A stretch of 64,000 bases of DNA from Ulva prolifera (lineage: Eukaryota > Chlorophyta > Ulvophyceae > Ulvales > Ulvaceae), in NCBI GenBank assembly GCA_023078555.1, contig CM041197.1, positions 7,275,810 to 7,339,809 on the forward strand, given 5' to 3'. Shown here in pieces: positions 1-64,000 of this stretch. How positions within the stretch are numbered: the first letter of the stretch is position 1; each line of letters begins with the position of its first letter. Both the position numbers and the translations under genes were made by a program. Below the pieces are notes generated by a model. It was not told the origin of the DNA. It saw only the letters and a program-made list of their open reading frames with translations, and searched no databases.

Positions 1-65
1 TTGGCAGTCACAGCGCATTTGCACGCCAGCACAGAGAATGTATGGATGTGGGTTGTGTTAGATGT
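1..65 (+). repeat. Partial monomer at the left edge
   Basis: These 65 bases are the right-hand part of a 158-bp monomer, starting at TTGGCAGTCACAGCGCATTT and running to the first GGCTAG box at 66. It carries GAATGTATGG and a GTGTTAGATGT tail, a subtype seen again at 663-718, 1790-1845 and 6255-6310. The array therefore continues to the left of the window. Confidence 0.95.
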
Positions 66-223
66 GGCTAGCAGTGCTTCCATGTCGCGCAGTCGCTCCT
101 CGGCTGATTCGCGAACCAGCTCGGCTGGCGCAGCGGTTGGCCGGGTCGGAGGCATGTGTTGGCAGTCATAGCGCTTTTGCACGCCAGCACAGCGAATATA
201 TGGATGTGGGTTGTGTCAGATGT
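66..223 (+). repeat. Reference 158-bp monomer
   Basis: First complete unit of the window and the phase reference used here. It differs by one base (a T at 169 in TCATAGCG instead of TCACAGCG) from the form I took as the working consensus. It has 14 CpG against about 14 expected from base content. It holds GCTAGC at 67-72, the 8-bp palindrome TTCGCGAA about 42 bases into the unit, and the 5-bp stem CCAGC-TCG-GCTGG just after it. Confidence 0.95.
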
Positions 224-381
224 GGCTAGCAGTGCTTCCATGTCGCGCAGTCGCTTCTCGGCTGATTCGCGAACCAGCTCGGCTGGCGCAGCGGTTGGCC
301 GGGTCGGAGGCATGTGTTGGCAGTCACAGCGCCTTTGCACGCCAGCACAGCCAATATATGGATGTGACTTGTGTCAGGTAT

Positions 382-560
382 GGCTAGCAGTGCTTCCATG
401 TCGCGCAGTCGCTCCTCGGCTGATTTGCGAACCAGCCCGGCTGATTCGCGCATCAGCTCGGCTGACGCAGCACTTGGCCGGGTTGGGGGCACCTGCCCAC
501 AGTCACAGTGCTTTTGCAGGCCAGCGCAGCGAATATATGGATGTTGGTTGTGTCAGATGT
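382..560 (+). repeat. 179-bp monomer (example): 21-bp internal duplication
   Basis: First 179-bp unit. In a 158-bp unit the block GGCTGATTCGCG...CAGCTC (21 bp) occurs once and is followed by GGCTGGCGCAGC. Here two diverged copies follow one another, the first with TTTGCGAACCAGCCC and the second with TTCGCGCATCAGCTC, then GGCTGACGCAGCAC. The right half also differs in a fixed way: GGGGGCACCTGCCCACAGTCACAGTGC replaces GGAGGCATGTGTTGGCAGTCACAGCGC. All 52 long units show the same 21-bp step, so they descend from one event, though the linked right-half markers are sometimes exchanged. Confidence 0.93.
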
Positions 561-2491
561 GGCTAGCAGTGCTTCCATGTCGCGCAGTCGCTGCTCGGCT
601 GATTCGCGAACCAGCTCGGCTGGCGCAGCGGTTGGCCGGGTCGGAGGCATGTGTTGGCAGTCACAGCGCATTTGCACGCCAGCACAGCGAATGTATGGAT
701 GTGGGTTGTGTTAGATGTGGCTAGCAGTGCTTCCATGTCGCGCAGTCGCTGCTCGGCTGATTCGCGAACCAGCTCGGCTGGCGCAGCGGTTGGCCGGGTC
801 GGAGGCATGTGTTGGCAGTCACAGCGCTTTTGCACGCCATCACAGCGAATATATGGATGTGGGTTGTGTCAGATGTGGCTAGCAGTGCTTCCATGTCGCG
901 CAGTCGCTGCTCGGCTGATTCGCGAACCAGCTCGGCTGGCGCAGCGGTTGGCCGGGTCGGAGGCATGTGTTGGCAGTCACAACGCTTTTGCACGCCAGCA
1001 CAGCGAATATATGGATGTGGGTTGTGTCAGGTGTGGCTAGCAGTGCTTCCATGTCGCGCAGTCGCTCCTCGGCTGATTCGCGAACCAGCTCGGCTGGCGC
1101 AGCGGTTGGCCGGGTCGGAGGCATGTGTTGGCAGTCACAGCGCCTTTGCACGCCAGCACAGCCAATATATGGATGTGACTTGTGTCAGGTATGGCTAGCA
1201 GTGCTTCCATGTCGCGCAGTCGCTCCTCGGCTGATTCGCGAACCAGCTCGGCTGGCGCAGCGGTTGGCCGGGTCGGAGGCATGTGTTGGCAGTCACAACG
1301 CTTTTGCACGCCAGCACAGCGAATATATGGATGTGGGTTGTGTCAGGTGTGGCTAGCAGTGCTTCCATGTCGCGCAGTCGCTTCTCGGCTGATTCGCGAA
1401 CCAGCTCGGCTGGCGCAGCGGTTGGCCGGGTCGGAGGCATGTGTTGGCAGTCACAGCGCCTTTGCACGCCAGCACAGCCAATATATGGATGTGACTTGTG
1501 TCAGGTATGGCTAGCAGTGCTTCCATGTCGCGCAGTCGCTCCTCGGCTGATTTGCGAACCAGCCCGGCTGATTCGCGCATCAGCTCGGCTGACGCAGCAC
1601 TTGGCCGGGTTGGGGGCACCTGCCCACAGTCACAGTGCTTTTGCAGGCCAGCGCAGCGAATATATGGATGTTGGTTGTGTCAGATGTGGCTAGCAGTGCT
1701 TCCATGTCGCGCAGTCGCTGCTCGGCTGATTCGCGAACCAGCTCGGCTGGCGCAGCGGTTGGCCGGGTCGGAGGCATGTGTTGGCAGTCACAGCGCATTT
1801 GCACGCCAGCACAGCGAATGTATGGATGTGGGTTGTGTTAGATGTGGCTAGCAGTGCTTCCATGTCGCGCAGTCGCTGCTCGGCTGATTCGCGAACCAGC
1901 TCGGCTGGCGCAGCGGTTGGCCGGGTCGGAGGCATGTGTTGGCAGTCACAGCGCTTTTGCACGCCATCACAGCGAATATATGGATGTGGGTTGTGTCAGA
2001 TGTGGCTAGCATTGCTTCCATGTTGCGCAGTCGCTGCTCGGCTGATTCGCGAACCAGCTCGGCTGGCGCAGCGGTTGGCCGGGTCGGAGGCATGTGTTGG
2101 CAGTCTCAGCGTTTTTGAAGGCCAGCGCAGCGAATATATGGATGTGGGTTGTGTCAGATGTGGCTAGCAGTGCTTCCATGACGCGCAGTCGCTCCTCGGC
2201 TGATTCGCGAACCAGCTCGGCTGGCGCAGCGGTTGGCCGGGTCGGAGGCATGTGTTGGCAGTCACAGCGTTTTTGAACGACAGCACAGCGAAGATATGGA
2301 TGTGGGTTGTGTCAGATTTGGCTAGCAGTGCTTCGATGTCGCGCAGTCGCTGCTCGGCTGATTCGCGCATCAGCTCGGCTGGCGCAGCGGTTGGCTGGGT
2401 CGGAGGCATGTGTTGGCAGTCACAGCGCCTTTGCACGCCATCACAGCCAATATATGGATGTTCCTTGTGTCAGGTATGGCTAGCAGTGCTT
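490..2491 (+). repeat. 2.0-kb block repeated at 6083-8084 (5,593 bp apart)
   Basis: The match starts inside a monomer: at 6083 a plain left half (GGTCGGAGG) is joined to the CACCTGCCCACAG right half that belongs to a 179-bp unit, a clear exchange point. Differences are few, e.g. GGCTAATTCG near 6666 and GTTAGCAG near 7532. After 8084 the second copy continues with sequence matching 2954 onward, so it lacks exactly three monomers (474 bp) relative to the first. Confidence 0.85.
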
Positions 2492-2954
2492 CGATGTCGC
2501 GCAGTCGCTGCTCGGCTGATTCGCGCATCAGCTCGGCTGGCGCAGCGGTTGGCCGGGTCGGAGGCATGTGTTGGCAGTCACAGCGCCTTTGCACGCCATC
2601 ACAGCCAATATATGGATGTGCCTTGTGTCAGGTATGGCTAGCAGTGCTTCCATGTCGCGCAGTTGCTCCTCAGCTGATTCGCGAACCAGCTCGGCTGGCG
2701 CAGCGGTTGGCCGGGTCGGAGGAATGTGTTGGCAGTCTCAGCGTTTTTGAAGGCCAGCACAGCAAATATATGGATGTAGGTTGTGTCAGATGTGGCTAGC
2801 AGTGCTTCCATGTCGCGCAGTCGCTGCTCGGCTGATTCGCGAACCAGCTCGGCTGGCGCAGCGGTTGGCCGGGTCGGAGGCATGTGTTGGCAGTCACAAC
2901 GCTTTTGCACGCCAGCACAGCCAATATATGGATGTGACTTGTGTCAGGTATGGC

Positions 2955-3487
2955 TAGCAGTGCTTCCATGTCGCGCAGTCGCTCCTCGGCTGATTTGCGA
3001 ACCAGCCCGGCTGGCGCAGCGGTTGGCCGGGTCGGAGGCATGTGTTGGCAGTCACAGCGCCTTTGCACGCCAGCACAGCCAATATATGGATGAGACTTGT
3101 GTCAGGTATGGCTAGCAGTGCTTCCATGTCGCGCAGTCGCTCCTCGGCTGATTTGCGAACCAGCCCGGCTGATTCGCGCATCAGCTCGGCTGACGCAGCA
3201 CTTGGCCGGGTCGTGGGCACCTGCCCAAAGTCACAGTGCTTTTGCAGGCCAGCGCAGCGAATATATTTATGTGGGTTGTGTCAGATGTGGCTAGCAGTGC
3301 TTCCATGACGCGCAGTCGCTCCTCGGCTGATTCGCGAACCAGCTCGGCTGGCGCAGCGGTTGGCCGGGTCGGAGGAATGTGTTGGCAGTCACAACGCTTT
3401 TGCACGCCATCACAGCGAATATATGGATGTGGGTTGTGTCAGATGTGGCTAGCAGTGCTTCCATGTCGCGCAGTCGCTCCTCGGCTG
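2955..3487 (+). repeat. 0.53-kb block repeated at 8074-8606 and 13351-13883
   Basis: It includes the 179-bp unit 3110-3288 with the private GTCGTGGGCACC, the CAAAGTCACAG form and ATATATTTATG. The copies at 8.1 and 13.4 kb are 5,277 bp apart and stay matched further, to roughly 9.05 and 14.33 kb. Confidence 0.83.
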
Positions 3488-3509
3488 ATTTGCGAACCAG
3501 CCCGGCTGG

Positions 3510-4818
3510 CGCAGCGGTTGGCCGGGTCGGAGGCATGTGTTGGCAGTCACAGCGCATTTGCACGCCAGCACAGCGAATGTATGGATGTGGGTTGTGTTAG
3601 ATGTGGCTAGCAGTGCTTCCATGTCGCGCAGTCGCTCCTCGGCTGATTCGCGAACCAGCTCGGCTGGCGCAGCTGTTGGCCGGGTCGGAGGCATGTGTTG
3701 GCAGTCACAGCGCCTTTGCACGCCAGCACAGCCAATATATGGATGTGACTTGTGTCAGGTATGGCTAGCAGTGCTTCCATGTCGCGCAGTCGCTCCTCGG
3801 CTGATTCGCGAACCAGCTCGGCTGGCGCAGCGGTTGGCCGGGTCGGAGGCATGTGTTGGCAGTAACAGCGCTTTTGCACGCCATCACAGCGAATATATGG
3901 ATGTGGGTTGTGTCAGATGTGGCTAGCAGTGCTTCCATGTCGCGCAGTCGCTGCTCGGCTGATTCGCGAACCAGCTCGGCTGGCGCAGCGGGTGGCCGGG
4001 TCGGAGGCATGTGTTGGCAGTCACAACGCTTTTGCACGCCAGCACAGTGAATATATGGATGTGGGTTGTGTCAGGTGTGGCTAGCAGTGCTTCCATGTCG
4101 CGCAGTCGCTCCTCGGCTGATTCGCGAACCAGCTCGGCTGGCGCAGCGGTTGGCCGGGTCGGAGGCATGTGTTGGCAGTCACAGCGCCTTTGCACGCCAG
4201 CACAGCCAATATATGGATGTGACTTGTGTCAGGTATGGCTAGCAGTGCTTCCATGTCGCGCAGTCGCTCCTCGGCTGATTCGCGAACCAGCTCGGCTGGC
4301 GCAGCGGTTGGCCGGGTCGGAGGCATGTGTTGGCAGTCTCAGCGTTTTTGAAGGCCAGCACAGCGAATATATGGATGTAGATTGTGTCAGATGTGGCTAG
4401 CAGTGCTTCCATGTCGCGCAGTCGCTGCTCGGCTGATTCGCGAACCAGCTCGGCTGGCGCAGCGGTTGGCCGGGTCGGAGGCATGTGTTGGCAGTCTCAG
4501 CGTTTTTGAAGGCCAGCGCAGCGAATATATGGATGTGGGTTGTGTCAGATGTGGCTAGCAGTGCTTCCATGACGCGCAGTCGCTCCTCGGCTGATTCGCG
4601 AACCAGCTCGGCTGGCGCAGCGGTTGGCCGGGTCGGAGGCATGTGTTGGCAGTCTCAGCGTTTTTGAAGGCCAGCGCAGCGAATATATGGATGTGGGTTG
4701 TGTCAGATGTGGCTAGCAGTGCTTCCATGACGCGCAGTCGCTCCTCGGCTGATTCGCGAACCAGCTCGGCTGGCGCAGCGGTTGGCCGGGTCGGAGGCAT
4801 GTGTTGGCAGTCACAGCG
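3510..4818 (+). repeat. 1.3-kb block repeated at 11199-12507 (7,689 bp apart)
   Basis: Shared private marks include GCAGCTGTTGG (3670/11359), GCGGGTGGCCGG, CACAGTGAATATATGG and GTAGATTGTG. I saw one difference, CAGTAACAGC near 3863 against CAGTCACAGC near 11552. The match ends where the 3' parts become CAGCGCCTTTGCACG and CAGCGTTTTTGAACG. Confidence 0.84.
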
Positions 4819-7800
4819 CCTTTGCACGCCAGCACAGCCAATATATGGATGTGGGTTGTGTCAGATGTGGCTAGCAGTGCTTCCATGTCGCGCAGTCGCT
4901 CCTCGGCTGATTCGCGAACCAGCTCGGCTGGCGCAGCGGTTGGCCGGGTCGGAGGCATGTGTTGGCAGTCTTAGCGCCTTTGCACGCCAGCACAGCCAAT
5001 ATATGGATGTGGGTTGTGTCAGATGTGGCTAGCAGTGCTTCCATGTCGCGCAGTCGCTCCTCGGCTGATTCGCGAACCAGCTCGGCTGGCGCAGCGGTTG
5101 GCCGGGTTGGAGGCATGTGTTGGCAGTCACAACGCTTTTGCACGCCAGCACAGCCAATATATGGATGTGACTTGTGTCAGGTATGGCTAGCAGTGCTTCC
5201 ATGTCGCGCAGTCGCTCCTCGGCTGATTTGCGAACCAGCTCGGCTGGCGCAGCGGTTGGCCGGGTCGGAGGCATGTGTTGGCAGTCACAGCGCCTTTGCA
5301 CGCCAGCACAGCCAATATATGGATGTGACTTGTGTCAGGTATGGCTAGCAGTGCTTCCATGTCGCGCAGTCGCTCCTCGGCTGATTTGCGAACCAGCCCG
5401 GCTGATTCGCGCATCAGCTCGGCTGACGCAGCACTTGGCCGGGTTGGGGGCACCTGCCCACAGTCACAGTGCTTTTGCACGCCATCACAGCGAATATATG
5501 GATGTGGGTTGTGTCAGATGTGGCTAGCAGTGCTTCCATGTCGCGCAGTCGCTCCTCGGCTGATTCGTGAATCAGCTTGGCTGGCGCAGCGGTTGGCCGG
5601 GTCGGAGGCATGTGTTGGCAGTCTCAGCGTTTTTGAAGGCCAGCACAGCAAATATATGGATGTAGGTTGTGTCAGATGTGGCTAGCAGTGCTTCCATGTC
5701 GCGCAGTCGCTGCTCGGCTGATTCGCGAACCAGCTCGGCTGGCGCAGCGGTTGGCCGGGTCGGAGGCATGTGTTGGCAGTCTCAGCGTTTTTGAAGGCCA
5801 GCACAGCGAATATATGGATGTGGGTTGTGTCAGGTGTGGCTAGCAGTGCTTCCATGTCGCGCAGTCGCTGCTCGGCTGATTCGCGAACCAGCTCGGCTGG
5901 CGCAGCGGTTGGCCGGGTCGGAGGCATGTGTTGGCAGTCTCAGCGTTTTTGAAGGCCAGCACAGCGAATATATGGATGTAGGTTGTGTCAGATGTGGCTA
6001 GCAGTGCTTCCATGTCGCGCAGTCGCTGCTCGGCTGATTCGCGAACCAGCTCGGCTGGCGCAGCGGTTGGCCGGGTCGGAGGCACCTGCCCACAGTCACA
6101 GTGCTTTTGCAGGCCAGCGCAGCGAATATATGGATGTTGGTTGTGTCAGATGTGGCTAGCAGTGCTTCCATGTCGCGCAGTCGCTGCTCGGCTGATTCGC
6201 GAACCAGCTCGGCTGGCGCAGCGGTTGGCCGGGTCGGAGGCATGTGTTGGCAGTCACAGCGCATTTGCACGCCAGCACAGCGAATGTATGGATGTGGGTT
6301 GTGTTAGATGTGGCTAGCAGTGCTTCCATGTCGCGCAGTCGCTGCTCGGCTGATTCGCGAACCAGCTCGGCTGGCGCAGCGGTTGGCCGGGTCGGAGGCA
6401 TGTGTTGGCAGTCACAGCGCTTTTGCACGCCATCACAGCGAATATATGGATGTGGGTTGTGTCAGATGTGGCTAGCAGTGCTTCCATGTCGCGCAGTCGC
6501 TGCTCGGCTGATTCGCGAACCAGCTCGGCTGGCGCAGCGGTTGGCCGGGTCGGAGGCATGTGTTGGCAGTCACAACGCTTTTGCACGCCAGCACAGCGAA
6601 TATATGGATGTGGGTTGTGTCAGGTGTGGCTAGCAGTGCTTCCATGTCGCGCAGTCGCTCCTCGGCTAATTCGCGAACCAGCTCGGCTGGCGCAGCGGTT
6701 GGCCGGGTCGGAGGCATGTGTTGGCAGTCACAGCGCCTTTGCACGCCAGCACAGCCAATATATGGATGTGACTTGTGTCAGGTATGGCTAGCAGTGCTTC
6801 CATGTCGCGCAGTCGCTCCTCGGCTGATTCGCGAACCAGCTCGGCTGGCGCAGCGGTTGGCCGGGTCGGAGGCATGTGTTGGCAGTCACAACGCTTTTGC
6901 ACGCCAGCACAGCGAATATATGGATGTGGGTTGTGTCAGGTGTGGCTAGCAGTGCTTCCATGTCGCGCAGTCGCTTCTCGGCTGATTCGCGAACCAGCTC
7001 GGCTGGCGCAGCGGTTGGCCGGGTCGGAGGCATGTGTTGGCAGTCACAGCGCCTTTGCACGCCAGCACAGCCAATATATGGATGTGACTTGTGTCAGGTA
7101 TGGCTAGCAGTGCTTCCATGTCGCGCAGTCGCTCCTCGGCTGATTTGCGAACCAGCCCGGCTGATTCGCGCATCAGCTCGGCTGACGCAGCACTTGGCCG
7201 GGTTGGGGGCACCTGCCCACAGTCACAGTGCTTTTGCAGGCCAGCGCAGCGAATATATGGATGTTGGTTGTGTCAGATGTGGCTAGCAGTGCTTCCATGT
7301 CGCGCAGTCGCTGCTCGGCTGATTCGCGAACCAGCTCGGCTGGCGCAGCGGTTGGCCGGGTCGGAGGCATGTGTTGGCAGTCACAGCGCATTTGCACGCC
7401 AGCACAGCGAATGTATGGATGTGGGTTGTGTTAGATGTGGCTAGCAGTGCTTCCATGTCGCGCAGTCGCTGCTCGGCTGATTCGCGAACCAGCTCGGCTG
7501 GCGCAGCGGTTGGCCGGGTCGGAGGCATGTGTTAGCAGTCACAGCGCTTTTGCACGCCATCACAGCGAATATATGGATGTGGGTTGTGTCAGATGTGGCT
7601 AGCAGTGCTTCCATGTTGCGCAGTCGCTGCTCGGCTGATTCGCGAACCAGCTCGGCTGGCGCAGCGGTTGGCCGGGTCGGAGGCATGTGTTGGCAGTCTC
7701 AGCGTTTTTGAAGGCCAGCGCAGCGAATATATGGATGTGGGTTGTGTCAGATGTGGCTAGCAGTGCTTCCATGACGCGCAGTCGCTCCTCGGCTGATTCG

Positions 7801-9337
7801 CGAACCAGCTCGGCTGGCGCAGCGGTTGGCCGGGTCGGAGGCATGTGTTGGCAGTCACAGCGTTTTTGAACGACAGCACAGCGAAGATATGGATGTGGGT
7901 TGTGTCAGATTTGGCTAGCAGTGCTTCGATGTCGCGCAGTCGCTGCTCGGCTGATTCGCGCATCAGCTCGGCTGGCGCAGCGGTTGGCTGGGTCGGAGGC
8001 ATGTGTTGGCAGTCACAGCGCCTTTGCACGCCATCACAGCCAATATATGGATGTTCCTTGTGTCAGGTATGGCTAGCAGTGCTTCCATGTCGCGCAGTCG
8101 CTCCTCGGCTGATTTGCGAACCAGCCCGGCTGGCGCAGCGGTTGGCCGGGTCGGAGGCATGTGTTGGCAGTCACAGCGCCTTTGCACGCCAGCACAGCCA
8201 ATATATGGATGAGACTTGTGTCAGGTATGGCTAGCAGTGCTTCCATGTCGCGCAGTCGCTCCTCGGCTGATTTGCGAACCAGCCCGGCTGATTCGCGCAT
8301 CAGCTCGGCTGACGCAGCACTTGGCCGGGTCGTGGGCACCTGCCCAAAGTCACAGTGCTTTTGCAGGCCAGCGCAGCGAATATATTTATGTGGGTTGTGT
8401 CAGATGTGGCTAGCAGTGCTTCCATGACGCGCAGTCGCTCCTCGGCTGATTCGCGAACCAGCTCGGCTGGCGCAGCGGTTGGCCGGGTCGGAGGAATGTG
8501 TTGGCAGTCACAACGCTTTTGCACGCCATCACAGCGAATATATGGATGTGGGTTGTGTCAGATGTGGCTAGCAGTGCTTCCATGTCGCGCAGTCGCTCCT
8601 CGGCTGATTCGTGAATCAGCTTGGCTGGCGCAGCGGTTGGCCGGGTCGGAGGCATGTGTTGGCAGTCTCAGCGTTTTTGAAGGCCAGCACAGCAAATATA
8701 TGGATGTAGGTTGTGTCAGATGTGGCTAGCAGTGCTTCCATGTCGCGCAGTCGCTGCTCGGCTGATTCGCGAACCAGCTCGGCTGGCGCAGCGGTTGGCC
8801 GGGTCGGAGGCATGTGTTGGCAGTCTCAGCGTTTTTGAAGGCCAGCACAGCGAATATATGGATGTAGGTTGTGTCAGATGTGGCTAGCAGTGCTTCCATG
8901 TCGCGCAGTCGCTGCTCGGCTGATTCGCGAACCAGCTCGGCTGGCGCAGCGGTTGGCCGGGTCGGAGGCATGTGTTGGCAGTCACAACGCTTTTGCACGC
9001 CAGCACAGCGAATATATGGATGTGGGTTGTGTCAGGTGTGGCTAGCAGTGCTTCCATGTCGCGCAGTCTCTCCTCGGCTGATTCGCGAACCAGCTCGGCT
9101 GGCGCAGCGGTTGGCCGGGTCGGAGGCATGTGTTGGCAGTCACAGCGCCTTTGTACGCCAGCACAGCCAATATATGGATGTGGGTTGTGTCAGATGTGGC
9201 TAGCAGTGCTTCCATGTCGCGCAGTCGCTCCTCGGCTGATTCGCGAACCAGCTCGGCTGGCGCAGCGGTTGGCCGGGTCGGAGGCTTGTGTTGGCAGTCT
9301 TAGCGCCTTTGCACGCCAGCACAGCCAATATATGGAT

Positions 9338-9513
9338 GTGGGTGGTGTCAGATATGGCTAGCAGCGCTTCCATGTCGCGCAGTCACTGCTTGGCTGATTC
9401 GCGCATCAGCTCGGCAGGCGCAGCGGTTGGCCGGGTCGGAGGCATGTGTTGGCAGTCTCAGCGTTTTTGAAGGCCAGCAAAGCGAATATATGGATGTAGG
9501 TTGTGTCAGATGT
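9338..9513 (+). repeat. Mosaic monomer with a zone IV-type left half
   Basis: From about 9338 to 9418 the sequence is of the lineage that opens zone IV (GTGGGTGGTGTCAGATATGG, AGCAGCGCTTCC, CACTGCTTGG, GGCAGGCGCAG). It then returns to zone I type (GCGGTTGG, GGAGGCATGTG, TCTCAGCGTTTTTG). This is a short conversion-like tract inside one monomer. Confidence 0.85.
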
Positions 9514-10029
9514 GGCTAGCAGTGCTTCCATGTCGCGCAGTCTCTGCTCGGCTGATTCGCGAACCAGCTCGGCTGGCGCAGCGGTTGGCCGGGTCGGAGG
9601 CATGTGTTGGCAGTCACAGCGCCTTTGCACGCCAGCACAGCCAATATATGGATGTGGGTTGTGTCAGATGTGGCTAGCAGTGCTTCCATGTCGCGCAGTT
9701 GCTCCTCGGCTGATTCGCGAACCAGCTCGGCTGGCGCAGCGGTTGGCCGGGTCGGAGGCATGTGTTGGCAGTCTTAGCGCCTTTGCACGCCAGCACAGCC
9801 AATATATGGATGTGGGTTGTGTCAGATGTGGCTAGCAGTGCTTCCATGTCGCGCAGTCGCTCCTCGGCTGATTCGTGAATCAGCTTGGCTGGCGCAGCGG
9901 TTGGCCGGGTCGGAGGCATGTGTTGGCAGTCTCAGCGTTTTTGAAGGCCAGCAAAGCGAATATATGGATGTAGGTTGTGTCAGATGTGGCTAGCAGTGCT
10001 TCCATGTCGCGCAGTCTCTCCTCGGCTGA

Positions 10030-11240
10030 TTCGCGAACCAGCTCGGCTGGCGCAGCGGTTGGCCGGGTTGGAGGCATGTGTTGGCAGTCACAACGCTTTT
10101 GCACGCCAGCACAGCCAATATATGGATGTGACTTGTGTCAGGTATGGCTAGCAGTGCTTCCATGTCGCGCAGTCGCTCCTCGGCTGATTTGCGAACCAGC
10201 CCGGCTGGCGCAGCGGTTGGCCGGGTCGGAGGCATGTGTTGGCAGTCACAGCGCCTTTGCACGCCAGCACAGCCAATATATGGATGAGACTTGTGTCAGG
10301 TATGGCTAGCAGTGCTTCCATGTCGTGCAGTCGCTCCTCGGCTGATTTGCGAACCAGCCCGGCTGATTCGCGCATCAGCTCGGCTGACGCAGCACTTGGC
10401 CGGGTTGGGGGCACCTGCCCACAGTCACAGTGCTTTTGCAGGCCAGCGCAGCGAATATATGGATGTAGGTTGTGTCAGATGTGGCTAGCAGTGCTTCCAT
10501 GTCGCGCAGTCGCTGCTCGGCTGATTCGCGAACCAGCTCGGCTGGCGCAGCGGTTGGCCGGGTCGGAGGCATGTGTTGGCAGTCTCAGCGTTTTTGAAGG
10601 CCAGCAAAGCGAATATATGGATGTAGGTTGTGTCAGATGTGGCTAGCAGTGCTTCCATGTCGCGCAGTCTCTGCTCGGCTGATTCGCGAACCAGCTCGGC
10701 TGGCGCAGCGGTTGGCCGGGTCGGAGGCATGTGTTGGCAGTCACAACGCTTTTGCACGCCAGCACAGCGAATATATGGATGTGGGTTGTGTCAGGTGTGG
10801 CTAGCAGTGCTTCCATGTCGCGCAGTCTCTCCTCGGCTGATTCGCGAACCAGCTCGGCTGGCGCAGCGGTTGGCCGGGTCGGAGGCATGTGTTGGCAGTC
10901 ACAGCGCCTTTGCTCGCCAGCACAGCCAATATATGGATGAGACTTGTGTCAGGTATGGCTAGCAGTGCTTCCATGTCGCGCAGTCGCTCCTCGGCTGATT
11001 TGCGAACCAGCCCGGCTGATTCGCGCATCAGCTCGGCTGACGCAGCACTTGGCCGGGTTGGGGGCACCTGCCCACAGTCACAGTGCTTTTGCAGGCCAGC
11101 GCAGCGAATATGTGGATGTTGGTTGTGTCAGATGTGGCTAGCAGTGCTTCCATGTCGCGCAGTCGCTGCTCGGCTGATTCGCGAACCAGCTCGGCTGGCG
11201 CAGCGGTTGGCCGGGTCGGAGGCATGTGTTGGCAGTCACA
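10030..11240 (+). repeat. 1.2-kb block repeated at 14675-15885 (4,645 bp apart)
   Basis: Marked by CCGGGTTGGAGG, GATGAGACTTGTG, a GTCGTGCAGTCG unit and TCTCTGC/TCTCTCC left parts. A third copy lies around 18589-19410. Confidence 0.84.
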
Positions 11241-14200
11241 GCGCATTTGCACGCCAGCACAGCGAATGTATGGATGTGGGTTGTGTTAGATGTGGCTAGC
11301 AGTGCTTCCATGTCGCGCAGTCGCTCCTCGGCTGATTCGCGAACCAGCTCGGCTGGCGCAGCTGTTGGCCGGGTCGGAGGCATGTGTTGGCAGTCACAGC
11401 GCCTTTGCACGCCAGCACAGCCAATATATGGATGTGACTTGTGTCAGGTATGGCTAGCAGTGCTTCCATGTCGCGCAGTCGCTCCTCGGCTGATTCGCGA
11501 ACCAGCTCGGCTGGCGCAGCGGTTGGCCGGGTCGGAGGCATGTGTTGGCAGTCACAGCGCTTTTGCACGCCATCACAGCGAATATATGGATGTGGGTTGT
11601 GTCAGATGTGGCTAGCAGTGCTTCCATGTCGCGCAGTCGCTGCTCGGCTGATTCGCGAACCAGCTCGGCTGGCGCAGCGGGTGGCCGGGTCGGAGGCATG
11701 TGTTGGCAGTCACAACGCTTTTGCACGCCAGCACAGTGAATATATGGATGTGGGTTGTGTCAGGTGTGGCTAGCAGTGCTTCCATGTCGCGCAGTCGCTC
11801 CTCGGCTGATTCGCGAACCAGCTCGGCTGGCGCAGCGGTTGGCCGGGTCGGAGGCATGTGTTGGCAGTCACAGCGCCTTTGCACGCCAGCACAGCCAATA
11901 TATGGATGTGACTTGTGTCAGGTATGGCTAGCAGTGCTTCCATGTCGCGCAGTCGCTCCTCGGCTGATTCGCGAACCAGCTCGGCTGGCGCAGCGGTTGG
12001 CCGGGTCGGAGGCATGTGTTGGCAGTCTCAGCGTTTTTGAAGGCCAGCACAGCGAATATATGGATGTAGATTGTGTCAGATGTGGCTAGCAGTGCTTCCA
12101 TGTCGCGCAGTCGCTGCTCGGCTGATTCGCGAACCAGCTCGGCTGGCGCAGCGGTTGGCCGGGTCGGAGGCATGTGTTGGCAGTCTCAGCGTTTTTGAAG
12201 GCCAGCGCAGCGAATATATGGATGTGGGTTGTGTCAGATGTGGCTAGCAGTGCTTCCATGACGCGCAGTCGCTCCTCGGCTGATTCGCGAACCAGCTCGG
12301 CTGGCGCAGCGGTTGGCCGGGTCGGAGGCATGTGTTGGCAGTCTCAGCGTTTTTGAAGGCCAGCGCAGCGAATATATGGATGTGGGTTGTGTCAGATGTG
12401 GCTAGCAGTGCTTCCATGACGCGCAGTCGCTCCTCGGCTGATTCGCGAACCAGCTCGGCTGGCGCAGCGGTTGGCCGGGTCGGAGGCATGTGTTGGCAGT
12501 CACAGCGTTTTTGAACGACAGCACAGCGAAGATATATATGTGGGTTGTGTCAGATTTGGCTAGCAGTGCTTCGATGTCGCGCAGTCGCTGCTCGGCTGAT
12601 TCGCGCATCAGCTCGGCTGGCGCAGCGGTTGGCCGGGTCGGAGGCATGTGTTGGCAGTCACAGCGCCTTTGCACGCCATCACAGCCAATATATGGATGTG
12701 CCTTGTGTCAGGTATGGCTAGCAGTGCTTCGATGTCGCGCAGTTGCTGCTCGGCTGATTCGCGCATCAGCTCGGCTGGCGCAGCGGTTGGCCGGGTCGGA
12801 GGCATGTGTTGGCAGTCACAGCGCCTTTGCACGCCATCACAGCCAATATATGGATGTGCCTTGTGTCAGGTATGGCTAGCAGTGCTTCCATGTCGCGCAG
12901 TTGCTCCTCAGCTGATTCGCGCATCAGCTCGGCTGGCGCAGCGGTTGGCCGGGTCGGAGGAATGTGTTGGCAGTCACAACGCTTTTGCACGCCATCACAG
13001 CGAATATATGGATGTGGGTTGTGTCAGATGTGGCTAGCAGTGCTTCCATGTCGCGCAGTCGCTCCTCGGCTGATTCGTGAACCAGCTTGGCTGGCGCAGC
13101 GGTTGGCCGGGTCGGAGGCATGTGTTGGCAGTCTCAGCGTTTTTGAAGGCCAGCACAGCAAATATATGGATGTAGGTTGTGTCAGATGTGGCTAGCAGTG
13201 CTTCCATGTCGCGCAGTCGCTGCTCGGCTGATTCGCGAACCAGCTCGGCTGGCGCAGCGGTTGGCCGGGTCGGAGGCATGTGTTGGCAGTCACAACGCTT
13301 TTGCACGCCAGCACAGCCAATATATGGATGTGACTTGTGTCAGGTATGGCTAGCAGTGCTTCCATGTCGCGCAGTCGCTCCTCGGCTGATTTGCGAACCA
13401 GCCCGGCTGGCGCAGCGGTTGGCCGGGTCGGAGGCATGTGTTGGCAGTCACAGCGCCTTTGCACGCCAGCACAGCCAATATATGGATGAGACTTGTGTCA
13501 GGTATGGCTAGCAGTGCTTCCATGTCGCGCAGTCGCTCCTCGGCTGATTTGCGAACCAGCCCGGCTGATTCGCGCATCAGCTCGGCTGACGCAGCACTTG
13601 GCCGGGTCGTGGGCACCTGCCCAAAGTCACAGTGCTTTTGCAGGCCAGCGCAGCGAATATATTTATGTGGGTTGTGTCAGATGTGGCTAGCAGTGCTTCC
13701 ATGACGCGCAGTCGCTCCTCGGCTGATTCGCGAACCAGCTCGGCTGGCGCAGCGGTTGGCCGGGTCGGAGGAATGTGTTGGCAGTCACAACGCTTTTGCA
13801 CGCCATCACAGCGAATATATGGATGTGGGTTGTGTCAGATGTGGCTAGCAGTGCTTCCATGTCGCGCAGTCGCTCCTCGGCTGATTCGTGAATCAGCTTG
13901 GCTGGCGCAGCGGTTGGCCGGGTCGGAGGCATGTGTTGGCAGTCTCAGCGTTTTTGAAGGCCAGCACAGCAAATATATGGATGTAGGTTGTGTCAGATGT
14001 GGCTAGCAGTGCTTCCATGTCGCGCAGTCGCTGCTCGGCTGATTCACGAACCAGCTCGGCTGGCGCAGCGGTTGGCCGGGTCGGAGGCATGTGTTGGCAG
14101 TCTCAGAGTTTTTGAAGGCCAGCACAGCGAATATATGGATGTAGGTTGTGTCAGATGTGGCTAGCAGTGCTTCCATGTCGCGCAGTCGCTGCTCGGCTGA

Positions 14201-14564
14201 TTCGCGAACCAGCTCGGCTGGCGCAGCGGTTGGCCGGGTCGGAGGCATGTGTTGGCAGTCACAACGCTTTTGCACGCCAGCACAGCGAATATATGGATGT
14301 GGGTTGTGTCAGGTGTGGCTAGCAGTGCTTCCACGTCGCGCAGTCTCTCCTCGGCTGATTCGCGAACCAGCTCGGCTGGCGCAGCGGTTGGCCGGGTCGG
14401 AGGCATGTGTTGGCAGTCACAGCGCCTTTGCACGCCAGCACAGCCAATATATGGATGTGGGTTGTGTCAGATGTGGCTAGCAGTGCTTCCATGTCGCGCA
14501 GTCGCTCCTCGGCTGATTCGCGAACCAGCTCGGCTGGCGCAGCGGTCGGCCGGGTCGGAGGCAT

Positions 14565-15496
14565 GTGTTGGCAGTCACAGCGTTTTTGAAGGCCAGCGCA
14601 GCGAATATATGGATGTGGGTTGTGTCAGATGTGGCTAGCAGTGCTTCCATGTCGCGCAGTCGCTGCTCGGCTGATTCGCGAACCAGCTCGGCTGGCGCAG
14701 CGGTTGGCCGGGTTGGAGGCATGTGTTGGCAGTCACAACGCTTTTGCACGCCAGCACAGCCAATATATGGATGTGACTTGTGTCAGGTATGGCTAGCAGT
14801 GCTTCCATGTCGCGCAGTCGCTCCTCGGCTGATTTGCGAACCAGCCCGGCTGGCGCAGCGGTTGGCCGGGTCGGAGGCATGTGTTGGCAGTCACAGCGCC
14901 TTTGCACGCCAGCACAGCCAATATATGGATGAGACTTGTGTCAGGTATGGCTAGCAGTGCTTCCATGTCGTGCAGTCGCTCCTCGGCTGATTTGCGAACC
15001 AGCCCGGCTGATTCGCGCATCAGCTCGGCTGACGCAGCACTTGGCCGGGTTGGGGGCACCTGCCCACAGTCACAGTGCTTTTGCAGGCCAGCGCAGCGAA
15101 TATATGGATGTAGGTTGTGTCAGATGTGGCTAGCAGTGCTTCCATGTCGCGCAGTCGCTGCTCGGCTGATTCGCGAACCAGCTCGGCTGGCGCAGCGGTT
15201 GGCCGGGTCGGAGGCATGTGTTGGCAGTCTCAGCGTTTTTGAAGGCCAGCAAAGCGAATATATGGATGTAGGTTGTGTCAGATGTGGCTAGCAGTGCTTC
15301 CATGTCGCGCAGTCTCTGCTCGGCTGATTCGCGAACCAGCTCGGCTGGCGCAGCGGTTGGCCGGGTCGGAGGCATGTGTTGGCAGTCACAACGCTTTTGC
15401 ACGCCAGCACAGCGAATATATGGATGTGGGTTGTGTCAGGTGTGGCTAGCAGTGCTTCCATGTCGCGCAGTCTCTCCTCGGCTGATTCGCGAACCA
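14565..15496 (+). repeat. 0.93-kb block repeated at 18479-19410 (3,914 bp apart)
   Basis: The match begins at a TCACAGCGTTTTTGAAGG 3' part and ends inside the unit at 19358, which has gained the 21-bp duplication while keeping the TCTCTCC left part of its 158-bp partner. That unit is a recombinant. Confidence 0.83.
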
Positions 15497-16189
15497 GCTC
15501 GGCTGGCGCAGCGGTTGGCCGGGTCGGAGGCATGTGTTGGCAGTCACAGCGCCTTTGCACGCCAGCACAGCCAATATATGGATGAGACTTGTGTCAGGTA
15601 TGGCTAGCAGTGCTTCCATGTCGCGCAGTCGCTCCTCGGCTGATTTGCGAACCAGCCCGGCTGATTCGCGCATCAGCTCGGCTGACGCAGCACTTGGCCG
15701 GGTTGGGGGCACCTGCCCACAGTCACAGTGCTTTTGCAGGCCAGCGCAGCGAATATATGGATGTTGGTTGTGTCAGATGTGGCTAGCAGTGCTTCCATGT
15801 CGCGCAGTCGCTGCTCGGCTGATTCGCGAACCAGCTCGGCTGGCGCAGCGGTTGGCCGGGTCGGAGGCATGTGTTGGCAGTCACAACGCTTTTGCACGCC
15901 AGCACAATGAATATATGGATGTGGGTTGTGTCAGATGTGGCTAGCAGTGCTTCCATGTCGCGCAGTCGCTCCTCGGCTGATTCGCGAACTAGCTCTGCTG
16001 GCGCAGCGGTTGGCCGGGTCGGAGGAATGTGTTGGCAGTCGCAGCGCTTTTGCACGCCAGCACAGCCAATATATGGATGTGGGTGGTGTCAGATATGGCT
16101 AGCAGCGCTTCCATGTCGCGCAGTCACTGCTTGGCTGATTCGCGCATCAGCTCGGCAGGCGCAGCAGTTGGCCGGGTCGGGGGCATATG

Positions 16190-16213
16190 CTGCCAACAGA
16201 TATCTGTTGGCAG
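16190..16213. repeat. 24-bp perfect palindrome (isolated copy)
   Basis: CTGCCAACAGAT followed by its exact reverse complement, centred on GATATC. It lies in the 175-bp unit 16097-16271, the only such unit outside zones IV and V, 18 kb from the next copy. Confidence 0.95.
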
Positions 16214-16550
16214 TCACTGTGCTTTTCCTCGCCAGCACAGCCAATAGATGGATGTGACTTGTTTCAGGTATGGATAGCAGTGCTTCGATGTCGCGCAGTC
16301 GCTGCTCGGCTGATTCGCGCATCAGCTCGGCTGGCGCAGCGGTTGGCCGGGTCGGAGGCATGTGTTGGCAGTCACAGCGCCTTTGCACGCCATCACAGCC
16401 AATATATGGATGTGCCTTGTGTCAGGTATGGCTAGCAGTGCTTCCATGTCGCGCAGTTGCTCCTCAGCTGATTCGCGAACCAGCCCGGCCGATTCGCGCA
16501 TCAGCTCGGCTGACGCAGCACTTGGCCGGGTCGGGGGCACCTGCCCAAAG

Positions 16551-17561
16551 TCACAGTGCTTTTGCAGGCCAGCGCAGCGAATATATTTATGTGGGTTGTG
16601 TCAGATGTGGCTAGCAGTGCTTCCATGACGCGCAGTCGCTCCTCGGCTGATTCGCGAACCAGCTCGGCTGGCGCAGCGGTTGGCCGGGTCGGAGGAATGT
16701 GTTGGCAGTCACAGCGCTTTTGCACGCCAGCACAGCGAATATATGGATGTGGGTTGTGTCAGATGTGGCTAGCAGTGCTTCCATGTCGCGCAGTCGCTCC
16801 TCGGCTGATTCGCGCATCAGCTCGGCAGGCGCAGCAGTTGGCCGGGTCGGGGGCATGTGTTGGCAGTCACAGCGTTTTCGAAGGCCAGCGCAGCGAATAT
16901 ATGGATGTGGGTTGTGTCAGATGTGGCTAGCAGTGCTTCCATGTCGCGCAGTCGCTCCTCGGCTGATTCGCGAACCAGCTCGGCTGGCGCAGCGGTTGGC
17001 CGGGTCGGAGGCATGTGTTGGCAGTCACAACGCTTTTGCACGCCAGCACAGCGAAGATATGGATGTGGGTTGTGTCAGTTGTGGCTAGCAGTGCTTCGAT
17101 GTCGCGCAGTCGCTGCTCGGCTGATTCGCGCATCAGCTCGGCTGGCGCAGCGGTTGGCCGGGTCGGAGGCATGTGTTGGCAGTCACAGCGCCTTTGCACG
17201 CCATCAGAACCAATATATGGATGTGCCTTGTGTCAGGTATGGCTAGCAGTGCTTCCATGTCGCGCAGTCGCTCCTCAGCTGATTCGCGAACCAGCCCGGC
17301 TGATTCGCGCATCAGCTCGGCTGACGCAGCACTTGGCCGGGTCGGGGGCACCTGCCCAAAGTCACAGTGCTTCTGCAGGCCAGCGCAGCGAAGATATGGA
17401 TGTGGGTTGTGTCAGATGTGGCTAGCAGTGCTTCGATGTCGCGCAGTCGCTGCTCGGCTGATTCGCGCATCAGCTCGGCTGGCGCAGCGGTTGGCCGGGT
17501 CGGAGGCATGTGTTGGCAGTCACAGCGCCTTTGCACGCCATCACAGCCAATATATGGATGT
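16551..17561 (+). repeat. 1.0-kb block repeated at 19637-20647 (3,086 bp apart)
   Basis: Shared marks are ATATATTTATG, GGCAGGCGCAGCAGTTGG, GAAGATATGG and GTCAGTTGTGG. Differences include GTTTTCGAAGG/GTTTTTGAAGG, CAGAACCAA/CAGAGCCAA and CTTCTGCAGG/CTTTTGCAGG. Confidence 0.84.
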
Positions 17562-18368
17562 GGGTTGTGTCAGGTGTGGCTAGCAGTGCTTCCATGTCGC
17601 GCAGTCTCTCCTCGGCTGATTCGCGAACCAGCTCGGCTGGCGCAGCGGTTGGCCGGGTCGGAGGCATGTGTTGGCAGTCACAGCGCCTTTGCACGCCAGC
17701 ACAGCCAATATATGGATGAGACTTGTGTCAGGTATGGCTAGCAGTGCTTCCATGTCGCGCAGTCGCTCCTCGGCTAATTTGCGAACCAGCCCGGCTGATT
17801 CGCGCATCAGCTCGGCTGACGCAGCACTTGGCCGGGTTGGGGGCACCTGCCCACAGTCACAGTGCTTTTGCAGGCCAGCGCAGCGAATATATGGATGTAG
17901 GTTGTATCAGATGTGGCTAGCAGTGCTTCCATGTCGCGCAGTCGCTGCTCGGCTGATTCGCGAACCAGCTCGGCTGGCGCAGCGGTTGGCCGGGTCGGAG
18001 GCATGTGTTGGCAGTCTCAGCGTTTTTGAAGGCCAGCAAAGCGAATATATGGATGTAGGTTGTGTCAGATGTGGCTAGCAGTGCTTCCATGTCGCGCAGT
18101 CGCTGCTCGGCTGATTCGCGAACCAGCTCGGCTGGCGCAGCGGTTGGCCGGGTCGGAGGCATGTGTTGGCAGTCACAACGCTTTTGCACGACAGCACAGC
18201 GAATATATGGATGTGGGTTGTGTCAGGTGTGGCTAGCAGTGCTTCCATGTCGCGCAGTCGCTCCTCGGCTGATTCGCGAACCAGCTCGGCTGGCGCAGCG
18301 GTTGGCCGGGTCGGAGGCATGTGTTGGCAGTCTTAGCGCCTTTGCACGCCAGCACAGCCAATATATGG

Positions 18369-18546
18369 ATGTGGGTGGTGTCAGATATGGCTAGCAGCGC
18401 TTCCATGTCGCGCAGTCACTGCTTGGCTGATTCGCGCATCAGCTCGGCAGGCGCAGCAGTTGGCCGGGTCGGGGGCATGTGTTGGCAGTCACAGCGTTTT
18501 TGAAGGCCAGCGCAGCGAATATATGGATGTGGGTTGTGTCAGATGT
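18369..18546 (+). repeat. Mosaic monomer with a longer zone IV-type tract
   Basis: Same lineage marks as 9338-9418 but extending through GCAGCAGTTGGCCGGGTCGG and the next GGG to about 18477, stopping just before the place where the palindromic insertion would lie; the rest is the CAGCGTTTTTGAAGG form. Confidence 0.85.
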
Positions 18547-20844
18547 GGCTAGCAGTGCTTCCATGTCGCGCAGTCGCTGCTCGGCTGATTCGCGAACCAG
18601 CTCGGCTGGCGCAGCGGTTGGCCGGGTTGGAGGCATGTGTTGGCAGTCACAACGCTTTTGCACGCCAGCACAGCCAATATATGGATGTGACTTGTGTCAG
18701 GTATGGCTAGCAGTGCTTCCATGTCGCGCAGTCGCTCCTCGGCTGATTTGCGAACCAGCCCGGCTGGCGCAGCGGTTGGCCGGGTCGGAGGCATGTGTTG
18801 GCAGTCACAGCGCCTTTGCACGCCAGCACAGCCAATATATGGATGAGACTTGTGTCAGGTATGGCTAGCAGTGCTTCCATGTCGTGCAGTCGCTCCTCGG
18901 CTGATTTGCGAACCAGCCCGGCTGATTCGCGCATCAGCTCGGCTGACGCAGCACTTGGCCGGGTTGGGGGCACCTGCCCACAGTCACAGTGCTTTTGCAG
19001 GCCAGCGCAGCGAATATATGGATGTAGGTTGTGTCAGATGTGGCTAGCAGTGCTTCCATGTCGCGCAGTCGCTGCTCGGCTGATTCGCGAACCAGCTCGG
19101 CTGGCGCAGCGGTTGGCCGGGTCGGAGGCATGTGTTGGCAGTCTCAGCGTTTTTGAAGGCCAGCAAAGCGAATATATGGATGTAGGTTGTGTCAGATGTG
19201 GCTAGCAGTGCTTCCATGTCGCGCAGTCTCTGCTCGGCTGATTCGCGAACCAGCTCGGCTGGCGCAGCGGTTGGCCGGGTCGGAGGCATGTGTTGGCAGT
19301 CACAACGCTTTTGCACGCCAGCACAGCGAATATATGGATGTGGGTTGTGTCAGGTGTGGCTAGCAGTGCTTCCATGTCGCGCAGTCTCTCCTCGGCTGAT
19401 TCGCGAACCAGCCCGGCTGATTCGCGCATCAGCTCGGCTGACGCAGCACTTGGCCGGGTTGGGGGCACCTGCCCACAGTCACAGTGCTTTTGCAGGCCAG
19501 CGCAGCGAATATATGGATGTGGGTTGTGTCAGATGTGGCTAGCAGTGCTTCCATGTCGCGCAGTCGCTGCTCGGCTGATTCGCGAACCAGCTCGGCTGGC
19601 GCAGCGGTTGGCCGGGTCGGAGGCATGTGTTGGCAGTCACAGTGCTTTTGCAGGCCAGCGCAGCGAATATATTTATGTGGGTTGTGTCAGATGTGGCTAG
19701 CAGTGCTTCCATGACGCGCAGTCGCTCCTCGGCTGATTCGCGAACCAGCTCGGCTGGCGCAGCGGTTGGCCGGGTCGGAGGAATGTGTTGGCAGTCACAG
19801 CGCTTTTGCACGCCAGCACAGCGAATATATGGATGTGGGTTGTGTCAGATGTGGCTAGCAGTGCTTCCATGTCGCGCAGTCGCTCCTCGGCTGATTCGCG
19901 CATCAGCTCGGCAGGCGCAGCAGTTGGCCGGGTCGGGGGCATGTGTTGGCAGTCACAGCGTTTTTGAAGGCCAGCGCAGCGAATATATGGATGTGGGTTG
20001 TGTCAGATGTGGCTAGCAGTGCTTCCATGTCGCGCAGTCGCTCCTCGGCTGATTCGCGAACCAGCTCGGCTGGCGCAGCGGTTGGCCGGGTCGGAGGCAT
20101 GTGTTGGCAGTCACAACGCTTTTGCACGCCAGCACAGCGAAGATATGGATGTGGGTTGTGTCAGTTGTGGCTAGCAGTGCTTCGATGTCGCGCAGTCGCT
20201 GCTCGGCTGATTCGCGCATCAGCTCGGCTGGCGCAGCGGTTGGCCGGGTCGGAGGCATGTGTTGGCAGTCACAGCGCCTTTGCACGCCATCAGAGCCAAT
20301 ATATGGATGTGCCTTGTGTCAGGTATGGCTAGCAGTGCTTCCATGTCGCGCAGTCGCTCCTCAGCTGATTCGCGAACCAGCCCGGCTGATTCGCGCATCA
20401 GCTCGGCTGACGCAGCACTTGGCCGGGTCGGGGGCACCTGCCCAAAGTCACAGTGCTTTTGCAGGCCAGCGCAGCGAAGATATGGATGTGGGTTGTGTCA
20501 GATGTGGCTAGCAGTGCTTCGATGTCGCGCAGTCGCTGCTCGGCTGATTCGCGCATCAGCTCGGCTGGCGCAGCGGTTGGCCGGGTCGGAGGCATGTGTT
20601 GGCAGTCACAGCGCCTTTGCACGCCATCACAGCCAATATATGGATGTGCCTTGTGTCAGGTATGGCTAGCAGTGCTTCCATGTCGAGCAGTCGCTCCTCA
20701 GCTGATTCGCGAACCAGCCCGGCTGATTCGCGCATCAGCTCGGCTGACGCAGCACTTGGCCGGGTCGGGGGCACCTGCCCAAAGTCACAGTGCTTTTGCA
20801 GGCCAGCGCAGCGAATATATTGATGTGGGTTGTGTCAGATGTGG

Positions 20845-22112
20845 CTAGCAGTGCTTCCATGACGCGCAGTCGCTCCTCGGCTGATTCGCGAACCAGCTCG
20901 GCTGGCGCAGCGGTTGGCCGGGTCGGAGGAATGTGTTGGCAGTCACAACGCTTTTGCACGCCATCACAGCGAATATATGGATGTGGGTTGTGTCAGGTGT
21001 GGCTAGCAGTGCTTCCATGTCGCGCAGTCGCTCCTCGGCTGATTCGCGAACCAGCTCGGCTGGCGCAGCGGTTGGCCTGGTCGGAGGCATGTGTTGGCAG
21101 TCACAGCGCCTTTGCACGCCAGCACAGCCAATATATGGATGTGACTTGTGTCACGTATGGCTAGCAGTGCTTCCATGTCGCGCAGTCGCTCCTCGGCTGA
21201 TTCGCGAACCAGCCCAGCTGATTCGCGCATCAGCTCGGCTGACGCTGCACTTGGCCGGGTCGGGGGCACCTGCCCAAAGTCACAGTGCTTTTGCAGGCCA
21301 GCGCAGCGAATATATGGATGTGGGTTGTGTCAGATGTGGCTAGCAGTGCTTCCATGTCGCGCAGTCGCTCCTCGGCTGATTTGCGAACCAGCCCGGCTGA
21401 TTCGCGCATCAGCTCGGCTGACGCAGCACTTGGCCGGGTTGGGGGCACCTGCCCACAGTCACAGTGCTTTTGCAGGCCAGCGCAGCGAATATATGGATGT
21501 AGGTTGTGTCAGATGTGGCGAGCAGTGCTTCCATGACGCGCAGTCGCTCCTCGGCTGATTCGCGAACCAGCTCGGCTGGCGCAGCGGTTGGCCGGGTCGG
21601 AGGAATGTGTTGGCAGTCACAACGCTTTTGCACGCCATCACAGCGAATATATGGATGTGGGTTGTGTCAGGTGTGGCTAGCAGTGCTTCCATGTCGCGCA
21701 GTCGCTCCTCGGCTGATTCGCGAACCAGCTCGGCTGGCGCAGCGGTTGGCCGGGTCGGAGGCATGTGTTGGCAGTCACAGCGCCTTTGCACGCCAGCACA
21801 GCCAATATATGGATGTAACTTGTGTCAGGTATGGCTAGCAGTGCTTCCATGTCGCGCAGTCGCTCCTCGGCTGATTCGCGAACCAGCCCAGCTGATTCGC
21901 GCATCAGCTCGGCTGACGCTGCACTTGGCCGGGTCGGGGGCACCTGCCCAAAGTCACAGTGCTTTTGCAGGCCAGCGCAGCGAATATATGGATGTGGGTT
22001 GTGTCAGATGTGGCTAGCAGTGCTTCCATGTCGCGCAGTCGCTCCTCGGCTGATTTGCGAACCAGCCTGGCTGATTCGCGCATCAGCTCGGCTGACGCAG
22101 CACTTGGCCGGG
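20845..22112 (+). repeat. Higher-order repeat, 674-bp spacing (4 monomers)
   Basis: 20845-21438 recurs at 21519-22112. Spacing is two 158-bp and two 179-bp units. The second copy starts with a mutated box (GGCGAG) and has GCCTGGCTG and GTAACTTG as private changes; GACGCTGCACTTGG is common to both. Confidence 0.83.
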
Positions 22113-24427
22113 TCGGGGGCACCTGCCCAAAGTCACAGTGCTTTTGCAGGCCAGCGCAGCGAAGATATGGATGTGGGTTGTGTCAGATGTGGCTAGCAGT
22201 GCTTCTATGTCGCGCAGTCGCTGCTCGGCTGATTCGCGCATCAGCTCGGCTGGCGCAGCGGTTGGCCGGGTCGGAGGCATGTGTTGGCAGTCACAGCGCC
22301 TTTGCACGCCATCACAGCCAATATATGGATGTGCCTTGTGTCAGGTATGGCTAGCAGTGCTTCCATGTCGCGCATTCGCTCCTCGGCTGATTTGCGAACC
22401 AGCCCGGCTGATTCGCGCATCAGCTCGGCTGACGCAGCACTTGGCCGGGTTGGGGGCACCTGCCCACAGTCACAGTGCTTTTGCAGGCCAGCGCAGCGAA
22501 TATATGGATGTAGGTTGTGTCAGATGTGGCTAGCAGTGCTTCCATGTCGCGCAGTCGCTGCTCGGCTGATTCGCGAACCAGCTCGGCTGGCGCAGCGGTT
22601 GGCCGGGTCGGAGGCATGTGTTGGCAGTCTCAGCGTTTTTGAAGGCCAGCACAGCGAATATATGGATGTAGGTTGTGTCAGATGTGGCTAGCAGTGCTTC
22701 CATGTCGCGCAGTCGCTGCTCGGCTGATTCGCGAACCAGCTCGGCTGGCGCAGCGGTTGGCCGGGTTGGAGGCATGTGTTGGCAGTCAAAACGCTTTTGC
22801 ACGCCAGCACAGCGAATATATGGATGTGGGTTGTGTCAGGTGTGGCTAGCAGTGCTTCCATGTCGCGCAGTCGCTCCTCGGCTGATTTGCGAACCAGCCC
22901 GGCTGATTCGCGCATCAGCTCGGCTGACGCAGCACTTGGCCGGGTCGGGGGCACCTGCCCAAAGTCACAGTGCTTTTGCAGGCCAGCGCAGCGAAGATAT
23001 GGATGTGGGTTGTGTCAGATGTGGCTAGCAGTGCTTCGATGTCGCGCAGTCGCTGCTCGGCTGATTCGCGCATCAGCTCGGCTGGCGCAGCGGTTGGCCG
23101 GGTCGGAGGCATGTGTTGGCAGTCACAGCGCCTTTGCACGCCATCACAGCCAATATATGGATGTGCCTTGTGTCAGGTATGGCTAGCAGTGCTTCCATGT
23201 CGCGCAGTCGCTCCTCGGCTGACTTGCGAACCAGCCCGGCTGGCGCAGCGGTTGGCCGGGTCGGAGGAATGTGTTGGCAGTCACAGCGCCTTTGCACGCC
23301 ATCACAGCCAATATATGGATGTGCCTTGTGTCAGGTATGGCTAGCAGTGCTTCCATGTCGCGCAGTCGCTCCTCAGCTGATTCGCGAACCAGCCCGGCTG
23401 ATTCGCGCATCAGCTCGGCTGACGCAGCACTTGGCTGGGTCGGGGGCACCTGCCCAAAGTCACAGTGCTTTTGCAGGCCAGCGCAGCGAATATATTGATG
23501 TGGGTTGTGTCAGATGTGGCTAGCAGTGCTTCCATGACGCGCAGTCGCTCCTCGGCTGATTCGCGAACCAGCTCGGCTGGCGCAGCGGTTGGCCGGGTCG
23601 GAGGAATGTGTTGGCAGTCACAACGCTTTTGAACGCCATCACAGCGAATATATGGATGTGGGTTGTGTCAGATGTGGCTAGCAGTGCTTCCATGTCGCGC
23701 AGTCGCTCCTCGGCTGATTCGTGAACCAGCTTGGCTGGCGCAGCGGTTGGCCGGGTCGGAGGCATGTGTTGGCAGTCTCAGCGTTTTTGAAGGCCAGCAC
23801 AGCAAATATATGGATGTAGGTTGTGTCAGATGTGGCTAGCAGTGCTTCCATGTCGCGCAGTCGCTGCTCGGCTGATTCGCGAACCATCTCGGCTGGCGCA
23901 GCGGTTGGCCGGGTCGGAGGCATGTGTTGGCAGTCACAACGCTTTTGCACGCCAGCACAGCGAATATATGGATGTGGGTTGTGTCAGGTGTGGCTAGCAG
24001 TGCTTCCATGTCGCGCAGTCGCTCCTCGGCTGATTCGCGAACCAGCTCGGCTGGCGCAGCGGTTGGCCTGGTCGGAGGCATGTGATGGCAGTCACAGCGC
24101 CTTTGCACGCCAGCACAGCCAATATATGGATGTGACTTGTGTCAGGTATGGCTAGCAGTGCTTCCATGTCGCGCAGTCGCTCCTCGGCTGATTCGCGAAC
24201 CAGCCCAGCTGATTCGCGCATCAGCTCGGCTGACGCTGCACTTGGCCGGGTCGGGGGCACCTGCCCAAAGTCACAGTGCTTTTGCAGGCCAGCGCAGCGA
24301 ATATATGGATGTGGGTTGTGTCAGATGTGGCTAGCAGTGCTTCCATGACGCGCAGTCGCTCCTCGGCTGATTCGCGAACCAGCTCGGCTGGCGTAGCGGT
24401 TGGCCGGGTCGGAGGAATGTGTTGGCA

Positions 24428-26908
24428 GTCACAGCGCTTTTGCACGCCAGCACAGCGAATATATGGATGTGGGTTGTGACAGATGTGGCTAGCAGTGCTT
24501 CCATGTCGCGCAGTCGCTCCTCGGCTGATTCGCGAACCAGCTCGGCTGGCGCAGCGGTTGGCCGGGTCGGAGGCATGTGTTGGCAGTCTCAGCGTTTTTG
24601 AAGGCCAGCACAGCGAATATATGGATGTAGGTTGTGTCAGATGTGGCTAGCAGTGCTTCCATGTCGCGCAGTCGCTGCTCGGCTGATTCGCGAACCAGCT
24701 CGGCTGATTCGCGCATCAGCTCGGCTGACGCTGCACTTGGCCGGGTCGGGGGCACCTGCCCAAAGTCACAGTGCTTTTGCAGGCCAGCACAGCGAATATA
24801 TGGATGTGGGTTGTGTCAGATGTGGCTAGCAGTGCTTCCATGTCGCGCAGTCGCTCCTCGGCTGATTCGCGAACCAGCCCAGCTGATTCGCGCATCAGCT
24901 CGGCTGACGCTGCACTTGGCCGGGTCGGGGGCACCTGCCCAAAGTCACAGTGCTTTTGCAGGCCAGCGCAGCGAATATATTGATGTGGGTTGTGTCAGAT
25001 GTGGCTAGCAGTGCTTCCATGACGCGCAGTCGCTCCTCAGCTGATTCGCGAACCAGCTCGGCTGGCGCAGCGGTTGGCCGGGTCGGAGGAATGTGTTGGC
25101 AGTCACAACGCTTTTGCACGCCATCACAGCGAATATATGGATGTGGGTTGTGTCAGATGTGGCTAGCAGTGCTTCCATGTCGCACAGTCGCTCCTCGGCT
25201 GATTCGTGAACCAGCTCGGCTGGTGCAGCGGTTGGCCGGGTCGGAGGCATGTGTTGGCAGTCTCAGCGTTTTTGAAGGCCAGCACAGCAAATATATGGAT
25301 GTAGGTTGTGTCAGATGTGGCTAGCAGTGCTTCCATGTCGCGCAGTCGCTGCTCGGCTGATTCGCGAACCATCTCGGCTGGCGCAGCGGTTGGCCGGGTC
25401 GGAGGCATGTGTTGGCAGTCACAACGCTTTTGCACGCCAGCACAGCGAATATATGGATGTGGGTTGTGTCAGGTGTGGCTAGCAGTGCTTCCATGTCGCG
25501 CAGTCGCTCCTCGGTCGATTCGCGAACCAGCTCGGCTGGCGCAGCGGTTGGCCGGGTCGGAGGCATGTGTTGGCAGTCACAGCGCCTTTGCACGCCAGCA
25601 CAGCCAATATATGGATGTGACTTGTGTCAGGTATGGCTAGCAGTGCTTCCATGTCGCGCAGTCGCTCCTCGGCTGATTCGCGAACCAGCCCAGCTGATTC
25701 GCGCATCAGCTCGGCTGACGCAGCACTTGGCCGGGTCGGGAGCACCTGCCCAAAGTCACAGTGCTTTTGCAGGCCAGCGCAGCGAATATATGGATGTGGT
25801 TTGTGTCAGATGCGGCTAGCAGTGCTTCCATGACGCGCAGTCGCTCCTCGGCTGATTCGCGAACCAGCTCGGCTGGCGTAGCGGTTGGCCGGGTCGGAGG
25901 AATGTGTTGGCAGTCACAGCGCTTTTGCACGCCAGCACAGCGAATATATGGATGTGGGTTGTGTCAGATGTGGCTAACAGTGCTTCCATGTCGCGCAGTC
26001 GCTCCTCGGCTGATTCGCGAACCAGCTCGGCTGGCGCAGCGGTTGGCCGGGTCGGAGGCATGTGTTGGCAGTCTCAGCGTTTTTGAAGGCCAGCACAGCG
26101 AATATATGGATGTAGGTTGTGTCAGATGTGGCTAGCAGTGCTTCCATGTCGCGCAGTCGCTGCTCGGCTGATTCGCGAACCAGCTCGGCTGATTCGCGCA
26201 TCAGCTCGGCTGACGCTGCACTTGGCCGGGTCGGGGGCACCTGCCCAAAGTCACAGTGCTTTTGCAGGCCAGCGCAGCGAATATATGGATGTGGGTTGTG
26301 TCAGATGTGGCTAGCAGTGCTTCCATGACGCGCAGTCGCTCCTCGGCTGATTCGCGAACCAGCTCGGCTGGCGCAGCGGTTGGCCGGGTCGGAGGAATGT
26401 GTTGGCAGTCACAGCGCTTTTGCAGGCCAGCACAGCGAATATATGGATGTGGGTTGTGTCAGATGTGGCTAGCAGTGCTTCCATGTCGCGCAGTCGCTCC
26501 TCGGCTGCTTCGCGAACCAGCTCGGCTGGCACAGCGGTTGGCCGGGTTGGAGGAATGTGTTGGCAGTCACAGCGCTTTTGCACGCAAGCACAGCGAATAT
26601 ATGGATGTGGGTTGTGTCAGATGTGGCTAACAGTGCTTCCATGTCGCGCAGTCGCTCCTCGGCTGATTCGCGAACCAGCTCGGCTGTCGCAGCGGTTGGC
26701 CGGGTCGGAGGCATGTGTTGGCAGTCACAGCGTTTTTGAAGGCCAGCACAGCGAATATATGGATGTAGGTTGTGTCAGATGTGGCTAGCAGTGCTTCCAT
26801 GTCGCGCAGTCGCTGCTCGGCTGATTCGCGAACCAGCTCGGCTGATTCGCGCATCAGCTCGGCTGACGCTGCACTTGGCCGGGTCGGGGGCACCTGCCCA
26901 AAGTCACA
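24428..26908 (+). repeat. 2.5-kb block repeated at 28567-31047 (4,139 bp apart)
   Basis: The longest exact-register duplication in zone II (spacing 25 monomers, nine of them 179 bp). I noted only about ten differences, e.g. GTGACAGATG (24478), TGGTTTGTGTCAGATGCGG (about 25797), GCTGCTTCGCG (about 26510), GTAAGTTGTG (28768) and CAGTGTTTTTGC (30396). Private marks such as GGTCGATTCG, ACCATCTCGG and GCACAGTCGC occur in both copies. Confidence 0.86.
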
Positions 26909-27027
26909 GCGCTTTTGCACGCCAGCACAGCGAATATATGGATGTGGGTTGTGTCAGATGTGGCTAGCAGTGCTTCCATGTCGCGCAGTCGCTCCTCGGC
27001 TGATTCGCGAACCAGCTCGGCTGGCAC
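26025..27027 (+). repeat. 1.0-kb block repeated at 27689-28691 (1,664 bp apart)
   Basis: Ten-monomer spacing. Shared marks are GGCTGGCACAGCGG, GGTTGGAGGAATG and GGCTAACAG. Inside it, 26430-26810 also recurs at 26925-27305 with 495-bp spacing (158+158+179), so nested rounds of duplication are visible. Confidence 0.83.
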
Positions 27028-30000
27028 AGCGGTTGGCCGGGTTGGAGGAATGTGTTGGCAGTCACAGCGCTTTTGCACGCAAGCACAGCGAATATATGGA
27101 TGTGGGTTGTGTCAGATGTGGCTAACAGTGCTTCCATGTCGCGCAGTCGCTCCTCGGCTGATTCGCGAACCAGCTCGGCTGTCGCAGCGGTTGGCCGGGT
27201 CGGAGGCATGTGTTGGCAGTCACAGCGTTTTTGAAGGCCAGCACAGCGAATATATGGATGTAGGTTGTGTCAGATGTGGCTAGCAGTGCTTCCATGTCGC
27301 GCAGTCGCTCCTCGGCTGATTCGTGAACCAGCCCAGCTGATTCGCGCATCAGCTCGGCTGACGCTGTACTTGGCCGGGTCGGGGGCACCTGCCCAAAGTC
27401 ACAGTGCTTTTGCAGGCCAGCACAGCGAATATATGGATGTGGGTTGTGTCAGATGTGGCTAGCAGTGCTTCCATGTCGCGCAGTCGCTCCTCGGCTGATT
27501 CGCGAACCAGCCCAGCTGATTCGCGCATCAGCTCGGCTGACGCTGCACTTGGCCGGGTCGGGGGCACCTGCCCAAAGTCACAGTGCTTTTGCAGGCCAGC
27601 GCAGCGAATATATGGATGTGGGTTGTGTCAGATGTGGCTAGCAGTGCTTCCATGACGCGCAGTCGCTCCTCGGTCGATTCGCGAACCAGCTCGGCTGGCG
27701 CAGCGGTTGGCCGGGTCGGAGGCATGTGTTGGCAGTCTCAGCGTTTTTGAAGGCCAGCACAGCGAATATATGGATGTAGGTTGTGTCAGATGTGGCTAGC
27801 AGTGCTTCCATGTCGCGCAGTCGCTGCTCGGCTGATTCGCGAACCAGCTCGGCTGATTCGCGCATCAGCTCGGCTGACGCTGCACTTGGCCGGGTCGGGG
27901 GCACCTGCCCAAAGTCACAGTGCTTTTGCAGGCCAGCGCAGCGAATATATGGATGTGGGTTGTGTCAGATGTGGCTAGCAGTGCTTCCATGACGCGCAGT
28001 CGCTCCTCGGCTGATTCGCGAACCAGCTCGGCTGGCGCAGCGGTTGGCCGGGTCGGAGGAATGTGTTGGCAGTCACAGCGCTTTTGCAGGCCAGCACAGC
28101 GAATATATGGATGTGGGTTGTGTCAGATGTGGCTAGCAGTGCTTCCATGTCGCGCAGTCGCTCCTCGGCTGATTCGCGAACCAGCTCGGCTGGCACAGCG
28201 GTTGGCCGGGTTGGAGGAATGTGTTGGCAGTCACAGCGCTTTTGCACACAAGCACAGCGAATATATGGATGTGGGTTGTGTCAGATGTGGCTAACAGTGC
28301 TTCCATGTCGCGCAGTCGCTCCTCGGCTGATTCGCGAACCAGCTCGGCTGTCGCAGCGGTTGGCCGGGTCGGAGGCATGTGTTGGCAGTCACAGCGTTTT
28401 TGAAGGCCAGCACAGCGAATATATGGATGTAGGTTGTGTCAGATGTGGCTAGCAGTGCTTCCATGTCGCGCAGTCGCTGCTCGGCTGATTCGCGAACCAG
28501 CTCGGCTGATTCGCGCATCAGCTCGGCTGACGCTGCACTTGGCCGGGTCGGGGGCACCTGCCCAAAGTCACAGCGCTTTTGCACGCCAGCACAGCGAATG
28601 TATGGATGTGGGTTGTGTCAGATGTGGCTAGCAGTGCTTCCATGTCGCGCAGTCGCTCCTCGGCTGATTCGCGAACCAGCTCGGCTGGCGCAGCGGTTGG
28701 CCGGGTCGGAGGCATGTGTTGGCAGTCTCAGCGTTTTTGAAGGCCAGCACAGCGAATATATGGATGTAAGTTGTGTCAGATGTGGCTAGCAGTGCTTCCA
28801 TGTCGCGCAGTCGCTGCTCGGCTGATTCGCGAACCAGCTCGGCTGATTCGCGCATCAGCTCGGCTGACGCTGCACTTGGCCGGGTCGGGGGCACCTGCCC
28901 AAAGTCACAGTGCTTTTGCAGGCCAGCACAGCGAATATATGGATGTGGGTTGTGTCAGATGTGGCTAGCAGTGCTTCCATGTCGCGCAGTCGCTCCTCGG
29001 CTGATTCGCGAACCAGCCCAGCTGATTCGCGCATCAGCTCGGCTGACGCTGCACTTGGCCGGGTCGGGGGCACCTGCCCAAAGTCACAGTGCTTTTGCAG
29101 GCCAGCGCAGCGAATATATTGATGTGGGTTGTGTCAGATGTGGCTAGCAGTGCTTCCATGACGCGCAGTCGCTCCTCAGCTGATTCGCGAACCAGCTCGG
29201 CTGGCGCAGCGGTTGGCCGGGTCGGAGGAATGTGTTGGCAGTCACAACGCTTTTGCACGCCATCACAGCGAATATATGGATGTGGGTTGTGTCAGATGTG
29301 GCTAGCAGTGCTTCCATGTCGCACAGTCGCTCCTCGGCTGATTCGTGAACCAGCTCGGCTGGTGCAGCGGTTGGCCGGGTCGGAGGCATGTGTTGGCAGT
29401 CTCAGCGTTTTTGAAGGCCAGCACAGCAAATATATGGATGTAGGTTGTGTCAGATGTGGCTAGCAGTGCTTCCATGTCGCGCAGTCGCTGCTCGGCTGAT
29501 TCGCGAACCATCTCGGCTGGCGCAGCGGTTGGCCGGGTCGGAGGCATGTGTTGGCAGTCACAACGCTTTTGCACGCCAGCACAGCGAATATATGGATGTG
29601 GGTTGTGTCAGGTGTGGCTAGCAGTGCTTCCATGTCGCGCAGTCGCTCCTCGGTCGATTCGCGAACCAGCTCGGCTGGCGCAGCGGTTGGCCGGGTCGGA
29701 GGCATGTGTTGGCAGTCACAGCGCCTTTGCACGCCAGCACAGCCAATATATGGATGTGACTTGTGTCAGGTATGGCTAGCAGTGCTTCCATGTCGCGCAG
29801 TCGCTCCTCGGCTGATTCGCGAACCAGCCCAGCTGATTCGCGCATCAGCTCGGCTGACGCAGCACTTGGCCGGGTCGGGAGCACCTGCCCAAAGTCACAG
29901 TGCTTTTGCAGGCCAGCGCAGCGAATATATGGATGTGGGTTGTGTCAGATGTGGCTAGCAGTGCTTCCATGACGCGCAGTCGCTCCTCGGCTGATTCGCG

Positions 30001-31100
30001 AACCAGCTCGGCTGGCGTAGCGGTTGGCCGGGTCGGAGGAATGTGTTGGCAGTCACAGCGCTTTTGCACGCCAGCACAGCGAATATATGGATGTGGGTTG
30101 TGTCAGATGTGGCTAACAGTGCTTCCATGTCGCGCAGTCGCTCCTCGGCTGATTCGCGAACCAGCTCGGCTGGCGCAGCGGTTGGCCGGGTCGGAGGCAT
30201 GTGTTGGCAGTCTCAGCGTTTTTGAAGGCCAGCACAGCGAATATATGGATGTAGGTTGTGTCAGATGTGGCTAGCAGTGCTTCCATGTCGCGCAGTCGCT
30301 GCTCGGCTGATTCGCGAACCAGCTCGGCTGATTCGCGCATCAGCTCGGCTGACGCTGCACTTGGCCGGGTCGGGGGCACCTGCCCAAAGTCACAGTGTTT
30401 TTGCAGGCCAGCGCAGCGAATATATGGATGTGGGTTGTGTCAGATGTGGCTAGCAGTGCTTCCATGACGCGCAGTCGCTCCTCGGCTGATTCGCGAACCA
30501 GCTCGGCTGGCGCAGCGGTTGGCCGGGTCGGAGGAATGTGTTGGCAGTCACAGCGCTTTTGCAGGCCAGCACAGCGAATATATGGATGTGGGTTGTGTCA
30601 GATGTGGCTAGCAGTGCTTCCATGTCGCGCAGTCGCTCCTCCGCTGATTCGCGAACCAGCTCGGCTGGCACAGCGGTTGGCCGGGTTGGAGGAATGTGTT
30701 GGCAGTCACAGCGCTTTTGCACGCAAGCACAGCGAATATATGGATGTGGGTTGTGTCAGATGTGGCTAACAGTGCTTCCATGTCGCGCAGTCGCTCCTCG
30801 GCTGATTCGCGAACCAGCTCGGCTGGCGCAGCGGTTGGCCGGGTCGGAGGCATGTGTTGGCAGTCACAGCGTTTTTGAAGGCCAGCACAGCGAATATATG
30901 GATGTAGGTTGTGTCAGATGTGGCTAGCAGTGCTTCCATGTCGCGCAGTCGCTGCTCGGCTGATTCGCGAACCAGCTCGGCTGATTCGCGCATCAGCTCG
31001 GCTGACGCTGCACTTGGCCGGGTCGGGGGCACCTGCCCAAAGTCACAGTGCTTTTGCAGGCCAGCGCAGCGAATATATGGATGTGGGTTGTGTCAGATGT

Positions 31101-34100
31101 GGCTAGCAGTGCTTCCATGACGCGCAGTCGCTCCTCGGCTGATTCGCGAACCAGCTCGGCTGGCGCAGCGGTTGGCCGGGTCGGAGGAATGTGTTGGCAG
31201 TCACAGCGCTTTTGCACGCCAGCACAGCGAATATATGGATGTGGGTTGTGTCAGGTATGGCTAGCAGTGCTTCCATGTCGCGCAGTCGCTCCTCGGCTGA
31301 TTCGCGAACCAGCTCGGCTGGCGCAGCGGTTGGCCGGGTCGGAGGAATGTGTTGGCAGTCACAGCGCTTTTGCAGGCCAGCACAGCGAATATATGGATGT
31401 GGGTTGTGTCAGATGTGGCTAGCAGTGCTTCCATGTCGCGCAGTCGCTCCTCGGCTGATTCGCGAACCAGCTCGGCTGGCACAGCGGTTGGCCGGGTTGG
31501 AGGAATGTGTTGGCAGTCACAGCGCTTTTGCACGCCAGCACAGCGAATATATGGATGTGGGTTGTGTCAGATGTGGCTAACAGTGCTTCCATGTCGCGCA
31601 GTCGCTCCTCGGCTGATTCGCGAACCAGCTCGGCTGGCGCAGCGGTTGGCCGGGTCGGAGGCATGTGTTGGCAGTCACAGTGATTTTGCACGCCAGCACA
31701 GCGAATATATGGATGTGGGTTGTGTCAGGTATGGCTAGCAGTGCTTCCATGTCGCGCAGTCGCTCCTCGGCTGATTCGCGAACCAGCTCGGCTGGCGCAG
31801 CGGTTGGCCGGGTCGGAGGCATGTGTTGGCAGTCTCAGCGTTTTTGAAGGCCAGCACAGCGAATATATGGATGTAGGTTGTGTCAGATGTGGCTAGCAGT
31901 GCTTCCATGTCGCGCAGTCGCTCCTCGGCTGATTCGCGAACCAGCTCGGCTGGCGCAGCGGTTGGCCGGGTCGGAGGCATGTGTTGGCAGTCTCAGCGTT
32001 TTTGAAGGCCAGCACAGCGAATATATGGATGTGGGTTGTGTCAGATGTGGCTAGCAGTGCTTCCATGACGCGCAGTCGCTCCTCGGCTGATTCGCGAACC
32101 AGCTCGGCTGGCGCAGCGGTTGGCCGGGTCGGAGGCATGTGTTGGCAGTCTCAGCGTTTTTGAAGGCCAGCACAGCGAATATATGGATGTAGGTTGTGTC
32201 AGATGTGGGTAGCAGTGCTTCCATGTCGCGCAGTCGCTCCTCGGCTGATTCGCGAACCAGCTCGGCTGGCGCAGCGGTTGGCCGGGTCGGAGGCATGTGT
32301 TGGCAGTCACAACGCTTTTGCACGCCAGCACAATGAATATATGGATGTGGGTTGTGTCAGATGTGGCTAGCAGTGCTTCTATGTCGCGCAGTCGCTCCTC
32401 GGCTGATTCGCGAACCAGCTCGGCTGGCGCAGCGGTTGGCCGGGTCGGAGGAATGTGTTGGCAGTCGCAGCGCTTTTGCACGCCAGCACAGCCAATATAT
32501 GGATGTGGGTGGTGTCAGATATGGCTAGCAGCGCTTCCATGTCGCGCAGTCGCTGCTCGGCTGATTCGCGAACCAGCTCGGCTGGCGCAGCGGTTGGCCG
32601 GGTCGGAGGAATGTGTTGGCAGTCGCAGCGCTTTTGCACGCCAGCACAGCCAATATATGGATGTGGGTTGTGTCAGATGTGGCTAGCAGTGCTTCCATGT
32701 CGCGCAGTCGCTCCTCGGCTGATTCGCGAACCAGCTCGGCTGGCACAGCGGTTGGCCGGGTTGGAGGAATGTGTTGGCAGTCACAGCGCTTTTGCACGCC
32801 AGCACAGCGAATATATGGATGTGGGTTGTGTCAGATGTGGCTAACAGTGCTTCCATGTCGCGCAGTCGCTCCTCGGCTGATTCGCGAACCAGCTCGGCTG
32901 GCGCAGCGGTTGGCCGGGTCGGAGGCATGTGTTGGCAGTCACAGTGATTTTGCACGCCAGCACAGCGAATATATGGATGTGGGTTGTGTCAGGTATGGCT
33001 AGCAGTGCTTCCATGTCGCGCAGTCGCTCCTCGGCTGATTCGCGAACCAGCTCGGCTGGCGCAGCGGTTGGCCGGGTCGGAGGCATGTGTTGGCAGTCTC
33101 AGCGTTTTTGAAGGCCAGCACAGCGAATATATGGATGTAGGTTGTGTCAGATGTGGCTAGCAGTGCTTCCATGTCGCGCAGTCGCTCCTCGGCTGATTCA
33201 CGAACCAGCTCGGCTGGCGCAGCGGTTGGCCGGGTCGGAGGCATGTGTTGGCAGTCTCAGCGTTTTTGAAGGCCAGCACAGCGAATATATGGATGTGGGT
33301 TGTGTCAGATGTGGCTAGCAGTGCTTCCATGACGCGCAGTCGCTCCTCGGCTGATTCGCGAACCAGCTCGGCTGGCGCAGCGGTTGGCCGGGTCGGAGGC
33401 ATGTGTTGGCAGTCTCAGCGTTTTTGAAGGCCAGCACAGCGAATATATGGATGTAGGTTGTGTCAGATGTGGGTAGCAGTGCTTCCATGTCGCGCAGTCG
33501 CTCCTCGGCTGATTCGCGAACCAGCTCGGCTGGCGCAGCGGTTGGCCGGGTCGGAGGCATGTGTTGGCAGTCACAACGCTTTTGCACGCCAGCACAATGA
33601 ATATATGGATGTGGGTTGTGTCAGATGTGGCTAGCAGTGCTTCTATGTCGCGCAGTCGCTCCTCGGCTGATTCGCGAACCAGCTCGGCTGGCGCAGCGGT
33701 TGGCCGGGTCGGAGGAATGTGTTGGCAGTCGCAGCGCTTTTGCACGCCAGCACAGCCAATATATGGATGTGGGTGGTGTCAGATATGGCTAGCAGCGCTT
33801 CCATGTCGCGCAGTCGCTGCTCGGCTGATTCGCGAACCAGCTCGGCTGGCGCAGCGGTTGGCCGGGTCGGAGGCATGTGTTGGCAGTCACAACGCTTTTG
33901 CACGCCTGCACAGCGAATATTTGGATGTGGGTTGTGTCAGATGTGGCTAGCAGTGCTTCCATGTCGCGCAGTCGCTCCTCGGCTGATTCGCGAACCAGCT
34001 CGGCTGGCGCAGCGGTTGGCCGGGTCGGAGGAATGTGTTGGCAGTCGCAGCGCTTTTGCACGCCAGCACAGCCAATATATGGATGTGGGTGGTGTCAGAT

Positions 34101-34102
34101 AT
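31101..34102 (+). repeat. Zone III: 19 consecutive plain 158-bp monomers
   Basis: The spacing from box to box is exactly 158 for 19 units (3,002 bp), with no 179-, 175- or 185-bp form. Within it an eight-monomer block (1,264 bp) is repeated in tandem almost without change. This is the most length-uniform stretch of the window and separates the 179-rich zone II from the 175/185-bearing zone IV. Confidence 0.93.
31391..33872 (+). repeat. Higher-order repeat, 1,264-bp spacing (8 monomers), near-identical
   Basis: 31391-32608 recurs at 32655-33872, exactly eight 158-bp units. Both copies share CAGTGATTTTGC, GATGTGGGTAGC (a lost CTAG box), CACAATGAATATATGG and CTTCTATGTCG. I found one difference in about 1.2 kb (GATTCACGAACC at about 33198). 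This looks like the youngest large duplication in the window. Confidence 0.88.
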
Positions 34103-34195
34103 GGCTAGCAGCGCTTCCATGTCGCGCAGTCACTGCTTGGCTGATTCGCGCATCAGCTCGGCAGGCGCTGCAGTTGGCCGGGTCGGGGGCATATG

Positions 34196-34219
34196 CTGCC
34201 AACAGATATCTGTTGGCAG
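34196..34219. repeat. 24-bp perfect palindrome
   Basis: In 175-bp unit 34103-34277, the first unit of zone IV. This unit shares CACTGCTTGG and AGATATGG with the isolated copy at 16 kb. Confidence 0.95.
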
Positions 34220-34593
34220 TCACTGTGCTTTTCTTCGCCAGCACAGCCAATATATGGATGTGACTTGTTTCAGGTATGGATAGCAGTGCTTTGATGTGGC
34301 GCAGTCGCTGCTCGGCTGATTCGCGCATCAGCTCGGCTGGCGCAGCGGTTGGCCGGGTCGGAGGCATGTGTTGGCAGTCACAGCCCTTTTGCACGCCATC
34401 ACAGCGATAATATGGATGTGGGTTGTGTCAGATGTGGCCAGCAGTGCTTCCATGTCGCGCAGTCGCTCCTCGGCTGATTCGCGAACCAGCTCGGCTGGCG
34501 CAGCGGTTGGCCGGGTCGGAGGCATGTGTTGGCAGTCACAGCGTTTTTGAACGACAGCACAGCGAATATATGGATGTGGGTTGTGTCAGATGT

Positions 34594-34778
34594 GGCTAGC
34601 AGTGCTTCCATGTCGCGCAGTCGCTGCTCGGCTGATTTGCGAACCAGCCCGGCTGATCCGCGCATCAGCTCGGCCACGGCTGTCGCAGCAGTTGGCCTGG
34701 TCGGGGGCATCTGTTGGCAGTCACTGTCCTTTTCCTCGCCAGCACAGCCAATATATGGATGTGACTTGTTTCAGGTAT
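34594..34778 (+). repeat. 185-bp monomer: 21-bp duplication plus 6 bp
   Basis: Contains the diverged 21-bp duplication (TTTGCGAACCAGCCC then GATCCGCGCATCAGC) and six further bases where other units read CTCGGCTGTCGCAG: here CTCGGCCACGGCTGTCGCAG, a short direct repeat of the CGGC-type motif. The right half is GGCCTGGTCGGGGGCATC and CACTGTCCTTTTCC. The next unit starts with GGATAG. Confidence 0.9.
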
Positions 34779-35187
34779 GGATAGCAGTGCTTCGATGTCG
34801 CGCAGTCGCTGCTCGGCTGATTCGCGCATCAGCTCGGCCGGCGCAGCGGTTGGCCGGGTCGGAGGCATGTGTTTGCAGTCACAGCGCTTTTACACGCCAT
34901 CACAGCGAATATATGGATGTGGGTTGTGTCAGATGTGGCCAGCATTGCTTCCATGTCGCGCAGTCGCTCCTCGGCTGATTCGCGAACCAGCTCGGCTGGC
35001 GCAGCGGTTGGCCGGGTCGGAGGAATGTGTTGGCAGTCATAGCGCTTTTGCACGCCAGCACAGCCAACATATGGATGTGGGTGGTGTCAGATGTGGCTAG
35101 CAGCGCTTCCATGTCGCGCAGTCACTGCTCGGCTGATTCGCGTATCAGCTCGGCAGGCGCAGCAGTTGGCCGGGTCGGGGGCATATG

Positions 35188-35211
35188 CTGCCAACAGATA
35201 TCTGTTGGCAG
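35188..35211. repeat. 24-bp perfect palindrome
   Basis: In 175-bp unit 35095-35269; left part TCACTGCTCGG with GCGTATCAGC, next unit GGATAG with CTTTGATG. Confidence 0.95.
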
Positions 35212-35585
35212 TCACTGTGCTTTTCTTCGCCAGCACAGCCAATATATGGATGTGACTTGTTTCAGGTATGGATAGCAGTGCTTTGATGTGGCGCAGTCGC
35301 TGCTCGGCTGATTCGTGCATCAGCTCGGCTGGCGCAGCGGTTGGCCGGGTCGGAGGCATGTGTTGGCAGTCACAGCCCTTTTGCACGCCATCACAGCGAT
35401 AATATGGATGTGGGTTGTGTCAGATGTGGCCAGCAGTGCTTCCATGTCGCGCAGTCGCTCCTCGGCTGATTCGCGAACCAGCTCGGCTGGCGCAGCGGTT
35501 GGCCGGGTCGGAGGAATGTGTTGGCAGTCACAGCGCTTTTGCACGCCAGCACAGCCAATACATGGATGTGGGTGGTGTCAGATGT

Positions 35586-35770
35586 GGCTAGCAGCGCTTC
35601 CATGTCGCGCAGTCACTGCTCGGCTGATTTGCGAACCAGCCCGGCTGATCCGCGCATCAGCTCGGCCGCGGCTGTCGCAGCAGTTGGCCTGGTCGGGGGC
35701 ATCTGTTGGCAGTCAGTGTCCTTTTCCTCGCCAGCACAGCCAATATATGGATGTGACTTGTTTCAGGTAT
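35586..35770 (+). repeat. 185-bp monomer
   Basis: Same form as 34594-34778 but with CCGCGG in place of CCACGG in the 6-bp insert, and TCACTGC instead of TCGCTGC in the left part, which shows exchange with the neighbouring TCACTGC lineage. Confidence 0.88.
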
Positions 35771-36653
35771 GGATAGCAGTGCTTCGATGTCGCGCAGTCG
35801 CTGCTCGGCTGTTTCGCGCATCAGCTCGGCTGGCGCAGCGGTTGGCCGGGTCGGAGGCATGTGTTGGCAGTCACAGCCCTTTTGCACGCCATCACAGCGA
35901 TAATATGGATGTGGGTTGTGTCAGATGTGGCCAGCAGTGCTTCCATGTCGCGCAGTCGCTCCTCGGCTGATTCGCGAACCAGCTCGGCTGGCGCGGCGGT
36001 TGGCCGGGTCGGAGGAATGTGTTGGCAGTCACAGCGCTTTTGCACGCCAGCACAGCCAATATATGGATGTGGGTGGTGTCAGATGTGGCTAGCAGCGCTT
36101 CCATGTCGCGCAGTCACTGCTCGGCTGATTCGAACATCAGCTCGGCAGGCGCAGCAGTTGGCCGGGTCGGGGGCATCTGTTGGCAGTCACTGTGCTTTTC
36201 TTCGCCAGCACAGCCAATATGTGGATGTGAGTTGTTTCAGGTATGGATAGCAGTGCTTCGATGTGGCGCAGTCGCTGCTCGGCTGATTCGCGCATCAGCT
36301 CGGCTGGCGCAGCGGTTGGCCGGGTCGGAGGCATGTGTTGGCAGTCACAGCCCTTTTGCACGCCATCACAGCGATAATATGGATGTGGGTTGTGTCAGAT
36401 GTGGCCAGCAGTGCTTCTATGTCGCGCAGTCGCTCCTCGGCTGATTCGCGAACCAGCTCGGCTGGCGCAGCGGTTGGCCGGGTCGGAGGAATGTGTTGGC
36501 AGACACAGCGCTTTTGCACGCCAGCACAGCCAATATATGGATGTGGGTGGTGTCAGATGTGGCTAGCAGCGCTTCCATGTCGCGCAGTCACTGCTCGGCT
36601 GATTCGCGTATCAGCTCGGCAGGCGCAGCAGTTGGCCGGGTCGGGGGCATATG

Positions 36654-36677
36654 CTGCCAACAGATATCTGTTGGCAG
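36654..36677. repeat. 24-bp perfect palindrome
   Basis: In 175-bp unit 36561-36735, member of the 491-bp trimer; next palindrome is 491 bp on. Confidence 0.95.
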
Positions 36678-37144
36678 TCACTGTGCTTTTCTTCGCCAGC
36701 ACAGCCAATATATGGATGTGACTTGTTTCAGGTATGGATAGCAGTGCTTCGATGTGGCGCAGTCGCTGCTCGGCTGATTCGCGCATCAGCTCGGCTGGCG
36801 CAGCGGTTTGCCGGGTCGGAGGCATGTGTTGGCAGTCACAGCCCTTTTGCACGCCATCACAGCGATAATATGGATGTGGGTTGTGTCAGATGTGGCCAGC
36901 AGTGCTTCCATGTCGCGCAGTCGCTCCTCGGCTGATTCGCGAACCAGCTCGGCTGGCGCAGCGGTTGGCCGGGTCGGAGGAATGTGTTGGCAGTCACAGC
37001 GCTTTTGCACGCCAGCACAGCCAATATATGGATGTGGGTGGTGTCAGATGTGGCTAGCAGCGCTTCCATGTCGCGCAGTCACTGCTCGGCTGATTCGCGT
37101 ATCAGCTCGGCAGGCGCAGCAGTTGGCCGGGTCGGGGGCATATG

Positions 37145-37168
37145 CTGCCAACAGATATCTGTTGGCAG
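37145..37168. repeat. 24-bp perfect palindrome
   Basis: In 175-bp unit 37052-37226, second copy of the 491-bp trimer. Confidence 0.95.
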
Positions 37169-37542
37169 TCACTGTGCTTTTCTTCGCCAGCACAGCCAAT
37201 ATATGGATGTGACTTGTTTCAGGTATGGATAGCAGTGCTTCGATGTGGCGCAGTCGCTGCTCGGCTGATTCGCGCATCAGCTCAGCTGGCGCAGCGGTTG
37301 GCCGGGTCGGAGGCATGTTTTGGCAGTCACAGCCCTTTTGCACGCCATCACAGCGATAATATGGATGTGGGTTGTGTCAGATGTGGCCAGCAGTGCTTCC
37401 ATGTCGCGCAGTCGCTCCTCGGCTGATTCGCGAACCAGCTCGGCTGGCGCAGCGGTTGGCCGGGTCGGAGGAATGTGTTGGCAGTCACAGCGCTTTTGCA
37501 CGCCAGCACAGCCAATATGTGGATGTGACTTGTGTCAGGTAT

Positions 37543-37727
37543 GGCTAGCAGTGCTTCCATGTCGCGCAGTCGCTGCTCGGCTGATTTGCGAACCAGCCCG
37601 GCTGATCCGCGCATCAGCTCGGCCGCGGCTGTCGCAGCAGTTGGCCTGGTCGGGGGCATCTGTTGGCAGTAACTGTCCTTTTCCTCGCCAGCACAGCCAA
37701 TATATGGATGTGACTTGTTTCAGGTAT
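37543..37727 (+). repeat. 185-bp monomer
   Basis: CCGCGG subtype. It carries a private change (CAGTAACTGTCC where the partner unit at 52077-52261 has CAGTCACTGTCC). It is the first unit of the duplicated block 37521-39559. Confidence 0.88.
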
Positions 37728-38201
37728 GGATAGCAGTGCTTCGATGTCGCGCAGTCGCTGCTCGGCTGATTCGCGCATCAGCTCGGCTGGCGCAGCGGTT
37801 GGCCGGGTCGGAGGCATGTGTTGGCAGTCACAGCGCTTTTACACGCCATCACAGCGAATATATGGATGTGGGTTGTGTCAGATGTGGCCAGCAGTGCTTC
37901 CATGTCGCGCAGTCGCTCCTCGGCTGATTCGCGAACCAGCTCGGCTGGCGCAGCGGTTGGCCGGGTCGGAGGAATGTGTTGGCAGTCACATTGCTTTTCC
38001 TCGCCAGCACGGCCAACATATGGATGTGACTTTTTTCAGGCATGGCTAGCAGTGTTTCCATGTTGCGCAGTCGCTGCTCGGCTGATTCGATCATCAGCTC
38101 GGCAGGCGCAGCAGTTGGCCGGGTCGGGGGCATCTGTTGGCAGTCACTGTGCTTTTCTTCGCCAGCACAGCCAATATGTGGATTTGAGTTGTGTCCAGTG
38201 T

Positions 38202-38358
38202 GGCTAGCAGTGCTTCCATGTCGCGCAGTCGCTGCTCGGCTCATTCGCGCATCAGCTCGGCTGGCGCAGCAGTTGGCCGGGTCGGGGACATCTGTTGGCA
38301 GTCACATTGCTTTCCTCGCCAGCACAGCCAATATATGGATGTGACTTGTGTCAGGTAT
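38202..38358 (+). repeat. 157-bp monomer, one T short
   Basis: The right part reads CACATTGCTTTCCTCGCC, with one T fewer than the usual CACATTGCTTTTCCTCGCC. The same shortened unit recurs at 52736-52892. Confidence 0.9.
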
Positions 38359-38516
38359 GGCTAGCAGTGCTTCCATGTCGCGCAATCGCTGCTCGGCTGA
38401 TTCGCGCATCAGCTCGGCTGGCGCAGCAGTTGGCTGGGTCGGGGGCATCTGTTGGCAGTCACTGTGCTTTTGCTTGCCAGCACAGTCAATATATGGACGT
38501 GAGTTGTGTCAGGTGT

Positions 38517-38673
38517 GGCTAGTAGTGCTTCCATGCCGCGCAGTCGCTGCTCGGCTGATTCGCGCATCAGCTTGGCTGACGCAGCAGTTGGCCGGGTCGG
38601 GGGCATCTGTTGGCAGTCACTGTGCTTTTCCTCGCCAGCACAGCCAATATGTGGATGTGAGTTGTGTCAATGT
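38517..38673 (+). repeat. 157-bp monomer, one G short
   Basis: The junction reads GTGTCAATGTGGCTAG where relatives have GTGTCAAGTGTGGCTAG. With the other 157-bp unit it shifts the reading phase and produces the longest open frame of the window (222 codons, 38348-39016), which is a repeat artefact. Confidence 0.9.
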
Positions 38674-39103
38674 GGCTAGCAGTGCTTCCATGTCGCGCAG
38701 TCGCTGCTCGGCTGATTCGCGCATCAGCTCGGCTGGCGCAGCGGTTGGCCGGGTCGGAGGCATGTGTTGGCAGTCACAGCGCTTTTGCACGCCAGCACAG
38801 CCAATACATGGATTTGACTTGTGTCAGATGTGCTTAGCAGTGCTTCCATGTCGCGCAGTCACTGCTCGGCTGATTCGCGAACCAGCCCTGCTGATTCGCG
38901 CATCAGCTCGGCTGACGCAGCAGTTGGCCAGATCGGGGACACCTGCCCACAGTCACAGTGCTTTTGCACGCCAGCACAGCCAATATATGGATGTGGGTGG
39001 TGTCAGATGTGGCTAGCAGCGCTTCCATGTCGCGCAGTCACTGCTCGGCTGATTCGCGTATCAGCTCGGCAGGCGCAGCAGTTGGCCGGGTCGGGGGCAT
39101 ATG

Positions 39104-39127
39104 CTGCCAACAGATATCTGTTGGCAG
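39104..39127. repeat. 24-bp perfect palindrome
   Basis: In 175-bp unit 39011-39185, middle of a 179-175-175 cassette; followed by GTCCCTGTGC and CTCGTTAGC. Confidence 0.95.
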
Positions 39128-39278
39128 TCCCTGTGCTTTTCCTCGTTAGCACAGCCAATATATGGATGTGACTTGTTTCAGGTATGGATAGCAGTGCTTC
39201 GATGTCGCGCAGTCGCTGCTCGGCTGATTCGCGTATCAGCTCGGCAGGCGCAGCAGTTGGCCGGGTCGGGGGCATATG

Positions 39279-39302
39279 CTGCCAACAGATATCTGTTGGC
39301 AG
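39279..39302. repeat. 24-bp perfect palindrome
   Basis: In 175-bp unit 39186-39360, directly after the previous palindromic unit (175 bp apart); carries CAGTATATGG. Confidence 0.95.
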
Positions 39303-40422
39303 TCACTGTGCTTTTCCTCGCCAGCACAGCCAGTATATGGATGTGACTTGTTTCAGGTATGGATAGCAGTGCTTCGATGTCGCGCAGTCGCTGCTCGGCT
39401 GATTCGCGCATCAGCTCGGCTGTCGCAGCAGTTGGCCTGGTCGGGGGCATCTGTTGGCAGTCACTGTCCTTTTCCTCGCCAGAACAGCCAACATATGGAT
39501 GTGACTTGTTTCAGGTATGGATAGCAGTGCTTCGATGTCGCGCAGTCGCTGCTCGGCTGATTCGCGCATCAGCTCGGCTGACGCAGCAGTTGGCTGGGTC
39601 GGGGGCATCTGTTGGCATTTACAGTGCTTTTGCACGCCAGCACTGCCAATATATGGATGTGACTTGTATCAGGTATGGCTAGCAGTGCTTCCATGTCGCG
39701 CAGTCGCTGCTCGGCTGATTTGCGAACCAGCCCGGCTGATCCGCGCATCAGCTCGGCTGACGCAGCAGTTGGCCGGGTCGGGGACATCTGTTGGCAGTCA
39801 CTTTGCTTTTCCTCGCCAGCACGGCCAACATATGGATGTGACTTTTTTCAGGTATGGATAGCAGTGCTTCGATGTTGCGCAGTCGCTGCTCGGCTGATTC
39901 GCGCATCAGCTCGGCTAGCGCAGCGGTTGGCCAGGTCGGAGGCATGTGTTGGCAGTCACAGCGTTTTTGAACGACAGCACAGCGAATATATGGATGTGGG
40001 TTGTGTCAGATGTGGCTAGCAGTGCTTCGATGTCGCGCAGTCGCTGCTCGGCTGATTCGCGCATCAGCTCGGCTGGCGCAGCGGTTGGCCGGGTCGGAGG
40101 AATGTGTTGGCAGTCACAGCGCTTTTACACGCCATCACAGCGAATATATGGATGTGGGTTGTGTCAGATGTGGCCAGCAGTGCTTCCATGTCGCGCAGTC
40201 GCTCCTCGGCTGATTCGCGAACCAGCTCGGCTGGCGCAGCGGTTGACCGGGTCGGAGGAATGTGTTGGCAGTCACAGCGCCTTTGCACGCCAGCACAGCC
40301 AATATATGGATGTGGGTGGTGTCAGATGTGGCTAGCAGCGCTTCCATGTCGCGCAGTCACTGCTCGGCTGATTCGCGTATCAGCTCGGCAGGCGCAGCAG
40401 TTGGCCGGGTCGGGGGCATATG

Positions 40423-40446
40423 CTGCCAACAGATATCTGTTGGCAG
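40423..40446. repeat. 24-bp perfect palindrome
   Basis: In 175-bp unit 40330-40504; unit tail has the private CTTGTCTCAGG. Confidence 0.95.
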
Positions 40447-41136
40447 TCACTGTGCTTTTCCTCGCCAGCACAGCCAATATATGGATGTGACTTGTCTCAG
40501 GTATGGATAGCAGTGCTTCGATGTGGCGCAGTCGCTGCTCGGCTGATTCGCGCATCAGCTCGGCTGTCGCAGCAGTTGCCCTGGTCGAGGGCATCTGTTG
40601 GCAGTCACTGTCCTTTTCCTCGCCAGCACAGCCAACATATGGATGTGACTTGTTTCAGGTATGGATAGCAGTGCTTCGATGTCGCGCAGTCGCTGCTCGG
40701 CTTATTCGCGCATCAGCTCGGCTGGCGCAGCGGTTGGCCGGGTCGGAGGCATGTGTTGGCAGTCACAGCCCTTTTGCACGCCAGCACAGCCAATATATGG
40801 ATGTGGGTGGTGTCAGATGTGGCTAGCAGCGCTTCCATGTCGCGCAGTCACTGCTCGGCTGATTCGAACATCAGCTCGGCAGGCGCAGCAGTTGGCCGGG
40901 TCGGGGGCATCTGTTGGCAGTCACTGTGCTTTTCTTCGCCAGCACAGCCAATATGTGGATGTGAGTTGTGTCAAGTGTGGCTAGCAGTGCTTCGATGTCG
41001 CGCAGTCGCTGCTCGGCTGATTCGCGCATCAGCTCGGCTGCCGCAGCAGTTGGCCTGGTCGGAGGCATGTGTTGGCAGTCACAGTGATTTTGCGCGCCAG
41101 CACAGCCAATATATGGATGTGACTTGTGTCAGGTAT

Positions 41137-41321
41137 GGCTAGCAGTGCTTCCATGTCGCGCAGTCGCTGCTCGGCTGATTTGCGAACCAGCCCGGCTGAT
41201 CCGCGCATCAGCTCGGCCACGGCTGTCGCAGCAGTTGGCCTGGTCGGGGGCATCTGTTGGCAGTCACTGTCCTTTTCCTCGCCAGCACAGCCAATATATG
41301 GATGTGACTTGTTTCAGGTAT
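41137..41321 (+). repeat. 185-bp monomer
   Basis: CCACGG subtype, followed by a GGATAG unit with CTCGGCCGGCGCAGC. Its partner 1,466 bp downstream is 42603-42787. Confidence 0.88.
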
Positions 41322-41730
41322 GGATAGCAGTGCTTCGATGTCGCGCAGTCGCTGCTCGGCTGATTCGCGCATCAGCTCGGCCGGCGCAGCGGTTGGCCGG
41401 GTCGGAGGCATGTGTTTGCAGTCACAGCGCTTTTACACGCCATCACAGCGAATATATGGATGTGGGTTGTGTCAGATGTGGCCAGCAGTGCTTCCATGTC
41501 GCGCAGTCGCTCCTCGGCTGATTCGCGAACCAGCTCGGCTGGCGCAGCGGTTGGCCGGGTCGGAGGAATGTGTTGGCAGTCACAGCGCTTTTGCACGCCA
41601 GCACAGCCAACATATGGATGTGGGTGGTGTCAGATGTGGCTAGCAGCGCTTCCATGTCGCGCAGTCACTGCTCGGCTGATTCGCGTATCAGCTCGGCAGG
41701 CGCAGCAGTTGGCCGGGTCGGGGGCATATG

Positions 41731-41754
41731 CTGCCAACAGATATCTGTTGGCAG
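41731..41754. repeat. 24-bp perfect palindrome
   Basis: In 175-bp unit 41638-41812, 1,308 bp from the previous copy in a matching context. Confidence 0.95.
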
Positions 41755-42602
41755 TCACTGTGCTTTTCCTCGCCAGCACAGCCAATATATGGATGTGACT
41801 TGTTTCAGGTATGGATAGCAGTGCTTCGATGTGGCGCAGTCGCTGCTCGGCTGATTCGCGCATCAGCTCGGCTGTCGCAGCAGTTGCCCTGGTCGAGGGC
41901 ATCTGTTGGCAGTCACTGTCCTTTTCCTCGCCAGCACAGCCAACATATGGATGTGACTTGTTTCAGGTATGGATAGCAGTGCTTCGATGTCGCGCAGTCG
42001 CTGCTCGGCTGATTCGCGCATCAGCTCGGCCGGCGCAGCGGTTGGCCGGGTCGGAGGCATGTGTTTGCAGTCACAGCGCTTTTACACGCCATCACAGCAA
42101 ATATATGGATGTGGGTTGTGTCAGATGTGGCCAGCAGTGCTTCCATGTCGCGCAGTCGCTCCTCGGCTGATTCGCGAACCAGCTCGGCTGGCGCAGCGGT
42201 TGGCCGGGTCGGAGGAATGTGTTGGCAGTCACAGCGCTTCTGCACGCCAGCACAGCCAATATATGGATGTGGGTGGTGTCAGATGTGGCTAGCAGCGCTT
42301 CCATGTCGCGCAGTCACTGCTCGGCTGATTCGAACATCAGCTCGGCAGGCGCAGCAGTTGGCCGGGTCGGGGGCATCTGTTGGCAGTCACTGTGCTTTTC
42401 TTCGCCAGCACAGCCAATATGTGGATGTGAGTTGTGTCAAGTGTGGCTAGCAGTGCTTCGATGTCGCGCAGTCGCTGCTCGGCTGATTCGCGCATCAGCT
42501 CGGCTGCCGCAGCAGTTGGCCTGGTCGGAGGCATGTGTTGGCAGTCACAGTGATTTTGCGCGCCAGCACAGCCAATATATGGATGTGACTTGTGTCAGGT
42601 AT

Positions 42603-42787
42603 GGCTAGCAGTGCTTCCATGTCGCGCAGTCACTGCTCGGCTGATTTGCGAACCAGCCCGGCTGATCCGCGCATCAGCTCGGCCACGGCTGTCGCAGCAG
42701 TTGGCCTGGTCGGGGGCATCTGTTGGCAGTCACTGTCCTTTTCCTCGCCAGCACAGCCAATATATGGATGTGACTTGTTTCAGGTAT
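42603..42787 (+). repeat. 185-bp monomer
   Basis: CCACGG subtype; differs from its 1,466-bp partner at 41137 by TCACTGC instead of TCGCTGC in the left part. Confidence 0.88.
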
Positions 42788-43196
42788 GGATAGCAGTGCT
42801 TCGATGCCGCGCAGTCGCTGCTCGGCTGATTCGCGCATCAGCTCGGCCGGCGCAGCGGTTGGCCGGGTCGGAGGCATGTGTTTGCAGTCACAGCGCTTTT
42901 ACACGCCATCACAGCGAATATATGGATGTGGGTTGTGTCAGATGTGGCCAGCAGTGCTTCCATGTCGCGCAGTCGCTCCTCGGCTGATTCGCGAACCAGC
43001 TCGGCTGGCGCAGCGGTTGGCCGGGTCGGAGGAATGTGTTGGCAGTCACAGCGCTTTTGCACGCCAGCACAGCCAACATATGGATGTGGGTGGTGTCAGA
43101 TGTGGCTAGCAGCGCTTCCATGTCGCGCAGTCACTGCTCGGCTGATTCGCGTATCAGCTCGGCAGGCGCAGCAGTTGGCCGGGTCGGGGGCATATG

Positions 43197-43220
43197 CTGC
43201 CAACAGATATCTGTTGGCAG
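43197..43220. repeat. 24-bp perfect palindrome
   Basis: In 175-bp unit 43104-43278; followed by the TTCTTCGCC form and a CTTTGATG unit. Confidence 0.95.
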
Positions 43221-43910
43221 TCACTGTGCTTTTCTTCGCCAGCACAGCCAATATATGGATGTGACTTGTTTCAGGTATGGATAGCAGTGCTTTGATGTGG
43301 CGCAGTCGCTGCTCGGCTGATTCGCGCATCAGCTCGGCTGGCGCAGCGGTTGGCCGGGTCGGAGGCATGTGTTGGCAGTCACAGCCCTTTTGCACGCCAT
43401 CACAGCGATAATATGGATGTGGGTTGTGTCAGATGTGGCCAGCAGTGCTTCCATGTCGCGCAGTCGCTCCTCGGCTGATTCGCGAACCAGCTCGGCTGGC
43501 GCAGCGGTTGGCCGGGTCGGAGGAATGTGTTGGCAGTCACAGCGCTTTTGCACGCCAGCACAGCCAATATATGGATGTGGGTGGTGTCAGATGTGGCTAG
43601 CAGCGCTTCCATGTCGCGCAGTCACTGCTCGGCTGATTCGAACATCAGCTCGGCAGGCGCAGCAGTTGGCCGGGTCGGGGGCATCTGTTGGCAGTCACTG
43701 TGCTTTTCTTCGCCAGCACAGCCAATATGTGGATGTGAGTTGTGTCAAGTGTGGCTAGCAGTGCTTCCATGTCGCGCAGTCGCTGCTCGGCTGATTCGCG
43801 CATCAGCTCGGCTGCCGCAGCAGTTGGCCTGGTCGGAGGCATGTGTTGGCAGTCACAGTGATTTTGCACGCCAGCACAGCCAATATATGGATGTGACTTG
43901 TGTCAGGTAT

Positions 43911-44095
43911 GGCTAGCAGTGCTTCCATGTCGCGCAGTCGCTGCTCGGCTGATTTGCGAACCAGCCCGGCTGATCCGCGCATCAGCTCGGCCGCGGCTGT
44001 CGCAGCAGTTGGCCTGGTCGGGGGCATCTGTTGGCAGTCACTGTCCTTTTCCTCGCCAGCACAGCCAATATATGGATGTGACTTGTTTCAGGTAT
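43911..44095 (+). repeat. 185-bp monomer
   Basis: CCGCGG subtype, preceded by a unit with CAGTGATTTTGCACGCC and followed by a GGATAG unit with a private GCACATCAGC. Confidence 0.88.
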
Positions 44096-44504
44096 GGATA
44101 GCAGTGCTTCGATGTCGCGCAGTCGCTGCTCGGCTGATTCGCACATCAGCTCGGCTGGCGCAGCGGTTGGCCGGGTCGGAGGCATGTGTTGGCAGTCACA
44201 GCGCTTTTACACGCCATCACAGCGAATATATGGATGTGGGTTGTGTCAGATGTGGCCAGCAGTGCTTCCATGTCGCGCAGTCGCTCCTCGGCTGAATCGC
44301 GAACCAGCTCGGCTGGCGCAGCGGTTGGCCGGGTCGGAGGAATGTGTTGGCAGTCACAGCGCTTTTGCCCGCCAGCACAGCCAATATATGGATGTGGGTG
44401 GTGTCAGATGTGGCTAGCAGCGCTTCCATGTCGCGCAGTCACTGCTCGGCTGATTCGCGTATCAGCTCGGCAGGCGCAGCAGTTGGCCGGGTCGGGGGCA
44501 TATG

Positions 44505-44528
44505 CTGCCAACAGATATCTGTTGGCAG
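44505..44528. repeat. 24-bp perfect palindrome
   Basis: In 175-bp unit 44412-44586, first of two trimers marked by the private GCTGAATCGCG. Confidence 0.95.
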
Positions 44529-44995
44529 TCACTGTGCTTTTCTTCGCCAGCACAGCCAATATATGGATGTGACTTGTTTCAGGTATGGATAGCAGTGCTT
44601 CGATGTGGCGCAGTCGCTGCTCGGCTGATTCGCGCATCAGCTCGGCTGGCGCAGCGGTTGGCCGGGTCGGAGGCATGTGTTGGCAGTCACAGCCCTTTTG
44701 CACGCCATCACAGCGATAATATGGATGTGGGTTGTGTCAGATGTGGCCAGCAGTGCTTCCATGTCGCGCAGTCGCTCCTCGGCTGAATCGCGAACCAGCT
44801 CGGCTGGCGCAGCGGTTGGCCGGGTCGGAGGAATGTGTTGGCAGTCACAGCGCTTTTGCCCGCCAGCACAGCCAATATATGGATGTGGGTGGTGTCAGAT
44901 GTGGCTAGCAGCGCTTCCATGTCGCGCAGTCACTGCTCGGCTGATTCGCGTATCAGCTCGGCAGGCGCAGCAGTTGGCCGGGTCGGGGGCATATG

Positions 44996-45019
44996 CTGCC
45001 AACAGATATCTGTTGGCAG
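44996..45019. repeat. 24-bp perfect palindrome
   Basis: In 175-bp unit 44903-45077, 491 bp after the previous copy. Confidence 0.95.
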
Positions 45020-45823
45020 TCACTGTGCTTTTCTTCGCCAGCACAGCCAATATATGGATGTGACTTGTTTCAGGTATGGATAGCAGTGCTTCGATGTGGC
45101 GCAGTCGCTGCTCGGCTGATTCGCGCATCAGCTCGGCTGGCGCAGCGGTTGGCCGGGTCGGAGGCATGTGTTGGCAGTCACAGCCCTTTTGCACGCCATC
45201 ACAGCGATAATATGGATGTGGGTTGTGTCAGATGTGGCCAGCAGTGCTTCCATGTCGCGCAGTCGCTCCTCGGCTGATTCGCGAACCAGCTCGGCTGGCG
45301 CGGCGGTTGGCCGGGTCGGAGGAATGTGTTGGCAGTCACAGCGCTTTTGCACGCCAGCACAGCCAATATATGGATGTGGGTGGTGTCAGATGTGGCTAGC
45401 AGCGCTTCCATGTCGCGCAGTCGCTGCTCGGCTGATTCGCGCATCAGCTCGGCTGGCGCAGCGGTTGGCCGGGTCGGAGGCATGTGTTGGCAGTCACAGC
45501 GCTTTTGCACGCCAGCACAGCCAATACATGGATTTGACTTGTGTCAGATGTGCTAAGCAGTGCTTCCATGTCGCGCAGTCACTGCTCGGCTGATTCGCGA
45601 ACCAGCCCTGCTGATTCGCGCATCAGCTCGGCTGACGCAGCAGTTGGCCAGATCGGGGACACCTGCCCACAGTCACAGTGCTTTTGCACGCCAGCACAGC
45701 CAATATATGGATGTGGGTGGTGTCAGATGTGGCTAGCAGCGCTTCCATGTCGCGCAGTCACTGCTCGGCTGATTCGCGTATCAGCTCGGCAGGCGCAGCA
45801 GTTGGCCGGGTCGGGGGCATATG

Positions 45824-45847
45824 CTGCCAACAGATATCTGTTGGCAG
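45824..45847. repeat. 24-bp perfect palindrome
   Basis: In 175-bp unit 45731-45905, first of three consecutive palindromic units; followed by GTCCTTGTGC. Confidence 0.95.
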
Positions 45848-45998
45848 TCCTTGTGCTTTTCCTCGTTAGCACAGCCAATATATGGATGTGACTTGTTTCA
45901 GGTATGGATAGCAGTGCTTCGATGTCGCGCAGTCGCTGCTCGGCTGATTCGCGTATCAGCTCGGCAGGCGCAGCAGTTGGCCGGGTCGGGGGCATATG

Positions 45999-46022
45999 CT
46001 GCCAACAGATATCTGTTGGCAG
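45999..46022. repeat. 24-bp perfect palindrome
   Basis: In 175-bp unit 45906-46080, second of three consecutive palindromic units. Confidence 0.95.
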
Positions 46023-46173
46023 TCACTGTGCTTTTCCTCGCCAGCACAGCCAGTATATGGATGTGACTTGTTTCAGGTATGGATAGCAGTGCTTCGATGT
46101 CGCGCAGTCGCTGCTCGGCTGATTCGCGCATCAGCTCGGCAGGCGCAGCAGTTGGCCGGGTCGGGGGCATATG

Positions 46174-46197
46174 CTGCCAACAGATATCTGTTGGCAG
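46174..46197. repeat. 24-bp perfect palindrome
   Basis: In 175-bp unit 46081-46255, third in the row; this extra unit is absent from the sister cassettes at 39 and 53 kb. Confidence 0.95.
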
Positions 46198-47317
46198 TCA
46201 CTGTGCTTTTCCTCGCCAGCACAGCCAGTATATGGATGTGACTTGTTTCAGGTATGGATAGCAGTGCTTCGATGTCGCGCAGTCGCTGCTCGGCTGATTC
46301 GCGCATCAGCTCGGCTGTCGCAGCAGTTGGCCTGGTCGGGGGCATCTGTTGGCAGTCACTGTCCTTTTCCTCGCCAGAACAGCCAACATATGGATGTGAC
46401 TTGTTTCAGGTATGGATAGCAGTGCTTCGATGTCGCGCAGTCGCTGCTCGGCTGATTCGCGCATCAGCTCGGCTGACGCAGCAGTTGGCTGGGTCGGGGG
46501 CATCTGTTGGCATTTACAGTGCTTTTGCACGCCAGCACTGCCAATATATGGATGTGACTTGTATCAGGTATGGCTAGCAGTGCTTCCATGTCGCGCAGTC
46601 GCTGCTCGGCTGATTTGCGAACCAGCCCGGCTGATCCGCGCATCAGCTCGGCTGACGCAGCAGTTGGCCGGGTCGGGGACATCTGTTGGCAGTCACTGTG
46701 CTTTTCCTCGCCAGCACGGCCAACATATGGATGTGACTTTTTTCAGGTATGGATAGCAGTGCTTCGATGTTGCGCAGTCGCTGCTCGGCTGATTCGCGCA
46801 TCAGCTCGGCTAGCGCAGCGGTTGGCCAGGTCGGAGGCATGTGTTGGCAGTCACAGCGTTTTTGAACGACAGCACAGCGAATATATGGATGTGGGTTGTG
46901 TCAGATGTGGCTAGCAGTGCTTCGATGTCGCGCAGTCGCTGCTCGGCTGATTCGCGCATCAGCTCGGCTGGCGCAGCGGTTGGCCGGGTCGGAGGAATGT
47001 GTTGGCAGTCACAGCGCTTTTACACGCCATCACAGCGAATATATGGATGTGGGTTGTGTCAGATGTGGCCAGCAGTGCTTCCATGTCGCGCAGTCGCTCC
47101 TCGGCTGATTCGCGAACCAGCTCGGCTGGCGCAGCGGTTGACCGGGTCGGAGGAATGTGTTGGCAGTCACAGCGCCTTTGCACGCCAGCACAGCCAATAT
47201 ATGGATGTGGGTGGTGTCAGATGTGGCTAGCAGCGCTTCCATGTCGCGCAGTCACTGCTCGGCTGATTCGCGTATCAGCTCGGCAGGCGCAGCAGTTGGC
47301 CGGGTCGGGGGCATATG

Positions 47318-47341
47318 CTGCCAACAGATATCTGTTGGCAG
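47318..47341. repeat. 24-bp perfect palindrome
   Basis: In 175-bp unit 47225-47399; partner of the copy at 40423 (6,895 bp apart). Confidence 0.95.
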
Positions 47342-48189
47342 TCACTGTGCTTTTCCTCGCCAGCACAGCCAATATATGGATGTGACTTGTTTCAGGTATG
47401 GATAGCAGTGCTTCGATGTGGCGCAGTCGCTGCTCGGCTGATTCGCGCATCAGCTCGGCTGTCGCAGCAGTTGCCCTGGTCGGGGGCATCTGTTGGCAGT
47501 CACTGTGCTTTTCTTCGCCAGCACAGCCAACATATGGATGTGACTTGTTTCAGGTATGGATAGCAGTGCTTCGATGTCGCGCAGTCGCTGCTCGGCTGAT
47601 TCGCGCATCAGCTCGGCTGGCGCAGCGGTTGGCCGGGTCGGAGGCATGTGTTGGCAGTCACAGCCCTTTTGCACGCCAACACAGCGATAATATGGATGTG
47701 GGTTGTGTCAGATGTGGCCAGCAGTGCTTCCATGTCGCGCAGTCGCTCCTCGGCTGATTCGCGAACCAGCTCGGCTGGCGCAGGGGTTGGCCGGGTCGGA
47801 GGAATGTGTTGGCAGTCACAGCGCTTCTGCACGACAGCACAGCCAATATATGGATGTGGGTGGTGTCAGATGTGGCTAGCAGCGCTTCCATGTCGCGCAG
47901 TCACTGCTCGGCTGATTCGAACATCAGCTCGGCAGGCGCAGCAGTTGGCCGGGTCGGGGGCATCTGTTGGCAGTCACTGTGCTTTTCTTCGCCAGCACAG
48001 CCAATATGTGGATGTGAGTTGTGTCAAGTGTGGCTAGCAGTGCTTCCATGTCGCGCAGTCGCTGCTCGGCTGATTCGCGCATCAGCTCGGCTGCCGCAGC
48101 AGTTGGCCTGGTCAGAGGCATGTGTTGGCAGTCACAGTGATATTGCGCGCCAGCACAGCCAATATATGGATGTGACTTGTGTCAGGTAT

Positions 48190-48374
48190 GGCTAGCAGTG
48201 CTTCCATGTCGCGCAGTCGCTGCTCGGCTGATTTGCGAACCAGCCCGGCTGATCCGCGCATCAGCTCGGCCACGGCTGTCGCAGCAGTTGGCCTGGTCGG
48301 GGGCATCTGTTGGCAGTCACTGTCCTTTTCCTCGCCAGCACAGCCAATATATGGATGTGACTTGTTTCAGGTAT
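48190..48374 (+). repeat. 185-bp monomer
   Basis: CCACGG subtype, preceded by a unit with the private variants GGTCAGAGGCATG and CAGTGATATTGCGC. Confidence 0.88.
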
Positions 48375-48848
48375 GGATAGCAGTGCTTCGATGTCGCGCA
48401 GTCGCTGCTCGGCTGATTCGCGCATCAGCTCGGCCGGCGCAGCGGTTGGCCGGGTCGGAGGCATGTGTTTGCAGTCACAGCGCTTTTACACGCCATCACA
48501 GCGATAATATGGATGTGGGTTGTGTCAGATGTGGCCAGCAGTGCTTCCATGTCGCGCAGTCGCTCCTCGGCTGATTCGCGAACCAGCTCGGCTGGCGCAG
48601 CGGTTGGCCGGGTCGGAGGAATGTGATGGCAGTCACAGCGCTTTTGCACGCCAGCACAGCCAATATATGGATGTGGGTGGTGTCAGATGTGGCTAGCAGC
48701 GCTTCCATGTCGCGCAGTCACTGCTCGGCTGATTCGAACATCAGCTCGGCAGGCGCAGCAGTTGGCCGGGTCGGGGGCATCTGTTGGCAGTCACTGTGCT
48801 TTTCTTCGCCAGCACAGCCAATATGTGGATGTGAGTTGTGTCAAGTGT

Positions 48849-49322
48849 GGCTAGCAGTGCTTCCATGTCGCGCAGTCGCTGCTCGGCTGATTCGCGCATC
48901 AGCTCGGCTGCCGCAGCAGTTGGCCTGGTCGGAGGCATGTGTTGGCAGTCACAGTGATTTTGCACGCCAGCACAGCCAATATATGGATGTGACTTGTGTC
49001 AGGTATGGCTAGCAGTGCTTCCATGTCGCGCAGTCGCTGCTCGGCTGATTCGCGCATCAGCTCGGCTGCCGCAGCAGTTGGCCTGGTCGGAGGCATGTGT
49101 TGGCAGTCACAGTGATTTTGCACGCCAGCACAGCCAATATATGGATGTGACTTGTGTCAGGTATGGCTAGCAGTGCTTCCATGTCGCGCAGTCGCTGCTC
49201 GGCTGATTCGCGCATCAGCTCGGCTGCCGCAGCAGTTGGCCTGGTCGGAGGCATGTGTTGGCAGTCACAGTGATTTTGCACGCCAGCACAGCCAATATAT
49301 GGATGTGACTTGTGTCAGATGT
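48849..49322 (+). repeat. Three nearly identical 158-bp monomers in a row
   Basis: Units 48849-49006, 49007-49164 and 49165-49322 read the same (GGCTGCCGCAGCAG, GGCCTGGTCGGAGG, CAGTGATTTTGCACG) except for the last junction (CAGATGT instead of CAGGTAT). A fourth copy stands at 49814-49971. Neighbouring units elsewhere differ at many sites, so this is a local monomer-level amplification. Confidence 0.88.
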
Positions 49323-49415
49323 GGCTAGCAGCGCTTCCATGTCGCGCAGTCACTGCTCGGCTGATTCGCGTATCAGCTCGGCAGGCGCAGCAGTTGGCCG
49401 GGTCGGGGGCATATG

Positions 49416-49439
49416 CTGCCAACAGATATCTGTTGGCAG
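49416..49439. repeat. 24-bp perfect palindrome
   Basis: In 175-bp unit 49323-49497, directly after three nearly identical 158-bp units. Confidence 0.95.
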
Positions 49440-50064
49440 TCACTGTGCTTTTCTTCGCCAGCACAGCCAATATATGGATGTGACTTGTTTCAGGTATGGA
49501 TAGCAGTGCTTCGATGTGGCGCAGTCGCTGCTCGGCTGATTCGCGCATCAGCTCGGCTGGCGCAGCGGTTGGCCGGGTCGGAGGCATGTGTTGGCAGTCA
49601 CAGCCCTTTTGCACGCCATCACAGCGATAATATGGATGTGGGTTGTGTCAGATGTGGCCAGCAGTGCTTCCATGTCGCGCAGTCGCTCCTCGGCTGATTC
49701 GCGAACCAGCTCGGCTGGCGCAGCGGTTGGCCGGGTCGGAGGAATGTGTTGGCAGTCACAGTGATTTTGCACGCCAGCACAGCCAATATATGGATGTGAC
49801 TTGTGTCAGGTATGGCTAGCAGTGCTTCCATGTCGCGCAGTCGCTGCTCGGCTGATTCGCGCATCAGCTCGGCTGCCGCAGCAGTTGGCCTGGTCGGAGG
49901 CATGTGTTGGCAGTCACAGTGATTTTGCACGCCAGCACAGCCAATATATGGATGTGACTTGTGTCAGATGTGGCTAGCAGCGCTTCCATGTCGCGCAGTC
50001 ACTGCTCGGCTGATTCGCGTATCAGCTCGGCAGGCGCAGCAGTTGGCCGGGTCGGGGGCATATG

Positions 50065-50088
50065 CTGCCAACAGATATCTGTTGGCAG
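50065..50088. repeat. 24-bp perfect palindrome
   Basis: In 175-bp unit 49972-50146, 649 bp (four units) after the previous copy. Confidence 0.95.
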
Positions 50089-51029
50089 TCACTGTGCTTT
50101 TCTTCGCCAGCACAGCCAATATATGGATGTGACTTGTTTCAGGTATGGATAGCAGTGCTTCGATGTGGCGCAGTCGCTGCTCGGCTGATTCGCGCATCAG
50201 CTCGGCTGGCGCAGCGGTTGGCCGGGTCGGAGGCATGTGTTGGCAGTCACAGCCCTTTTGCACGCCATCACAGTGATAATATGGATGTGGGTTGTGTCAG
50301 ATGTGGCCAGCAGTGCTTCCATGTCGCGCAGTCGCTCCTCGGCTGATTCGCGAACCAGCTCGGCTGGCGCGGCGGTTGGCCGGGTCGGAGGAATGTGTTG
50401 GCAGTCACAGCGCTTTTGCACGCCAGCACAGCCAATATATGGATGTGGGTGGTGTCAGATGTGGCTAGCAGCGCTTCCATGTCGCGCAGTCACTGCTCGG
50501 CTGATTCGAACATCAGCTCGGCAGGCGCAGCAGTTGGCCGGGTCGGGGGCATCTGTTGGCAGTCACTGTGCTTTTCTTCGCCAGCACAGCCAATATGTGG
50601 ATGTGAGTTGTTTCAGGTATGGATAGCAGTGCTTCGATGTGGCGCAGTCGCTGCTCGGCTGATTCGCGCATCAGCTCGGCTGGCGCAGCGGTTGGCCGGG
50701 TCGGAGGCATGTGTTGGCAGTCACAGCCCTTTTGCACGCCATCACAGCGATAATATGGATGTGGGTTGTGTCAGATGTGGCCAGCAGTGCTTCCATGTCG
50801 CGCAGTCGCTCCTCGGCTGATTCGCGAACCAGCTCGGCTGGCGCAGCGGTTGGCCGGGTCGGAGGAATGTGTTGGCAGTCACAGCGCTTTTGCACGCCAG
50901 CACAGCCAATATATGGATGTGGGTGGTGTCAGATGTGGCTAGCAGCGCTTCCATGTCGCGCAGTCACTGCTCGGCTGATTCGCGTATCAGCTCGGCAGGC
51001 GCAGCAGTTGGCCGGGTCGGGGGCATATG

Positions 51030-51053
51030 CTGCCAACAGATATCTGTTGGCAG
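51030..51053. repeat. 24-bp perfect palindrome
   Basis: In 175-bp unit 50937-51111; partner of the copy at 36654 (14,376 bp apart). Confidence 0.95.
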
Positions 51054-51520
51054 TCACTGTGCTTTTCTTCGCCAGCACAGCCAATATATGGATGTGACTT
51101 GTTTCAGGTATGGATAGCAGTGCTTCGATGTGGCGCAGTCGCTGCTCGGCTGATTCGCGCATCAGCTCGGCTGGCGCAGCGGTTGGCCGGGTCGGAGGCA
51201 TGTGTTGGCAGTCACAGCCCTTTTGCACGCCATCACAGCGATAATATGGATGTGGGTTGTGTCAGATGTGGCCAGCAGTGCTTCCATGTCGCGCAGTCGC
51301 TCCTCGGCTGATTCGCGAACCAGCTCGGCTGGCGCAGCGGTTGGCCGGGTCGGAGGAATGTGTTGGCAGTCACAGCGCTTTTGCACGCCAGCACAGCCAA
51401 TATATGGATGTGGGTGGTGTCAGATGTGGCTAGCAGCGCTTCCATGTCGCGCAGTCACTGCTCGGCTGATTCGCGTATCAGCTCGGCAGGCGCAGCAGTT
51501 GGCCGGGTCGGGGGCATATG

Positions 51521-51544
51521 CTGCCAACAGATATCTGTTGGCAG
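51521..51544. repeat. 24-bp perfect palindrome
   Basis: In 175-bp unit 51428-51602; partner of the copy at 37145 (14,376 bp apart). Confidence 0.95.
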
Positions 51545-52076
51545 TCACTGTGCTTTTCTTCGCCAGCACAGCCAATATATGGATGTGACTTGTTTCAGGT
51601 ATGGATAGCAGTGCTTCGATGTGGCGCAGTCGCTGCTCGGCTGACTCGCGCATCAGCTCGGCTGGCGCAGCGGTTGGCCGGGTCGGAGGCATGTTTTGGC
51701 AGTCACAGCCCTTTTGCACGCCATCACAGCGATAATATGGATGTGGGTTGTGTCAGATGTGGCCAGCAGTGCTTCCATGTCGCGCAGTCGCTCCTCGGCT
51801 GATTCGCGAACCAGCTCGGCTGGCGCAGCGGTTGGCCGGGTCGGAGGAATGTGTTGGCAGTCACAGCGCTTTTGCACGCCAGCACAGCCAATATGTGGAT
51901 GTGAGTTGTGTCAAGTGTGGCTAGCAGTGCTTCCATGTCGCGCAGTCGCTGCTCGGCTGATTCGCGCATCAGCTCGGCTGCCGCAGCAGTTGGCCTGGTC
52001 GGAGGCATGTGTTGGCAGTCACAGTGATTTTGCACGCCAGCACAGCCAATATATGGATGTGACTTGTGTCAGGTAT

Positions 52077-52261
52077 GGCTAGCAGTGCTTCCATGTCGCG
52101 CAGTCGCTGCTCGGCTGATTTGCGAACCAGCCCGGCTGATCCGCGCATCAGCTCGGCCGCGGCTGTCGCAGCAGTTGGCCTGGTCGGGGGCATCTGTTGG
52201 CAGTCACTGTCCTTTTCCTCGCCAGCACAGCCAATATATGGATGTGACTTGTTTCAGGTAT
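52077..52261 (+). repeat. 185-bp monomer (rightmost)
   Basis: CCGCGG subtype and the last 185-bp unit of the window. It pairs with 37543-37727 across 14,534 bp. Confidence 0.88.
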
Positions 52262-52735
52262 GGATAGCAGTGCTTCGATGTCGCGCAGTCGCTGCTCGGC
52301 TGATTCGCGCATCAGCTCGGCTGGCGCAGCGGTTGGCCGGGTCGGAGGCATGTGTTGGCAGTCACAGCGCTTTTACACGCCATCACAGCGAATATATGGA
52401 TGTGGGTTGTGTCAGATGTGGCCAGCAGTGCTTCCATGTCGCGCAGTCGCTCCTCGGCTGATTCGCGAACCAGCTCGGCTGGCGCAGCGGTTGGCCGGGT
52501 CGGAGGAATGTGTTGGCAGTCACATTGCTTTTCCTCGCCAGCACGGCCAACATATGGATGTGACTTTTTTCAGGCATGGCTAGCAGTGTTTCCATGTTGC
52601 GCAGTCGCTGCTCGGCTGATTCGAACATCAGCTCGGCAGGCGCAGCAGTTGGCCGGGTCGGGGGCATCTGTTGGCAGTCACTGTGCTTTTCTTCGCCAGC
52701 ACAGCCAATATGTGGATTTGAGTTGTGTCCAGTGT

Positions 52736-52892
52736 GGCTAGCAGTGCTTCCATGTCGCGCAGTCGCTGCTCGGCTCATTCGCGCATCAGCTCGGCTGGCG
52801 CAGCAGTTGGCCGGGTCGGGGACATCTGTTGGCAGTCACATTGCTTTCCTCGCCAGCACAGCCAATATATGGATGTGACTTGTGTCAGGTAT
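52736..52892 (+). repeat. 157-bp monomer, one T short
   Basis: Copy of 38202-38358 with the same one-base loss, 14,534 bp downstream. Confidence 0.9.
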
Positions 52893-53050
52893 GGCTAGCA
52901 GTGCTTCCATGTCGCGCAGTCGCTGCTCGGCTGATTCGCGCATCAGCTCGGCTGGCGCAGCAGTTGGCTGGGTCGGGGGCATCTGTTGGCAGTCACTGTG
53001 CTTTTGCTTGCCAGCACAGTCAATATATGGACGTGAGTTGTGTCAGGTGT

Positions 53051-53207
53051 GGCTAGTAGTGCTTCCATGCCGCGCAGTCGCTGCTCGGCTGATTCGCGCA
53101 TCAGCTTGGCTGACGCAGCAGTTGGCCGGGTCGGGGGCATCTGTTGGCAGTCACTGTGCTTTTCCTCGCCAGCACAGCCAATATGTGGATGTGAGTTGTG
53201 TCAATGT
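53051..53207 (+). repeat. 157-bp monomer, one G short
   Basis: Copy of 38517-38673 with the same loss in the junction (TCAATGTGGC). The 222-codon open frame at 52882-53550 arises here for the same reason. Confidence 0.9.
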
Positions 53208-53637
53208 GGCTAGCAGTGCTTCCATGTCGTGCAGTCGCTGCTCGGCTGATTCTCGCATCAGCTCAGCTGGCGCAGCGGTTGGCCGGGTCGGAGGCATGTG
53301 TTGGCAGTCACAGCGCTTTTGCACGCCAGCACAGCCAATACATGGATTTGACTTGTGTCAGATGTGCTTAGCAGTGCTTCCATGTCGCGCAGTCACTGCT
53401 CGGCTGATTCGCGAACCAGCCCTGCTGATTCGCGCATCAGCTCGGCTGACGCAGCAGTTGGCCAGATCGGGGACACCTGCCCACAGTCACAGTGCTTTTG
53501 CACGCCAGCACAGCCAATATATGGATGTGGGTGGTGTCAGATGTGGCTAGCAGCGCTTCCATGTCGCGCAGTCACTGCTCGGCTGATTCGCGTATCAGCT
53601 CGGCAGGCGCAGCAGTTGGCCGGGTCGGGGGCATATG

Positions 53638-53661
53638 CTGCCAACAGATATCTGTTGGCAG
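53638..53661. repeat. 24-bp perfect palindrome
   Basis: In 175-bp unit 53545-53719, middle of a 179-175-175 cassette; partner of 39104 (14,534 bp apart). Confidence 0.95.
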
Positions 53662-53812
53662 TCCCTGTGCTTTTCCTCGTTAGCACAGCCAATATATGGA
53701 TGTGACTTGTTTCAGGTATGGATAGCAGTGCTTCGATGTCGCGCAGTCGCTGCTCGGCTGATTCGCGTATCAGCTCGGCAGGCGCAGCAGTTGGCCGGGT
53801 CGGGGGCATATG

Positions 53813-53836
53813 CTGCCAACAGATATCTGTTGGCAG
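53813..53836. repeat. 24-bp perfect palindrome
   Basis: In 175-bp unit 53720-53894, last unit of that cassette. Confidence 0.95.
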
Positions 53837-56800
53837 TCACTGTGCTTTTCCTCGCCAGCACAGCCAGTATATGGATGTGACTTGTTTCAGGTATGGATAG
53901 CAGTGCTTCGATGTCGCGCAGTCGCTGCTCGGCTGATTCGCGCATCAGCTCGGCTGTCGCAGCAGTTGGCCTGGTCGGGGGCATCTGTTGGCAGTCACTG
54001 TCCTTTTCCTCGCCAGAACAGCCAACATATGGATGTGACTTGTTTCAGGTATGGATAGCAGTGCTTCGATGTCGCGCAGTCGCTGCTCGGCTGATTTGCG
54101 AACCAGCCCGGCTGATCCGCGCATCAGCTCGGCTGACGCAGCAGTTGGCCGGGTCGGGGACATCTGTTGGCAGTCACTTTGCTTTTCCTCGCCAGCACGG
54201 CCAACATATGGATGTGACTTTTTTCAGGTATGGCTAGCTGTGTTTCCATGTCGCGCAGTCGCTGCTCGGCTGATTCGAACATCAGCTCGGCAGGCGCAGC
54301 AGTTGGCCGGGTCGGGGGCATCTGTTGGCAGTCACTTTGCTTTTCCTCGCCAGCACGGCCAACATATGGATGTGACTTTTTTCAGGTATGGCTAGCAGTG
54401 TTTCCATGTCGCGCAGTCGCTGCTCGGCTGATTCGAACATCAGCTCGGCTGCCGCAGCAGTTGGCCTGGTCGGAGGCATGTGTTGGCAGTCACAGTGATT
54501 TTGCACGCCAGCACAGCCAATATTTGGATGTGACTTGTGTCAGGTATGGCTAGCAGTGCTTCCATGTCGCGCAGTCGCTGCTCGGCTGATTTGCGAACCA
54601 GCCCGGCTGATCCGCGCATCAGCTCGGCTGACGCAGCAGTTGGCCGGGTCGGGGACATCTGTTGGCAGTCACTTTGCTTTTCCTCGCCAGCACTGCCAAC
54701 ATATGGATGTGACTTTTTTCAGGTATGGCTAGCAGTGTTTCCATGTCGCGCAGTCGCTGCTCGGCTGATTCGAACATCAGCTCGGCAGGCGCAGCAGTTG
54801 GCCGGGTCGGGGGCATCTGTTGGCAGTCACTGTGCTTTTCTTTGCCAGCACAGCCAATATGTGGATGTGAGTTGTGTCAAGTGTGGCTAGCAGTGCTTCC
54901 ATGTCGCGCAGTCGCTGCTCGGCTGATTCGCGCATCAGCTCGGCTGCCGCAGCAGTTGGCCTGGTCGGGGGCATCTGTTGGCAGTCACTTTGCTTTTCGT
55001 CGCCAGCACAGCCAAAATATGGATGTGACTTTTTTCTGGTATGGCTAGCAGTGCTTCCTTGTCGCGCAGTCGCTGCTCGGCTGATTCGCGCATCAGCTCG
55101 GCTGTCGCAGCAGTTGGCCTGGTCGGGGGCATCTGTTGGCAGTCACTGTGCTTTTCCTCGCCAGCATAGCCAATATATGGATGTGACTTGTGTCAGGTAT
55201 GGCTAGCAGTGCTTCCATGTCGCGCAGTCTCTGCTCCGCTGATTCACGATCCAGCTCGGCTGCCGCGGCGGTTGGCCGGGTCGGAGGCATGTGTTGGCAG
55301 TCACAGTGATTTTGCACGCCAGCACAGCCAATATGTGGATGTGAGTTGTGTCAAGTGTGGCTAGCAGTGCTTCCATGTCGCGCAGTCGCTGCTCGGCTCA
55401 TTCGCGCATCAGCTCGGCTGGCGCAGCAGTTGGCCGGGTCGGGGACATCTGTTGGCAGTCACATTGCTTTTCTTCGCCAGCACAGCCAATATGTGGATGT
55501 GAGTTGTGTCCAGTGTGGCTAGCAGTGCTTCCATGTCGCGCAGTCGCTGCTCGGCTGATTCGCGCATCAGCTCGGCTGGCGCAGCGGTTGGCCGGGTCGG
55601 AGGCATGTGTTGGCAGTCACAGCGCTTTTGCACGCCAGCACAGCCAATACATGGATTTGACTCGTGTCAGATGTGCTTAGCAGTGCTTCCATGTCGCGCA
55701 GTCGCTGCTCGGCTGATTTGCGAACCAGCCCGGCTGATCCGCGCATCAGCTCGGCTGATGCAGCAGTTGGCCGGGTCGGGGACATCTGTTGGCAGTCACT
55801 TTGCTTTTCCTCGCCAGCACGGCCAACATATGGATGTGACTTTTTTCAGGTATGGCTAGCAGTGTTTCCATGTCGCGCAGTCGCCGCTCGGCTGATTCGA
55901 ACATCAGCTCGGCAGGCGCAGCAGTTGGCCGGGTCGGTGGCATCTGTTGGCAGTCACTGTGCTTTTCTTCGCCAGCACAGCCAATATGTGGATGTGAGTT
56001 GTGTCAAGTGTGGCTAGCAGTGCTTCCATGTCGCGCAGTCGCTGCTCGGCTGATTCGCGCATCAGCTCGGCTGCCGCAGCAGTTGGCCTGGTCGGGGGCA
56101 TCTGTTGGCAGTCACTTTGCTTTTCCTCGCCAGCACAGCCAAAATATGGATGTGACTTTTTTCTGGTATGGCTAGCAGTGCTTCCATGTCGCGCAGTCGC
56201 TGCTCGGCTGATTCGCGCATCAGCTCGGCTGTCGCAGCAGTTGGCCTGGTCGGGGGCATCTGTTGGCAGTCACTGTGCTTTTCCTCGCCAGCACAGCCAA
56301 TATATGGACGTGACTTGTGTCAGGTATGGCTAGCAGTGCTTCCATGTCGTGCAGTCTCTGCTCCGCTGATTCGCGATCCAGCTCGGCTGCCGCGGCGGTT
56401 GGCCGGGTCGGAGGCATGTGTTGGCAGTCACAGTGATTTTGCACGCCAGCACAGCCAATATATGGATGTGACTTGTGTCAGGTATGGCTAGCAGTGCTTC
56501 CATGTCGCGCAGTCGCTGCTCGGCTCATTCGCGCATCAGCTCGGCTGGCGCAGCAGTTGGCTGGGTCGGGGGCATCTGTTGGCAGTCACTGTGCTTTTGC
56601 TTGCCAGCACAGTCAATATATGGACGTGAGTTGTGTCAGGTGTGGCTAGTAGTGCTTCCATGCCGCGCAGTCGCTGCTCGGCTAATTCGCGCATCAGCTT
56701 GGCTGACGCAGCAGTTGGCCGGGTCGGGGGCATCTGTTGGCAGTCACTGTGCTTTTCCTCGCCAGCACAGCCAATATGTGGATGTGAGTTGTGTCAAGTG

Positions 56801-57231
56801 TGGCTAGCAGTGCTTCCATGTCGCGCAGTCGCTGCTCGGCTGATTCGCGCATCAGCTCGGCTGGCGCAGCGGTTGGCCGGGTCGGAGGCATGTGTTGGCA
56901 GTCACAGCGCTTTTGCACGCCAGCACAGCCAATACATGGATTTGACTGGTGTCAGATGTGCTTAGCAGTGCTTCCATGTCGCGCAGTCACTGCTCGGCTG
57001 ATTCGCGAACCAGCCCGGCTGATTCGCGCATCAGCTCGGCTGACGCAGCAGTTGGCCGGATCGGGGACACCTGCCCACAGTCACAGTGCTTTTGCACGCC
57101 AGCACAGCCAATATATGGATGTGGGTGGTGTCAGATGTGGCTAGCAGCGCTTCCATGTCGCGCAGACACTGCTCGGCTGATTCGCGTATCAGCTCGGCAG
57201 GCGCAGCAGTTGGCCGGGTCGGGGGCATATG

Positions 57232-57255
57232 CTGCCAACAGATATCTGTTGGCAG
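57232..57255. repeat. 24-bp perfect palindrome
   Basis: In 175-bp unit 57139-57313 of the zone V cassette; the left part has a private GCGCAGACACTGC. Confidence 0.95.
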
Positions 57256-57406
57256 TCCCTGTGCTTTTCCTCGCCAGCACAGCCAATATATGGATGTGAC
57301 TTGTTTCAGGTATGGTTAGCAGTGCTTCGATGTCGCGCAGTCGCTGCTCGGCTGATTCGCGTATCAGCTCGGCAGGCGCAGCAGTTGGCCGGGTCGGGGG
57401 CATATG

Positions 57407-57430
57407 CTGCCAACAGATATCTGTTGGCAG
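57407..57430. repeat. 24-bp perfect palindrome
   Basis: In 175-bp unit 57314-57488, which starts with GGTTAG rather than GGATAG. Confidence 0.95.
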
Positions 57431-58120
57431 TCACTGTGCTTTTCCTCGACAGCACAGCCAGTATATGGATGTCACTTGTTTCAGGTATGGATAGCAGTGC
57501 TTCGATGTCACGCAGTCGCTGCTCGGCTGATCCGCGCATCAGCTCGGCTGATGCAGCAGTTGGCCGGGTCGGGGACATCTGTTGGCAGTCACTTTGCTTT
57601 TCCTCGCCAGCACGGCCAACATATGGATGTGACTTTTTTCAGGTATGGCTAGCAGTGTTTCCATGTCGCGCAGTCGCCGCTCGGCTGATTCGAACATCAG
57701 CTCGGCAGGCGCAGCAGTTGGCCGGGTCGGTGGCATCTGTTGGCAGTCACTGTGCTTTTCCTCGCCAGCACAGCCAATATGTGGATGTGAGTTGTGTCAA
57801 GTGTGGCTAGCAGTGCTTCCATGTCGCGCAGTCGCTGCTCGGCTGATTCGCGCATCAGCTCGGCTGCCGCAGCAGTTGGCCTGGTCGGGGGCATCTGTTG
57901 GCAGTCACTTTGCTTTTCCTCGACAGCACAGCCAAAATATGGATGTGACTTTTTTCTGGTATGGCTAGCAGTGCTTCCATGTCGCGCAGTCGCTGCTCGG
58001 CTGATTCGCGCATCAGCTCGGCTGTCGCAGCAGTTGGCCTGGTCGGGGGCATCTGTTGGCAGTCACTGTGCTTTTCCTCGCCAGCATAGCCAATATATGG
58101 ATGTGACTTGTGTCAGGTAT

Positions 58121-58970
58121 GGCTAGCAGTGCTTCCATGTCGCGCAGTCTCTGCTCCGCTGATTCACGATCCAGCTCGGCTGCCGCGGCGGTTGGCCGGG
58201 TCGGAGGCATGTGTTGGCAGTCACAGTGATTTTGCACGCCAGCACAGCCAATATGTGGATGTGAGTTGTGTCAAGTGTGGCTAGCAGTGCTTCCATGTCG
58301 CGCAGTCGCTGCTCGGCTCATTCGCGCATCAGCTCGGCTGGCGCAGCAGTTGGCCGGGTCGGGGACATCTGTTGGCAGTCACATTGCTTTTCTTCGCCAG
58401 CACAGCCAATATGTGCATGTGAGTTGTGTCCAGTGTGGCTAGCAGTGCTTCCATGTCGCGCAGTCGCTGCTCGGCTGATTCGCGCATCAGCTCGGCTGCC
58501 GCAGCAGTTGGCCTGGTCGGGGGCATCTGTTGGCAGTCACTTTGCTTTTCCTCGCCAGCACAGCCAAAATATGGATGTGACGTTTTTCTGGTATGGCTAG
58601 CAGTGCTTCCATGTCGCGCAGTCGCTGCTCGGCTGATTCGCGCATCAGCTCGGCTGTCGCAGCAGTTGGCCTGGTCGGGGGCATCTGTTGGCAGTCACTG
58701 TGCTTTTCCTCGCCAGCACAGCCAATATATGGATGTGACTTGTGTCAGGTATGCCTAGCAGTGCTTCCATGTCGTGCAGTCTCTGCTCCGCTGATTCGCG
58801 ATCCAGCTCGGCTGCCGCGGCGGTTGGCCGGGTCGGAGGCATGTGTTGGCAGTCACAGTGATTTTGCACGCCAGCACAGCCAATATATGGATGTGACTTG
58901 TGTCAGGTATGGCTAGCAGTGCTTCCATGTCGCGCAGTCGCTGCTCGGCTCATTCGCGCATCAGCTCGGC
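58121..58970 (+). repeat. 0.85-kb block repeated at 60355-61204 (2,234 bp apart)
   Basis: Contains the CTCTGCTCCGCTGATTC units, the GGGGACATCTG unit and T-run junctions (six T reduced to GACGTTTTTC at about 58580; GACTTTTTTTTGG at about 60813). Its left part is also found at 55201-55570 (2,920 bp upstream). Confidence 0.82.
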
Positions 58971-59405
58971 TGACGCAGCAGTTGGCCGGGTCGGGGGCAT
59001 CTGTTGGCAGTCACTGTGCTTTTCCTCGCCAGCACAGCCAATATGTGGATGTGAGTTGTGTCAAGTGTGGCTAGCAGTGCTTCCATGTCGCGCAGTCGCT
59101 GCTCGGCTGATTCGCGCATCAGCTCGGCTGGCGCAGCGGTTGGCCGGGTCGGAGGCATGTGTTGGCAGTCACAGCGCTTTTGCACGCCAGCACAGCCAAT
59201 ACATGGATTTGACTTGTGTCAGATGTGCTTAGCAGTGCTTCCATGTCGTGCAGTCGCTGCTCGGCTGATTTGCGAACCAGCCCGGCTGATCCGCGCATCA
59301 GCTCGGCTGATGCAGCAGTTGGCCGGGTCGGGGACATCTGTTGGCAGTCACTTTGCTTTTCCTCGCCAGCACGGCCAACATGTGGATGTGACTTTTTTCA
59401 GGTAT

Positions 59406-60312
59406 GGCTAGCAGTGTTTCCATGTCGCGCAGTCGCTGCTCGGCTGATTCGAACAGCAGCTCGGCAGGCGCAGCAGTTGGCCGGGTCGGGGGCATCTGTT
59501 GGCAGTCACTGTGCTTTTCTTCGCCAGCACAGCCAATATGTGGATGTGAGTTGTGTCAAGTGTGGCTAGCAGTGCTTCCATGTCGCGCAGTCGCTGCTCG
59601 GCTGATTCGCGCATCAGCTCGGCTGCCGCAGCAGTTGGCCTGGTCGGGGGCATCTGTTGGCAGTCACTTTGCTTTTCCTCGCCAGCACAGCCAAAATATG
59701 GATGTGACTTTTTTCTGGTATGGCTAGCAGTGCTTCCATGTCGCGCAGTCGCTGCTCGGCTGATTCGCGCATCAGCTCGGCTGTCGCAGCAGTTGGCCTG
59801 GTCGGGGGCATCTGTTGGCAGTCACTGTGCTTTTCCTCGCCAGCATAGCCAATATATGGATGTGACTTTTTTCAGGTATGGCTAGCAGTGTTTCCATGTC
59901 GCGCAGTCGCTGCTCGGCTGATTCGAACAGCAGCTCGGCAGGCGCAGCAGTTGGCCGGGTCGGGGGCATCTGTTGGCAGTCACTGTGCTTTTTTTCGCCA
60001 GCACAGCCAATATGTGGATGTGAGTTGTGTCAAGTGTGGCTAGCAGTGCTTCCATGTCGCGCAGTCGCTGCTCGGCTGATTCGCGCATCAGCTCGGCTGC
60101 CGCAGCAGTTGGCCTGGTCGGGGGCATCTGTTGGCAGTCACTTTGCTTTTCCTCGCCAGCACAGCCAAAATGTGGATGTGACTTTTTTCTGGTATGGCTA
60201 GCAGTGCTTCCATGTCGCGCAGTCGCTGCCCCGGCTGATTCGCGCATCAGCTCGGCTGTCGCAGCAGTTGGCCTGGTCGGGGGCATCTGTTGGCAGTCAC
60301 TGTGCTTTTCCT
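59406..60312 (+). repeat. 474-bp trimer in tandem (3 x 158)
   Basis: About 59406-59838 recurs 474 bp later, up to about 60312. The private GAACAGCAGCTCGG marks both copies. The second copy carries the one-base insertion of the 159-bp unit, CTTTTTTTCGCC and AAAATGTGG. Because 474 is a multiple of three, this is the only trimer spacing that keeps reading frame, yet stops still occur in each frame. Confidence 0.83.
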
Positions 60313-60354
60313 CACCAGCATAGCCAATATATGGATGTGACTTTTGTCAGGTAT
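60196..60354 (+). repeat. 159-bp monomer, one base long
   Basis: Reads CGCTGCCCCGGCTG where relatives have CGCTGCTCGGCTG, giving the only 159-bp spacing in the window. A related plain copy lies 474 bp upstream at 59722. Confidence 0.88.
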
Positions 60355-62522
60355 GGCTAGCAGTGCTTCCATGTCGCGCAGTCTCTGCTCCGCTGATTCA
60401 CGATCCAGCTCGGCTGCCGCGGCGGTTGGCCGGGTCGGAGGCATGTGTTGGCAGTCACAGTGATTTTGCACGCCAGCACAGCCAATATGTGGATGTGAGT
60501 TGTGTCAAGTGTGGCTAGCAGTGCTTCCATGTCGCGCAGTCGCTGCTCGGCTCATTCGCGCATCAGCTCGGCTGGCGCAGCAGTTGGCCGGGTCGGGGAC
60601 ATCTGTTGGCAGTCACATTGCTTTTCTTCGCCAGCACAGCCAATATGTGGATGTGAGTTGTGTCCAGTGTGGCTAGCAGTGCTTCCATGTCGCGCAGTCG
60701 CTGCTCGGCTGATTCGCGCATCAGCTCGGCTGCCGCAGCAGTTGGCCTGGTCGGGGGCATCTGTTGGCAGTCACTTTGCTTTTCCTCGCCAGCACAGCCA
60801 AAATATGGATGTGACTTTTTTTTGGTATGGCTAGCAGTGCTTCCATGTCGCGCAGTCGCTGCTCGGCTGATTCGCGCATCAGCTCGGCTGTCGCAGCAGT
60901 TGGCCTGGTCGGGGGCATCTGTTGGCAGTCACTGTGCTTTTCCTCGCCAGCACAGCCAATATATGGATGTGACTTGTGTCAGGTATGGCTAGCAGTACTT
61001 CCATGTCGTGCAGTCTCTGCTCCGCTGATTCGCGATCCAGCTCGGCTGCCGCGGCGGTTGGCCGGGTCGGAGGCATGTGTTGGCAGTCACAGTGATTTTG
61101 CACGCCAGCACAGCCAATATATGGATGTGACTTGTGTCAGGTATGGCTAGCAGTGCTTCCATGTCGCGCAGTCGCTGCTCGGCTCATTCGCGCATCAGCT
61201 CGGCTGGCGCAGCAGTTGGCTGGGTCGGGGGCATCTGTTGGCAGTCACTGTGCTTTTGCTTGCCAGCACAGTCAATAAATGGACGTGAGTTGTGTCAGGT
61301 GTGGCTAGCAGTGTTTCCATGTTGCGCAGTCGCTGCTCGGCTGATTCGAACATCAGCTCGGCAGGCGCAGCAGTTGGCCGGGTCGGGGGCATCTGTTGGC
61401 AGTCACTGTGCTTTTCTTCGCCAGCACAGCCAATATGTGGATGTGAGTTGTGTCAAGTGTGGCTAGCAGTGCTTCCATGTCGCGCAGTCGCTGCTCGGCT
61501 GATTCGCGCATCAGCTCGGCTGCCGCAGCAGTTGGCCTGGTCGGGGGCATCTGTTGGCAGTCACTTTGTTTTTCCTCGCCAGCACAGCCAAAATATGGAT
61601 GTGATTTTTTTCTGGTATGGCTAGCAGTGCTTCCATGTCGCGCAGTCGCTGCTCGGCTGATTCGCGCATCAGCTCGGCTGTCGCAGCAGTTGGCCTGGTC
61701 GGGGGCATCTGTTGGCAGTCACTGTGCTTTTCCTCGCCAGCATAGCCAATATATGGATGTGACTTTTGTCAGGTATGGCTAGCAGTGCTTCCATGTCGCG
61801 CAGTCGCTGCTCGGCTCATTCGCGCATCAGCTCGGCTGGCGCAGCAGTTGGCTGGGTCGGGGGCATCTGTTGGCAGTCACTGTGCTTTTGCTTGCCAGCA
61901 CAGTCAATATATGGACGTGAGTTGTGTCAGGTGTGGCTAGTAGTGCTTCCATGCCGCGCAGTCGCTGCTCGGCTAATTCGCGCATCAGCTTGGCTGACGC
62001 AGCAGTTGGCCGGGTCGGGGGCATCTGTTGGCAGTCACTGTGCTTTTCCTCGCCAGCACAGCCAATATATGGATGTGAGTTGTGTCAAGTGTGGCTAGCA
62101 GTGCTTCCATGTCGCGCAGTCGCTGCTCGGCTGATTCGCGCATCAGCTCGGCTGGCGCAGCGGTTGGCCGGGTCGGAGGCATGTGTTGGCAGTCACAGCG
62201 CTTTTGCACGCCAGCACAGCCAATACATGGATTTGACTTGTGTCAGATGTGCTTAGCAGTGCTTCCATGTCGCGCAGTCACTGCTCGGCTGATTCGCGAA
62301 CCAGCCCGGCTGATTCGCGCATCAGCTCGGCTGACGCAGCAGTTGGCCGGATCGGGGACACCTGCCCACAGTCACAGTGCTTTTGCACGCCAGCACAGCC
62401 AATATATGGATGTGGGTGGTGTCAGATGTGGCTAGCAGCGCTTCCATGTCGCGCAGTCACTGCTCGGCTGATTCGCGTATCAGCTCGGCAGGCGCAGCAG
62501 TTGGCCGGGTCGGGGGCATATG

Positions 62523-62546
62523 CTGCCAACAGATATCTGTTGGCAG
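62523..62546. repeat. 24-bp perfect palindrome
   Basis: In 175-bp unit 62430-62604; partner of 57232 (5,291 bp apart). Confidence 0.95.
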
Positions 62547-62697
62547 TCCCTGTGCTTTTCCTCGCCAGCACAGCCAATATATGGATGTGACTTGTTTCAG
62601 GTATGGTTAGCAGTGCTTCGATGTCGCGCAGTCGCTGCTCGGCTGATTCGCGTATCAGCTCGGCAGGCGCAGCAGTTGGCCGGGTCGGGGGCATATG

Positions 62698-62721
62698 CTG
62701 CCAACAGATATCTGTTGGCAG
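62698..62721. repeat. 24-bp perfect palindrome
   Basis: In 175-bp unit 62605-62779, rightmost copy, also starting with GGTTAG. Confidence 0.95.
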
Positions 62722-63906
62722 TCACTGTGCTTTTCCTCGCCAGCACAGCCAGTATATGGATGTCACTTGTTTCAGGTATGGATAGCAGTGCTTCGATGTC
62801 GCGCAGTCGCTGCTCGGCTGATTCGCGCATCAGCTCGGCTGTCGCAGCAGTTGGCCTGGTCGGAGGCATCTGTTGGCCGTCACTGTCCTTTTCCTCGCCA
62901 GAACAGCCAACATATGGATGTGACTTGTTTCAGGTATGGATAGCAGTGCTTCGATGTCGCGCAGTCGCTGCTCGGCTGATTCGCGCATCAGCTCGGCTGA
63001 CGCAGCAGTTGGCTGGGTCGGGGGCATCTGTTGGCATTTACAGCGCTTTTGCACGCCAGCACTGCCAATATATGGATGTGACTTATATCAGGTATGGCTA
63101 GCAGTGCTTCCATGTCGCGCAGTCGCTGCTCGGCTGATTTGCGAACCAGCCCGGCTGATCCGCGCATCAGCTCGGCTGACGCAGCAGTTGGCCGGGTCGG
63201 GGACATCTGTTGGCAGTCACTTTGCTTTTCCTCGCCAGCACGGCCAACATATGTATGTGACTTTTTTCAGGTATGGCTAGCAGTGTTTCCATGTCGCGCA
63301 GTCGCTGCTCGGCTGATTCGAACATCAGCTCGGCAGGCGCAGCAGTTGGCCGGGTCGGGGGCATCTGTTGGCAGTCACTGTGCTTTTCTTCGCCAGCACA
63401 GCCAATATGTGGATGTGAGTTATGTCAAGTGTGGCTAGCAGTGCTTCCATGTCGCGCAGTCGCTGCTCGGCTGATTCGCGCATCAGCTCGGCTGCCGCAG
63501 CAGTTGGCCTGGTCGGGGGCATCTGTTGGCAGTCACTTTGCTTTTCCTCGCCAGCACAGCCAAAATATGGATGTGACTTGTGTCAGGTATGGCTAGCAGT
63601 GCTTCCATGTCGCGCAGTCTCTGCTCCGCTGATTCGCGATCCAGCTCGGCTGCCGCGGCGGTTGGCCGGATCGGAGGCATGTGTTGGCAGTCACAGTGAT
63701 TGTGCACGCCAGCACAGCCAATATGTGGATGTGAGTTGTGTCAAGTGTGGCTAGCAGTGCTTCCATGTCGCGCAGTCGCTGCTCGGCTCATTCGCGCATC
63801 AGCTCGGCTGGCGCAGCGGTTGGCCGGGTCGGAGGCATGTGTTGGCAGTCACAGCGCTTTTGCACGCCAGCACAGCCAATACATGGATTTGAGGTGTGTC
63901 AGATGT

Positions 63907-64000
63907 GCTTAGCAGTGCTTCCATGTCGCGCAGTCACTGCTCGGCTGATTCGCGAACCAGCCTGGCTGATTCGCGCATCAGCTCGGCTGACGCAGCAGTT
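63907..64000 (+). repeat. Partial monomer at the right edge, 179-bp type
   Basis: Begins with the variant box GCTTAG and shows TCACTGC and the start of the 21-bp duplication (GCGAACCAGCCTGG then GATTCGCGCATCAGC). It matches the first unit of the 179-175-175 cassettes, so a further cassette may follow outside the window. Confidence 0.85.

Follow-up and report, generated by a model that had tools for sequence, protein, structure and literature searches.

Introduction

Satellite DNA with higher-order repeats is known from alpha satellite and other families. In alpha satellite, the CENP-B box, a short motif defined by the nine fixed bases of NTTCGNNNNANNCGGGN, occurs in one monomer type only and is kept in part of the monomers. 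The CENP-B box is also named in a report on dyads of centromeric satellites (PMC9070824). In the passages on such satellites in that report and a second one, dyads are mainly many and short (<10 bp), or much larger (PMC9070824, PMC13081366). In accounts of short-range template-switch mutations, clustered new bases are traced, in one step, to the reverse complement of a nearby stretch (PMC7954356, PMC8604942); in the yeast cases reported there, such switches make perfect inverted repeats (PMC8604942).

Here, we describe a satellite monomer that contains a perfect 24-bp palindrome. Its array resembles higher-order satellites in its head-to-tail arrangement, roughly nucleosome-length monomers, length variants, multi-monomer blocks and recent block duplication. 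Unlike known higher-order satellites, it matched no named family and has a G+C content of 58-61%. As with the dyads described for centromeric satellites, the inverted repeat lies inside monomers and has hairpin potential; unlike them, it is one 24-bp dyad present in 26/393 monomers (PMC9070824, PMC13081366). In the yeast cases as described, an existing arm or spacer is rewritten (PMC8604942), whereas the new arm here is a 17-bp insertion, and unlike the short-range template switches of these accounts (PMC7954356, PMC8604942), the product has been multiplied by satellite turnover. The palindrome is like the CENP-B box in being found in one monomer type only, but its sequence does not match the box and it is a putative site only. 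Among the open-licence PubMed Central titles listed, none dealt with this satellite or with a palindrome-creating monomer insertion, which does not prove absence in print.

Results

The whole stretch of DNA analyzed (the window, 64,000 nt) is one head-to-tail satellite array (1..64000, + strand) with a basic monomer of 158 bp and length forms of 179, 175 and 185 bp. Cutting between the first and last of 394 anchors, with part monomers at both window ends, yielded 393 whole monomers: 302 of 158 bp, 52 of 179 bp, 26 of 175 bp, 8 of 185 bp, 4 of 157 bp and 1 of 159 bp. No anchor matched the minus strand anywhere in the window, indicating a single orientation. TRF gave a period of 474, and at a threshold of ≤4 differences per monomer there were 36 repeated runs of at least 5 monomers, 21 of them beginning past 33.5 kb. 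These multi-monomer blocks are irregular and follow no single fixed higher-order unit. A long related array, near-identical repeated blocks and non-coding sequence identify satellite DNA with higher-order organization. A coding role was rejected on the basis of 403 to 490 stops in each of the six frames; ORFs of at least 150 aa numbered 7 (longest, 222 aa), and neither a tRNA nor an Rfam match reaching gathering scores was present in the window. The 24-mer and a 23-letter monomer pattern had no exact match in prokaryotic genome contigs, two monomer patterns had no match in viral contigs, and a blastn query of 3,001 bases out of the 64,000 found no match among plasmids or phages; a prokaryote, phage or plasmid origin of the array was therefore rejected, and the array is most likely eukaryotic.

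The original prediction that the 175-bp form holds a perfect 24-bp palindrome, identical in 26 copies, was borne out. The sequence CTGCCAACAGATATCTGTTGGCAG is carried by 26/26 monomers of 175 bp and by 0/367 others. All 26 matches, spanning 16190 to 62721, have 0 mismatches and lie on the + strand; 100 shuffles produced 0. GATATC, the EcoRV site and the centre of every palindrome, likewise occurs 26 times, and the window holds no other perfect palindrome of at least 12 bp. Degraded palindromes, which had been named beforehand as evidence against constraint, were absent from the window at ≤3 mismatches, an absence that fits youth as well as constraint. The half-sites ascribed to ordinary monomers, ATCTGTTGGCAG and ATGTGTTGGCAG, were present as described.

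The copies are clustered, with 25/26 within 34196-62721 and one, copy 1, isolated at 16190..16213 in an outlying 175-bp monomer (16107..16281, + strand). The remaining 24-mer matches begin with copies 2 (34196..34219), 3 (35188..35211), 4 (36654..36677) and 5 (37145..37168), followed by a tandem pair formed by copies 6 (39104..39127) and 7 (39279..39302). Copies 8 (40423..40446), 9 (41731..41754), 10 (43197..43220), 11 (44505..44528) and 12 (44996..45019) precede a tandem triple consisting of copies 13 (45824..45847), 14 (45999..46022) and 15 (46174..46197). Beyond these lie copies 16 (47318..47341), 17 (49416..49439), 18 (50065..50088), 19 (51030..51053) and 20 (51521..51544), and three further tandem pairs: copies 21 (53638..53661) and 22 (53813..53836), 23 (57232..57255) and 24 (57407..57430), and 25 (62523..62546) and 26 (62698..62721).

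The 17-bp insertion consists of ATATG and an exact reverse complement of the 12 bases next to it, with zero spacer. The inverted copy accounts for 12 of the inserted bases but not for the other 5 (ATATG). Insertion-free monomers are present in the same array. The closest single relative of the 175-bp consensus is a 158-bp monomer at 36097..36254 (+ strand), with 3 differences to the left and 3 to the right of the site, and the monomer starting at 50473 has the same counts. Another 158-bp monomer (18399..18556, + strand) most closely matches the left part of the 175-bp form, showing 2 differences to the consensus over the left 78 bases and 0 to the outlying copy at 16107. An exact empty-site parent was not found in the window, the nearest candidate being 6 differences away. 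The array thus shows what a short-range template switch is expected to leave, namely new bases that are the reverse complement of nearby sequence and an empty-site form.

When the inserted columns were left out of the tree, the 26 copies formed one side of a branch (support, 94), and presence of the palindrome changes once, against a shuffled mean of 19.3. The copies contain 16 variable sites in 175 bp and comprise 13 distinct sequences, and many sit within duplicated blocks; for the 40 longest of 325 copy pairs, the surrounding 0.9 to 2.2 kb is collinear at 0.6-5.5% divergence. The exact inverted copy, the empty sites, the single branch and the collinear duplicated blocks are direct observations. 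The 12-base inverted copy, the empty-site monomers and the single branch support the proposal of one local inverted duplication that then spread, and the few variable sites, the 13 sequences among 26 copies and the duplicated blocks support the recent origin that had been suggested, as a relative age only. Fold-back artefacts in general do produce inverted copies. However, the same 17 bases recur in 26 monomers that represent 13 distinct sequences and have four different combinations of neighbours, and we regard an assembly or sequencing artefact from fold-back reads as hardly credible.

We then compared variation inside the palindrome with that in its flanks. Across the 26 copies, the palindrome falls within a 52-bp invariant run (monomer positions 58-109), half of which is ordinary left flank (26 bases). 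Close to the palindrome, only the right flank is variable, with CACTG, CCCTG and CCTTG in 21, 4 and 1 copies, respectively. The expectation that the flanks vary around a fixed palindrome therefore held on the right side but not on the left, where 26 bases are as invariant as the palindrome itself. Counting each site once, we found no significant deficit of variable sites in the palindrome relative to the rest of the monomer: the exact probability that 24 given positions hold none of the 16 variable sites is 0.084, and that of some invariant run of at least 24 bp is 0.90. The 52-bp run is rather long (P = 0.043). Among 14 comparison clusters of 158- or 179-bp monomers, which had 12-22 variable sites each and are nested rather than independent, 11 had an invariant run of at least 24 bp and none had one of 52 bp.

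Counts over pairs of copies gave smaller probabilities. On a minimum spanning tree of 25 collinear pairs, spanning 0.4-8.1% divergence, the wider flanks differ at 408/27,268 positions (1.5%), a rate that predicts 10.1 differences in the palindrome; none occurred (P = 4e-5 under a naive Poisson model). Outside the palindrome, these monomers differ at 28/3,743 positions, corresponding to 4.5 expected differences (P about 0.011). In these pair counts a shared difference can enter on more than one edge, giving 28 on the tree versus 17 allele changes counted once, and all 24-bp windows between -26 and +2 likewise have zero pair differences. The suggested comparison of substitution density is accordingly divided between the count by sites and the two counts by pairs.

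Next, we turned to the half-site in ordinary monomers. Among 147 windows of 12 bp in the 158-bp monomers, those on the half-site core have the lowest diversity by allele frequency in both array halves (80-91 and 81-92 before 33.5 kb; 82-93 after). Common variant alleles are lacking from the half-site before 33.5 kb (0, window mean 2.6), as is the case in 10/147 windows when the half-site itself is counted; after 33.5 kb there are 2 (window mean 4.8), and 20/147 windows are as low or lower. The half-site does take new mutations: its 12 bp contain 11 rare alleles (window mean, 8.4). Before 33.5 kb, rare alleles show no depletion in the half-site (9 vs 5.5), and after it they are little depleted (4 vs 5.6). 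Many rare and no common variants is also the pattern expected from weak purifying selection. In the 179-bp monomers, the half-site core is replaced in 45/52.

Discussion

Two of the readings we considered assign the palindrome an active role. It may be a putative dimeric site for a DNA-binding protein, kept by selection in the manner of the CENP-B box. This reading would account for 26/26 identical palindromes confined to one length form, for pair counts of 0 differences against 4.5 or 10.1 expected, and for a half-site core whose diversity is lower than that of any other stretch of ordinary 158-bp monomers in both array halves. Set against this are the equal invariance of the left flank's 26 bases, the P of 0.084 once variable sites are counted once, the scarcely depleted rare alleles of the half-site and the loss of its core from 45 of the 179-bp monomers. 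Nor did any site in the window match all nine fixed bases of the CENP-B box; with 1 mismatch there were 17 sites, all on the minus strand. The palindrome does not match the NFI site, TTGGC N5 GCCAA, either: read by eye, it is GCCAA N10 TTGGC, with the arms facing the opposite way. We consider a selected protein site unlikely: constraint on the palindrome, as originally proposed, is not established, and the pair counts and low core diversity keep the reading alive. Slightly less probable still is a combined course in which a weakly guarded half-site was turned into a full dyad by a template switch, and binding of a host protein dimer then aided its spread, giving a CENP-B-like box at birth.

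Alternatively, the palindrome might extrude as a hairpin or cruciform and drive breakage and amplification of the blocks in which it lies; these blocks are heavily duplicated. The computed single-strand fold has 10 pairs in the palindrome, closing a loop of 4, and 2 more past a bulge (12 in total), at -11.5 kcal/mol for 36 bases (z -5.2) and -22.8 for a 101-base context (z -3.4). Over 101 bases, however, the empty-site stretch folds nearly as well (-21.0, z -2.5). Monomers of 175 bp occur at 4/42 ends of duplicated runs against 6.9 expected. Where two duplicated runs cease to match, exactly one member of the first unmatched pair has 175 bp in 10 of at most 42 cases, versus an expectation of 9.7. 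The palindrome was thus rejected as a breakpoint of block duplication for want of an excess at run ends, and we give breakage driven by a hairpin very little credence. Quite possible, if short of an even chance, is a chimeric origin, a variant compatible with our preferred explanation, in which the 175-bp form was born at the junction of two monomer types, its left part coming from an 18399-like monomer and its right part from the 185-bp type; the exchange itself would have created the palindrome. The T26/C39 state (copies at 16107 and 34113) can be derived from two donors with 1 difference, against 6 from the best single donor; the breakpoint fits best in the interval 68-97, which spans the insertion. 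This is suggestive, but we keep it only as a variant, because 75/297 control monomers with a single-donor cost of 6 also reach a two-donor cost of 0 or 1 (relatives with <6 differences were excluded from each control's donors); a single monomer type with 6 differences, as at 36097, serves as a source as well.

Our preferred explanation, to which we give a probability of roughly three in four, is that the 175-bp monomer is a neutral length variant that arose by one inverted template switch, was spread by turnover and is too young to have decayed. In an ancestral monomer, the half-site ATCTGTTGGCAG would have been the point at which a replicating strand moved over to the complementary template or folded back. 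After copying 12 bases inverted without a spacer, the strand would have returned, leaving 5 further bases (ATATG) and a net gain of 17 bp. The variant would then have multiplied within the array by unequal exchange, block duplication and conversion, mostly in 34-63 kb. Inferred parts of this explanation are the switch by the polymerase, the sequence of steps, how the variant spread and the absence of selection. On this account, the identity of the 24 bases in all copies reflects recent origin rather than protection by selection, and the identical palindromes look like recent copies rather than a proven protein-binding site. The locus is a clean illustration of how one step can create a perfect palindrome that satellite turnover afterwards multiplies. 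It also warns against reading function from nothing more than identity between tandem copies. If a protein does bind the dyad, a satellite box would be seen here at its birth. With the empty sites and the isolated copy at 16190, the sequence of events can be tested across a whole genome. In the ordinary forms, ATCTG and ATGTG are each one base away from the inserted ATATG.

The 24-bp palindrome is confined to one length form of a satellite array

The whole window of 64,000 bases is a single satellite array, spanned by periods of 158, 316 and 474 in Tandem Repeats Finder. An 18-base anchor, with up to four substitutions allowed, matched 394 times on the plus strand and nowhere on the minus strand of the window. 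Cutting at these anchors yielded 393 whole monomers, with lengths of 158 bp (302), 179 bp (52), 175 bp (26), 185 bp (8), 157 bp (4) and 159 bp (1). The 179-bp form has 21 additional bases adjoining a similar 21-base unit, and the 185-bp form is 6 bases longer still; this third length form (21 + 6 extra bases, e.g., 34604) frequently lies a few monomers downstream of a 175-bp one. Two array domains were apparent: positions 1–33500 hold 40 monomers of 179 bp, one of 175 bp and none of 185 bp, whereas 33500–64000 holds 12, 25 and 8, respectively. G+C content is 58–61%, stop codons are present in all frames, and the window contains seven open reading frames of at least 150 amino acids. Neither tRNAs nor Rfam matches at gathering scores were found in the window. 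The 24-mer and a monomer pattern had no exact match in a prokaryote collection, two monomer patterns had none in a viral collection, and blastn with 3,001 of the 64,000 bases gave no hit in plasmid and phage collections; the array is probably eukaryotic.

As originally predicted, the palindrome, a perfect inverted repeat centred on GATATC, is real and identical in 26 monomers. The 24-mer occurs 26 times in the window, every copy exact, with no further match at up to three mismatches; it is carried by 26 of the 26 monomers of 175 bp and 0 of the 367 others, with 25 copies at 34–63 kb and one at 16 kb. No other perfect palindrome of at least 12 bp exists in the window. At the insertion place, the usual sequence in ordinary monomers is GGGGGC-ATCTGTTGGCAG or GGAGGC-ATGTGTTGGCAG, and the 175-bp form reads GGGGGC-ATATG-CTGCCAACAGAT-ATCTGTTGGCAG. 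The 17-bp insertion therefore comprises 5 bases followed by the adjoining 12 bases (the half-site) copied exactly in inverted orientation with zero spacer, bearing out the proposal that it contains the half-site's reverse complement. Chance is a poor source of such a copy, the arithmetic expectation being ~4⁻¹² per site.

One probable inverted event neatly explains the palindrome

A single template switch or fold-back would generate the dyad, and unequal exchange together with block duplication would carry it through the array. Short inverted template switches are among the events described in great apes (PMC7954356), and a yeast study describes inverted switches that produce perfect inverted repeats and also turn spacers around (PMC8604942). 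In a FastTree tree of the 393 monomers with the inserted columns removed, a single branch (support 94) separates the 26 copies from the rest, although rows outside the length groups were uncounted and may lie inside it. Length form changes once on this tree versus 19.3 times in shuffles, the tree being weakly resolved (support of at least 95 at 15 of 246 inner branches). Copies are embedded in collinear blocks as long as 2.2 kb, such as those at about 37.4–39.5 kb and 51.9–54.1 kb (16 differences in 2,153); the pair 37553–39528 and 52087–54062, with six differences in total over 12 monomers, is a recent block duplication. Long blocks are not common to all copies, and those at 16190, 45824, 49416 and 50065 stand alone at a 1.2-kb collinearity threshold. 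Ends of duplicated runs did not favor 175-bp monomers (4 of 42 ends versus 6.9 expected; probability of a count this low, 0.15). The zero-spacer copy, single branch and collinear blocks support one local inverted duplication followed by spread.

Among monomers lacking the insertion, those starting at 36097 and 50473 are the nearest single relatives, with three differences either side of the site. The left part of the 175-bp form most resembles monomer 18399, with which the copies in monomers 16107 and 34113 have two states in common, and 185-bp monomers are the best match for the right part. The 175-bp form may derive from two donors with a break within 68–97, a scheme under which one difference suffices; however, 75 of 297 control monomers fit two donors equally well, so this origin stays a suggestion.

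A second oddity affects the half-site. Its core, CTG-TTGG-CAG, reads CTG-CCCA-CAG or CTG-CCCA-AAG in 45 of the 52 monomers of 179 bp (e.g., 17300–17370), and the same replacement is present in one 158-bp monomer. Because simple inversion of the central tetranucleotide predicts CCAA, requiring one further change, and 13 of 256 random four-letter words are equally close, a second inverted event here is only a lead.

The palindrome variant is most likely neutral and young

Among the 26 monomers of 175 bp we found 13 distinct sequences, with 17 allele changes at 16 variable sites across 175 bp. The palindrome (positions 84–107) lies inside an invariant run at 58–109, so its left flank is as invariant as the palindrome itself for 26 bases, and the right flank changes from the third base onward; the noted pattern of varying flanks around a fixed palindrome thus holds on the right and fails on the left. 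Under random placement of the 16 variable sites, a specified set of 24 positions would remain clean with P = 0.084, any clean run of at least 24 would arise with P = 0.90, and one of at least 52 with P = 0.043. In a comparison set of 35 other clusters of 15–45 monomers, which are nested and not independent, 14 have 12–22 variable sites; 11 of these 14 contain a clean run of at least 24, and none contains one of at least 52.

Pair counts weigh against the neutral-and-young reading. Over 25 collinear pairs on a minimum spanning tree, 408 of 27,268 positions differ in the wider flanks and 28 of 3,743 in the rest of the same monomers, predicting 10.1 and 4.5 palindrome differences, respectively, versus 0 observed (face-value P = 4 × 10⁻⁵ and about 0.011). 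We down-weighted these values because the tree counts repeat changes shared by descent or conversion over several edges, one edge (40423–57407) has 8% divergence, and each 24-bp window offset from the palindrome by up to 26 bases upstream or 2 downstream likewise shows no differences. Clean windows numbered 30 among the 841 tested, 29 of them forming one stretch that holds the palindrome. After this down-weighting, a mild excess of sameness is left across a 52-bp stretch, half of which lies outside the palindrome.

The best argument found for function is low diversity, measured by allele frequency, in the half-site core of 158-bp monomers. The lowest-diversity windows fall there in both array halves (positions 79–93): 0.008 at 80–91 and 81–92 versus a mean of 0.064 before 33.5 kb, and 0.022 at 82–93 versus 0.110 after it; the exact 12 bases (79–90) rank 3rd and 24th of 147. 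Common variant alleles number 0 versus a mean of 2.6 before 33.5 kb (10 of 147 windows as low, half-site included) and 2 versus 4.8 after it (20 of 147 at or below that). Rare alleles total 11 in 12 bp, the all-window mean being 8.4; before 33.5 kb the half-site has 9 (mean 5.5), a number that no window exceeds, and after it 4 (mean 5.6). The half-site thus freely acquires new mutations, few of which reach common frequency. Low core diversity could reflect weak selection or an accident of which monomers were amplified, and complete loss of the core in those 45 monomers of 179 bp counts against function. Of the two proposed readings, recent origin is favored as most likely, and constraint at a protein-binding site, like any putative function, is not established, given P = 0.084 and an equally clean left flank.

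At least some reports connect short satellite dyads with centromeres (PMC9070824, PMC13081366). On the minus strand of the window, 17 places come within one mismatch of the nine fixed CENP-B box bases, a raw count that may represent one monomer variant. The palindrome strand (36 bases) is predicted to form a hairpin of −11.5 kcal/mol (z = −5.2).
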